From NCBI GenBank assembly GCA_002118135.1, contig BDIU01000373.1, forward strand, positions 1 to 64,000: 64,000 bases of DNA. Reading direction: 5' to 3'. The stretch is from Trebouxia sp. TZW2008. Taxonomy: Eukaryota; Chlorophyta; Trebouxiophyceae; Trebouxiales; Trebouxiaceae. A program made the translations under genes and the position numbers. The notes beneath the pieces are model-generated. The model saw only the letters and a list, made by a program, of their open reading frames with translations. It did no database searches and was not told where the DNA came from. Shown here piece by piece: positions 1-64,000 of the stretch (position 1 is the first letter of the stretch; every line of letters begins with the position of its first letter).

Positions 1-112
1 ATGCATGCCAATGGAGCAAGTATGTTTTTTGTTGTAGTTTATATGCACATTTTTCGTAATTTGAAAAATTAATATTGGTAATTTTACCACGTTTCAATAA
101 TTTTACAGGAAA

Positions 113-117
113 GAAAA
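113..117 (-). terminator. Putative TGTAA polyadenylation signal of COG8
   Basis: A TGTAA pentamer on the minus strand about 155 nt after the COG8 stop. TGTAA is the usual poly(A) signal in chlorophyte algae; its use here is inferred from position only. Confidence 0.35.
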
Positions 118-272
118 GAAATATTGATAACCATTATACCATAGGATTAACTGATCTCTTGTTGTTTCCGGAGTTAGAAACTTGTTTTGCAGCATTTAAA
201 ACAGTCACCGTTCATCATCCGGCATGCAAGACCTTCCACTTAAGAGGGATGATCTCGATTGTGAGGTCTTGG

Positions 273-3200
273 CTATCGGGGGGAGTTGGGCAGCAGGCCT
301 TGCTTTTTGCACATGAGCCTGCCCTTACACAGCTTTTGCAAGCAGAGCAGTTGCTCTTGAGTATCAGGCATGAAAGCCTCCTCACAGACCTTCTGCATGT
401 GCATCCCTGGTGACAGTCAATACTTGAAATGGGGGTCAAGTTTTGCACATGAGAATCTGATGTTTTGTTTCCATTGGTCTGCCGCATTGTTGGGCAACAG
501 GTTGTCAGACACAATGTTGCATGCATGTGGCCCGGGGGACATACAACACGTAAGGTGCTTGAGAGACCAAACAAGGCCGCAACAGCACTGGCTCATGTCT
601 GCACACACATGTCCTGTGACTGACAAAACCAAAATAGACTCAGACTGTTACCTGACTTCTGTGCCTCTTCTTGCTCCCACGCCTGAATGACATCACGTAA
701 TGCCTTTGTGGCTTGGTTCACATCCACCTTTGCCGTAACCTCTGGGTAAACACATCGGTAACAGCTGACTGTGTACGGCGCAACTGGATCACACAAGGCT
801 CTAGCAGCTGATTGAAAGAGCTGTTGCTCTGTTCCTTTGAGCGTGCGAGCTGCGCTGTAATGCGCCATGCTGCTGCATACACGTGTTATAGCTTCCTGCA
901 GTGAAGATGTGAGGAAGAAGAGGAGGAAAGGGCGAATGCCAAAAAGGTGGATGCACTCAAGAAAGCAAGCAGAGACGGGTTGCTCTGCAAGCTGAGTGTG
1001 CGAGCTGCGCTGTAGTATGCCATGCTGCTGCATAAGAATTTCAGAGCTTCCTGTAATGATGGCGAATCAAGACGAGAAAAGCAAGAGGAAAAAGCGTCAA
1101 CAGAAATAGCATAGAGACAACCTAGAAGATAAGGCGCAGCGGGAAGGAGTAATCTATGAAGTCTTCTGTGGCCCTTGTCTACCAAAGGCAGCACTGCATA
1201 TTCCCTAGACTCTTCAGCAACAACAATCAAAAGTAAAAAAGAAGTAGAGGGGAAGAAAGGGCGGTATGGTACCTGTAGGATGCTAGCCAGGGCTTCTGCT
1301 AGAGAGCGCGGTGCACAATGCCGCAGCTCATTGAAGGCGGTTAGCAGTCCGTTGACAAAGACAGCAAGAGGGGTGTGATCCATCAGAGTGTAGGGGGGAT
1401 TGGAGGGGTCAGCCGCCTGACCCCCCTGCAAGGGTGCGCCTGTGGCTGCATCTGATGAAGAAGAGCCGAGCTGGTCCGAAGAAGGGGAGGAGCGCGCTCG
1501 GGAGCGAGCAGCAGCGGATGGCATGGCTGTCCATTTGTGGGTGGTCAGCATTGTCTGGAAGGTTTCCACAGCTGTGCCCACCGCCTGGAAGTGGCACAGC
1601 TTTTGTCAGCAATGTTAGCAGAAGTGGTATTGCCACTATCCTTCAAGAGTGAGAGCTGTTACCAAACTTGTTTGAGTGTCTTGAAATAGCTTTGACCCTT
1701 GCATGCAGAGAAAGCAGTCAAAGTTGCCAAAGCTGCCAAAGTTGTTGCAGTGACACCTCAAAGCACAAGGCGTTGATATGGGTACAGACAACAGAGCGTG
1801 TACCCATAATACTACAGAACTGACTGAACACACAAGCATACCTTGGAGAACAGGTTCAGCACGCAGGCCTCAAATATGGGAGGCAGCAACCCTCGAATGT
1901 CCAGCCCAACCCTAGCCAGGCTCATGCCACAGTACATGCAGTGCTCCAGAACTGATGCCAGGCTGCCACCCTCTGTGATACGCGGTAAGTGCTGGCGTAA
2001 GGCCTCCAGATATAGGCATACTCTGTGCTCAGCCCAACTGAAGACCAAGCCTCCGTCTTGAGCTTCCCCATCCTGTCACATGCAATCTCAATGTGTCTAT
2101 TCACGAGCAATAGATTGCAGCAATACAAACCAGTTGCGCTTTGTACTACACTGTAAGTGCTGGCGTAAGGCCTCCAGATACAAGCACACTCTGTGTTCAG
2201 CCCAACTGAAAACCAAACCACTGACTTGGGCTTCACCATCCTGTTGAATGCAAAATGCATGAATTACATCAGTGGCAATATTCAAGTGCAGTGGGCAACA
2301 CATCCCAGGATTTCAATTAGCTTTTCATTGCAGCAGTTTGAACGTTGTGACTGTCATTGTTCATGGGCTCTGCAAGCTACTGAGTTGCAATGGTCACAAC
2401 TGTCTTTCGGATGCTTACACCGTTTCTGTCAGTCTACAAGTTACAAACACAGATTGTACTTTGCTGATGCATGCAACAGACGAATGTGTTCACCCACGCC
2501 TACCTGGTCTACTGCCATTACTTTTGCTCTGACATTGCCTGTATGACCTCTCTGTGAAAACGTGTAAACACGTTGATTGACATTGTCACACATATTGATG
2601 GGCATGCGTTACCTGAGCAGAGCTGTCATCAGAAAAGATGGCCCTGTATTGCATGACCACATCAAAGAGATGCAGCCTGTGGACGTCAGTCAGCCGCTTG
2701 AGGTAGTCATAGGCGCTCTGTGCGTCCAGATCTTCAATAATTTCAGCCATGTACTCTTCTCGGCATTGCAGGAACTGCAACCTCAGTTCCTATCACAACA
2801 CACGCATAGTCAAACACTTTTGGATTTCCTGCTGAAAGCTGAGTTACCTCAGCACATGACGCAGGTTGATTGTGGGCAGCCTGTGCATAGCAGGTTTTCC
2901 ATTTGAGGTGGTCATATGCGCTCTGTGCGTCCCAGTCTTCAATTACTTTAGCCATATATTTCTCTCGGCATTGCAGAAACTGCAACGTCAGCTCCTGTGA
3001 CAGACCAGCTTGGTTGATCAGCCAAGTTGCGGAGCTTATGATGGAATATACTTAGCTCTGCACATGATGCATGTTGGTTGTGCAGGCAGTACTTGTTGAG
3101 CGTCAAATTCTCTCCATTTTCATTACCTACTGCAAAGCCAAATGTCACAGACATCCACAGAGCCAAGATCAGCTTCAGATTATACCGAAGCATGTAGGCA

Positions 3201-5242
3201 CATGCTTTACTGCATATTCAACTATTGAAAGACCAGGACAACCGGGTGAACTGACTCATTCAAAGAAGACCCCAAGCCGCCGCAGAAAGCCAGTTGTCCT
3301 CAGGCAGTCTGGCAGCTGGATGTTACTACGCAGCTTCTGCATGTGTTGACACACCAAGATCCAGCCCAAACATGTAAACTCACCCTTTCGGAAAAGACTC
3401 CTAGCCGCCGCAGAAAGCCAATTGTCCTTAAGCAGTCTGGCAGCTGGATGTTACTACGCAGCTTTTGCAGCAGCTGCTCTAGCATGGAAGCTGAGGTGGC
3501 ATCGACTTCCTTGACCAGGCTCTGCACCACTTTGAGGTCGGAATGCATGAAGGCTAACTTTGCTATGAAGCCCTTGAGATCCAGTGCATCATCATAGTTG
3601 CCGTTCCTGACGCAGGTGTCCATCAGCTGAGGAACCTCCAGCAACTCAATAATGGTGGCGTGATTGCCTGCATGCACCAATCGTGGCAAAACTGAGATGT
3701 GAGGATGAAAACTGCACAGTCAATGATGGTGGCGTGATTGCCTGCATGCACCAGTTGTGGCAGAATTGAGATGTAAAGATGAAAACTGCACAGTCAATGA
3801 TGGTGGCGTGATTGCCTGCATGCACCAATTGTGGCGAAAACGAGATGTAAAGATGAAATCTGCACAGTCAATGATGGTGGCATGATTGCCTGCATGCACC
3901 AGTTCTGGCAGAACCGAGATGTAAAGATGAAATCTGCACAGTCAATGATGGTGGCATGATTGCCTGCATGCACCAGTTGTGGCAGAACCGAGATGTAAAG
4001 ATGAAATCTGCACAGTCAATGATGGTGGCATGATTGCCTGCATGCACCAATTGTGGCAAAACTGATATGCAAAGGTGAAAACTGCACAATCAATGATTGT
4101 GGCATGATTGCCTGCATGCACCATTTGTGGCAGAATTGAGATGTAAAGATGAAAACTGCACAGTCAATGATGGTGGCATGATTGTCTGCATGCACCAATT
4201 GTGGCAGAATTGAGATGTAAAGATGAAAACTGCACAATCAATGATAGTGGCGTGATTGCTTGCGTGACCCAATTGTGGAGAAATTGAGGTGTGAAGATGA
4301 GATTTGCACGATCAATGATGGTGGCATGATTGCCTGCATGCACCAACTGCGGCAGATCTGAGGCGTAGAGATGCAGACTGCACAGTCCGCCCTTTGTTCC
4401 TGTGAGTGATACATCTGTTGAACAACACAGCAACAAATGATGTCGCTGCATGCGTTGATGGCAAGCTGTTTCTTGACATCTTGATTTGAGAAGTTGCATA
4501 TCTGCATGCGCTAATGACATTTGGATGCATAATCTTGTGAGCTGAAGCAAAGCGCTTGTGGCAGCATGACTGTTCCAGCACAGCCATAAAGTGTACTGAT
4601 TGCCATGCTGACTGTTCAGCCAAGTCAAAAAGCAGTTAAAACAGCTTGCACTTAGGGTTGCATTACTTGCAGCGTGACAGAGACGTACATGATTGCGTTT
4701 CAACGCAGTCAAGGACTCATGTGCTATTTGTGTGTGCTATGTGTCATGATGATGTCAGGGCTGGGAGATCAGAGCCTACTTTGTAGCTGCTTGTTTGCTG
4801 TTTGCTTGGCTTGCAATGCCTTTGCTGTGGTGATAAAATGTTCACAGACTCGATCAAGCACTGGAATGTCTTGCAAGAGGGCATCAACATGTCCTGCCAG
4901 GCTCTGCATTTCATCTCGAGCAGACTCCATGCATGTTGCAGAGTTGATGAAGGCCTTGTAATGCTTGACTGCTGACTCTTCTGCCTGCTTTCTCAGGTGA
5001 TCCTGATCAGCCTTCAGAAGTTCTGGCTCCTTGCCGAGCCGTTCCAGGCTGTACGATAGCAACTCGGTGAAGTACGTGTCTTCTTGCTCTTTGTCCTGCG
5101 TCGCTGTTTTTGGGGAAGCAGATGGCCTGCTGAGCGTGCTCTTGGTAAAGGATGAGCGGCTCGGCTTCTTGGCGTGGGCTGAGGACGGAGATCTGCTGTC
5201 AGAGCGCGCATCGGTGCTGCGGCGCACATTGAGTGATCTCAT
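273..5242 (-). CDS. COG8: Conserved oligomeric Golgi complex subunit 8 (COG8/Dor1)
   Basis: Subunit of the COG tethering complex, which guides retrograde vesicles within the Golgi. Seven exons: 5242-4780, 3667-3384, 2789-2613, 2072-1842, 1584-1273, 895-652, 406-273; phases agree throughout, giving 614 aa, near the usual family length. The start is the only in-frame ATG after an upstream stop. Family signatures seen: the N-terminal coiled-coil stretch ending in a KHYKAFI-like block (about 100-110), [20 protein letters not shown] (about 162-181), QFLQCRE (about 253), [16 protein letters not shown] in exon 3, [13 protein letters not shown] in exon 4 and [17 protein letters not shown] in exon 5. 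Exon 7 rests only on phase and splice sites and is less certain. Residues 3-40 are Ser/Arg-rich and poorly conserved. Introns 1, 2, 3 and 5 contain extra copies of adjoining exon edges, described separately. Divergent from the neighbouring PGBD gene. Confidence 0.93.
975..1050 (-). repeat. Duplicate of COG8 exon 6 head in intron 5
   Basis: On the minus strand, a TTACAG acceptor at 1051-1056 precedes a ~75-nt copy of the head of exon 6 (true start 895). [13 protein letters not shown] in the copy corresponds to [13 protein letters not shown] in the exon. The copy is truncated and loses the reading of exon 6 afterwards. Confidence 0.9.
2151..2240 (-). repeat. Duplicate of COG8 exon 4 head in intron 3
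   Basis: On the minus strand, an AACAG acceptor followed by ~90 nt that match the start of exon 4 (true start 2072), encoding [19 protein letters not shown] as in the real exon. It then diverges and lacks the conserved RGLLPPIFE region. Confidence 0.9.
2899..3342 (-). repeat. Duplicated exon edges in COG8 intron 2
   Basis: Two truncated copies flank the middle of intron 2. Positions 3342-3252 repeat the last ~85 nt of exon 2. Positions 2994-2899 repeat the first ~95 nt of exon 3, including a preceding CACAG acceptor, and stay open as [20 protein letters not shown] before diverging. Neither copy covers its whole exon, and the copy of exon 3 lacks the conserved [13 protein letters not shown] half, so the intact exons are taken as functional. 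Confidence 0.88.
3646..4345. repeat. 74-bp minisatellite in COG8 intron 1 (about 10 units) carrying copies of the exon 2 acceptor
   Basis: About ten tandem units, period 74 bp, with the marker gcctgcatgcacca recurring at about 3667, 3740, 3814, 3888, 3962, 4036, 4110, 4184, 4258 and 4331. Units are roughly 85-97% alike, diverging toward the distal end (4240-4345). Read on the minus strand, each unit holds TGCATGCAG followed by a copy of the first ~20 nt of exon 2 (GCAATCACGCCACCATTATT in the real exon). The proximal unit merges into exon 2, so the array was seeded at the intron/exon boundary. Overlapping minus-strand open frames in the array come from the repeat and are not genes. Confidence 0.95.
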
Positions 5243-5724
5243 GTGTCCGGTCAACCAGTCCTGTTTGAGTGCATGCGCACGTCCTGCTGTTCAGGTATCA
5301 AAAACTGATCGATCTTTCGTCAGCAATGGAGGTACGACTGAGTCGTATTGAACAGCGAGCCAACGTCAGATAGTAGCGCCTGCGCCCGGTGGGGAAGGCA
5401 GTCGACGAGTCGTGGGCTACGCGAGTTGCCCATGCATGTAGGAAGAAGTGCGGTCTTGAACGCCGAAAGATGTAACGCCAACTCCGAAACACGAAACATT
5501 GTTTGCCAAGATCAACAGCCAACGGGAACAAAGAGCAGCGTACCCCATGTGCGAGTGAGCTTGCGTCCGATACCAGTCGGCAAAGTAGAAGCTCCTCAGC
5601 AGAAGCTTCTACACTGTTTGCGTTGATGTTTGTTTCTTCCCGCTCAATAACCCTATCAAGAGGACGCCTTCTCTAGCCGAGTCAGAAGCAGACGAAGCGC
5701 GCAGTACGATTGCAGCAAACGCAG
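5243..5724. promoter_or_regulatory. Shared 5' region of COG8 and the PGBD gene
   Basis: About 480 bp between the two divergent start codons. It must hold both 5' UTRs and promoters. I see no TATA box or other motif I can defend. Short open frames on both strands here have no recognisable protein similarity. Confidence 0.5.
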
Positions 5725-8700
5725 ATGTGGACTCGACTATCTACGGGCATTGCAGCTGACCGCTGCTTTCGCTTACCAGGTAAAGGTCAAGCCGATTCAT
5801 CAAAGACGTTTGGCAGCTGTGATCGACCAGCGCCAGACGTACTTCTCTCTGGCTGCAGGGCCAAGCAGCCACTTCAAACGTCTAAAGATCACGTCCATAC
5901 CGCACAGACGTCTGCAGGCAGGGTTTTGCCTTGTGATCTGTCTTTCAAATTTTGCAAAACGTCAAGGTAGCTTTGCCTGCCTTGCAGAAAACACAAGCTC
6001 GGCCCCATGGACATGAGCAGAAGCTTGTCAAGAACTGGAATGGCACTTCAGAGCTCCCAGAGTACAATTTTGGTAGCAAGATTCTTGAAGAAGGCAGCTT
6101 TGGTGAGCAACACTTGCCTTACAAATGCAGTACAGACCTGAAATTTGACTAGCTAGCGGTATTGAGCATTAATGTTTATAGACCTGATGCACTCACACTC
6201 CTTAGTTGGATGCCGCACTCTGTAATTGTGATGTTGCCAACAGACTGTGTCATGATGGGAAACTGGAGCATGTTGTCCTATGCTGATGCAGCCTACAGCT
6301 ATGGCTGGCATATCATCACAGCCTGCAAAAGCACCTGCTAAGCATGACTAGACACAGTCAGCCTAGGCATTGACCCCTGGCTGCACTCACACTCATCATG
6401 AACAAAGCCTCAGCATGCAATGCAGCGTCGGGCTTAGCTGCAAACTTGGCAGTGCATGGCAACATTCTCGATGTTCACCCTAACACCCCGCGCATGCGCA
6501 AGTCAAGCACAGGCGCTTTGTTCAACGTGTCTGCCAAAGCGCAGCTTGGGTTCCGACCAATGGCTTTCTGGTAGCAGTGCAACTTGCGCAGACATAAGCA
6601 TTTTGCAACCTTGTATTTGGCAGCAACAGTGACAGATAGTGACAGGACCGGTATGACTTGCTCCTAGCCGCAACTCGCCTCTCAGCAGCAGAGTCAGCTG
6701 CACCTCTCAGCATGTTGCATGACTGCATTCCTTGCATTCCAGCCCTGCCAACACATCCCTGTGCACATGTGCAAACATGCAACAGCAGGCATCTGCGCCA
6801 GCTAGGCCAAATCAGACCAGGTGATCTCAGTTGAGGACAGCCTCAGATGTACGCACAGAATCGGCTGAGGGGTCAAATGATTGTGGCTTGCGTCATAGGA
6901 CACAGCAAACATGCGGCAGCTGCAGCTATGATTCAGACTGCCGAAATCCTGCCTTGCTAGGGTCCACACAAACAGCAAGTCCCCAATCAATGCAGGATAC
7001 TTTGTACAATCTATGTACACACAATCAGCACAGGGTGCCTTATCTCATGAATATCACTGATCATTACTATTCATCCAAGTAGAGATGCATTTGTCGCAGT
7101 TCTTGAATGTCAAAGGGCATTTTCCTAGGCTGCATGAGACGCTGATCAATGCTCATGCAGCTTGAATCATCAGGAAGGACTCCCCAAGCCTGCATGACTG
7201 CTGCTGATCACTGCTCATGCAAATGAAAATATGCTGAAGCTGTATCAATGTTGGAATGACACAGACTATTCTCCTTAGCTGTGTCAGATGCTGATTGATC
7301 CTAGTGCAGCTTCAATCACCAGCGGGCAATGGCCAATGCTATATGAGACGCTGTTGATGTCTCATGCAGGTGGAGATGTGTTGGAGCTGCAGTGCTTCTT
7401 GAGAGACCAGGGCTTAGACCAGGACTGCGTGAGACGCTGATCAATTGTTACTAGCAAACATACCTCCTGCCATGGTTACGTGATGTCAATATACATGGGC
7501 GCATTGAGCCACAACGTGTGCCTGCAGGTGGAGATGTGCTGCAGTTGCAGCATGGCTTGGGCGACCAAGGCTACTTCCCCAGGCTGCGTGAGACACTGAT
7601 CAGTTTCAGTGCAGCTTGAATGACCACAAGCTAATCGCTGATCACTGTTTTTTCAGGAGGAGATGTGCTGGAGTTGCAGCGCTTCTTGGGCGACCAAGGT
7701 TACTTCCCCAGGCTGCGTGAGACGCCTGACGGTTACACAGGCTACTTTGGGGATCTGACCAAGGAGGCCTTGCAGTCGTGGCAGCAAGACCGCAACATAG
7801 CTGCTGATGGCTGCTTTGGACCGACATGCCGGCAAGCTGTTGCACTGCAGCAGGTCAGCTCATTGAAAGGACAGCAAATGTGTTGTACTAGCAAAGCAGA
7901 AGGCTTTTTTTTCCGTCAAACGCTTTCCTTCAGTGTGATCGATAGTCTAGGTAGTCATGAGGACGTGTCAGAAAGTTCGCCATCCTTGACAGCAGCGATC
8001 CAGCGCTGCGGCCAAGCAGCAATGGGCAAGAAGCAGTGCTACATGACGTTGATCTTGCTTGAGTCTGTCCTTCATGAATCACCTGATGTGCAGTGTGGAC
8101 CATCCGCTGACCATCCGCCTGCAGCTTGACATGCTGCTGTATCTCTCAGCCTTTCTGCAGCTGCCGCTGAACTCAGCACAAGCATTGCAAGCACATTGCA
8201 TGGTAGTACTGCATGCAATGCATGGGTTTTGTGCACGGCCTTATGCCCTGCGAGCAGTGCACAACATGCATCACCAATAAGTGTGCATGTCCTGCTGGCT
8301 TCATCTGGCTGTCGACTTCTGCTGTTGTTTGTGTGCAGCGAGAGGTCAGGCAACAGCACACTAGCAAGCAGCGTCTGGTGCAGCAAGATGCGCTCACTCC
8401 CAAATTGCCGCTGTCACCAACTCAGGTGTGTGCTCTGCATCCAAGGCTAGCATCTGTCAATTGACAGAAAATTGTTGTTGATATGCATTCCATGCTGGGA
8501 TCATGCATGATGAACACATCATGTTGAGTTTATGTCTCAGAGGGATCTGATGCCACATGGCACCTGTGGACAATTGCATGATTTTCCTGTATTGTTGACA
8601 CATTCATGCTTGAGCAGACCATGAACCTACATTTTGACACATACTATGCTTCAGCAAAATCACTGTGCAACATGAATGTGCACACATGTTACTCTTAATG

Positions 8701-11700
8701 TGCAAAACGCAACTTTGAGTTCTGCCTTCATGGGTACTCCCATGCTAGTGCCCGAAGTGGGGTTCGAACCCACGGCCACTAGGTTAAAAGCCTAGCGCTC
8801 TACCAACTGAGCTATCCGGGCAGAGCTTCGTGAAATTGCCCATTTCGGCTAACTATATGACACGCTTGTGCAGATCGGTGGTGTTGCATTTGCCTTGGGG
8901 GCTGTGGCAATGCTTGGCTATCAAATTTGGGCATGGTGGCGCAGCGCTCAGCAAGTAAGTATATCTCTCTTGAACCTCGAACCTCGCCGTTGGCAGCACA
9001 TTTCGGGTGTCGCCCTGGGTGTCGCCTCTTATTGCCTGCGCTACGCGAGCGAGCGACTCAGTTCTTGTCGTCAGCATTCTCGCTGCCCTCGTGGTTTATT
9101 TGAGCTGACAGATTCTTCAGAACGCGAACAGCCAGCATTCAATAACAATGCCCACTGTCTCGCCCCCTTGGAGAACTACTTACTTTGGTCGTCCTTGAGC
9201 GGAGCGAGCGAGGCATTGCCTGAGTTCAAGCACGTCTTCGGGATGGCAATATGTACCGAGGAACTGGCATCTGCACCATCGACCCAGCCATGACGCTAAA
9301 GTGAATATGCCCGAGCGGTTAAGGGGATAGACTAGAAATCTATTGGGGAGACCCGCGTAGGTTCAAGTCCTACTATTCACGATTCCTGTTTTTATTGGTT
9401 GTTGTTTTCGATTTGTGGCCAAAAATCCAGCCACAAAGTCAGCCAGGTCAGGCAATCGTCATGTGCAGACTTGAAATTGCAGCAATGCATGATAGGTAAA
9501 GTATGTCCCGGAGTATGGTGTCAATGTAGGACACCCTATCTCGAGCGAGTTTTGTGGCTTTTTGCCTACAGAGTCACCCAGGTCAGGCAGCTTTATGTGC
9601 AGACTGGACATTGCAGCAGTTGTTGACAGGGAAGGGTAAAGGTACTTCTCAGATCACTGTACTTTTGTGGGACAGAAACAGCTTGCAAGCATATACAGGG
9701 TGTTGGACCCAGCATGTCAATTTGCAGTCATCTCAGGCATTTTTTAATGAGAGCATGGTCTTCCGGGTTGAACTGTCAGTGCTCTGCACAAGGAGCAAAT
9801 CTGAGCAGATCAGCAGAAAAGCTGAGCTGTCTTGTCTGCTGGAGTTGCCTTAGTCTTGATGATGTGTTGGCCACTCAGTGGCAAAACAGACATTGTCTGG
9901 CCAGATCATTGCCTGCTAGCTGGCATCGTTGCTTGCAATCTGTTGAGTCTCCCAGATAATGAATGGAATGAAGGTGCAAGTCAAACACCAAACGAATGAT
10001 TCATCCACTGCTTACTTGTTTGCAGGTCATTATCTTCTCCGAATTTCAATACTTGAACATCAGACGTCCTTATTTTGCCGGCATAATCAAGCCAGCTTGG
10101 CGAGACAGGACTTGTGCTACATACACCAAGCACATTTGCCAGAAAGTCTAACCTGTTACTAGCGTCTGCAAGTTCTCTATACTCATTACAGATGGTCTAG
10201 GCTAGCACAGGGTTGAACTGGTCAGAGACAGTTGATTGCTCTAATATGTACCTAGCTGGCCTGCTGAGCTTGTGTAGCATGCGTATTGAATGACTCAACC
10301 AATCAATCGACGAGTGAATGAACAAATGAATGAATCAGCGAAGGAATGGCTGCTTCAATTTTATTAGACTGATTCAATGAAAGAAAATGCAGGTCCACAG
10401 CTCTAATTACAGTCTCATTGACCAGCAAGATCAGCTTGACAAGTGGCAAGGGACTATAGCTGATGACAGATCCCGTTCCTCTTCGCCTCAGCCCAGCTAT
10501 GCTTGGAATGCAGCAGCCAGGAGCAATCCTGCTGGCAGTCATTACGCAGCAACACCCAGCTATTATGCCCGCCCAAATCCCCCTCAGGCCCTGGGGCGGC
10601 CCCCCTCTGCAGGGTCCAGCATGCAGCCCATCCCCTCTTCTTCCTCAACAGCAGGTAATGCTGTACTGCTGTGTATTACAATGCGGCACTTCTGCTGTGA
10701 TTGCCCTTGACTGCTTCAAACACAGCGCTGGTGCTTTGGACTTGCAATACATGTTGTTTTCGAGTGGGCTTTGCATGCTCCTTGTGATGGATTGTGAATG
10801 TCAGAGGAAGCTCCACATTTTCATGTGGCTACAGCAACCTGATCAGCACTGAATGTGAATAGCGTTTGTTTGACAGCTATGCATGTGTGAAACATTCTGC
10901 AAGTCGCACATGCATGGTGCAGCAGGATGTGCAGTGTGCATGATTGAGCTATGTTACACATCCACCACTGCAATCAGATACAGAGATCGTGGGTGTCATC
11001 TTAATTGCTATCTCAAGTGAGTCTCACATGACTGGTGCAGATGCAGTAGGACCGGCAGTGTCTCTTGATGGGTACCCCCGCTACAAGCCCCAGTGGGGTG
11101 TGGGACTGCCAGAGCAGAAGAAGTACGTGCCACCAACTCCAGCACGCAGAGAGCCTTCTGATAGGGCCAAGGCAGTGATGACCCACCCTGGCACCCCTGG
11201 CTACCCCAAGGGTGGTGCAGCTGGGGGCACCAGGGCTGCCGGGAATGGCCCTAGAGCTGCGCAGGAAAACCCCAAGGCAGACGCTCCAGGTTTGTGAAAG
11301 CTATTGTTGCAAACTATTTTGTCTTCAAATCTGGTCAAACGCCTCTGAGGCTGCCCAAAAACGCTTGCTGTTAACATAGACTTTGCACCATTCACATTAG
11401 AAGCAAGCGCTTGTCCCGATAAAGGTGAATGTTGCAGATTGCAGATTGGCTGTGTTGCACAAAACAAGCTACTTACATGCTGTTGCATGGTTGTGCTGAT
11501 TACTCTTGTGTCTTTTGTTGTATTCTTTTGTAATCACATACTCACAGGGTGTAGTGGCAGAACTGCCAGCATGCTGGGGCTTATGGCCCAGAGTGATATG
11601 AAACTTGGTTCAAATAATCATGTGACAAGTGCTGCTGTTGATGCTCAGAAAAGCTATTTCTGCCATTTGGCAGATGCATCATTGCATGTCATGCAGAGAC

Positions 11701-12652
11701 TGCCAGAAAACACCATGGCATTTTAGCGGGAGGCCAAAAGCACATGCGTATGTATTTTATAATGTTGACAGAAAGTCCACTCTTGCAATTTGTCTGACGC
11801 ATCACATGTGCTCATGCAGAGCCTGCCAGGAAAGACCATGGCATCTTTGGCAGAAGGCCAAAAGCGCCGCCGTCATATCAAAATCGGCCTCGCTCACCCA
11901 ACCCAACAGCCATGCCAGGGTCTCTGAACACTCCACCCCCCTTGAAACCCACCCTGGACCCCAGCGCAAAGTCCTGGATTGAGATTGCTGTCAGTCAGCG
12001 AGGGCCACATGACACAAAGGCAGGGCACAAGGCAGATGGCAGGGGCTCAAGGCTACAGCCTCAGACACCTCCAACTCCAGGTTTGTTGCTCCTCCATGTG
12101 CTACTGCATGTATCTTGGTATAAGGGTATCTGATGGTGTCTTAACAGTTGTGTGTTTTCCACTCCATGAATAAGTGGCAAGTGCTGATGTTATGACAGCG
12201 CTCTAGAATTGGCCGCAAGCCTGGAGTTCAGTCCTAGCACCTTGGGCATCTCCATGCATGCAGCAGCAGATCACATCAAATGTGCCCCTTGGTCTTCTGA
12301 TGCGTCTATCAGCCGTCTCATATCGTTTATTGACAACAACCAGTTGTCTTGCAACATGTAGACCACCACTAGCACGCTGTGTGAAGATTGAGATCAGCCA
12401 GTCAAGTTTTCACTGATTTAAGCCCTGCTTGCAGGGAGCAGCGGGAGTGGAGTGGCACAAGTGTTGTCAGTAGAAGATGGACATGCGCAACAGGCAGGGG
12501 AATCAACAATGCATCATCGCAGCAGTGGTAGCGGTGTGGCTGGCAAGGGCAGTGATTCTCATGATGGTGGAAAGGGCAATGCTAAGAGTGGCACCAAGAC
12601 AGGTGGTATCAGCCTTTTTGGGTCCTTCAAAGCTCCAATGAAGCGGCAGTAA
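5725..12652 (+). CDS. Peptidoglycan-binding-domain (PGBD) membrane protein, function unknown
   Basis: Exons placed with confidence: to 6102, 7657-7853, 8339-8425, 8874-8954, 10393-10654, 11041-11289, 11820-12080, 12435-12652; all phases agree. The 5' end is uncertain: ATG at 5725 with exons 5725-5779 and 5971-6102 fits in phase (513 aa) but its second acceptor is weak. Exon 3 encodes a PGBD-like fold: LELQRFLGDQGYFPRL, TGYFGDLTKEALQSWQQD and GCFGPTCRQAV, the usual repeat pattern of pfam01471. After a polar linker comes one membrane helix (IGGVAFALGAVAMLGYQIWA, exon 5), then a ~330-residue tail rich in Pro, Ser, Gly and Arg and probably disordered. PGBD proteins in plants are often plastid proteins; that location is inference. 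A tRNA-Lys and a tRNA-Ser lie in the introns on either side of exon 5. Confidence 0.68.
7105..7640 (+). repeat. Array of degenerate copies of the PGBD exon head in its upstream intron
   Basis: Roughly six units of 65-90 bp. The two closest to the exon (about 7372-7440 and 7526-7605) keep a CAG acceptor, GGTGGAGATGTG and the stretch corresponding to CTGGAGTTGCAGCGCTTCTT; the 7526 unit also keeps CTACTTCCCCAGGCTGCGTG. Older units (7119-7172, 7180-7222, 7270-7320, 7330-7380) keep mostly the GAGACGCTGATCA part. The intact exon begins at 7657. Confidence 0.85.
8749..8821 (-). tRNA. tRNA-Lys (anticodon TTT)
   Basis: 73 nt, full cloverleaf on the minus strand. The acceptor stem GCCCGGA pairs with TTCGGGC (one G-U), with discriminator A. 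The D arm has GCTC/GAGC, the anticodon loop is CTTTTAA and the T loop TTCGAAC. No intron and no encoded CCA, as expected for a nuclear tRNA gene. The genomic B box GGTTCGAAC is intact. It lies antisense inside an intron of the PGBD gene, 52 nt before exon 8874-8954. Confidence 0.98.
9301..9381 (+). tRNA. tRNA-Ser (anticodon AGA)
   Basis: 81 nt, class II tRNA. The acceptor stem GTGAATA pairs with TATTCAC, with discriminator G as in eukaryotic serine tRNAs. The anticodon stem-loop is ATAGACTAGAAATCTAT, with anticodon AGA. A long variable arm follows (TGGGGAGACCCG), then the T arm with GGTTCAAGTCC. No intron. It lies in the sense orientation inside the 1.4-kb PGBD intron after exon 5. Confidence 0.97.
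9416..9635. repeat. Diverged tandem duplication in a PGBD intron
   Basis: Two ~85-bp copies (9416-9505 and 9552-9635) share AGCCAGGTCAGGCA-like and TGTGCAGACT-like blocks. Unlike most duplications here, they contain no exon sequence. Confidence 0.7.
11671..11745 (+). repeat. Duplicate of PGBD-gene exon head (exon at 11820) in the preceding intron
   Basis: The copy has CATGCAG followed by AGACTGCCAGAAAACACCAT, matching CATGCAG/AGCCTGCCAGGAAAGACCAT at the real exon start (11820), and continues to GGCCAAAAGC before diverging. An in-frame TAG in the copy would stop translation if it were spliced in. Confidence 0.85.
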
Positions 12653-13853
12653 GAGAGAAAAGTCCATGTTGTCAGGCGTCATGACAGGAGCCTCTCTGGA
12701 TGCAATCAGCCCAGGATATAATGCCAGTGGGCCAATTTTCTAGAGCAGCAAATTTTGATCTCGATTTTGGGTGGTTTACTCTGCAATTTTTTGTTTCTGC
12801 CCTCTGGACAGAAGCTTGTGATGTCTGACTGAGGCCATGCGTTACATCACACTGCATCCTGAAGCCAGTTGCATTTTTGAGAATGTGACATGAGCTTCTT
12901 TATTATGTTGGTTGCTCTTCACATCAAGCTGCTCGCCAACTGTGTACTGTGTCAACACATTGTTGCTAGCGTCGATAGGACTGTAGAGTACTACAAATCT
13001 TGCTAGATGTGATGTACAATTTTGAAGATCAGAATTGTTGCCAGTGCTTTGACGTTGAAGTTTAGCGCTCAGAGCAATGTAACATCTGCTCAGGCACATA
13101 TACACCTCAAAATAGATTGATCACGATGCATCGTTGTCTTTCAGAGGCTGTCAAGAGGGGCTCTGTCGGACATTGGCGTATTTGTGAGTTGTGCACCACG
13201 CCAGTATACCTTTGGTCGAGTCTGTTCCTTCTGCGCAGGCAAAGGCTGGTACAGAGGCAGTGGAGTGGCTGATGCTCACCCTAAGCGTTTAGCGTTGACA
13301 AAGTCTGGGGCATGTGGTGCAATCACATTGTCATCAACCTATTATTATCATGCGTCTGAAGATTTAGTCTCTGGCAGACGTATCAAGCAATGAGCAAGTC
13401 TGCTCCAGGACTTTTTTCCAACAACAAGCTGGCACATTCAGCAGGAAGTGTTGTCATGTCAAACGTCAGTTTGCAATTCACGTTCTGGGCCCTGGTCACC
13501 GTTTACTGAAATGTTTTCATTGCTGAATGAGCTTGATGCTCTGCATGTGCGCTGCAATCTGTGTGCAAGACCTATGACATCGTTACTGGCAATCGCAACT
13601 GCAGCACTTGCTGTCAAGCCCAAACCATGGCCGATACTGCTCATAATGGCACCCTGTCACTGTATACATCTGAGTCACAACATGCTCACATGTTTGCATT
13701 GTAAAGATAGATAGGCTGTGTCAAGTATCATGTGTCAAGTTCACCAGCTGGCTGGCACCTCTCAATAAACCAATACTGCACTTTATCTTCATGTTGTTTC
13801 GCCACATGAGTTTTCACTGCTCTTGACTGTTGAACAGCTTCAGAATGCGCTGG
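12653..13853. other. Intergenic region between convergent genes
   Basis: 1.2 kb between the PGBD stop and the stop of the minus-strand plastid protein. It holds both 3' UTRs. Open frames reach at most ~88 codons with no recognisable domain and no supporting splice structure. Confidence 0.5.
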
Positions 13854-15757
13854 TCAGGGCTTATCATCTGCACTAAGACCGGGAGCTGACAGCAGCCGTG
13901 CAGAGTTCAAGTGGGCTGGCGACAAAACCTGCAGGGAATATACGGTGTGCAAGTCATGCACCCAGAAAGCATGCCAGACTGTTGACCTTATCAGAGGCTT
14001 GCGCATCGGCAGATTTTCAAAGCTCATTATATACAATTGCACCCATTGCACAATGCCGACGGTAGTAATCTATGCAAGATCATAGTTGATGTCAAATGTA
14101 TCCTGTGTGAGCAGTCACAACAGATCCACACTCAAGCACTGTGCTGTACGTTGCTGAAAGCATTACGCAGTAATTGTCTTTGCAAAGTGTAAGCGACGCA
14201 GCATAGGCATCAGTATCCTGTCTGAGAATTTCAATGTACACTGTGTGAGTCCACGTATACAACAAGAGCTTCATTGACGTGCAAACAAACACACAGCAGC
14301 GTGTTGGCAGATGCTACAAAGGCAAGTCTTGAATACATTAAATTATAGTCTGCCTACCTTTGATCTGCCACCTAGAATGCTGTCCTTGAAGCTGTTGAGC
14401 TTGGACGCCGCCTGGGCTGTTGGCCCCTTGGCTTGCTGCTTCAAGTAGTCCACCGAGCGCTCAGCCTGCAGTAGCGAATCATTAAATGATTAGTATGGGG
14501 TTCATGATACTGTACTGCTCACACTTTGAGTGCCAATTGACGATGCAGTGATCAGCAAATGGCAACCTGATCAACAGCAAGCACCATTTGGGAGTCAGCA
14601 AGCACTCGAAGTGGAGTTGATCACATCGTCATGTGACAGAACTCATGATGTAGTTGGTCAGATCTCAGATGAAGGTGAAGCCGGAAGAACTACTATATAA
14701 CAGATTCCAGGCCAATTGCATGAATTATCATATGCCAGAACTCAAACTGTACTTGGTCAGACCGCTCTACGCCAGAAGAAAAGGCTGACCTGAGCTACAG
14801 GAGGAGGTAGCAGCTTCTTGAAGGGTTCAGGGAGGCTCCCCAGACTGAACACAAGGACAGCGCCTCCAATGACTAACACATAGGGACTCAGGGCCAGTGC
14901 CAGAGCAAACAAAATGACACCACTTGCAATTGCTGGATTGGCTGTAACATCTGCAGCAGTCAAGCAGGAGGTGTGATCGAGATCTGCATGTCTAGGCCAC
15001 TGTCTTTGCCCACAAAGATTGCATGCGTTCTGCCATCATGTGAAGCAAGGTGTGATGTTATGGTTTGCCAGGAAAGACCTCATAACTTTGCAGCATGCGT
15101 TTCAGCTTGTGTTTAAATCAATGCATATATCCACAGGATGCACACTGCAGCAGCACATACTGGCCAAAGCTTACATCCAAAAGCTGTGGTGGCAAATTTG
15201 TAGGAGGTGTTGGGGTTTGTGACGACCAGATACACGCCACCAGCAACTGCTGCTGGCAGCAGGATGAATCTGGTGGTGAAACGAAGCAGACGAGGCAAAA
15301 TCAGATACAGTGCCACAGCCAGCCCAAGGAGGACAAAGGGGTTGTCTACAAGGAAGCGGATCACTTGCCCCTTGTCCAGGGACAAGGCCCCGAGGAGTTG
15401 CAGGTCTGCAGCTTGCGCAGCATCTGTCGCTGTCAGAATTCCTGCTGACACAGCTAGAAACAGCAAAGCCGACTGCTGCTCGGCCGATAACCCGAAGAAC
15501 AAGCTGCTGCTGTCGCTGCTGTCATCTTGCTGGCCTTGGCGAAGGTCGACTGATTGAGGCTGCTGTCGGAGAGGCTGACCGACGACAAAATCATTCCTGA
15601 AGCTGCTGCTGAAAGGTCGAGGCTGCGTGACTGTTCTACGCTGCAATCGTGAACTGCTTTTATGCTGATGACATGTGGTTCTACTCACGAAAGGTCTGGT
15701 AGAGGAAGGCTGGCAAAGCAAAACAGCCCCTGATGTCGCAACCTGCGTTTGAGCCAT
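13854..15757 (-). CDS. Plastid-targeted multi-pass membrane protein, function unknown
   Basis: Four exons: 15757-15175, 14950-14790, 14465-14358, 13928-13854; phases agree, 308 aa. The N-terminus (1-70) is rich in Ser, Thr, Arg and Gln with few acidic residues, typical of a chloroplast transit peptide. Hydrophobic segments are at about 96-110 (ending in DAAQAADL, which resembles an AxA thylakoid-processing site), 141-156 (PFVLLGLAVALYLILP), 164-179 (RFILLPAAVAGGVYLVV) and 202-230 (exon 2). The C-terminal ~60 residues are polar and positively charged (LKQQAKGPTAQAASKLNS). I do not recognise the family; a thylakoid or envelope membrane location is inferred from the presequence and helices. The exon 2 to 3 junction (PPPVAQ/AERSVDY) is natural; exon 4 rests on splice phase and is less certain. 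Confidence 0.75.
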
Positions 15758-16340
15758 CTCCGAACAGAAGACAGCACTCCTATCTGCTGCAAGTGCGGTA
15801 GCGTCCAGACAGGGGCCGGTTCAGATCACCACGCAATCGCAGCGTGCTTGGCGTGATGGATTGACAACAGAGCGCAGTAACGCAACTTTGGCTCAGCGGG
15901 CAGCCGGCAGATGCATCAAGCGCAAGCAACGCGCATCGGCAGACCGATGAAGCAGGATGCCTCAGGATTCGCGGCAGGAAAGGGCTGCTAGGCATTGCCC
16001 TTCAGAATTTGAAGTGCAGCGCCCTGCGTTTGATTCAACTATCGAAGGGCTCATCCAGTCTAAACAATTTTGACACAGCCTCATCTTAGCATTTCCAACA
16101 CGCTGAAAATCGCAAACTTTTGAGAAATTTGCAGAGTACTTTGGCTGATAATATGCAGATGCTGCTGATGGTCCATCAGTTGTCAGGAACAGAATTATCA
16201 CAGCACCAGACCTAGATTTGTAGCTGAAATGCAGTCAGCAGAAAACAGTTCGTATGGCTCACAGTGGCTGAGACTGTCAATGCACCAGCATTTCCACTCA
16301 GAGTGTTGGTCCATGCAGAAATCAATACTGTACACTGGAG
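15758..16340. promoter_or_regulatory. Region between OGG1 3' end and the plastid-protein start
   Basis: 583 bp containing the OGG1 3' UTR and the promoter of the downstream tandem gene. No motif recognised. Confidence 0.4.
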
Positions 16341-19300
16341 TCAAGCTTCCAGGGTGCTGTGACCATTGTCCACAGCATCTTGCACGCTTTGATCTACGGC
16401 ATCTTGAGCAGCAGCAACAGCATCAGCATCAGCACTCAAGCCACGCTTGGATGCTTGTTTTCTTCTATTGCTGCGACGCACCTCTGGCTGACTACTGTTT
16501 GACGCCTGCTTCTTCTTGCCTGCTCTCTTGTCATGACTATGAGTCCCATTTTGGGCAAGCTCAGGAGTGACAACAAGATCAGGTTGTGGCATTTGTTGCG
16601 CGTCAATGCCATGCCCATTTTGTATTTGCTGAGGGCATCCATTGGTGACGTCATGGTCTTCTGGGGTCACGTGCTGCTGCTGCACATCTTTCTTGGCGCG
16701 CTTGACCCTTGCTTGACTGTCATCGAGAACACCATCTTGCATGCCATTGTCACTATCTAAGCCCCGTTTTGTAACAGCAGCGTCTTCATCTACCTTGATC
16801 CCTACTGAGTGGGTAGCTGTCAAGGCATCATATGCTGCCTTTTCACTTTCTGCCTTGCTGCCCTTTCTGGTGCGAGTACCCTTGCCTTTGGCGGCATGCC
16901 TATGACCCAGGCCTTTGACCTCTTTTTGGCTGTCACTGCTGATGAACTTGCTCTCTTCATCTCTGCTCTTCAGCTCTTGTTCCTGACCGGGGGCTGGGGC
17001 TTTGCCAGGTTTGGCCCTGCTGCCAGGCCGCAAGTGCTCAGGCAAGCGCTCTCGCTGACTCGCAAGCTCTGAGATGAACAGGGTGTTGTGAGCCCAGCCT
17101 GCCCAAGGGCCAAAGCGCTCAATGAAGGCATCTTCAACAGCTGTCATGATCTTCTTATTCATGGTCTTGCCTATATTCAGGAGAGGCGCAAGTCGTCAAG
17201 TTATGCATGAACTCAAAAGGGGTGTTGAGGGGACAGCATGAGATCTGCTTTGACACGTCGTAATGGCCCAAGAGACTACAGCAATCAACACATGCTTGCA
17301 TGCTCATCACATGAATGCAGCACAGACAGCACATGGCGCCATCCTATGGACTGTTGCAGTGATAGTGGCAACTTTGTGATGTATTGCGCGTATGGTATAT
17401 CGCGTTTAGGCACTGAGAATGTCTGACTACATTTGCATTTACAGTTGCACATGGCAATATGGCATTCTGTTGGCCGCAGTCTTGTCTATAACAATTTCCC
17501 AGATAACATGAATGCATCACAAGAATACCTTTCAGGTGAGGGGTATAGTAGCGCACAGCTAGCTGCCAGACATGTGTATCCACAGGAATTGCCTCATGCT
17601 TGTCCAAGGCAAACAGGCAGATGCATGCAGCCACCTGCAAGCGCCAGATCATAAGTCGTGCATCAGGGTTATGGTTGAGATGGCAGTTCAGGCAGCTACA
17701 GCAAGCGTCAGCACTGTTTTTGCTGAACAATGCACAAAAAGTATGCTTGATCAAAGTCAGTGAGCTGCTTGTGTTACAGACTAATGCTTTGCATATGCAT
17801 GCACCGTGGGTCAAATTCAAAGGACTTTTCCACAGCATGCTTGCATTGCAAAGTCAGACGGCACTGGCACTGCTGATGCTGAAAATGTCAAGCTCAAGTG
17901 CCTTGGCAGTCAATCACACAACTGCAAACCCAACATGGCTATAGAGGATGCAGTGATATGGCTGAACACTATCTCAGGTAGGAGATTCTTGCCTTTGGGC
18001 CAATGCCTGGCAGCTCACACAGCGCCTCGGATGCTTCCCTGTACGGCGCATCTCTGAGACTGTACAGCCACTGCTTGCCCCCACCAGGCTTAGCCAGCAA
18101 AGCTTTCACAGTACCAGTGATGAACTTGGCCCTACACACAGACCACATCTGGTGCTCTGTTGCTGCCAGCAATTTGCACCATTGTCTCTGCTATTCACAA
18201 TCTGAGCAGTATATATGCACCGCACGGCGGGCTCATTTGACTGGGATGTCTTGCAGTTGATTTTCTGTCATGACGGCATTTGCAACCAACCTGCATATTG
18301 CGCAGCAAAGAACGCTAGATAGTGCAATGACTCAACAACTGCAATCTGCGAATGACACAAAACGGCTTTAGCAAATATGTGTTTATTATAAACCACATGT
18401 AGGTACATTCAGGTACATACAATTACATTCAGCCACGTCAGGTAAAGGCCAGACGGGATGCTGATCTGCAGTCAAAACCTCCTACTATGCTTCACTAGTG
18501 ATGCAAGCATGATGCATCAATGTTGGACAGCATTTGCAGCCAAGCTGCTTCCTGTGCAGCCATGCAGACTCATGCAATGCTGCAGAACATATGAGGTGAA
18601 GGCCAGATAGGTTGCTGACCTGTAGCCAAAGCCCTCTGCCCTCAAAGCTGCCTCTGACGCTGCTGACAGCTGTTCCAAGGTTGGGAAGGAGTAAAATGCT
18701 AGATCTGGCACTACCTTCTGCTCTTCTTCAGGCGCATCACCTGCCTGCGCTCAGCAACTTCATGACACGACTGTCAAATGCTTGAAACTATAACCAAAAA
18801 GGCAAGATAACTCAGCAGTGGTGTAACTGCGATATCTGAAGAAGCATGGTATGGTTCACTACAGGTTTAGTGTTCTTTTTATTTGTTGTAGTTACGCAGA
18901 ATGGCAAGGAAAATACAGAAAATTGGAGCTTTTTCACAATTTTGTTATCTTGTCAGATCGCAAAATAGCTTCGCACGCTGGTGCGCTGCACTTATTGTAG
19001 ACATTGATGTATCAGTCACCTGTTCTGCAGCTGTTTCAGGAGCTGTTGCAACTGCCTCAGAAGCTTTGCCATCAGATGAGCTGGGAGAGCTGTGATGCAG
19101 CATGGGTGTGCCGTAGTCACGACAGAGGCGCTCCACCATGCCATGTATGCGGGAAATGTGGTTGTTGGAGGAGCAGATGAACTCGAACAGGCACTCTACA
19201 GGATCTTGCCGCAATACTCTGGCGCCTGCATGCAACTTGAAGTCATCAGTGCTACTGCTGCATAACACAAGAAGCCTTCTGCGCAGGGATTGCACTAACA

Positions 19301-20722
19301 ACTAATCTGACCTTATCCCTGCTCAAAAGCAACACCGCACCAGCACATTCATGCAAAGATTGGCTTGCAATCGCAGACTTCTCAACTCTCGACCTCCTGA
19401 GTGTCTGTGTGTTGACCGCCCTTATGTCGCAACTATTGACATTGTTGTGCTGGCATTGAGAGAGTGTGAGATGTTTGGCCAGCCAATACGTCTGACCGCG
19501 TGCAGACCACCTGATCGAATGTTCAGAAAAGCAAGGCAATCAAGACTAGACTTGGAAACCTGCATCTGATCCCTTTGACAAGATCACAAGCAAAGGTGAC
19601 AATCAGCTGTAGACATGGAAAGTAGGAATGGATTCCCATGAAGCACTTGACCTTGCTGGCCCAGTCTTGGCAGACAACTGTTGCCTGTGTTGCAGCTGCT
19701 GCGTAGCTGCAAAAGAGAAGAGGATGGTGAACAGCACAAAAGCTAGGAAGTAGGATGGGGTGGCCTATAAGGGTTTGTCCTTGCTGGCCCAGTTTTGGCA
19801 GATAACTGTTGCCTGTGTTGCCAGCAGCCAGCAGATGCAAAAGAGAGGAGGATTGTGAACAGCACCAAACCTGGAAAGTAGGAATGGATGGCTTTGAATC
19901 GTTTGTCTTTGCTGGCCCAGTCTTGGCAGAGTTCCTCCAAGCATGCTTGCAAGTTGAAGTAATTCCTCAGAACTGCCGCATCCTCATTGCTCTCAGCCCC
20001 TTGACCGTATGCGATGACCTGGTACTGCACGTCATCCTGAGTCTGCTGGACTTTCACCTGCCCAAGCAGCACCCTTGGTCACTGCTATTGGCATCTCTCG
20101 GACATCAGGCTTGCACATACAGGCTTTGAAAGTATGGTGTGTCCAAGATCATGCAAACTTGACAGTAAAGGATCCCTACTCACTGCTGTTGGCACCTCTC
20201 AGACATCAGGCTTGCACATACTGACTGTGAAATTATCATGTGACAAGATCATGCAAATCCGGCAGCACAGGTTCCCTGACCACTGCTGCTGGCATCTGAG
20301 ACATCAAATTGGAAAAGCAGGCCGTGACTTTAACGTGTTTGACATTGTAGATTTGAGCAGCACTGCCATGATATATGACATTACTGAATAGTAAAGCAAC
20401 TCACAACTCTGTTGTCCACAACACCTGTGAATTCAGCATCTCCTGTCCTCCTCCATCTGAAGGACTGGCCAGTAGGGAGCGTGAAATCTAGAGTAAGCTC
20501 AGCTGCACAGGTGCCAAGAGACTTCCAGCCCATGGCTTGCTGTGGTTGACTGCTGAGCTGATGCAGCGCTGGGTTTGCTGAAGTGGTCACAACTGCTGAT
20601 GGTACAAGCAAAGCAGGGCGATGTCTGCTGCTTGTCTGTGACCTTGTAAGGCTGCAAAGTATTGGTCTGCTGAAGGAGGCGCGGTGTACAGAATTGTGAA
20701 GTTGGCTACACCAGTGTGCCAT
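16341..20722 (-). CDS. OGG1: 8-oxoguanine DNA glycosylase/AP lyase (OGG1)
   Basis: Removes 8-oxoguanine opposite cytosine and nicks the strand by beta-elimination (base excision repair). Seven exons: 20722-20405, 20057-19871, 19225-19020, 18744-18620, 18131-17993, 17634-17529, 17170-16341; 636 aa. The N-terminal OGG domain has WKSL and [15 protein letters not shown] (about 66-95). The HhH-GPD core has [17 protein letters not shown] (exon 3), the hairpin ELPGIGPK with catalytic Lys325, and IPVDTHVW with Asp344. Residues 388-400 ([13 protein letters not shown]) are typical of the family. Two oddities: residues 1-63 form a Ser/Arg-rich extension (possible organelle presequence; Met64 could be a second start), and about 235 extra residues after the core are Lys/Gln/Asp-rich and low complexity. 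Intron 5 begins GC (AAG/GCAAGA), separating Lys325 from the next codon. Divergent from RAD4. Confidence 0.95.
18415..18480 (-). repeat. Partial duplicate of OGG1 exon 4/intron 4 boundary
   Basis: About 45 bp in intron 4 (gtaaaggccagacgggatgc and context) resembles the segment across the exon 4 donor at about 18590-18640 (gtgaaggccagataggttgc). Shorter and more diverged than other duplicates. Confidence 0.55.
19602..19820 (-). repeat. Two duplicates of OGG1 exon 2 tail with donor, in intron 2
   Basis: On the minus strand, two ~85-nt copies (about 19820-19733 and 19690-19602) of the end of exon 2 (true donor at 19870) follow the real exon downstream. Both keep the block corresponding to CAAGACTGGGCCAGCAA and a CAT(T/C)C.TAC(T)TTCC segment. 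They match exon tail plus donor, and neither has a complete exon. Confidence 0.85.
20079..20305. repeat. About three ~100-bp tandem units in OGG1 intron 1
   Basis: The block tcactgctgttggcacctct plus acatcaggcttgcacatac recurs at about 20079, 20180 and (partly) 20279, with a linked gatcatgcaaa motif. The array ends next to the exon 2 acceptor but holds no exon sequence. Confidence 0.75.
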
Positions 20723-21200
20723 GCAAGGTGATCATGCGGTGAGTGCCAGTGCTGGGAGGCGAACCGCGCTGATCTTGTGGCTGCTGCTTTCAAATGCGAT
20801 ATGTGAGGAATTTAAGCTGGAAACCTCCGCGTTGGGCAACATATGCAACATGCAGTATGGTGATCAGCTGTGTGGGTTGCATAAACGACCTGCGTTGCCG
20901 CCACTGTCAGGCAGATAAGCTTGGCCTAAGAGGTTGACTATAGTGTCTGGTGGCTAAGCCGAGACCTGTGGGTATCGCTCAGTGAACATGCTGCGTGGAT
21001 GCATGGCACAAACCATAGCATGCAAAACATGAGCTAGGAGGTGTGTTCAGCAGCGTCAGCGGCAACAGAACAATGGCAATCGCGCAGGCAGTCCCAAAGT
21101 ACGCGATGTGACTTGCATTGCTGAGCATCTTGCGTGACGTTGAGCAGCCTCGTGCGATATCACCTGCGCCGAAGCGAGCTGACTTCAGCACATAAACAGC
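20723..21200. promoter_or_regulatory. Bidirectional region between OGG1 and RAD4/XPC
   Basis: 478 bp separate the two divergent ATG codons. It probably drives a base-excision and a nucleotide-excision repair gene in opposite directions. I see no TATA box or damage-response motif that I can name with confidence. Confidence 0.55.
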
Positions 21201-24200
21201 ATGGCACCCAAGCGCAAAGCAGCGGAGCCTGTCAATAGCGAACAAACTAGTTTGGAGCGCTCCAAAGGTATTGCGGCAGATGAGAAAAACCCACCAGGTA
21301 CCTTGTGCCGACAACGAGCTGAAGACCAGATCAACAGTGCAGACAGTGCCCTGACTCCCTGCACAAGCATATCCTTGCATTGCCTGTGCTGTCCTTTGTT
21401 GCAATCAACTCCATCTGCACAGGCACTCTAGCAGGAGCTAGTGGCCAGTCTGTGGACACCTTGCTCGGTAGAGTTGGCAACAAAAGGCTGAAGGCAAGGG
21501 CAGCAAAGGTAAACGCTCAATGCTTTAGCCTGTGCCCTTCTATTATTGCCATGCCAATACAGGTCTCTTTGCCATGCTTTCACTGCTCCCACGCTTGGAG
21601 TTGCACATTGCAGGGCCTGAAGGCAAGCAGTTCTGCTGCCTTTCCACTGCCTAAGCCACGCACTGCTGCAGAGGCAGTCTGTGGTGCGCCTTCTCAGGTC
21701 AGCGCTGCTGCAGCAGAGCAAAAGGTCGCTCAGCAAGAAGATCAAAATGATGTTGATGTAGCATCTGGTTCAGACTGGGAGGTCAGGCTTCAAGCATTGC
21801 ATTGCATTGCATTGCGTTGCGTTGCGTTGCATTGCATTGCATTGCATTGTATCGCATTGATTTGCATGGCATTGCATTGATTTGCATGGCAGCGTATCAT
21901 TGCATGATGATATACACACAACTTACACATGTTCAGCATGCTGTCTACGTCATGTTTTAGATGCAGTCATTACAATTTGCGAGGGCAGTCAGCAGTAAGA
22001 GCAGGCTGCAAATCACTAGGCAGCCTTGCATTGTTTGCAGGCTGGCCGTAAGGGTTGTTCGATGCCTAAGTCATGTTACTTGCGGCCCAATATAACGCGC
22101 CAGTGCTGATGTGTTGACATGGCAGATCATGTCTCCTTCTGTGCATCAATGGTGATGCTCAAGTGTCGAGCAAAAGTTTGTTGCAATGCACAGTGGGAGG
22201 ATGCAGCAGAAGATGAAGAGGATTGGGAGACTGCAGAAGCTGCTGTCCCTGTGTCAGCATCAGGAGTTGCTGGCAGCTTTGATATTGAGGCTCATGACAA
22301 AGCAGGTGAGTCACACAATGACTGTAGAGCATACTTGGCTCTGCCGAGTCAGTCCCGCAGAAACAGGGAAAAAATTGGCTTTGCTGCTGTGCAATCGACT
22401 GCTGAGTGATAGCGGCACCAGAAACTAGCAACACAGCAGTGCCAGGTGTCATTTGCTCAACATGTCACCAATTGCAGCAACAGTAGCATAGTCAGAGATG
22501 AGTCATTGCTTTGGCCACCTGAGTGAGCTCACACTCCTGGCTGCATTTGTGACACAGGTGGAATGCACTTGCCTCTGCCTCTGCTAATGCATGTATGGAC
22601 ATTGCTAAGAGTTTTGTTGACTGGAAAACTTGCTTGTGGGTTGCATCAAGCAGGCAGGCTGTTTGCCCCGTCGTTCTTACAGCAATATGCTTATCAGCAG
22701 CTGGTGTGGCTCAAATGTGACAGCCTGCTGAAAACATCCCAATCCTCTCAGATGCTTTGTCTGCAAAATCTCTGAAGTTATCTTGGGGTTCCCAAGCAGA
22801 CTCAGGGTCACAAAGGTTGAAAAGAAGAGAGGCCAGTCAATCCATGCTTGCAGGCTCCTCAAAAGCACGCCGTAAGGGCATAACAAAGGAGGAACGGGAG
22901 ATGGCCCGCCTCCTTCATAGGACCCACCTGCTGTGCCTGCTGTCACGTGGGTTGCTATTTGACCAAGCCGCAAGCGACCCACTGTTACAGGTAGTCCCAG
23001 CCCACTTGCCACCATCATCTGCAGCATGAGGTTACAAAATCCCACTCAAAGTGCACTGATTGCATGATGTTACTATTTGACTGTGCACCTTTGAACTAGT
23101 TATGCCAGTCTGCTATTTGACCAAGCTGCAAGCGATGGTGACCAGACAGCTTACCTTTTGGCTTTTGATCATGTGCAGTGCTGCAGACATGGGTGTAGAC
23201 TACCAGACATCAAGCCAAGCAATCTTCGCACATAGGAGCCCCACAGCCAACATGCACTCACTCAACCATCCTGAGGCTGTACTCTCATTGAATGATCACC
23301 AGAGATGCGGACATGGTTCGAAAGCTGGCTCAACTTCCAGCTTTAGAAGCATGTCCACATCTCTGGTGATCATCCAATGAGAGTACAGCCTCAGGAAGGA
23401 CGGAAAGGTGGAAGCTGAGCCAGGCAAGCTCTGCGCGTAGCAGCCCCACAGCCAACGTGGGCTCACTGAATCATTCGTCCTGAGGCTGTACCCTCATTGA
23501 ATGCTCAGCTCATTACCGGCAGGAATGAGGCTGTCCGCTGATTGGACGATCAGTATTGATGCTTGCAGGCAACCTTGCTGTCTCTTGACAGCCCCCAGAT
23601 TGCCTCATTATCCAACCCAGCCCAAGGCATTTCCGCCTCTGCACTACAGCCGCTGCTGTCATGGTTCAACCAAACCTTCCAGCAGCAGTCAAAGGTGCCA
23701 GTGGACAAGTCTACTGCAACTGATGAGGACTTTGCGGCTCCAGCTGAGGGCTTGCACGGCGTTTTGGAGCAGCTGCAAGCAGTATTGATGTCTAAGCAAG
23801 GCACGGCTGAGCAGCTGCAGGCCTTGTTTGTGGCTGTGTGTCGAGCTCAGGGCCTGCTGGTACGCTCTGTCAGGTGTGCAATGCACAGACATTGATGATC
23901 TACTGCCCTAAGGCATTGTTGTATAATGTCTCCTGAAAAATTGAGTTTGCAGCTCCAGCTAAAAGCTTGCCTGGCGTTTCGGAGCAATTGCAAGCAGCAG
24001 TGTCAAGTAAACAAGGCATGGCTGAGCAGATGCAGGCCTTGTTTGTGGCTGTATGTCGAGCTCAAGGGCTGCTGGTACGCTCTGTCAGGTGTGCAATGCA
24101 TTCAGATTGCATTGGTATGCAATATTTGGAAACACAAATTTTGGAAGCTGAACATCAGTGATCCAAGCCTGTGCAAACAGCGTATGTACCGTGTAATCAA

Positions 24201-27200
24201 GATGAATGATGGCTCAGGCATCTTGACGCATTGTCAAAACCCACAAGACTGAGCTGATGCTATCTTCGCGCCGCTTTTGTTGGGGTACTCAGACAGGCAA
24301 AACTTACTGAATTACCACCCTGACCTTTGCAGTGATACATGTGCCAAAGTCTTGGAAATTGCGTCTATCTTTTGGCACCAGCATGTGGCGCATTTCACAA
24401 GACACGCTGCACTGCAGTAAGCCAGTACTCACTACTGACTACACCATTTACTTACACTACATTAGTCAAGCATGTAGTCAATAGACTTTAATTACGACGT
24501 GAACACAACTGCGCTCACATGGGACAATGCTTGCGAGGCATGATGTGCCACATGTGGAGATGCTTGATCACTCATGCAACTGCAAAATATGGCTTACGCC
24601 CTTTGCAATGCAAAGCATGAACAGCATTATAAGGCAGAGACATGCCCATGCTGTTGTTCAATTCGTCTCGCATGCAGGAGAGTTCTGGTCCAAGGTTGGA
24701 TGCGGGTCCTGATTTCACACCAGCAATCTCTGCTTCGAGCTTGATGTGCAGCATGCGCAATGTCCTTTGACACTCACCAAAGCCATTGCACCCTGGATCA
24801 GAACTATCAACAGTGATTGCTCGATCATCCAATTCTACCAGAAGCTTCTTTTTACTAAACGGAAGCATGCTGTATTTTGTGTTCTCTTGCTCTATGTCAG
24901 GGCAATCAGCTTCTACCAGAAACTTCTTTTTACTGAGCAGAAGCATGCTGTATTTTGTGTTCTCTTGCTCTATGTCAGGGCAATCAGCTTCTAGTGGCTC
25001 TGCCGTGGTCATTGTGCAGGAGAGCACAAAATGCAGCGTGCTATTGCCTTGTCAGCACTTGTTATTGGCAGCGGTGGCTAAACTAGCAATTGACATTGAC
25101 ATTTTTGGTCCAGAGTACAACGGTCTTTTGTAAGCATAACGGCCTCATGAGTTTGTGACAATTACTACGAATGTCCCTTTGGTTGACATCCAATATCAAT
25201 CCTGCAAATCAGCCCTGCAGATGCACAAACAGGTCCAGCTATCATGTTTTGTAAAGTGTTGATTGATCAACTGAAACTTGTGGTCAAATATCAAATTGCA
25301 GCCGCGACATCACTTCAACTCATTCCTGACAAGGAAACGCAATCCCTGCTCTGATCCATGTCTGGTCTACCTGCAGGGTGCTGGACGCAATGCCACTGCA
25401 TCCTGGAGTCAGAAGATCGGCATCAGCGCATTTGAAACAGCCTAGGCGGCCCAAGCCAAAAGAGGACAAGTTAGCTGCTGCTAGTGCTGATGCCTCAGCA
25501 GTATTGGCTGATCAATCAGGCAACAAGCGTAGAGGGCGCAAAAGGAAGTCTGCTGAAAGTGTTGACAATGTCAAAGGCTCACAAGAGCCAGCAGATGACG
25601 TCAGCGGGGTAAGCAAGGCAGATGCACAGCAGAAAGGGAAACGGAAGCAGGTCCGTGCCAGCAAGGAAGCAGATCCATCAGACGGTGATGCCACTCAGCA
25701 GCAGGCAAAGGGCAAAGCTTCAGCCAAGAGCAACAAAGGCAAGGAAAGCGCTGTCAAGGGCAAGAAGCTTGAGACTGATGAAGCAGATTTGCAGCTGCAA
25801 GACGACCTGGCTGCCGCGTGTGTAGCATCCCTCACCGCCGCTGAAGCCAACGGCAGTCAACAAAAGCCAGCGAAGCGGATCGGCGACATAGAACTCGAGA
25901 ATCAGCTCGCGATGGCAATGGCCTCCACAGCTGCGGAAGCAAAGCACAGAACGCAGTCCAAAGCGACGGTGCACGACGAGCCGATGCCTTCGGCGTTTTC
26001 GCCTCGTGCTGGCGGTCGCAAGCCGACTCTCGGTGAAACCTGGGTTCGAGACGCACGTCTAGCGACTCAGGATTTAGCACAGAGCGAGGCTGCCAATCAC
26101 TGGGCCGAGGTGTTCTGTGGCTCAGCTGAAACTGGCAAATGGATCCATGTAGACCCTCTACTGGGTTGGATAGATGCCCCTGACAAAGTTGAAGGAGCAG
26201 GCGTCAGGTGTGGTACCCCTTCCTTGATTGCCTGGATTGCTGGCTGCATCGTCGCACCTGGCGCTGTCGCCTCTCCAATAAGGAAAGCCATGCTGATGAG
26301 TCTTGCAATCCAAGGTGACAGCACGGTTGAAAATTGTTTGTGCTGCAATTTTCAATGTTATGGATAGCATCTTGCATGCTGCATTATAATATCAAACAGT
26401 GCTGAATCCCTACAGTGCAATACTTGGCTGCATCTGAAGTCTGTTCAGAACTTCTGTAACAGTTACGCATGTCACGTCTTGCAACCTGAGTCTTTGCTGT
26501 CTGCAGATGATGCACACTATGACAGCTTGCAGTCAGTCAAGTCCAGTCCATGACTTCCAGCTTTGTATAACATGCCCAACACGCAGCATATTGCCATCCA
26601 GGTTTTGCATCTGCCAGCAGTGGGGGAGGTGTATGAAGTTGCATGCAAAGCTGCTTACATCCGCAGACATTCCTACAGACATGTTCTGTCTTCATTGTGT
26701 TCCAGCGCATGACGCAAAATTGCAGGCCTGGGGGTTTGGCTTATGTAGTTGCCTTTGCAAGCTCAGGCGCCAAGGATGTAACACAGCGCTATGTGGGCAG
26801 CGTGCTTGCCGCTGACAAGATGAGAGACAATGCTTGGTGGGAAGAGACACTAAAACCATTGCGCAAGCATGAGGTACTGTCTGGTTGAGCCACTCGAAGC
26901 GCGATTGAAGCTTTGATTAGCTCAAGCGACGCCTCTGAAAGTGCTCTGCTTGAGAGCTCCCCCTCAACTTACCGCATTTGAGCAGCTTTGCTGCTGATGC
27001 ATTGCATGATAGCAGGGCGCATTCTTGTATCACATCAAGCGTAGTGTGTGGAGTTGAACCTGCCCACATGGGTCCTCTTTCTGTTGGTTGCTGCTCCTAG
27101 ATTGCATAGGACAGAACACTCAAGTCGTGTCTGGTCAGCTTACAATGGGCTGGTCGCTACAGCTGTGGGTGATGCGTGTAGGTGGCTGCCACAACACAGC

Positions 27201-30200
27201 ACCATAAGGCATTGCAGCTCAACCAGTCTCAACAGGGCAGCCCTGCAGCAGCAGCGCACAGCACTCAGTCTGCAGAGGCCGACCGTAAGTATCTGCCTGG
27301 GGCAGAAGGGCAGCTTCCAGCAGCCCTGTATCACAGTGCAGAGCAAGGACAGCACCCCACAGCCCTGCCTCACAGTGCAACCCAAGGGCCGCTCCCAACA
27401 GCCCTGCCCATCCTGGCTGGACCCAGTAGGGGTGGGCATGGCACAGATACTAAAACGGCGGCTAGAGCAGCTGAATTGGTGAAAAAGAGGGAGGATGCAG
27501 AGCTGAGTCAGCGAGCAGCTTCTGAACGGCAAGGATTGCCTTCTAATGTTGAGGGCTTCAAGTACGAGCACTTGACCTTTGCATCACCACAATCCATGCT
27601 GTTGCTGTGCTTTTGGTTTTACGCTCTTCCTGACTGCTCATGCATTGCGTGCTAACTTTACAGCTGTCCAGATCGCTTTCTTGAGGACATGTTCATGGTG
27701 ACCAAGCACCCCATCACATCGTCGGGCTTGAGCTGTCACACAGTTGAAGCTGCAATTCCTTTGTATTGGATCCTAGCACCAACCAGGGCATTTATTGCCT
27801 CGGTCAATGTGTCATGCAAGTCTATGAGAGCCCCCGTGTTGTACTGTCAATTGCACAGACCAATGCAAGGTGTATACAATTTATGTCAGCTTGAACATGT
27901 CGTGTGATTGGGTGCTGAGACCAACTACACAGAATTGTCTTTGCCCTGTAGCACTTTGCATTGCTGAGTATCATGGAGTGTTCTGTGATCTCTAAGGCTT
28001 TGGGTTTGAATTCTAAGAAATCTCATGACTAGCTTTGATGCTTCTCCCAAAGCTTGTATTTGACTGGCTGCAGGCACCACCCAGTGTTTGTGCTGGAGCG
28101 TCACATCAGCCGCTATTTTGCTTTGAAGCCTGGCACCAAGAAGGCAGGCATGCACCGTGGGGAGGCCTTCTACCCTAGAGAAGCCCTTGCTGAGCTGCAT
28201 ACCGCAGACAGGTACACTGTGCAAAACTGCGACAGATCTGTGAAGCAAAGGCAATGTCTTGTGGTGTAAGGTTGACCACAATTTGCACACCTGATTGCAT
28301 GCATGCAAGTCAAAAATAAAGGCAATCTGGACAAGCACTGCTGAAGTGTGCATTCAAGTTGTTTGTGAGAGCGTTCCTATCATGGCGTCTGTGCTGTCTA
28401 CCGATTATCAACATCATTTATGTCAACAACATCAATCATGTCAACATTATGATGCACCTTTGTTGACTTGTTGAGTATGATACCACTGGTTTGAGTTAGG
28501 TGCTTACGAAACAGCTCAGTCATTGACTTGCTTCGTACAGATGGTTGAGGGATGGCTTGGAGGTGAGACCTGAGGAGTTAGGCAAACCCTACAAAGTGGT
28601 GAAGCGCAGAGGGGTCAAGGATGCACCCCAGGCCGACCCCAATGGGGTCAAGACTGAGGAAGAAGAGGGACAGGAGGAGCTATCGGTCATCCCAATGCCA
28701 GATGCCACGGTGACGAAGATGTATGGGCGGTGGCAGACCCAGCAGTGGCAGGTCCCCACAGCTGTGGGAGGGGTGGTCCCCAAGAACGACAGAGGCAATG
28801 TGCACTGCCCACCTTTGGCTTCAGAGCTACCCAAGGTCTGTCACACCATCGCCTCTGTAAGCTTCACCCATGAAATCGTTTATGGCAAACATCAAAATGT
28901 ATCAGGGCATGATCACACTGTCCTGCATGATGCCTCAGCCGTCTTGAAGGACTTGTTCCCTGTCGCTAGATATCCTGCATTCACAGGCCGGTGTTCCGTC
29001 GCCTGAGTCAATCTGTTCATCTAGCAGCTGCAAAATATGTGTTTCACTCGACAAGTTATTTGCCAAAGCGTCCTTGATGCACAGAGTCAGAGTAACAGCC
29101 AGAGCTTGCATCCCAAAACTCTCAAGACTTGCCTGTTGTTTGCTACACTACAGCACCTACAACCAGTACGGCATAATATTTGTTTATACACTATGCAGGG
29201 CACAGTGCATCTGCAAATGCCGCGCCTCGGGCCCATCTGCAAGAAGCTGGGCATCGATTATGCCCCAGCCATGACCGGCTTTGACATCAGAGGAGGAAGA
29301 AGTGTGCCTGTCATCGAGGGGGTAGTCATCTGCAAGGAAGAAGAAGCGACTGTGCTGGAAGCCTACCTTGAGGATGAAAGGTGCTTGTCCTCTTGAATTG
29401 TTGTTTTTTGCATCATGGTCCGCATACAATATAGCGAGTAAGCACATCTGAGCTGTGCAACATCAACATAATTGTTCTCTGGATCTGTGTGCTGATTGCT
29501 GAACGACTGGTTTTGTTTTGATAGCTGACCTTGCTCATCTTGACATGATGTGCATGCGTACACTGACCTGAGATCCTGGCCTGCGCTGTTGTACAGTTTT
29601 GGGCTGCTATGCAAGTCACCAACGCTTAGGCCTCGCATCAAGACGGAATTGATCAGTACTTTTTCAGCCGTTTGACCTTGTTTGTTGCTAAAAATCTTGA
29701 CCTCTGTCAGTCAAGGGTGGCCTTCCATGTCACCTGATTTTGCATGCATAGATGCAGAAATGCATCACATTAAAGGCGCCTCTCCTGCTATGCTAAAATG
29801 CAGAAAGACGCACAATGCTGGTATGATCTTATAGAATGCTGTGCCCACACAGGTTGAGAGAGGGGAGGGCTGCAGAGAGGCGCAAGCAGGGAGCACACGC
29901 TGCCTGGTGCCAGCTGTTGCGTAGCATCCAGACATGGGCTCATGTGCTGCCATGCTGATATGTATACATGGCTGTGAGTCAAGTGCTGTGATGCGATGGC
30001 TGTGCCAAATCACATTGAAAAGTCTTCAAGTATCTGGAACTCTGTGTGCAGGTTGAGAGAGAGGCGGGCAGCAGAGAGGCGCAAGCAGGGAGACACTGCA
30101 CCCAAGCTCAGAATGATGCTGATGCACAAAGCAACATGGGTGCACAAGCATCAGGTTCATGCACATCCACCCATGCTCTGAAGCATGCAGACAAATCTAT

Positions 30201-31262
30201 CTTAACCCAATCACTTGCTGCTGCAACATGGCTGAGGCATTGCAGGTTGAGGGAAGAGCTGGCAGCAGAGAGGCGCAAGCAGGCAGCAAACGCTGCCTGG
30301 CGCCAGCTGCTGCAGCTATGCTGTCAGACAAGAACCTCCTGGGTTCGCCATGCAATCGCAGGTTGAGAGAAGAGCGGGCCGCAGAGAGGCGCAAGCAGGA
30401 GCCTGGCGCCAGTTGCTGCAGCTATGCTGTCAGACAAGAACCTCTTGAGCTTGCCACGCAATTGTAGGTTGAGAGAGGAGCGGACTGCAGAGAGGCGCAA
30501 GCAGGAAGCAGACGCTGCATGGCGCCAGCTGCTGCGTAGCATCTGGACGCGACTGCGCCTCAATCAGGACTACGGTGACAATGCAGCAGCCCATGCCGGG
30601 CAGGACCACGCGCATGAGCAAGTGATTGCTCCCAGGGAGGAAATCTCAGGTCAGCCTGTTGCTGACTTGAATAGGTGCAGAATGAGGCAGAAACATAAAT
30701 GAATGGGATCAGATGAAGCTAAACTGAGCTGAGCTGAGCAACACCGCAAACAGGCTTGCATGCTTGATGAAATGCTGGCGATCAAGCCCTTGCTGGGTTG
30801 CACTGAATCTGTGCACATCCAAACGCAAGATGATGCCTTGAGTAATGACAGATGACAGCGGTGCTAGACTCAAGCACCTTCAGCTTCTCATACGTCCCAT
30901 CAGGGTTGCTTAACTGCTGGTTTCTGCTGTTGTCAGGAGGCTCAGCAGAACTGGTAGATCTTGTACAACACCAAGCTGGACCCTCGGCTGCTGAGACAAC
31001 CCAGGAGAAGGATGCTGCACTAGTTCAAGATCACTTGTTAATTAATGGTGATGGCATGCGCGATGATGCTGGTGGACAGTTGGCAGCAAACAAGTCAAAT
31101 CAGAAACGGACGAGTAGGGGCTCGAGAGGCAAGCAAACAGCAGCAGAACAGACAGTGAGTACTGCTGCGACGGGAGAAAAAGAGGAAATTCAAGGGCAGG
31201 CAGGCACCAGATTGAAGCGTCACAGCAGATCTGGCATTGAGGTCGAAATGGAGGAAATCTGA
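21201..31262 (+). CDS. RAD4: DNA damage recognition protein RAD4/XPC
   Basis: Senses helix distortion and starts global-genome nucleotide excision repair. Fourteen exons: 21201-21297, 21423-21508, 21614-21781, 22194-22305, 22854-22990, 23569-23873, 25377-26207, 26726-26873, 27182-27561, 28074-28211, 28541-28835, 29199-29380, 30468-30649, 30937-31262; phases agree, 1128 aa. The start MAPKRKAAEP is a plausible NLS. The transglutaminase-like domain is split: HRTHLLCLLSRG (exon 5), LQALFVAVCRAQGLLVRSVR (exon 6) and NHWAEVF..GKWIHVDP (exon 7). A long Lys/Ala-rich insert sits in exon 7. Then come AYVVAFASSGAKDVTQRY and WWEETLKPL (exon 8), and the beta-hairpin domains: GFK/HHPVFVLERHI, MYGRWQTQQWQVPTAV, VPKNDRGNVH and LGIDYAPAMTGFDIRGGRSV. 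The C-terminus has a short basic coiled coil (exon 13) and an acidic/basic tail. Internal exon 9 is low complexity. Alternative donors exist for exon 1. Confidence 0.93.
21794..21890. repeat. (ATTGC)n-type microsatellite in RAD4 intron 3
   Basis: About 17 imperfect pentamer units (gcattgcattg, gttgc variants, then gcatggcattgatt) starting 12 nt after the exon 3 donor. Confidence 0.95.
23105..23140 (+). repeat. Short duplicate of RAD4 exon 5 tail in intron 5
   Basis: gctatttgaccaagctgcaagcga at about 23111 repeats gctatttgaccaagccgcaagcga near the end of exon 5 (22950-22977). It lies downstream of the real exon, as other tail copies do. Confidence 0.75.
23270..23395. repeat. Near-perfect 126-bp foldback (inverted repeat) in RAD4 intron 5
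   Basis: The left arm begins cctgaggctgtactctcattg and continues through gatcaccagagatg.ggacatg; the right arm is its reverse complement, ending caatgagagtacagcctcagg. The pairing extends through TTCNAAAGCTGG inward, leaving a loop of only ~6 nt. Its left flank and arm (from about 23229) are also directly repeated at about 23432-23510. It could be a foldback element or the product of a replication template switch. Confidence 0.9.
23942..24110 (+). repeat. Duplicate of RAD4 exon 6 tail with donor, in intron 6
   Basis: About 165 nt repeat the last part of exon 6 and its donor: GCAGGCCTTGTTTGTGGCTG, CGAGCTCA.GG.CTGCTGGTA and TCTGTCAG/GTGTGCAATGCA recur. The copy lies 3' of the real exon (true donor at 23874). 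It has no acceptor-linked head and is in frame for part of its length. Confidence 0.9.
24572..25012 (-). CDS. Possible nested open frame inside RAD4 intron 6
   Basis: A 146-codon frame from an ATG at 25012, antisense to RAD4. It contains two copies of a 25-residue unit (EADCPDIEQENTKYSML...) from the 76-bp repeat, then a mixed-charge segment (LHIKLEAEIAGVKSG). I recognise no family. A GTGAGT donor-like site lies inside it, and such frames can arise by chance, so it may not be a gene. The same minus-strand segment (KLLVELDDRAITVD) does look more protein-like than most intron frames. Confidence 0.18.
   Translation of the reverse strand: MTTAEPLEADCPDIEQENTKYSMLLLSKKKFLVEADCPDIEQENTKYSMLPFSKKKLLVELDDRAITVDSSDPGCNGFGECQRTLRMLHIKLEAEIAGVKSGPASNLGPELSCMRDELNNSMGMSLPYNAVHALHCKGRKPYFAVA
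24837..24989. repeat. Two tandem 76-bp units in RAD4 intron 6
   Basis: Two nearly identical ~76-bp units, both containing agaagcatgctgtattttgt and tctatgtcagggcaatcagc. They make most of the start of a 146-codon minus-strand open frame (25012-24572). Confidence 0.93.
29853..30467 (+). repeat. Four tandem duplicates of RAD4 exon 13 head
   Basis: Before the intact exon 13 (30468), four truncated copies begin at 29853, 30052, 30246 and 30362, each behind an AG acceptor. Each encodes a variant of RLREERAAERRKQ and opens in the same phase as the real exon. The two nearest copies also share ~60 nt of intervening sequence (gctatgctgtcagacaagaa), so they were made by tandem duplication of ~106-116 bp; earlier spacing is ~195 bp. 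Only the 30468 copy continues through the conserved WTRLRLNQDYG and a donor in phase with the last exon. Confidence 0.92.
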
Positions 31263-31692
31263 CGGAACACAATGCATAGGTAGCTGCTGCAGCTTCCTGT
31301 ATGGACCTGGCAGAAGTTTGGTACGGTGTTCACATTCAGGTCTTTGGCTCTGAGCCCCAACAGGACTTTACTGACGTCTCAGCGGCTTGGTGTTCTGAGG
31401 TTCAATCACAATTTTCCCACAGCATTTCAGTTTGCTTATGAGTTGAAAAGCTGTTTGTCCTGGAACACTGTTGTTTTTGTTTTTGCTGCAAAAGCCCTGA
31501 CTTGCATTGCAGAACAAGGTCGAATGAGACTATGTCTCGTGAGAGCACGCGTTGCTGCATGCAGACAGGCTGTGTGCGACCTGTACATCCACATTGGGAC
31601 ACCACCCTTGCCTCTTGGTTTATCTAATTGCACGTGCAGGCTTGCGCATGGGCAGATAACGGCATGTTTTGCGACATGCTGACGTTAATTCG
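31263..31692. promoter_or_regulatory. Region between RAD4 3' end and GST start
   Basis: 430 bp with the RAD4 3' UTR and GST promoter/5' UTR (tandem genes). No motif recognised. Confidence 0.4.
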
Positions 31693-34600
31693 ATGATCAC
31701 CGCACCGCACATTGAGGCGATCAGGTCTTGTCTCTCACTCAAATCAGGAACTCGCATCAGCATCTCTTGTGTTAGTCGCACTGTCTTTGCATCGCCAAGC
31801 GTTCGCATCTCAACTCGCAAAGTCACCATGGTCGCCAATGTAACGAAGGTCCCATCGAATGCCATTCAGTTCTACGACTCTGGCACGTAAGCCTCCCGAA
31901 TTATGCATCCATTCAGCATGAATCTGTCACTGGACTTGAAACAGTGACGTCACGCAGATGCCCCTTCGCCCAAAAGGCATGGATCACCTTGGTCGAGAAG
32001 AACCTAAATTTCGAGCAGAAGATCGTCAGCTTGCAGGACAAGCCAAAGCACTTCAAGGACCTGTACGCCTCCATCCATCCGGACCCAACAGCACCAGCCA
32101 AAGTTCCTATCATCATTGGTGAGTCATTCAGCTCCACTGATGCATGCAAGCTAAATAGATAATACTGATCAGCTCCACGTGCTGTTAGCAAGATTGTGTG
32201 ACTCGTCAGGAGGACTGCACCAAAGACTTTGAGCCCTGCATGCTGTGTTGCACGCTTTGCGTCTTCATTAATATTTCAAGAGCTTCCCATTGTTTATGGC
32301 ATTGGACGTGCCATCACTCCATGCATATTTGTACAGTTTGCATGCTTGCTCAGAGGAATATTTACACATTAGCACAGTGACAAAGACCAAGGAATCAAAT
32401 AAGGTCATGTATACTGAATCTCCTGCAGATGGGGACAATCAGCTAATTGAGTCTGATGTGGTTTCTGAATACCTAGATTCCCAATACAAGTCAGCTGGTA
32501 CCAAGCTCTTCCCTGAGGATCCACTGCAGCTTGCAAAGGTAGCACCTGCATTCAGCCATTCACTCATTGTTTGTTCATTTATTCAGTCAAACGTTGTTAG
32601 GGCCAGTTTGCAGTCGACTTCTTTGCAAAATTGCAGAGAGTGATTGCTCATGAAGTTCTTACTAAATGTAACATCATCAAGCCCTATGTGAGTTATGTAT
32701 TCAAAAGAAACCCCCTATGCCTACAGCACCCCGTCACAAACTTTGCTACCACCTTGGGGTCATGTTGTTCTAGAGACAATGTCATAGAAGGATGAGGACT
32801 CAAGAACCCTGCAACGCCGCACCTCTCTGACACGCATCTGTGCAAGAGCATGTGCCATGAGCTTGATGCCTTAACAGGCACAGATCTGCAGGTTGCAACG
32901 TCCTGAATGCATAAGCAAATGCATTGTAACGTATTGATGGCCTAGGAAATGTGCTCAGTGACACTTAGTGCAAACCCTTTTGTGGCACACATGGCCTGTA
33001 GCTCCCCGTGCATTAGCTTTCTGTTTTGTATCAATTCATTGTCTGTTGACCTCCCTGCTGGTTCCCAAAGACAGTAAAATAAGTTGATTAATTGATTATG
33101 CATGTTTTGCTCCATCCTGCCTGCCCGCTCTGTCTTCAATCAATCAGAACGAGATTCTTGGACACTTTGTTTGACTGCTAGGAAACTTGACTGTCACTGC
33201 TTTGCAGGTGAGATGGTTCACAGACCTGTTTGCTGAGACCTTCCGACCCGGCCTATTTGCCCTGCTGCGCGCCGACTCTGAGGAATCTCTCCAAGCTGGC
33301 AAGACTAAGCTTGACTCTGCACTGAAGGTGAAACCCCATGCTCATGCCCATCCCCCTTAACCTCCCCCCCTTTCCCCCCCCGCCTGCCCCACATCCTACC
33401 CCATGATCTGCCTCGTGATGCCCCCATAATACCCCCATACTGTCCCCATGCACATAAGTGATCACGAAATGCTTAGCTTGGCATTTATCATCTGACAACC
33501 ACTTTTCAGCAGCAATCGTTGATGGGACCCATGCCAAAATTTGCATTGGAGCTGAGCATGAGCTATCGTATTGTCAACTGAGAGCATTCACTCATTATGA
33601 GCAGTTGTCATATGTCAGATTAAGCAGTTGCAGGGCTTGCTTTGAGAAATGTAGTCTTGTGCTGCAGAACCTAGACAACTTGATTGAGCAGCACTAGCAA
33701 GCATGCGCTGCTTTTCAAATGTGTGCAAACCCTGGCATTGACTTGAGTTGAATTCTGTGTTACAATCAAAAGTGAGGAGCTGTCAGCATGAGGCTCAACA
33801 CAAGACAGCCTGGCTACACGGATCCTGCGTCACACACCTGGCACCATTCTGTGATGTGTGATCTGTCAGCATGTGCTGCAGAACCTGACTAACTTCATTG
33901 AACAGCATGGAACCAGCAAAGACGGTGACTACTTCCTGGGAGGGCAGTACTTTGCAGAAGTGGCCACCGCTCCTTTTGTCCACAGACCTCCTTTGCCTTG
34001 CCTGTCAACTGTTCATGTGCGTTGCAGAATCTGAACAGGGTCATTGAACCGCAAGGCACTGGCAAGGGGTGTAGCGCTTTGCACATATGCAAAACGCGGC
34101 TTCAATTTGATCTTGCGCTGCAGAACCAGAACAAGTTAGTATCACAGCACTAGTGTCTCGTCTGGCAAATTATCAGACTCGTCCAACTTTTAGGGTACAA
34201 AAACTAAGCAGATTCATTGCGATGCAGAACTTGAACAAGTTCATTGAGCAGCACGGCACCAGCAAGGGTGGTGACTACTTCCTGGGAGGGCAGTACAGCT
34301 GGGCAGAAGTGGCCACTGCTCCTTTTGTCCACAGGGCCTCTTTTGCCTTGCCTGAGATCAGAGGCTACAGCTTGGACAAGTCTATTGAGCAACAGAATCT
34401 GACCCGCTTGGGCGCTTGGATCAAGGTCTGTCCTCCACTGTTTCAAATGTTTTTCAATTTCTGGTTCACCGCCACTTGCTTTGGCAAACCCAATGGTTGG
34501 TGCATCATAAACAAGGAAAAATACTTTGCGCGTGTACTTGACAAGTACACATGCTGAGCAGCAGAACCTGACTTGCTTGGGTGCTTGAATCAAGGTATGT

Positions 34601-35213
34601 CTCTCTCTGTTGAGCCAATCTCAAATGCTGGGTTATTGTCTGATATCTGACAGATTGCGGCAAACGCCTCGCACACATTTCTGTATCATATTGGGCTGAA
34701 GGGAAATCATGTGTGTACAGTAGGAGGCTGTACAAAGGCTCCCATTATGACGGCACAGACTTTTATTTGCCTGTTCTGGTTGCCTGCCCAGTCTTCATGC
34801 TGACATCAAAGGTCTGTACCACAACAAGCATGCAGCTGTTCGATTCACGTGCGTACAAGGGTGCAACGCCATTGTCTGCGTGCAAATCACACAACCAAAA
34901 GAAAACCCAGAATCCAAGCTTGCATATGAATGCACATGTGACATGAACTTACACATGAGTTTCTGCTGTGCAGGCTTCTTTGGTCAGAACAGCATACAAG
35001 GCATTTGCACCACCTGAATACAACATTGCACACAACTGGCAGAAGTTATTGTGCTCTGCTGCCCAGGTTGCTGCATATTCTTCAACTTGATTTTCTGCTG
35101 TGCAGGCTTCTTTGGCCAGACCAGCTTACAAGGCAACTGCACCACCAGAGGACAACATTGCACAGAGCTGGAAGAAATTCACTGGAGACTTCACCGGCAA
35201 AGTCACACAGTGA
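31693..35213 (+). CDS. Glutathione S-transferase, CPFA (Lambda/Omega-like) type, probably plastid
   Basis: Six exons: 31693-31886, 31958-32118, 32429-32538, 33208-33327, 34228-34425, 35106-35213; 296 aa. The first ~45 residues are Ser/Arg/Thr-rich and lack acidic residues near the start, suggesting a plastid transit peptide. The thioredoxin-like N domain has FYDSGTCPFAQKAWITLVEK (Cys66 as the likely active-site Cys, as in Cys-type Lambda, Omega and DHAR enzymes), VPIII and the IESDVVSEYL glutathione-binding loop. The all-helical C domain has KFIEQHGTSKGGDYFLGG, QYSWAEVATAPFVHR and RLGAWIK. Cys-GSTs perform thiol transfer or deglutathionylation rather than conjugation; which class this is cannot be fixed by eye. 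Ends in DFTGKVTQ. Intron 4 holds copies of exon 5; an alternative last exon lies at 34974. Confidence 0.87.
33352..33438. repeat. C-rich tract in GST intron 4
   Basis: Runs of up to 8 C with cccccctttccccccc and cccccat repeats, starting just after the exon 4 donor. Simple-sequence tract. Confidence 0.9.
33668..34227 (+). repeat. Four duplicates of GST exon 5 head in intron 4
   Basis: Copies begin at 33668, 33882, 34028 and 34124, each preceded by GCAG, before the intact exon at 34228. All start AA(C/T)C(T/A)(G/A)-AACAA-like (NLNKFIEQH in the exon). The longest, at 33882, extends ~125 nt through GGTGACTACTTCCTGGGAGG and GAAGTGGCCAC but lacks the AGCTGG codons for Ser-Trp. The shortest copies stop at an in-frame TAG within ~35 nt. 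Confidence 0.92.
34560..34605 (+). repeat. Duplicate of GST exon 5 tail with donor, in intron 5
   Basis: CAGCAGAACCTGACTTGCTT..TCAAG/GTATGT repeats the last ~40 nt of exon 5 (CAACAGAATCTGACCCGCTT..TCAAG/GTCTGT). A TGA replaces the Trp codon. Confidence 0.88.
34974..35090 (+). other. Intact duplicate of GST last exon (possible alternative terminal exon)
   Basis: TGTGCAG acceptor followed by 117 nt opening in the correct phase (0): ASLVRTAYKAFAPPEYNIAH against ASLARPAYKATAPPEDNIAQ in exon 35106-35213. It ends in its own TGA after a changed C-terminus (LLCSAAQVAAYSST). Both exons sit behind near-identical acceptors, so either could end the mRNA. Confidence 0.7.
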
Positions 35214-36120
35214 AATGAGAATTTGCTCAGTCGCAGGACTTGAGTCACATGCAGCAGATGCTATCAAGAATTTGTTTACATAATGGACTGCCAGCACTTT
35301 TAGCTGAGATTTTAGCTGTGCATTCACAGAGTCATGAACGTGCATTGAGGTCGTCTTTGAGTATCAGCAACATATCCCTGTACGCTAAAGAACTATAGGA
35401 ATTACTTGAGATGAGCCTAGCATTTTCTGAATGAGAAGTGCAACAGGAGACATCATCGAGCCATCAAGCACGCCTTGCGTAGCAGTGTAGATTACAGTGT
35501 CTTGATCAGTTGGTTGTCAAACCAGAGATGGCTTGTGCAGTGCTGTAGGCCTGTCATCAGAACCTCTTGGATCAAAGCCTTGTCCTGATTAGGAGTGGCT
35601 GCTTGCCATGTTTCTGTTCTGCCGTCATCACTCATTGTCATGTAAACGTAAGAAGTTGTTTCTGCCATTTTGAGACAAGCTGTCTGTTTCTGCCATTTTT
35701 ACACAAGCTGTCTTGCTTGTGCGCAGCAACCATGTCAATGGGCTGGTGCGCCCTACCTGCATTGATGTGATGTCACAGCAGGTGAAAGCTGAGCAAGGAG
35801 AGCAACTCAATTGACAGCTATGACGCAGGGTGCGCAAGACTGCACGTACTTCTACAATGGACACACTGTTTCATACCTGTACATATGTATGCATGTCAGT
35901 ACCTTGGCTGCCTGTAGTACGAACAGTCACATTTTCCCCTGTATGCTGAAGCTTACATTGGGCAGAACGCTGATCCATGTAGGGTTTCTCACCAACATTG
36001 AGCACTGCAGGTTGCTGTGTGTGCTGTCAGCGCTGAGCAAGCACAGTAGAAGCAGAGAGAGAGGAATAATTTTACATGCTTTAGCCAGCCAACAAGGGTG
36101 ATCACATGTGCCACACTGTG
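35214..36120. other. Intergenic region, GST 3' side
   Basis: About 0.9 kb with no coding exon that I can support. It includes the 3' UTR of GST. The last ~70 bp (36050-36120) look like the 3' end of the adjoining minus-strand LINE fragment. Confidence 0.45.
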
Positions 36121-36600
36121 GCAATGACTATACGTCCATGAAATTCAGGCAGTCTATGACACAGTGAAACACCCCCAAATGATCATGTTGCGCAAAAAAA
36201 GCGCGCATGTTATAACCGCAGCTCTCAAACAAACAGGGGTACTTGGCCCGCACCCCAGCCAATGCTCCACATTCAAACACTCAGTGCCTTTCATCACTTA
36301 AGGCCCCAGAACCACACAGTGTGCACAACCTACAGGCTCTAGCAATGCCACTGCGACGACCAGCAGCAATAGGAAGCTGGTGACAACCAAGCCTAAACTG
36401 TAGAAAGCGCTGCATGTTCCTGCCAGAAACAGGCAATTGACAATATCGTCTACGAGCGCTAAAAGGCTGAAACCACTGAGCATGGTCAGTATTGTAAATA
36501 TATATATGTGTAACAAACCACACCTGCACTGGGGGCCTGACGTGGGCAATACAAAGCAACAGCCGCAGGGCCTGCTAAATCAGCATGAACAATGACAAAA
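36050..36600 (-). mobile_element. Decayed non-LTR retrotransposon (LINE) 3' fragment
   Basis: On the minus strand the translation carries the C-terminal hallmark of LINE reverse transcriptases: RFLQFRLGCHQLPI, then a zinc-knuckle-like CTLCGSGALSDERH and, after an in-frame TGA, VFECGALAGVRAKYP. The catalytic RT palm is absent, so this is a 5'-truncated dead copy. It ends in a 3' UTR with GTTGGCTGGCTAAAGCATGT and a CT-rich tail (CCTCTCTCTCTGC). The same tail occurs at 62303-62363. Confidence 0.8.
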
Positions 36601-37083
36601 CCACGTGGGCCCTTTCAGTTTCAAGTTGTTGCCCCCACCGACATGCCATTGCATTCGCGACCTGATGCACGTCCTCGTTGCCGCAGCGCCGGTACGTCTT
36701 GTACTTTATTACTGACAGCTCTTTACGCCTAGAGATCCGCGTCAGTCGGTGAGATGTCCCCTCTGCTGCTCCTTATCGCAGTGACTAGTGATCTTGCAGC
36801 AGATCTCGGTGTCCTGCGCATGCGATGCCGCCCCTGACCGTGTTGTATAATGTTCTGACGCTGTCTTCATCGTTGCGCAAAGCGACGCGCACGCTTTGCG
36901 CGCTGGCGTGTCTGCAATTGCTGGCGCGTTCGCCTTGTGTTGAAGCACTGCAGCGTGTGACTTCGAAAGGCTTGGAAATGTCGAGCGTGTTGCATCTCAT
37001 ATCAGCAATATCGCGAGCAAGCCGCTCACTGTCTTGCGCATGCTTTGCATGATGCCTTCAACGTAGTGCAGGCAGCTGCGACG
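36601..37083. other. Intergenic region upstream of the small secreted-protein gene
   Basis: About 480 bp; no gene recognised. Presumably contains the promoter of the 37084 gene and possibly more degraded LINE sequence. Confidence 0.35.
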
Positions 37084-37807
37084 ATGAACTACACCAGACT
37101 GGCTTTGCTGTTGCTCAGCATCCTGTGTGTGGTCATGGGAGGCACTGCACATCGGCTACTGACATCCAGCTCGCTCGAGACGAACGCTGCAGTGGAAGCT
37201 CAGGAACATCAACGGATCCTTGCAGAGCTAGAAGCTGTACACCAACTTCGTGAGCGCATGCTGCAAGAAGGTCAGTCACACTAAGACCACACTTCACCTG
37301 AAAAGTTGCAGCTGGCACCGTACATATGCAGCCAATGCAGATTGCTTGTGATCTTTCTCTCCTCTTCACAGTGTCCTGCTTGGTGTACTGCTGCTATTGT
37401 CCCTCCAAGCCCAGGTCAGTGCCCTAATGCTTGCAGAGCTGCTGCAGCAGTGCAGCAGACACTCATTTCAAAAGCGCAGCCTATCACACACAGATCTAGA
37501 TGTCAGCCACAGTGCATGGCCAATCAAGTTGCTTGTTGCGCCATGAAACACATACTGTTACAGGTTTACAAGGCTCTATTCTTGAAGCATCATGAAAAAA
37601 GCAGGAAACTTTGGGTTTTCAGTTTACCAAAAGCCTTTCCTTTGTTCCCTTGTCTATGCAGGTGAAAGCTCAGCATGACTCATTTTTGTTTGATGTGCAG
37701 CTGCTACATATGTGCCAACAAATGCTGAAGCCCCAGCACCTTTGCTAGCACCCTCCCCAGAGCAAGCAAATGCCATCACTTCAGAGCCCCCACCAACTGA
37801 GAGCTAA
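37084..37807 (+). CDS. Small secreted or membrane-anchored protein, unknown
   Basis: Two exons, 37084-37270 and 37701-37807, joined in phase (G/CT); 97 aa. Residues 1-22 (MNYTRLALLLLSILCVVMGG) form a signal peptide or anchor. It is followed by a polar helix-like part (QEHQRILAELEAVHQLRERM) and a Pro/Ala/Glu-rich C-terminus (EAPAPLLAPSPEQ) ending PPPTES. No family recognised. The start ATG is the first one in frame after a stop. Confidence 0.5.
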
Positions 37808-38453
37808 TGAGACATGAAGTCGTCTTTCTCATGCTCTTTGTACAGAACCTACTCTTCAGCTGAACAGCTCTGCAGAACCTATAAGTCGTCAATTTTGCGA
37901 TGCTAAAGCTTGCTAGCTATAGGCAGAGGCCATCACATTAAGTCACAGCAGCACCAATCTGTAGGTGTTCGTGTGTGTACAAAGCTTTGTGCATGTGTAT
38001 AGGCAGATATGAGTTTTTGACGAAGTGTTATATTCTTGCATGGACGTGCAGGATCAGAGGATTCTGTCAGGACTCCAGTCTTATGCACACTATACATCTG
38101 CTGCAGCTATGCCTGCTAATCATGACCTGCAGTTGCAGCAAGTTAACCTTTCGTGGCTTCGTGCCATCGATGCCATCAGACACTAGCAGGCATGCGCAGC
38201 TGCTAGCATTTGAAATTCTGACGTGCCGGACCACAACAGGGGCCCTTGCAAAATCCTTCAGCATCAGAGGGAGCTGTATAGGGTCGGCAGCTCGGTGTAA
38301 ATGTGTGCATGTTTCTTCAACCTCGAGTGGCAGCATGTGGGTCAAAAATAAGCTGTAATTGTACTGCCTCGTACATAATGGGTTCGGAGCCAGTTGTGAC
38401 GAAATTGTGTCGGCAAGAGACTTGTGCAAAACACCTTGCCGTCATCGCCGAGC
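37808..38453. other. Intergenic region
   Basis: About 650 bp between the two small genes. I see no supported feature. Confidence 0.35.
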
Positions 38454-38734
38454 ATGGGAGGCGCAGCAAGCAAGCCCGTTGGTAACGTTCCGCCACCTGG
38501 AGGCGTCACGCAGACAAACAAGACAGGTGCAGCAGCTTGTTGCGCCATACCTGGACGCTTCTGCTGCACCATCTTTTATGCGATCGCTGGTGGCTTCGGC
38601 TTCACGTACGCTTATACTGTCCTAATATCTGTCTGCTCGTGGCACACACACATCGGCAGCTATCCTGAGTCGCCTGCTTGCGCTTCTGCAGACTTGGAGC
38701 AGACGCTGCCCAAAGCATGGTGAACGCACTATGA
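38454..38734 (+). CDS. Small, possibly N-myristoylated protein, unknown
   Basis: Starts MGGAASKP, an N-myristoylation-type sequence, then a Pro/Gly stretch and a hydrophobic segment with Cys (CCTIFYAIAGGFGF). Two readings are possible: spliced 38454-38605 + 38692-38734 (donor GTACGC, acceptor TTCTGCAG, in phase, 64 aa) or unspliced 38454-38723 (89 aa). The spliced form has a clean acceptor and is slightly favoured. No family recognised. Confidence 0.4.
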
Positions 38735-39208
38735 GCTTGGTGGTGTGAAACTCATGGAAGGAATGCTGCCAGAGCTGGCGCCTCCTTCAGCTGCGCTGCG
38801 GAGGTACCAAGCATCAGATAGCAATCTTGTCAAAATGGTGTTGCAACAATGCTGCTTTCATATGTATGAGGGGCTGATGCCTTGATTCATCATAGATTGC
38901 CTGGCAGGTGACATGCCGTGTGACACCAACTATTGCGTTTGCAGACGGGGCTGCTGTACCTTATACTTCGTTGGATGCATAATTTGATTTTATTTATGCA
39001 CATGCAGCCTTTTCCCAGTTGCCTTTAGTCATCTTTATTTTATTGAAGCAAGGTGAATATGAGGGGGCAAGCAGTGTTGTCTCTGTGCTAGATTGTGAGC
39101 TTTTGAGCAGTACACTTCACATTTTCTTCCTACAGTAGAGTCTATAAGTAGTAGCCTTGGGTATGACAAGCATTCGTTTGTGTCACCAAGTCATTGACAT
39201 TCAGCTTG
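38735..39208. other. Region between convergent ends of the small gene and ARGJ
   Basis: 474 bp expected to hold two 3' UTRs. Nothing else seen. Confidence 0.4.
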
Positions 39209-42200
39209 TCAAGTAGTGTATTCTGCATTGATCTCAACATATTTGTAACTTAGATCGCAACCCCAGGCTGTGCCATGCCCATGATCTTTGCCTACTGACA
39301 CCTCGATTTTACACGTGCCATGCTCTGATGTGACATCTGCCAAACATTTGCTGGCCGCCTTGGCATCAAATTCTAGCGGCTGCCCTTGCTCCATTAAGAC
39401 AATGTCTCCTAGCTTGACTCGCAAGTTGGCTTGGTTGAATTTGACACCAGAGTATCTGCATTCAGAATGGACAAACAAGAATGCTTGCTGCGCGAGGTTG
39501 CAATGCATTATGGCATCAGCAAGCTGCCTTGTATGCGCATATGACCAAGATTCCCATGCAGACAGCCATGCTGATGACATGCAGCTCTGGTGCAGTTTGC
39601 TATCTGAGACAGTGCTCAGCAAATTAGAATCTGTGCATTGAGCAAATACATTGACTCCCACAGGTTTGTAATCCTCTGCACCTGGGGTTCCCACATGATT
39701 TACAGGATTGACAGCTCCAGGGCAATAGCGGTTGTGTGTACCCACAAGAAATAGCAGCATGGCTGTCTGACACATATCACATGCATGTACCAATGTCAGA
39801 CAGCAACAGCAAACCCAGCAAGTATAGTGAGACAACCCCAGACTCATCTCGATATTATAAGCAATGCAGACAAATGCATGTACTAGACTAGGGACATCAA
39901 CAACTGCAGGCCAAGCACTGGTTCAGGCTCTTGCATGGCAACACTAGAGGAGGGCAAATGGCAATGGCACATAGCAGGCAAACACGCAAAACATGTTAGC
40001 AATTATGGAACAAAACGTACCCTGCGGCACATGCAATCCGGCCCCAATTGGGATCATGCCCAAAAATAGCTGCCTTGGTCAGGGATGATGCAGCAATGGA
40101 CTTGGCAATCTTGGCTGCTGCTCTGTCATCAGGCGCCCCTAGAGCAGTCACCTCTAGCAGGCAAGTTGCGCCCTCTCCATCCCATGCTATTGACTTTGCC
40201 AAGCCCTGCAAAGGATCCATTCCTTGCACCAGTTCACATCAACATCGTCACATCATCAGTTCCATCCTTTCCAGACCACTTCTATAACCCAGCCAGGTGT
40301 ATACAGCAGCAACGAGCTGCCCTCAGTCAATCTGTCCAAAGCCATTTTGGAGAAACAAAGTCAGTCCGAATCAGCCATGAAATCACAGGCACACGGACGA
40401 GCTGCAAGCTGAGCTGAAGATTTGTTTGTGTTTTGCTTTGTGGGTCTTCGTGCTATTGTGCAACTGCTAACTTGCAGTAGGTAACGCAGGTTTGCAACCA
40501 AAACAGGTTATGTGCATGCATGTGAGATTGCTTGTCATAGTGAAGAGGGCAACCCACCTGTAGAAGGGCTGTCACTGCTGCTTCCAGCTTTTGGGCAGCT
40601 TCTGAAGTGGAGTGCTTGATGATGTCATTGCCAGCTGCACCGCTGGCTAGACCAATGCAGGTGTCATTGGTGCTGGTGTCTCCGTCTACAGTGATCTGCA
40701 GCAGATGCAAAAACGGAATTACGGTGCCTGCTTGGTGGATTCAATGCCGTCGTGGTGGTACAATCCTCATGGCAGATGGCAGTCTCAGATAAGTCATGAT
40801 AAAAAGCACAGTCACACTGACCCTCTGCGCTGTAGGCAGCAAAGCTGCAGGTTCTGACCCATCTAGAATCTACCACGAATAGCAAACTCTGCACAAAAAT
40901 CTGCATGGTCATCACAAGCTTGTCAAGAGCTATTTAGACTAAGCCCTACATGCGCCATCGGCAGCGCCAATACCAGCCCATCTCATCATCTTCACAAACG
41001 CACATGCAGTTGACATCAGATGCTGCCAGCAGCAAGTGCACAAGAAGTGCAACATGTATGAGCATGACGATTTTGATTTGAGCAGTTGCTGTCACTGCAC
41101 AGAATTCATTTACGAGCTGCCTGCAAGGTGGCCTTGGCATATGTAACAGGAATAGGAATGGCAACGATTGTTTGATGACCATGTGCTGTGAGCCTGTTCA
41201 TGACGACACATTTCCATGTGACTTTCAGGCTTCACTCTTGCTGTACTGAAACAGCAATGATTGCATCTTTTGCCTGAAGGCACTGCAAGCTAAGCAATCA
41301 GTTAATGCAGCATCTGATGACATATGTCTTTTGTGCAAGACCCATGCAGTATTGCATCCATGCTGTCTGTAGTTGATTTCTACAAATGTGAAGCAAAACA
41401 TACCTGGTTGAAGCTCTTTTGTACGCCATGCAGCAAGATCTCATGCCACAACCCAGGGTCCACTTTTGCATCTGTGGTGACGACACTGAGCAGTGTTGCC
41501 ATATTTGGATGTATCATGCCGCTGCCCTTTGCAATCCCACCCACTCTCACCTTTTTGCCTCCAATATCAGTCTGCATACACAAATCTGTGAAAGTGAGCT
41601 TTTGTATGTTGTAACACAGAACACAGCAAGCTCTCTCTCTCTGGAACGTTTTGAAACATATGTGGTAACACCAAGATGGTCGAGCTGACATGATAATTGT
41701 GTGGGGCAATGCCAAGTAGACGTGCAAAGCATCAACGTTATGTGCGAATTTGACTTTGTGCCGATATGCTTTTTCTGTGAAGTTACAACTTCAGACCTGC
41801 GTTTGCCAGGGCACTCACATTGTGCCAATGCAAAGCAAGACAGCAACTCACTCAGCAGAGCTGCTTGCACAGGTATTCCCACAGAGGGCATACCTCTATA
41901 GCTGCGCTTTTGCTGACCAGATCAGTTGTGGTGATGCCAACTGCAGCGTGGTGAGCGTCCTCAGCACCAGGACCCAGCTTGGACACTAGGATGGGCACTG
42001 AGTCCAGCAGAGCCTGTAGTTTGATGCGCCGCCCAATCACGCCTGCGCTGTTGCATGCACAAGCTGAGTTGGCAAGCTGAGAATGTAATATAGTCTTGTG
42101 CCATGCTGACACATGAATGCAAGTTTGGATGCCATGGTGGGCACTGGTTTCAGCAGAGCTTGGCGCTTGGTGCGCTGCCCAGTCATGCCTGTGCTGTTGC

Positions 42201-44370
42201 AAGCACACGCTGAGTTGGCATGCCACAACAAGCAGAGCCTTACAACGCCTCAGCAGATCCTGCACAACCTGTGCCTGGATGCATTGTGCAATCAGGCTTG
42301 CACTGTTGCATGCACACGCTGAGCTGGCGTGCTGATATCATAATAGAAACGGTTGCCATGCTGAGATACGCACGGCAAATGCTGACAACAAGTATATACT
42401 GTACCTTAAACCGCCACCCAATCATGCCTGCGCTGGCACATGCACAAGCTCAGTCGGCTTACTTACAACAAGCAAAGTCTGTGACTTAATGTGCCTTTCA
42501 ATTACGCCTGCACTGTTTCAAGTGCATGCTGAGGGTACAGTAGAGTACTGCCATGCTGACACAGTCTGCAAGCTTGTGGAGTCACACCATGCATACAAGG
42601 ACACGCCATGCATACAGGCATGGTGCTACTGCAGCCGCAGCAGTTGGTGGCGTGCAGCACAGCAAGAACAAAAGGCCTGACCATACGTGCAGTAATAATG
42701 TAGGATCCAGGGGCAAAACTCTGTTTTTGTGAAATCGAGCCTGGCAGTTCAGTGTCAATTTGATACAATCAAACGATTTCACCTGAACACCACCAGAGCG
42801 CAACACAACTCAACCAGCCAGACCTGCAGCTGGCTTTTCTGCAGCAGTGCAGTACATTCCAGTGCCAGGATTGCAACACGCGCAGCAGGCAAGTCAGGTC
42901 TATACCTGTGCTCTCTATCAGGACCTGATCACTGTCAATGCCTAAAGCCTTTGCCACTGCCTCTGCAGACTGGAGGCAATCTTGGTAGCCGGCATCTCCA
43001 GTAGCTGCATTTGCTTGACCAGCATTGATCAACACCTAGACACAGACAGCATATCAGCAGCTGCACAAAGTAATATAGCTTTTTACAAAGTGGCAGTCAT
43101 CAGGTAATGTCAGTAAACGGCCTGATGTTGGTTCAGAGCACAACACCATACGGCGCATGGGACATATATTCCCAAGCCGCTTGGCTGTTGCACAAGTGCC
43201 TAACAACAAGACGGAAATCACCATTATGACAACAAATATTGTGATGGCTTTCCTAGGCTGATGTCAGAGTGAGTCCTGCTGCAGGTCACATGCCAAACTC
43301 ATGCCGCTGAGTGCTGCTGCTGTCCATCGAGCACACGCTGAACTGAGGGCTGAAATATCAAGAATTGGGCACCAAAGATCAATGTTGCATTTTTGGTGTG
43401 CAAATTTGAACAGTTTGCAGTTTCACAACAAATCTCTGCCAAACACACGCAAGGCTTTGCCGCTGCCAAATTTTACACTTTGGCTTTGGTTGCTCATTGG
43501 ATTTTGGAGGACTTACTGCTCTAGCTGGCTTGTGCTTGGCCAGCACCTGCTTGCAGTAGGTGACAGGTGCCGCACACATGACGTTGGTGGTGAACACCCC
43601 AGCAGCCACAGCATCGGCGTCTGCTACAATGAGAGCCAGGTCTGCTTTTGGTCCTGCCGCTCGCAGGCCTCCATGCATGCCTAGCACTCAGCGTTCAAGC
43701 TTGTTGCGACTTGTCAACGAAAGGTCGCTTCAATTGCATGATGCGTTGTCAAAGCAGCTGTTGGACAATCACATTGGATGTTGTGCCAATGACATCTGCA
43801 TGAAAGGCAGTTCAACATGTGGTGCAACTTGTAACTTGAATGTTTACCTTGGGCTTTGAACCCTTTTGGGGCATTGACTGAGCCATCTACAGCTTTCCAT
43901 GGGCCTTTTGGAAGCAGAATTGGCGCAGCAGGTATGTCAAATTCGCTTTTGGCAACTGGAATCGAGTTTGCCAACTGAAGCCTTTGCTGCAGGGTAGATT
44001 TCAGCTTTCAACATGCAAAACTATATATTCTTGCAGCATGATTGCACATGTCAGTCTGAGACTAGCTGGTGCATGCGTTGTCTCACCTGCCTAGATTGGC
44101 GTCCTGTCCTCTGTCTGCCTACCCGTGACTGCTGAAAGCAGGACCTGAAACTGTCTGCAGCAGATCACACAGCAATCAAGTCTGTGATACCGGAAGTCCA
44201 GCCAGTCACAGCGCCGTGTTGCGAATTGCAGCGCATCAGCCTACTGTCCAGGTATGTTCTGTACAGCAAAGCTCACCGAAGCGTGGTCTTATTCGCTCCA
44301 GGCCTGTGTGCGAGCTGAAACTGTGCACGCAGCCCACCGGCAATACCCGGTTCTGTCCGATTGTCTGCAT
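39209..44370 (-). CDS. ARGJ: Arginine biosynthesis bifunctional protein ArgJ (ornithine acetyltransferase/N-acetylglutamate synthase)
   Basis: Moves acetyl from N-acetylornithine to glutamate, closing the cyclic arginine pathway in the plastid. Nine exons: 44370-44277, 43955-43848, 43680-43517, 43035-42906, 42042-41894, 41571-41404, 40695-40558, 40205-40021, 39455-39209; all phases agree, 460 aa. The first ~31 residues resemble a transit peptide. Signatures: [64 protein letters not shown] (self-cleavage before Thr241, the nucleophile), [33 protein letters not shown] and the C-terminal [18 protein letters not shown]. The start and first exon rest on phase plus presequence character. Intron 3 is filled with copies of the start of exon 5 (ends at 42043). 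Divergent from RAD6. Confidence 0.96.
42110..42510 (-). repeat. Three to four duplicates of an ARGJ exon head (exon 42042)
   Basis: Minus-strand copies start at 42507, 42427 and 42188, each after CAG, with GCGTAATTGAAAGGCACATT, GCATGATTGGGTGGCGGTTT and GCATGACTGGGCAGCGCACC. The real exon begins GCGTGATTGGGCGGCGCATC. A more degraded copy is near 42300. The 42188 copy extends ~75 nt into exon-like sequence. Confidence 0.88.
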
Positions 44371-44682
44371 TATTGATCAAACGCCAAAAGAACAATGCCA
44401 CAAGGCAAGCGACGTTCCGCGCTGGTCGTTGTCTCACCAGATGATAGCCAATAAGTAACAAACCAACTTTGAACCAATTTTTTTGTCTTTTGCTTGCTTG
44501 CACGCTTCTTCTCCTTTTGCTTCTTCTTCTTCTCTTTTTGAACGGATGATAGAAGATTCCACACTTCCATGCTGGATGGATGACTAGACCAAAGTTTCCG
44601 AGCTTCGGTCAGAGCTTCCTGCAACGGCACAGGCAACGTGTGCAGACGCCGCAGCAGGAGAGCATTTGCATTGGGGCAAGAC
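44371..44682. promoter_or_regulatory. Bidirectional region between ARGJ and RAD6
   Basis: 312 bp between divergent start codons. It holds both promoters and 5' UTRs. No motif recognised. Confidence 0.5.
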
Positions 44683-45334
44683 ATGCACGCGTCTGCTGCA
44701 TCGCTGCGGCTGCTATCGGACCTAAAAGCGATCTCCCAGAGTCCCCCAGAGGGTGTGAGCGCGAGTCCTACTAGCGAAGACAACTTGTACGTGTGGGCTG
44801 CGCCCTTGATTGCTACGACGCCATCAATTCAACAATCCACACTGACGTGTGTCAATGCAGGTATGTGTGGAGTGCAACCATCTTTGGGCCTGAGGAGACA
44901 CCTTGGGAAGGAGGAATCTTCAGTCTGAGGATAACTTTTACCGAAAACTATCCAGAAAAGCCCCCTAGAGTTAGATTTACTTCCGAAATGTAAACCTCAT
45001 GCAGCATATCTGTCGATTGCATGGCTGTGGAGTCAAGCTTGCTCAAGTATAGTGCCACATGTTTGTTTGCAACAGTGTTCTGACTTTGAATTCTGTCCTG
45101 CGCAGGTTTCACCCCAATGTCTACAGCGACGGCACACTCTGCTTAGATATCATTCAGGAAGCCTGGTCACCTTGCCACAATGTCTGCACCATTTTGACGT
45201 CCATACAGAGCTTGTTGACAGATCCCAACTGCGCTAGTCCAGCAAATCCGGATGCAGCCCAGGCGTATCAGCACAAGCGCAAGGAGTACAACAGAACTGT
45301 GAGGCGGATATCTCAGAGAAGTCTTGAGAGCTGA
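44683..45334 (+). CDS. RAD6: Ubiquitin-conjugating enzyme E2, RAD6/UBC2 type
   Basis: E2 of DNA damage tolerance (PCNA ubiquitination) and histone H2B mono-ubiquitination. Three exons, 44683-44786, 44861-44989 and 45106-45334; 153 aa, the usual length. Order: N-terminal helix ([20 protein letters not shown]), [37 protein letters not shown] motif (80-82), catalytic Cys90 in GTLCLDII, then [20 protein letters not shown] and [11 protein letters not shown]. Two differences from textbook RAD6: a short basic C-terminus ([10 protein letters not shown]) and an N-terminus diverged from MSTPARRRLMRDFKR. Since the N-terminus is divergent, a related UBC2-like E2 is possible, but the core matches RAD6. 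Intron 1 (74 nt) begins with a copy of the start of exon 2. Confidence 0.94.
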
Positions 45335-45570
45335 CACACTAGTGGTCATTGCTTGCTGCCTGTTGTATATTACTAAGCACTGCTTCAGCTTTGCCTCAGT
45401 CACCCATTCTTGGCTGCTTGAAACAGCAGCATGTCCAGTGTTCAAGGTTCTGGTCATGCACTACATGTATCATTGTGTACTTTTGGCGTATACGCTCTTT
45501 CACACCCCCGCTGCTCCTTGAGTGTGTTTACAGTAGCAGAGACTTTGCAGCTGACTACATCACTGCAGTT

Positions 45571-45575
45571 TGTAA
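45571..45575 (+). terminator. Putative TGTAA polyadenylation signal of RAD6
   Basis: TGTAA about 237 nt after the RAD6 stop. Inferred from position and from the usual chlorophyte signal. Confidence 0.35.
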
Positions 45576-45772
45576 AAACAACAGATCACATGAAGCGCCC
45601 ACACCTCTCAAAAGCAGTGTGCATCTGCGTCTCATTGACGTTGCCGCCATATGTTGACCTTGTTGCAAGGTGGCTATGCAGCTGTAAGTTGGCATGGCAG
45701 ACAGAGAAGGTGGAGCAACAGGTGGAGAGTAACACAAGCTGCATAGGGCAGATGTTTCACCTATATATTAGG

Positions 45773-45947
45773 TACAGTGACCTCTCCTGGTAACGACCGG
45801 CTTTCGTTCCCTTAGGAATTGTCCTTTTATCCAGGTGTATTTACTCAAAGGTGCCACTGCAGTCAGAACGCAGTGATTGCTTATCATTTTGTCATTACGT
45901 TGAAATGGTCCTTACATCGAGTGTCCTTACAGAGAGAAGTTGCTGTA
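45773..45947. mobile_element. MITE-like element, copy 1
   Basis: About 175 bp bounded by TA on both sides. Imperfect terminal inverted repeats: left TACAGTGACCTCTCC, right (reverse-complemented) TACAGCAACTTCTCT. Internal blocks AGGTGCCACT.CA.TCAGAA and CATCGAGTGTCCTTACA are shared with the copies at 61740-61923 and 63606-63781. TA flanks and CAGT termini fit a Tc1/mariner- or pogo-type non-autonomous element. Confidence 0.75.
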
Positions 45948-46388
45948 TCAGGGTTTCCCAGTCTGAGTTTGGAGCAGCAATTTGGTGTATCTATTGCATG
46001 GTCATGATGAGGAATGCTTTCAACATCTGGTCAACATGTCACCATAGCTGCTTTCCTGAAGTTGATACAGCTCGTGGCCTGCGTGATGCAAGTTGCACTT
46101 TGCAATCAGTCTGTTCCAACTTGGCAGATCATAAGTCTGCTGTATGGGCACTGTACTGCACGCTACTGTTCAAACTAGATTGTTCACTGCCGGTCTGCTT
46201 CTACTTTCCTTGCCTTTTCCAACACAGTATTCCTCATGCCATCCTGCATTATACAGCACAATTGTTTCATACATGTGTGGAGCTACATGGCCTGTACAGA
46301 TGTCTTGCTTTTGCAACAAGTCAAGCTAGTTGCTGTGTTAAACAACAGCTATACATTGTGAATGCACATGCGAATTCTGCTGCAAAAA

Positions 46389-49300
46389 TCAGCAAGTGTT
46401 GGCTTGGTTGTCTGTGGCACGTGCAGTCTGGGTAGTGCAGGTAAAACGTGTGGAATGCTGCTGTGCTGTCCCAATGCGGTCTGCCCACTCGCCATGACCA
46501 AAGTGGGACATGTACTTGTAAAACATACAGGCAAATTAGACGTCCTTATCCTCAGCAATATACAGGAATTCATTCATTCAATGATGAACGTGTGCTAGAC
46601 AGGGTCAAGCATCAGCAATAAACAGAAATGGGCCTCCAGGAAGAGTTCACAGCAAGACAGCACCAGCTCTGTGTTGCTTTACCTGATAGTCCAGCATCTT
46701 CTGTTGTATTTCTGCATCACAGCTGGCAAGTATTCTCAAAGCCAACAGGCCGGCATTGGCCGCATTGCCTATCGCCACTGTTGCAACTGGAACTCCTTTG
46801 GGCATCTGCAGCAAGAAGCCAATGCTATGTGCATACATGGAGAATCTATCCTGTCATTTGCATGCAAACAAGTAGGTAGGGACACTCAGCCACTGATTCA
46901 AGAGACTGCTCAACTGCTGCACATGTCAATGCACTGCAGCGACTTGATGTCAAAACGGTCAAACTTCGGCAGCATCTGGATTTCTGAGCTGACATTCTGC
47001 ACTGTCATTGGCAGCCCTGAGCCTGTTCACTGACATTAGACAGCAAGGTGCTGGAGCTGTTCCTAGAATCCTGCTGGAGTTAAGATCACCCTGCAAAGAA
47101 TGGGGGCTGCCACGAAGGGGTGATGAAAAGGCAGATCAAGTTTGCTCAGACAATGCATATTGCAGATCACACAATGTCCTTGTGTTGCCATTGATGTTGT
47201 AATAGTTACAGGTGCAGGAATGGTTCATGCAGCACGCAATGTCATCTGTATAGTGTGTGTTGAGTCGATACATTAAGCTGTGTAGCACGTACCTGAACAA
47301 TAGACATCAAGGCGTCCAAGCCATCTAAATGCGCCCCAGCAGGGGTGACAGGTACCCCCACAGTAGGGAGGGGCGTCAGGGCCGCCACCATGCCAGGCAG
47401 ATGAGCTGCCCCCCCTGCTCCTGCTATAATGACTTTAATGCCCCTCTTGTGTGCATTCCTGGCATATTCCAGCATCCGGTCTGGCGTGCGATGCGCTGAC
47501 ACTATCGTCAACTCACAGGGGACTCCAAAACTTTGGATGACCTGCAGTCACGCGTACTGGTGTTTAAGGAAGGGTTATATCCAGTGGAGAAGACCATCGT
47601 GCTGCTACAATGACTTAAAATGCCCCTATTGTGTGTATTCCTGGCGTACTCCAGCATCCATTCCAGCGTAGGATGTGCTGACACTATTGTCAATTCACAG
47701 GGGGACTCCAGAACTTTGGATGGCCTGCAGTCATGCATGCTGATGCTCAAGCAAAGGTTCAGTCCGGGCATACACCAGCATGCGATCTGGCAATGCGCTG
47801 ACACTGTTGCCAATTCACAAGGATCTCCAAATCTCTGATTGTCCGGCAATCAGACTGATGCTCAGGGAAGGGGGGGGAGGGATCATGCCCAGCATGGCAT
47901 GTCACGTCAGCTGCGTGCATGTCATGTGTGCTGGCACAGCATGTCTGGTGACGAGCCATTTCACTACTGAATGCTACCAGACTTGCAGTCAGAGGATTGC
48001 ATGCTGACTTCCCCAGGTCGCACTCGCATCTGTGAGCAGTGCCGGTTTGATGCAGCATTGCAAATTGCCAAACAAAATGCAATGACTTGTTCTGCATACC
48101 TCTTCAGCTGCAGTCATGGTCTTCAGATCACTATCCGATCCCATGATGATGCCTATCTGGGGAGCCCCCTGGGGCTTGTTGGGGTCCCCCCGCCCAGAAG
48201 AAGAAGCGACTGGCACTGACTCATCCCCTACAGGGCTTTGCCTGCTGTGCGATTCCTGGCCTGCCAAAAAGCAATCAGCACTCAGACTTGTGTGACAATA
48301 GCGATGGTGCAGTCAGTTTGACCAAAGCAAGCCATGCATCTCCTAGGGTTGCGAAGAGTTGAGACAAGACAAGCTCAGATGTTAGTGCACGGATAGATGT
48401 TGAAGTGCACAGGAGCTCTTGAAGGAACCTAAACACGCTGCAATTAGGCAGGGTCAGACACCCTGTTTGCGTTTGTGACTTATTGTGTTGGTGCAGATAA
48501 TAGTTCCTGATAGCTGCTACTGATACAGCAGATTGCATTTGCAGCTGCACTTTCTGTGACTAGTGACATACCTGGAGACTCATGCATGTCCTGTGCGGCT
48601 GCAGCTTCCTGGCAGCTGCTGCTGGCCGCAGCCATTGCGTCAGCAGCTGCGCTGTCAATAGCCCGCAGCCTTTGTTGAGCTGTCTCGTTGTCATCAGCTA
48701 CAATTGTGATGTGACCCAACTTGCGTTTGGTCTGCACCTCTTTGCCATACCAGTGTACAGCTGTGCCAGGAGTCTGCATCGCTCGTGCCATCAGTGCTTC
48801 TGAAGCCTGCTTGCCACGTGCTCCTGATGCCTCTCCAAGAATATTCAGCATGATACTGCAAATAACACACGCAGAGTCAGCGCTACTGGCTGCGTTCTGG
48901 ATGTTTCTGGGGCACATGCAGTATGTGGGATCTGCAAGGAGTTTGCATCGCTCGTGCCATCACTGCTTCTGAAGCCTGCTTGCCACGTGCTCCTGATGCC
49001 TCTCCAAGAATGTTCACCATGATACTGCTGTATGTGTTTGGTCAGTGCTGATAGGTTGCAGCTGCATGTTCGACAACTCCATGCAGTATGTATGCTGTTT
49101 CTGAAGTGTATATTGCTCAAGCCATTGGTGCTTCTGAAGCCTGCTTGCCACGCGCTCCTGATGCCTCTCCAAGAATGTTCAGCACGATGCTGCGTACACC
49201 ACACACACAATCAGAGTAGCTGTCTACCTTCTTCTGCATGACTCACAAAGGCATGCACGGTTGATGCTGTTGCATGGGTCTGCGTTGCCCAAACCTGGTT

Positions 49301-52300
49301 GCCTCTGTAACTCCACCTGCGTATTGAGCACAAAGCTGTACACAATCGTCACAATTGTCAAGTAGAAAGAGCTAGATCCATTCTGCATGTGCTACCAGTG
49401 CCTGCCATATGCGCACTATCATGTGTTTAGCGGCCCAAGCCATCAAAGCATCTGAAATCTGCTAGCTGCTGATGCCTCCTCAAGACTACTCAGCCTGATG
49501 CCATGGCAGTTTTGGTTGCTGGGCATCAGCACTTACACACAAACATAAAATTAGCCATCAGTATTGTGTTTAGTATTTTATTTTGATTGTTTTTTGTTAT
49601 TATTAATACTATTGTTATTGTTCCTGTTATTGTTATTGTTATTATTATCAATACTATTACTATTACTATTACTGTTACTGTTACTATTTCTATTTCTATT
49701 ACTATTTCTATTACTATTACTATTACTACTGTTATTATCATCATTATTGCTCTTCAGCTCTGACAACATTGCTAGCATCGTCAGCACTACCATGACTGAC
49801 ATTTGCACAACTTCTGAATAGTGGTATGGAAATATCTGTCTGTGTCAACTGACCTGGACCCCACCACTAGGCTGGTGTCCCCTAGGGGCCACCCCAAAAT
49901 GGCTCTGAGGTGCTGCTCGTACTGACTGGTGGCACAGGCTTCAATGGTGTAGTGCCCTGAGTTGTGGGGCCGAGGCGCTATTTCATTCAACAAGATGTTG
50001 CCATCTGCTAGCAGAAACATTTCCACACCAAACACTCCAGCACCTAAAGCCACAGCACACAACTTTAGCCCATGCGAGTCACACAGAATTGGTCGGCAGG
50101 TCACTGCTTTGATGCGCAAGCAGCAGAGTTTTAAAAGTTTACCAACAAGGATGTACATGAATGAATTCAACGGACACACGAGTAAAGGCATCGACACCAC
50201 CCATGGTTTGCTTTCAGGCAGCAGAATATATAGCAATCATCACATCATGACCTGACGTTTTGCAATGTCATCTCAAGTTCTTGCCTTTCTGTTTGCTTTT
50301 GCCCTTCGCTGTGAGCTGTCAACAGCAATATTGCATTGTCATGGGCATAAGTACATGCTTGACATTGGCAATGAAAATACAAGCTTTGTAGTGTACTCCT
50401 CTCATTGGAATCTGCCTCTCCTTTGTGTATTCCAAATCACCAGTGTGATGCATGCATTTGATATGCAACAGAAACCTGATTTCAGTACTAGCATGTCATA
50501 CCTTCAAGGCATGCAACAGCCTGCTGTGCCACATGCTGCGCTTGAAGCTGCACAGACGCTGGGACACTAACAGACGCAACAGTGTCAGGCATCCACAGGC
50601 AACAGCAAGCATGACAATACATTCAAGCCCCCAAAACAAAAGCAGCCCATACCTTCAAGGCATGCAACAGCCTGCTCTGCCGTGCGCTGTGCTTGAAGGC
50701 GCACAGAAGCTCGGATGCGGGCAGGGGTCAGGAACTCACTGGTGACAAAACCCACCACTAAAGACTCAAAAGCGAAAATCCAGCATGGCATGCCATGTGA
50801 CAGAAGCTTACGCTTTGCACTGGTCATAGGAATGCACCAGCAAGCAAAAGTCAAGACTCAGGAGTCACAAGTGAGATGATTATTGCATATCTTCAAGGTA
50901 TGTGACGGCCTGCCGTGCCACACGCTGCACATGTACACACAGGCACCAAAAGTACACAGGTGACAGCAATCGCCACTCACGACTCAAAACTGAAAAGACG
51001 TCTGACAACCTTCAAGAAATGCGGCATCCTGCTGTGCAACACAAAAACACAACATGCACCTGTGATGTGAACGCATAAGCAATACTGTCAGGATTTATGA
51101 CTCTTCCACTAGCATGCCGTACCTCCAAGGCATGCAACAGCCTGTTGCGCCACATGCTGTGCCTGAAGCTGCACAGCAGCTGAAACACTGGTAGACGCAA
51201 CAGTGGTAAGAATGCACAGGTGACAGCAGTAATATTCTACCATGCAAAATCCTTAGTCAATGGCACTACGTACCTTCAAGGCATGCGACGGCCTGATGCG
51301 CCACCTGCTGTGCCTGAAGCTGCACAGAAGCTGGGATGCGGGCAGGCGCTTCAGTTGTGTGACAGATGTTGTCCTTGTGGATGGTTTCAACCACTGGAAA
51401 AGCCTTGATTTCATCGTTTCTGGATCTGGCTACCATCACTGCTAGTTCCTGCATGCTGTAAAGCATCAGTTGATGATGCCAGAAAGCGACAGACAGGATC
51501 ACAAGATCGCTTACATGTGGCGACACTGGAATCCTGCATCATAAGCTCAAACACATAGTGCTGCAGAATTTGTAGACTTTTCCTTGGTTTGTCTTTTGGG
51601 TTTCTTGCTTTTTGAAATCATTTTCTCTCCACCTGCTTTGAAACCAAATGCATGCTGTCACAGCATACACATGAGGTGTGACTGAGTCAAAACATGAGGT
51701 GTGACATAAGTGTGTCCAACACACCTTGACAAAAGGGGTCCATTTTTCGGCATACAAACCATGCTTATACCCGCCAAGCTGCTGGACTGCGTTCTCTAGA
51801 CCTTCAGGTGACTGCACAACTGCATTGCCCTTGCCATCGTATGCAAATCGCCTTGACTTGAGCATCAAGGGATAGCCAAAAGCATCCCCTGCCTGCTGTG
51901 CCTGCTGAGCGTTTGAAACCTCTAGGAAGTCGCCGACTGGGACTTTGGCTTGCCTGAAATGGGTCTTTTGAGCATATTTGTCCTGCATGGCAGCTTTCAA
52001 ATTTTGATAGTTGTATAAACCCAAAACAGTGAAATTGGTTTGACATTCTTGCATGTATCAACCGGAAGTTGCATCTTGAAGGGTACAAAATTGCACTCCT
52101 GGCTGGTGTAGCACATGCTGGTAAGAAATGGATCAAGAAACCTTGGCAGGCAGAGATCCTATGTTATCCAGACACAAGGCATGCGGCGAGTGCAGATTTG
52201 AGTGTACAATGCTTGTTATACATCCACTTGTAATATCAAATCAGCAAGCCCAATGGGTTACATCTGGCTCCCACATCATTGTACTGAATGAGTGATTTAC

Positions 52301-54326
52301 CTGGATAAGTCTGAGTGTGTGTGGCGTTGGCTCTACATCCAGCTTAAACTGTGAGGCTGCAGACTCCAAAGCGTCCACATCAATGTGCTCAATCTCAACA
52401 GTCAGCACATCCACCTGCAATGAACACGTGAAGTCAGTCAGAGACCGTCAAACCTTTCCTGGCATTCACGTGAATGTACTCTACTGCAGCATCTAGCACA
52501 GCCACCCAACACACAAAAGTGATGAGGTTCACATGGAAAGGCACAGCACCTTGGCACCGAACACATGCAGCTGCCACACATACATCATGCCTGTCACATT
52601 GATGTGCTCTATCTCCACAGTCAGCACATCCACCTGCCACGCATTCATGGTGGGAACTCGTCACGCAGACAATAACGAATGTCAAGATGTGCAGCGCACG
52701 GCCAACACTGCACAGCGTCCAGCATGGGTAACACTTGAGCGTGAACACATACACATACACGTTGTTCGCAATGTGTCTGGACATGTGCCGGGGTCAGAGA
52801 TATGCCTTAAAGGCGGTGGCAGCTTTAGCAGCTGCAGCTTGCAGGCAACATTGATCTACACACATGCATGTAGACCAGCATTGTCCGCAGTGTGCAGCCA
52901 CCAAGTGCTGCATGCGGTTTGTAGACACATGCGCCACAAACTGCTTGGTTGACTTGGGTATTGGTCTTGCCTCACAGCAATGCTTGCAGGACACGGCGCA
53001 CAAGGGTTCTGCACAAAACTACCATCTGCCAAAGACTATTCTGACAGACAACTTTCAAGTGTGCGCAGCAAGAATATGGTAGGCTGCTGCTCTGGCGCTT
53101 GCAGATCATGTTCTTGGCAGATTATTCTTGAGGGGAGCTGTTAAAGAGGCAGCAGGGCTGGGACTTGTGATTATTATGTACAAGCTGTGCAAACTGGATT
53201 CTGCTCGCAAGTCTTGGAAGCTGCCCACAGTGTGCACAATAACAAAGGCCTTTCTGGCAGAATAACTGGCGGAACAACTCAAGAGCATCAGCAAGAGCAT
53301 GAAGGGTGATGCTTACAAGCTGTGCAATCTGTTTTACTGCTCCAGGGTCTCTGAAACTGCCCACAACTTGCACGGCCACAGCAGAAGCAGGGCAGCCTGC
53401 CGTAGGGTCAAGCACCACAATTCTGACACCCATTTTGGCCTGCATGCAGACAGATGGCATGTTCTATACAAACTTGGCTGCTGTTGAGAGTGATTCTTAG
53501 ATTCATGTTGGCCCGAATGCTGTCAGCTGTCATGATCGATGCCGATTTGAGTGCTTTCTGCTGAAATCCTCCAACCCATATTGGCTTTCATGCTGACAGC
53601 TGTTGGAAGCAATGCAGATTGAGCTGCTGTTTACATGTGCGATGTTACACCTGTCTTAGCCTGCATACTGACAGTTAGCATATTCCATACAAACTTGAGT
53701 GCTGTTGGATGCTGCAATCTGCACACCCATCTTGGTCTGCACGGTGGCAGTTTTTGCAAACAGCTGCAGCTTTGGCTGCTGTGTGGTACGTTGTGAACAG
53801 CCTGAAGTGTCTTGCAATGCATTCCAAGGGCTTGTGTGTGACATGTTAACGACAAGTCCTGCTGCACATTTTGCATGCATGGATGGCAGCTCTCTGGCAT
53901 GCCAGATCAAAGGGACCATTGCAGCAGACAATTGTTGTTTTGAGCACTTACAGCTTCCATTGCCAGCATCTTGCCAAGCTGACCGCCGCCTAGAATGCCG
54001 ACTTTCTGTGGGTGCTGCAGCATGCTGGCAGTCTGCACACTGTAGCAGCAAGCAGACAGGGTAAATGTGACAGCGTAACGGTATTTTTGCCTCAATTTGT
54101 GTCAAGCTTACTTGTTTGCAGATACAGTCCGCACGGGAGCCTGATCAAGGGCAGATGCGCTCAGCTTTTGAAGAACTCGCTCCCGTCTCGAGCACTGCCG
54201 CAGATAGCGTGTCTCGGAACGCAAGGCAGAACGGCCATATAATGAACGGCAGGATTCACGCAAGTCTGCAGGTGACCCAGAGCTCAAGAAGCAAACGCGC
54301 ATTGCCTCTATCAGCGTGGCCGTCAT
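46389..54326 (-). CDS. Phosphoribosylaminoimidazole carboxylase, PurK-PurE fusion (purine synthesis)
   Basis: N5-CAIR synthetase (PurK) fused to N5-CAIR mutase (PurE), carboxylating AIR in de novo purine synthesis. Twelve exons: 54326-54112, 54024-53952, 53439-53317, 52414-52301, 51982-51725, 51448-51274, 50043-49854, 48855-48572, 48260-48100, 47541-47293, 46805-46683, 46514-46389; 696 aa, all in phase. Residues 1-70 are Ser/Arg-rich, consistent with plastid targeting (start could be 54371, 54326 or 54302). PurK ATP-grasp: [91 protein letters not shown]. Linker about 456-510. Pur[16 protein letters not shown] (512-526), [49 protein letters not shown]. The last exon (46514) and exon 1 rest mainly on phase. 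Several introns carry exon-edge copies. Confidence 0.96.
47620..47838 (-). repeat. Duplicates of PurE exon head (exon 47541) upstream
   Basis: Minus strand: copies start at 47834 and 47724 with AG acceptors. The 47724 copy runs ~105 nt and keeps ATCCAAAGTT.TGGAGTCCCC and the segment for ELTIVSAH, but has TTGGAATGG in place of the invariant SAHRTPDR block, so it would make a non-functional PurE. The intact exon is at 47541. Confidence 0.9.
48895..49505 (-). repeat. Duplicates of PurK-E exon 8 head upstream of the exon
   Basis: Copies starting at 49189 and 49024 (intact exon 48855) keep ATTCTTGGAGAGGCATCAGG and CGTGGCAAGCAGGCTTCAGA, reading as [17 protein letters not shown] weaker third copy lies at about 49440-49505. 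The copies end in CTTGAGC or TTGCAGATCC and do not continue into the conserved [15 protein letters not shown] block. Confidence 0.9.
49563..49748. repeat. AT-rich trinucleotide microsatellite (TTA/TTG/CTA)n in PurK-E intron 7
   Basis: About 60 near-perfect triplets (ttattgttattgtta, tactattactat and related). The Leu-rich and Asn/Ser-rich open frames across it are artefacts. Confidence 0.97.
50500..51182 (-). repeat. Four duplicates of PurK-E exon 6 tail with donors, in intron 6
   Basis: After the real exon 6 (ends 51274), the minus strand repeats its last ~50-85 nt near 51182-51122, 50940-50895, 50735-50650 and 50555-50500. The shared block is CTTCA(A/G)GC.CAGC then GCA.GCC.T.GCATGCCTTGAAG/GTA(T/C)G. 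The 50735 copy also keeps CC(T)GCCCGCATC and an S-V-R-L-Q reading. Donors remain GT in all four. Confidence 0.88.
52570..52633 (-). repeat. Duplicate of PurK-E exon 4 head upstream
   Basis: GCAG/GTGGATGTGCTGACTGTGGA at 52633 copies the start of exon 4 (52414: GTGGATGTGCTGACTGTTGA), reading [11 protein letters not shown] and diverging after ~45 nt. Confidence 0.9.
53175..53237 (-). repeat. Duplicate of PurK-E exon 3 tail downstream of the exon
   Basis: The segment repeats the last ~60 nt of exon 3 and its donor region (true end 53317): GTGGGCAGCTTCCAAGACTT and TTTGCACAGCTTGTACATAA correspond to GTGGGCAGTTTCAGAGACCC and ATTGCACAGCTTGTAAGCAT. Confidence 0.8.
53560..53740 (-). repeat. Three duplicates of PurK-E exon 3 head upstream
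   Basis: Minus-strand copies begin at 53736 (ACCAAGATGGGTGTGCAGAT), 53660 (GCTAAGACAGGTGTAACATC) and 53584 (CCAATATGGGTTGGAGGATT). The intact exon 3 begins GCCAAAATGGGTGTCAGAAT at 53439. Spacing is ~75, ~76 and ~145 bp. Confidence 0.82.
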
Positions 54327-54696
54327 ACTGACGGCTAGCTGCCCTAGCAGCACGTCACAAGCAGCAGGCATAGACTGCAGCCCTGCAGTTTGTATGTCAA
54401 TGCTGCATGGCAAAGTCAACGTTTTGCGGCGTTCGGTCAACGTTTGGGTCAACAGTCAGGCGGTCGCAGCTGCAACAGCAGTTCAGAAGCTAGGGTTGAC
54501 TAACTATGTGCTTTGGCCAGATTTCGTTGTAATGGTTTCAGAGCAATTGCACATTTTCTATCTGCTACGAGCTCGAGATGACCTGTTGACAACCGTCTAG
54601 CAAGCAATAGTCGGCGTGCCAGGTTGCCAGCAGATCAGCTCTGCTTGCTTCGCTGACTCGCTCGCACTTGGGTGTCCATTTCCTCAACAACGCTGC
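54327..54696. promoter_or_regulatory. Bidirectional region between PurK-E and DUF3082 genes
   Basis: 370 bp between the chosen start codons of divergent genes; part may be 5' UTR or presequ codons of PurK-E if an upstream ATG (54371) is used. Confidence 0.45.
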
Positions 54697-56586
54697 ATGC
54701 TGCTAAGGTCAGTACGACAACCTCTGTCGCTGCCTTTGAAGCGGGCTTTGGCCGTTGGCAGGCCTCTGCGAGCTTCGTCTGCCCTCAATCGCTCTTCTCG
54801 AACATCTGCTGCTCCTGAACGGCAAGCAAGCCCCGCAACGTCGGCGGTCAAAGATCCACACAGCTCGAATCCAAGCAACAAACTTGACAAGACTCTAGCA
54901 AGCAGGCTTGTGCCCTTATTGCCAGCGTTGTACGCGTTTCCGGCCGCAGCAGACAGCAGCGTATACTCACCTGGAGCTGGGGCAGATGTGGTCAAAAACA
55001 TTGCTGGAACAGCCTATGCTGCACTGCTTGCCTTCTGGCTGTTTAAGGTCATTGGACGCCGTGTGAAAAGAGGTCAAACAGAGGTAGTTGCTGGCTTGCT
55101 GTGGGCCTTGAGTGCATCTAGTAAACCTTGACTGATGTCAATCAAGATTTTGCGGACTTCACATTGCTGCACAATTGGGTCATGAGTGAGTACCCAGCCA
55201 TGCGATCCAATATACATGCAACCAATGATTCGTCTCGGCCAAATGCAGAGGTTAGCAAGGGAGCGCAGTGAGGAAGAAGAAGCTGAGGATGAGGCCGCAG
55301 ATAAGAAGGAAGTCACAGCAGGCGCTGCTGCATTGTAAGCTTACCTCCTTGCTCCTTCATTCTGCTGCCTCTGACGATGTTAAAGTCTGGCTGTATCATT
55401 GGCTTTGCACAGCGCCTTTGCATGCACTTGCACGATTACAAGTCCTGAAATGTTGCCTGTGCCATTTCACTGGTAGAATGACCTTGATGTTGGAAATAAT
55501 GGGCTTGGTTCCTTTGAGATGCTCAATTGACAATATGCTGAATTTACATTATGCAACACATGCACAGGCAGATTGTCTTCTGTAGCTATGCAGCCCTTTT
55601 CAAAAGCAGCAGCCAAGGAACCCTTGAGGCTTAGTCATGCTCTGCATTTGCAATAGATGCAACAGACACCACACCGTGAGATCAATTTCAGACCCACAGT
55701 AACAGCCAGCATTGACCACTTTGTCTCCAGCTCCAAGACTTCCGAATCTGTGCTTGCAGCGGGGCCCTACAAGCTGGCTTCTTTGCATATCTGCTGTTCC
55801 TGCTCAGCAATAGCAACTATGGCTACTTCACCAGACAGAAGATGCCAAACCACTGCTGTCAGCGCTGGTGTTTGCAGCTCACAACTTGGCTTCTTCTGCT
55901 TGCAGTGGGGCCCTACAAGCTGGCTTCTTCACATATCTGCTGTTCCTACTCAGCAATAGCATCAGTGGCTACTTCACCAATCAGGAGCTGCCAGATCAGT
56001 TCACAGCCAAGAACATCACAGTCACCATCAGAACAGCCGTAGGAGGTCTGGCATACTTGGCAACATTCATCTTTGGAGCTAACACGCTAGGCCTTGCAGG
56101 TACACAGCCCCTTGATGATACGTAAAAAGCGTAGGGATTGCATTGACAGGCTTGTCAGCTGTGCTTTTTACGTATCATTACAAGCCTGTCGATGCAATCC
56201 CTACGCTTGCATCCCATGGTTTGCTCGCCAATCTGCTTGCTTCTGGTTTTGTTGAGCCTTTGCATGCCTGCGGGACTTCTGTGTAAGTGAAATGCTGTAT
56301 GCAGTGATCAGCTTACTAAACTACTGCAACAACTGCAATCTGTTAGCCTAAGATCACTTGCACAGTGTGTGGAGTTGAGCTTGACTGATGCATTGCCAAG
56401 GGCATGAGCACCTTCGCCCATGCCTAACAAGGCAGCTGTGTCACGACACATCCAGCCTGAATTGAGGATCTACACCTAATTCTAGAAGCTCAAAGCTGCA
56501 TACGCTGCTTTGCAGGTCTTGCCCTCAAGTTGGCAATATCACCAGACAAGTCAGACACAGATACAGACGCCAAGAAAAACCAGTGA
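54697..56586 (+). CDS. DUF3082-like plastid membrane protein
   Basis: Four exons, 54697-55072, 55256-55334, 55906-56099 and 56516-56586; 239 aa, phases agree. Residues 1-45 look like a chloroplast transit peptide (Arg/Ser/Leu/Ala-rich, no acid). A hydrophobic segment (AAADSSVYSPGAGA then GTAYAALLAFWLFKVI) is followed by an acidic EEEEAEDEAADKK stretch. The core in exon 3, GALQAGFFTYLLFLLSNSIS, NITVTIRTAVGGLAYLATFI and GANTLGLAG, matches the pattern of DUF3082 proteins of cyanobacteria and plastids. The last exon ends in a hydrophilic tail (SDTDTDAKKNQ). Function unknown; location inferred. The acceptor of exon 2 (55256) is the least certain site. Intron 2 holds a copy of exon 3's head; intron 3 holds an A-B-A'-B' inverted-repeat pair. 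Confidence 0.8.
55761..55845 (+). repeat. Duplicate of DUF3082-gene exon 3 head in intron 2
   Basis: TGCTTGCAG followed by CGGGGCCCTACAAGCTGGCT, matching TGCTTGCAG/TGGGGCCCTACAAGCTGGCT at 55906, and continuing ~80 nt through ATCTGCTGTTCCTGCTCAGC. It lacks the conserved NITVTIRT part. Confidence 0.92.
56115..56204. repeat. Interlocked inverted repeats A-B-A'-B' in intron 3 of the DUF3082 gene
   Basis: A (56115-56130, atgatacgtaaaaagc) is followed directly by B (56131-56155, starting gtagggattgca). After 7 nt come A' (56163-56178), the exact reverse complement of A, and B' (56180-56204), the reverse complement of B with one mismatch in 25. So the order is A B A' B', not the B' A' of a simple palindrome. 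Confidence 0.93.
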
Positions 56587-57087
56587 TAGTGAGCGTAGGT
56601 TGAAAGTGATGAGATCTGGTACTGAAAGTTCGAAGTAAGATGTTTTCAATTACCATTCCCCCCCCCACCTCCCCCGTGCTGCTGTTGGAAGATCAGATGT
56701 CGCCTTTGCCTCTGATTTTATCTTGTGCAACAACCTTTGTTGCGGTGTGCAAGTTGAACAGCAACTCAGGACCAACCACTCAAGCTACATGATCAGGAAT
56801 GCGGACAAGGCTGTAGTGATAACAAAGATGTATTCAATCCTACCTATTCAATCCTGCCTAGCATCGTGTGCTTGAACCGCCAAAATTCTGAGTAACAACT
56901 GTCACAAGTATCAGATAGTTGCAGTGGGACCAGTTCATCTGCTCTGAGTCTACAACAAAGATCTATATTGGAATAAATATGCAAACCCGCCACCGTCTTA
57001 CATATGCCATTGCTGCATAGCACTCATGATCAGCAGGCTTGTGTCAGACACGATGGATGCAGAGGCATGGGCATAGCAAGAACAGGC
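56587..57087. other. Region between convergent DUF3082 and COQ5 genes
   Basis: 501 bp with two 3' UTRs, including a poly-C run (ccccccccacctccccc) near 56661. No gene seen. Confidence 0.45.
56998..57002 (-). terminator. Putative TGTAA polyadenylation signal of COQ5
   Basis: TGTAA on the minus strand ~86 nt after the COQ5 stop. Position-based inference. Confidence 0.4.
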
Positions 57088-59092
<2,005 letters not shown>

Positions 59093-62000
59093 ATGGATTC
59101 GATGTGGACCGGCTCTGTCAATGCGCAAGCTCCCTGGCCTGAATACCCCCGACCGCAGATGCACAGGGAAGCATGGCTGAATCTCAACGGCATCTGGGAA
59201 TTTGCCGGGTGCGGCCTTTCGCAGCCAAAACGTTGCCTACAGCAAGAATAATCGTTCGAAGTCTCTCTCCATGCAATGCAGGGGAAACTTCAGCCCATCT
59301 CCAGACCAGCCTTTTCCAGAACAGATTGTTGTGCCATTCCCTGTTGAGTCAAAACTCTCTGGTAGGGCAAAGCTTTCACAGGCCCTGCCATGGTGCAATG
59401 TTTGCAACGTTTTCACGCAGTCATATAACAATGCATTGACGTCCTGCCCAACCTGCCATGTAAGATGTTGCTTACACACACACTCAGCATCAGCATTGTT
59501 CTGTCAAGTATCAGAAACACAGTCTCATGCCTAAGCCTTGAACCAACATTCATTTGCTGTGCATCAAGGAATTTGCCGGCAAGGTCCAGAGTCCCAGCAC
59601 ATGTGGTACAGACGCACATTCTCACTTCCTCAAGGCTGGCCAGGGCAGCGTGTGCTGCTTCACTTTGGTGCTGTTGACTGGCATGCAAACGTGTGGGTCA
59701 ATAACATACAAGTTGGGTCACACTTGGGCGGGTATGTAGTAACCGATCACGCCTTTATGGATTTTTGCATTCCCCGGGCAATCAGAATGTTGCATGCAGT
59801 TCAGTGGATTATGAACTGACCATCACGGATTTAGTGTCCTGCTTTTACATCCTGTGGTTGGCATCCATGATTTCCACCTAGTGTCTTGTTGACATTCAGC
59901 AGGAACTGGTCACAGGTGATGTGTATTCTCAGGTACGACAAGTTTACGTTTGACATCACCCAGGCCCTTCAGAACAGCCATGGACACTCACATGAGCTGA
60001 TGGTTGAAGTCACCGATCCCTCAGGTCAGTCCAAATTGCCCTTCCAGCGTCTAAACTTTGTTGCAGCATGCAGCTGCATTCCAAATCACAGTCTGATTTA
60101 CTGTAATGTTCAGACTCTGAAAAATAAGAAGTCCATATTGCTTGCATACAGAAACCGAGTCCTTTACTAGTCATCTGCACACAGTCGCTGTCACACTGTG
60201 TTTCAACTGTCTCCAAATTTGGCTTTGCATGTTCAGCTCGCATGCAAGTGTGAATTGCTACTGACATTATCAGCAGCAAGGCTTGACTGCACAGAATTTG
60301 ACTGCTGCATGCCCTTTGCAAGTAGTACTATGCCTGTGAGGCCCATGACAAGCTGGCCTGGCAAGAGAAGACTTGAGCCACATGCACTCAGGGCTTGTGC
60401 TGGCACATAATGCAGTTTGTCGTCATTGTGACCACAGCTTTGACTTCTGCATGCTTCCTACAAATAGTGTGATGCTAGCGCTGCTCATGGCAAGTTGGCC
60501 TGGCAAGACAGGACTTAAGACGGACCCATGCTGGCACATGCATTTACTATATCATAATGCGTGTTGTGTTTGCTGCAACATGAGCTGATCCGCAACCAGG
60601 CTCTGCTGTGCTAACTCTGATTGCTGCATGCCCTTGTCAAATACTGTCATGACAGTGTCTTGCCAGGCTGGCTTGCCATGAGCATCACCAATATTGCAGA
60701 AAGAGCCTGCAGCATATACATTACTCAGTCATACTCACTACTCACTACTCACTACTCACTACTCACTGCTCACTACCCACTACCCACTACTCACTACCCA
60801 CCTCTCACTACTCACTGCTCACTACTCTTTACTCTCTACTCACACTCACTGATCACTACTCAACACTCATTGCTCACTATACTCACTTCCATACTCACTC
60901 ACATACTGACAACAACGACATTTACTATATCGTCATCATTGTGGCAATGGCTGCAACATGAGCTGATCAAACTCCGATGCACTAAGAGTGACTGCTGCAT
61001 GCTTTATATGGATATTGAAATGCTTGTAACAGCAAAAAAGGAACAGTTACTGTCAAGCTGTGGTTGGTCACAGGAAGTCCGATGAGCCTATCAGGCTTCA
61101 GGTCTCGGACCCAGACTATAAATGTAATTGATTGATTGAATGTATCAAGGTTGCTGCAATGGTGATGCAGACTCGCAGAACATTGCAGTGGGCAAGCAGC
61201 GTTTGAAGCCTGAGGGAATCTGGTACACCACAAATTCTGGCATCTGGCAGACAGTGTGGCTGGAACCAGTAAGCTCTCTGTGCCAATATAGCACATGGAA
61301 CAAAACACACAGCTCTATGTACATGTGAACTGTTGCATGATAATGCATGGTCAAGGGCTGGAAAGTGTATGCATCTTTGCGCTATGGTCTCACATGACAC
61401 AGTCAACGCCATTACAGAAATGTTGTGTACCTTCGCTGTTGCACGTACATGAGTGGTCACATGCTGTGTCTGATTTCTCGCTAGCAGGGATATGTGCATA
61501 CTTGCGTATGTTGCAATTGGTGTTGTATTCAACACTTGTTTATTGTTGTGTGTCAACCTTCAGATGCACTTGCTAATCCTAGCTGCAACCAGTGTGCTTG
61601 ACTAATGACAAATACCTGATGCATGCATTGTCAATATCAGACCATGACATATGATAAAGTCAGCGTGCCAAGTAGCCAACTTATGCTGGGACATGCAAAT
61701 GACAAAACGTAGGGTCTGGAATAATTGTTTCATGATCAGTACAGTAGTCTGTTGATATAAGGACACTTGATACAAGGACGCTCTCAAAATGAGGACAATG
61801 CGACTGGAAACCAAAACAAAACAACGCATTCTGACTACAGTGGGACTTCTGAGTTAAGACAATTCGATGTAAGGACACTTTTCTTGGTACTCAATGCAGT
61901 CGTTATATTGAGAGATTACTGTATCTGGCAGCTGTCCTGACGTAAGTAGTTTAAACAAGACCCATTGACACACAAAGTGCATGGCGCCTGTTGCAGGTAT

Positions 62001-64000
62001 CAGACGCACACATCCACAGATTAGACCTGATCCCAGAGATTGATCAGGGGCTGCTTCGGGTGTCAATTTTTGGCAGTCATGCGGCAGGCGGGGCGCAAGT
62101 TCAGGTGCTTCCTAGCCAAACGTGTTTCATGCACTATGCCACACGCTCTCTCTGTGGCTTCCCGCTCGCAATGACTTCAATTTCAAGACTTTGTGATGTG
62201 ACATGTATACATGCAGCATGTAGCAATACCTTTGATTTTATACCTTGCCATAGTGATGACGTGTGTGGAAGTTTGTTTATGCTGAATGATGTGTGACAAG
62301 ACAGAGAGTGAGAGAGAGAGGGGTTTTACATTTTTTGGCCAGCCAACAAGTCTGATCAAATGTGTTGGGGTAAAATCCCAGCAATCTTCTCAATCCAATG
62401 TCCATTTGGAGTTCCTCTTCGAATTAGAATAATAGCATCATTGCCTGGTCAATGTAAATTGCGTTGAAGGAAAATCACGGCCCCAGACAGTACCTCCAGC
62501 TTTGAACCTTCTTGTTTCTGCAGGTGACAGCGTCAGCTTCTGGACAGGTTCAAGGTCAAGCCTCAGGGGTTGTGGGTCAGGAATTTGCGGTCCAAATTCC
62601 CAACCCTCGGCTGTGGTCTCCAGACAACCCCTTCCTCTACGACCTGGAAGTTGTGCTGCTGAGCCATGACGGCTCAATTGCTGTGAGTTGTTACTGTATC
62701 TGTGTACGCATGCATATGTACTGTGTATATGTTGTACACAGATGTGTGTCAAGCGAATGCGTGCATGTCCAAGCTTGTGTTCACCTAAGTCATGCCAATG
62801 TTTGTGCAAACCTTGCTTGTGTTGACAATGTTCAAGGTGCTTATGGATGCGCAAGATTAATTTGGAAACGGTGCCTGTGCTGTTTTCAGGACCGAGTGCA
62901 AAGCTATTTTGGGATGCGCAAGATCAGCTTGGGAAAGGTCCCTGGAGAGACCAACCCCCGCATCCTGCTCAACAACCAGTTTGTGTTCCAGATGGGAGTT
63001 TTGGACCAGGTTTGTTACACTCCGCTTCTGCTGCTGTGTTTGAGGTTTGCATGTCACAGCATCTGGGAGATTTAAGTTGATTGTGAAGATTGTGAAGATG
63101 TCCCGCTCGACAATCAATGCTTGTTCCAAATGGGAGTTTTGGATCAGGTCTGATCCACTCTGCTGTTCCTGTGAATCATAAACTCACCCTTTTGATTTGA
63201 TTAAACCGTAAAACACCCTCATGTTGCTCTTCAACTGACGCTGCTAAACAGTCTGCTCAATGACCAAATTTTGTTTCATACGTGATTTTTGCCGGGTCTG
63301 GTACACAGTCTTTCCTTAAGGTAATTTGAGTACCAATGAAACAGAGGCAAACAAGAGGGTGTCGGCTGTTCAACACTTAGACGCCAGTCTTGCTCTGCTG
63401 CTCTGCTGCTGCTCTGCTCTGCTGCTCATTGGCTTCAGTTGTGAGTGGGCTGTACATAGTTATTGGCTGAACAAGCTTTATACTGCCCTGCTGGGACAAG
63501 GGCCTGCAGCAGCTCAGCTTGAGACCCTATGAGGTTAAGTCATGTGAGACCAAAGCTGTGCAGCATGGGTGAGGATACAGACTGACTAGCATGATGGCTT
63601 GACTCTACGGTGCATTCCTTTGTACAACTGCTTTGGTTCTCAAGACAACTGTCCTTGTATCAATCTGTCCTTGCTCAGAGGTGCCACTCCAATCAGAATG
63701 CAGTCACTGGTTACGAACTGCATTGTCTTTACATCAAGAGTGTCCTGACATTGAGTGTTCTTACAAAGAGAAATTACTGTACAGGGCTATTGGCCAGATG
63801 GGATCTACACGGCCCCTTGTGACGAGGGCCTTCGGTATGACATTGAGGCGGCCAAGTCCATGGGCCTCAACATGCTCCGCAAACACATCAAAGTCGAGCC
63901 AGACAGGTGAACGCATTGTACGAGATGATGCATCAATGTGTACAATATACATGTTTCACAATGAACATGTTGCGACTGAAACATATCATATGCAATGTAC
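59093..64000 (+). CDS. Glycoside hydrolase family 2 protein (beta-galactosidase/glucuronidase-like), 5' part
   Basis: Partial gene running off the window. Exons: 59093-59208, 59282-59361, 59584-59731 (acceptor could be at 59590), 59933-60024, 61171-61268, 61997-62104, 62524-62682, 62890-63009, 63785-63906 (followed by a GTGAAC donor); 347 codons so far, in phase. The jelly-roll sugar-binding domain has APWPEYPRPQMHREAWLNLN (14-33), PFPEQIVVPFPVESKLSG, WYRRTFSLPQGWPGQRVLLH, FGAVDWHANVWVN and DKFTFDIT. The Ig-like domain has GIWYTTNSGIWQTVWLEPV and NPRLWSPDNPFLYDLEVVLL. The start of the TIM barrel is DQGYWPDGIYTAPCDEGL...MLRKHIKVEPD. The catalytic Glu residues lie beyond the window. No clear signal peptide. 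The substrate cannot be told. Confidence 0.9.
60290..60680. repeat. About three diverged tandem units in GH2 intron 4
   Basis: A block with (t/g)actgctgcatgccctt, caagtagtactatgcct-like and catggcaagctggcctggcaagag recurs at about 60299, 60437 and 60620, spacing ~140-180 bp. No exon sequence recognised in it. Confidence 0.7.
60724..60905. repeat. (ACTCACT)n-type microsatellite in GH2 intron 4
   Basis: About 25 imperfect units of ctcactactcact with cactaccca and tcactgct variants. Confidence 0.95.
61740..61923. mobile_element. MITE-like element, copy 2 (inverted relative to copies 1 and 3)
   Basis: 184 bp in GH2 intron 5, flanked by TA (61740-41 and 61922-23). TIRs TACAGTAGTCTGTTGATATA and, reverse-complemented, TACAGTAATCTCTCAATATA match at 16 of 20 positions. 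It contains no open frame and shares internal blocks (e.g. AGGACACTT.AT..AAGGAC, complement of the GTCCTTACAT block) with the other copies. Confidence 0.85.
62303..62363 (-). mobile_element. 3' end of a second LINE copy (dead fragment) in GH2 intron 6
   Basis: ttttacattttttggccagccaacaagtctgatca plus an (ag)n tract matches the 3' end of the LINE at 36054-36112 (ttttacatgctttagccagccaacaagggtgatca with (ag)n) in the same orientation. No coding part is visible. Confidence 0.65.
62848..62888 (+). repeat. Partial duplicate of GH2 exon 8 in intron 7
   Basis: ggatgcgcaagattaatttg..acggtgcctg repeats an interior part of exon 8 (GGATGCGCAAGATCAGCTTG..AAGGTCCCTG) directly before its acceptor. Confidence 0.75.
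63108..63152 (+). repeat. Duplicate of GH2 exon 8 tail with donor in intron 8
   Basis: AATGGGAGTTTTGGATCAG/GTCTGATCC follows the real exon and repeats GATGGGAGTTTTGGACCAG/GTTTGTTAC. Confidence 0.85.
63606..63781. mobile_element. MITE-like element, copy 3, abutting the GH2 exon 9 acceptor
   Basis: 176 bp flanked by TA on both sides. TIR left TACGGTGCATTCCTT, right (reverse-complemented) TACAGTAATTTCTCT; internal AGGTGCCACTCCAATCAGAA matches copy 1. Its end is only 3 nt (CAG) from exon 9 (63785), so the element supplies the last part of the intron, including any polypyrimidine tract and branch site. Confidence 0.8.

Follow-up and report, generated by a model that had tools for sequence, protein, structure and literature searches.

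Introns of Trebouxia sp. TZW2008 hold copies of the edges of their own exons, splice sites included, and these copies are tandem (head-to-tail) duplications. Copies of an exon head lie upstream of the intact exon and copies of an exon tail downstream of it. In 90 verified introns, 39 of the 45 clusters of repeats touch an exon edge. We consider that the copies probably result from recurrent tandem duplication, biased to exon-containing DNA and hidden by splicing.

Sequences and criteria

The window is the whole stretch of 64,000 nucleotides, positions 1-64000 of contig C351 (GC about 49%), in an assembly of 68.54 Mb and 527 contigs. A further 300 kb beyond the window was taken around kinesin, chaperonin and class-I tRNA-synthetase genes, so that the sample is gene-centred, not random; searches for the kinase, AMP-binding and aldehyde dehydrogenase families contributed no loci to it. 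The total sample amounts to 38 sequences (364 kb), an earlier subset to 26 sequences (302 kb), and loci L026-L037 are a second batch that was fetched later and used as a replicate.

In the window, 20 open reading frames were scanned with Pfam, and 14 coding cores in nine genes were used; cores were not taken from some hits that contain internal stops or duplicate another hit. Exons were retained only if they overlapped profile hits, an initial gene-model pass having given too many small exons. An intron was regarded as verified when the exons on its two sides follow each other without a gap in the profile and each of its splice scores exceeds 1 (n=90, 44.7 kb); introns of the window are excluded from this count.

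Exon-edge copies in the window

The earlier note had described truncated exon edges, with their splice sites, inside introns at 20 or more loci and in nearly every gene. The form is real, and it recurs in the wider sample, but in the window it was verified at only eight exon edges, in four of the nine genes and five of the 14 cores. These edges are the head and tail of the COG8/Dor1 exon, the head of a peptidoglycan-binding exon, the head and tail of a GST exon, the head of the PurE exon and the head and tail of the first PurK exon. Three further PurK/PurE edges were read directly from the sequence; PurK and PurE appear to form one gene. No edge copies reached the threshold in nine cores, namely Rad4, UBC, UbiE, two GH2, two ArgJ, the COG8 N-terminal core and the second PurK exon. 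The exons and their copies are as follows.

3384..3667, minus strand: COG8 (Dor1) exon (Pfam Dor1, E=1.6e-36), head array upstream, tail copy downstream
3646..4387, minus strand: COG8 head array, ten 74-bp units (TRF 10.0 copies, 88%)
3229..3341, minus strand: COG8 exon tail copy with GT, 127-128 bp downstream in gene orientation
7657..7853, plus strand: exon of the peptidoglycan-binding-domain gene (Pfam PG_binding_1, E=2.9e-10)
7525..7594, plus strand: peptidoglycan-binding exon head copy behind AG, 90% identical
7367..7437, plus strand: older peptidoglycan-binding exon head copy, 81%
7105..7242, plus strand: oldest units of the peptidoglycan-binding head array, 67% to the next unit
34228..34425, plus strand: GST C-terminal exon (Pfam GST_C_2, E=2e-7)
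33877..34004, plus strand: GST exon head copy, 86%
34012..34068, plus strand: GST exon head copy, 81%
34555..34601, plus strand: GST exon tail copy with GT, 85%
47293..47541, minus strand: PurE (AIR carboxylase) exon (Pfam AIRC, E=6.5e-34)
47602..47759, minus strand: PurE exon head copy with acceptor, 83%
47757..47872, minus strand: older PurE exon head copy, 72%
48572..48855, minus strand: exon read from the sequence, which we take to be the PurK C-terminal/linker exon (the name comes from the sequence as read, not from a profile)
48933..49193, minus strand: two tandem head copies of the PurK C-terminal/linker exon, spacing 169 and 165 bp
50487..51182, minus strand: five tail copies of the PurK ATP-grasp exon ending at 51274 (self-comparison, read from the sequence)
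52301..52414, minus strand: PurK exon with head copies upstream (read from the sequence)
52595..52637, minus strand: head copy of the PurK exon 52301..52414, 91%
53317..53439, minus strand: first anchored PurK exon (Pfam RS_preATP-grasp-like, E=1.4e-6)
53647-53707 and 53179-53237, minus strand: copies of the first PurK exon, head paired at the former, tail at the latter

Each unit of the COG8 array holds an acceptor and about 22 bp of exon head. The unit of lowest coordinate is the exon's own edge and the other nine are copies, eight of which have kept the AG; of the up to ten near-copies of a true acceptor given in the earlier note, this array thus supplies nine. Among the five tail copies of the PurK ATP-grasp exon, four have kept the GT after the copied exon end. 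Three units of the window were searched for in the whole genome: the COG8 array unit, the head copies of the PurK C-terminal/linker exon and the segment 50487-50725 of the ATP-grasp tail copies. All three match their home locus and nothing away from it, in a search that gives a lower bound (very common words are skipped and only the best candidates scored), which makes dispersed elements unlikely.

Direct repeats and their tandem nature

With a threshold of 35 bits, self-comparison of the window gave 74 local direct pairs, arrays being counted pair by pair; one locally shuffled control gave none. At 50 bits or more, the 302-kb subset of 26 sequences holds 294 local direct pairs, 11 inverted pairs and five direct pairs 1.5-9 kb apart, its shuffles none; in the full 364 kb (38 sequences) 353 local direct pairs stand against 12 inverted ones. 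The excess over shuffled sequence that the earlier note had asked to see is therefore present. Local direct pairs that reach 40 bits occur in 35 of the 38 sequences. The three without are L001, L009 and L027, so that the spread among loci is uneven despite the high average.

Homology extends over at least 85% of the repeat period in 53 arrays, in which the copies therefore abut, in support of the earlier note's reading of simple tandem duplication across the boundary. The nearest intron flank is unrecognisable in 44 of 74 edge copies, and abutment thus applies to these 53 arrays, not to every copy. In 159 clusters the shortest period has a median of 144 bp (quartiles 123.5 and 171.5, 5th-95th percentile 78-221), larger than the 60-150 bp first proposed. 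The remainders of unit length modulo 3 are 58/55/46 in these clusters, which indicates no visible role of the reading frame. Copy number and spacing vary freely among arrays. A tail array at L025, for example, has six units including the exon's own tail; its exon parts are homologous and its spacers partly so.

Among the 353 direct pairs, 312 are less than 90% identical and a single one reaches 99%, so that assembly duplication cannot account for the bulk of them. Microhomology at the junctions was uninformative: of eight arrays found, seven are at 88% identity or more, and the median in these seven is 0. A simple test of spacer homology, significant at heads in 16 of 24 cases and at tails in 6 of 17, was dropped in favour of counts anchored at splice sites; it was confounded, since 19% of 156 random segment pairs lying 150 bp apart also scored as similar.

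Orientation of the copies

For exons anchored by Pfam, 54 pairs link a head copy to the exon downstream of it (26 of 109 acceptors) and 37 pairs link a tail copy to the exon upstream of it (17 of 102 donors). The orientation rule that had been read from the window is thus borne out by 91 pairs and broken by four, each exception involving an array or a pair of copies with a profile match in both. The rule holds because tandem duplication is combined with the need to preserve an exon.

Neighbouring copies that both match the profile were seen at three loci, and may represent exon duplications or alternative exons: at L024 (minus strand) they cover profile positions 218-256 and 222-253, and in the kinesin profile they cover 181-216 and 170-240 at L011 and 189-305 and 263-290 at L006.

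Excess at exon edges

The 45 clusters in the 90 verified introns divide into 22 at heads, 17 at tails and six internal ones; overlapping repeats were merged, so an internal event may be counted into an edge cluster. If clusters were placed uniformly, 17.0 would be expected at edges given present intron lengths (P=1e-13), and 25.5 when all duplicated sequence is removed to mimic a shorter ancestral intron (P=1e-6). Edge copies are also somewhat easier to detect, about 1.3-fold (1.27-1.37) in simulations. With a 1.3-fold bias the 39 edge clusters still give P=3e-11, or P=3e-5 on the conservative null (27.6 expected), and with a 2-fold bias P=7e-8 or 0.002. In the first batch, 25 of 28 clusters initially touched an edge, and 23 of 27 after the cores had been retrimmed; in the second, 16 of 18 do so where 9.9 are expected (P=3.5e-4; 0.013 with a 2-fold bias). 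The trimmed profile core is overlapped by at least 9 bp in all 39 edge clusters, and errors in exon boundaries are therefore not the source of the excess.

Clusters with a maximum identity of at least 88% lie at edges in 15 cases out of 15, against 7.7 expected (P=1.6e-5) or 8.5 with the 1.3-fold bias (P=1e-4). Among older clusters, those below 84%, the excess is weaker: 16 of 20 are at edges where 12.2 are expected (P=0.035). Arrays with near whole-unit homology, a subset from the same introns with less decay bias, are at edges in 8 of 10 cases against 4.05 (P=0.008). Edges are thus probably preferred; the conservative null puts the odds ratio at about 4-5.

Clusters are present in 33 of the 90 introns, and these are longer, with a median of 671 bp against 335 bp in the others. 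Segments still recognisable as repeats account for 23.8% of the sequence of the verified introns, a share that makes the process a major source of intron length in the sampled genes.

Decay of the copies

Measured over 88 copies of 49 edges, the exon-to-copy distance is 0.124 at codon position 1, 0.093 at position 2 and 0.249 at position 3. Indels number about 0.67 per copy, and 54 out of 59 are not multiples of three. Together these values show that the copies have no protein-level constraint and that the exon is constrained, in agreement with the proposal that selection acts only to keep one intact exon. An open frame under protein-level constraint, such as functional alternative exons would have, was not found in the copies, in which all codon positions mutate. 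L024 (minus strand) and L011 (plus strand), as possible exon duplications, were excluded from the codon-position, indel and flank measures; the flank measure also leaves out 14 of the 88 copies, which are not in register.

At 6-20 bp from the splice site, the distance in the intron flank is 0.81, far above that of the exon part, and recognisable flank homology is kept in 30 of 74 copies (0.41). Neutral simulations with frequent indels of 10-80 bp, whose rate was set with the data in view, retain it in 0.49-0.53 of copies, and those with rarer indels in 0.68, in each case above the observed share. A reading of the sharp drop in similarity as copying that stops at the splice site is made unnecessary by the near whole-unit arrays and the large-indel simulation.

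Some measurements count against recurrent duplication followed by drift as a full account. The distance of the flank relative to exon positions 1 and 2 (ratio 7.5, 95% interval 6.0-9.3) lies above plain neutral drift; the additional flank divergence must come from large indels, from conversion by the exon or from some constraint. The ratio of codon position 3 to positions 1 and 2 is 2.30 (95% interval 2.00-2.62), slightly above the maximum of about 1.9 reckoned for full neutrality. Finally, the copied exon part shows mild clustering of its mismatches (mean z 0.66, s.e. 0.14, 51 pairs). The longest identical runs in copies are no longer than expected (z -0.11).

Splice signals in the copies

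AG is kept in 39 of 47 head copies and GT in 26 of 35 tail copies, so that splice sites are not visibly purged. Copy acceptors have a median score of 5.2, against 6.5 for true acceptors and -0.6 for random intronic AGs, and 9 of 31 match or exceed the score of their own true site. Copy donors are weaker (median 1.6 versus 5.1); 7 of 25 equal or exceed their own true site. Among nearest copies, 16 of 56 have a consensus score at least that of the true site, which means that splice-site sequence alone would sometimes fail to separate the true site from its copy. The spliceosome presumably has to ignore these decaying copies of its own signals.

How the copies may arise

The following course of events would account for most of these features. 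Segments of about 60-220 bp are duplicated head-to-tail, repeatedly, in the genome. When a duplication runs from an intron into an exon head, or from an exon tail into an intron, one intact exon remains and the intron can absorb the extra copy. Splicing would go on with the first donor and the last acceptor, that is, with the outermost sites, decoys perhaps being passed over because exons are recognised as wholes. Selection holds the exon, and the copy and the surrounding intron drift and are broken up by further duplications and indels, the exon-derived part alone staying recognisable for long. What fits best is that exon-containing DNA is the preferred target and that wholly exonic duplications are purged; the duplication step may be end-joining at a break or at paired nicks. 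The unit median of 144 bp, close to nucleosome size, could be a hint of chromatin. We put forward tentatively, as possible at best, a wider proposal: that exon-positioned nucleosomes, or breaks linked to transcription or splicing, direct mutation to exons, that much intron sequence would then be decayed exon ends, and that the spliceosome would recognise whole exons and not site strength.

It had been suggested that duplication is general and that copies at edges are just the detectable ones. Tandem duplications falling uniformly in non-coding DNA could indeed stay visible longer at edges, where one partner is conserved, especially if ancestral introns were short; the six internal clusters, the greater length of cluster-bearing introns and the fading of the excess below 84% identity all agree with this. 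The simulated detection bias of about 1.3-fold is nevertheless insufficient for 39 edge clusters against 17.0-25.5, and neither the clusters of highest identity nor the near whole-unit arrays conform to uniform placement, which leaves this explanation unlikely. Slightly less so, yet still doubtful, is the idea that gene conversion from the exon refreshes the intronic copies as the flank drifts. Within a unit, similarity is far higher in the exon part than in the intron flank, and the clustering of mismatches points the same way; against this, identical runs are not above expectation, and turnover by large indels approaches the observed flank loss without conversion. Conversion would in any case add to tandem duplication, not replace it, and may contribute to the contrast between exon and flank.

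Biased tandem duplication also needs no function for the copies. That they might be maintained as decoys or splicing enhancers, slowing or tuning splicing, was another suggestion of the earlier note, to which the retention of AG and GT and the near-true acceptor scores lend some colour. The retention is, however, of the size expected of recent neutral copies, many donor copies are weak, arrays differ freely in copy number and spacing, and most indels break the frame in copies whose codon positions all mutate; with unit lengths indifferent to the reading frame, such a role seems improbable. Mobile, introner-like insertions or assembly errors could also put repeated sequence into many introns. 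The absence of any match outside the home locus for the three units searched, the small number of inverted and distant pairs and the near absence of pairs at 99% identity or above make such an origin very hard to believe.

Relation to known systems

The type of mutation is known, and we found no report of such density and placement. In potato, a tandem duplication across an intron-exon boundary has been described in RdRp (Ma, Lan and Niu 2016, PMC4974935), and the same paper describes a second, 83-bp tandem duplication inside an intron. As presented there, the RdRp case concerns one gene, which gained a new intron and kept part of the copy as exon. In the alga, by contrast, whole copies of heads as well as of tails lie inside existing introns, and clusters occur in 33 of the 90 verified ones. 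As in intron gain by tandem duplication, the duplicate spans a splice site (39 of 45 clusters at an edge). The Rogers model, as described in PMC4974935, derives new introns from duplication of an exon segment bearing AGGT; in that description as in the alga, local tandem duplication supplies splice sites, but the algal duplicates span existing boundaries and lengthen introns. Small tandem duplications are also reported from break repair by CST/Pol alpha-primase or Pol theta (PMC8355091). The likeness to that account lies in head-to-tail duplications from staggered breaks, and the difference in that those breaks were induced in mouse and human cells. Introners and other mobile elements are recognised by dispersed similar copies, and for the three units searched the lower-bound genome search returned the home locus only.

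Assemblies of lichen photobiont Trebouxia are given as 63-74 Mb with 49.6-51% GC (PMC11523091, PMC12712428), and the present one (68.5 Mb, about 49% GC in the window) resembles these published figures. The main texts of those two papers do not contain the word "tandem", and "intron" appears in neither except once, in a reference title. Asterochloris genes are stated to have nine introns on average (PMC6652019), in a main text where "tandem duplication" does not occur. Among the matches listed by searches of full-text literature, which leave most subscription papers outside, no genome is described as having pervasive exon-edge tandem copies.

These observations show a route by which introns grow from their own exon ends. 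They also provide many natural experiments, with real splice sites next to near-identical rivals, the 16 of 56 nearest copies that equal or exceed the true site in consensus score among them. How splice sites are told from close copies, and where short tandem duplications fall and why, thereby become testable. Gene predictions in the group may be affected by such copies.

Other features of the window

The UbiE/COQ5 methyltransferase gene (57091-57912, minus strand) is one uninterrupted open reading frame over its Pfam domain, in intron-rich surroundings. Among the best 120 of 7993 matches to its product, the best named one is from [Myrmecia] bisecta (70% identity), with 18 nameless matches above it; the other named top matches among these 120 are mostly from green algae, and one named Trebouxia protein is 55% identical. 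Two tRNA genes lie on opposite strands about 500 bp apart (8749-8821, minus; 9301-9381, plus). An inverted repeat of 63 nt, 92% complementary and with an 8-nt loop, is found at 23266-23399. Apart from the exon-edge repeats, there are short-unit arrays at 60732-60899, 49574-49728 and 21794-21891 (TACTCAC, TATTGT/TACTAT and GCATT, respectively).
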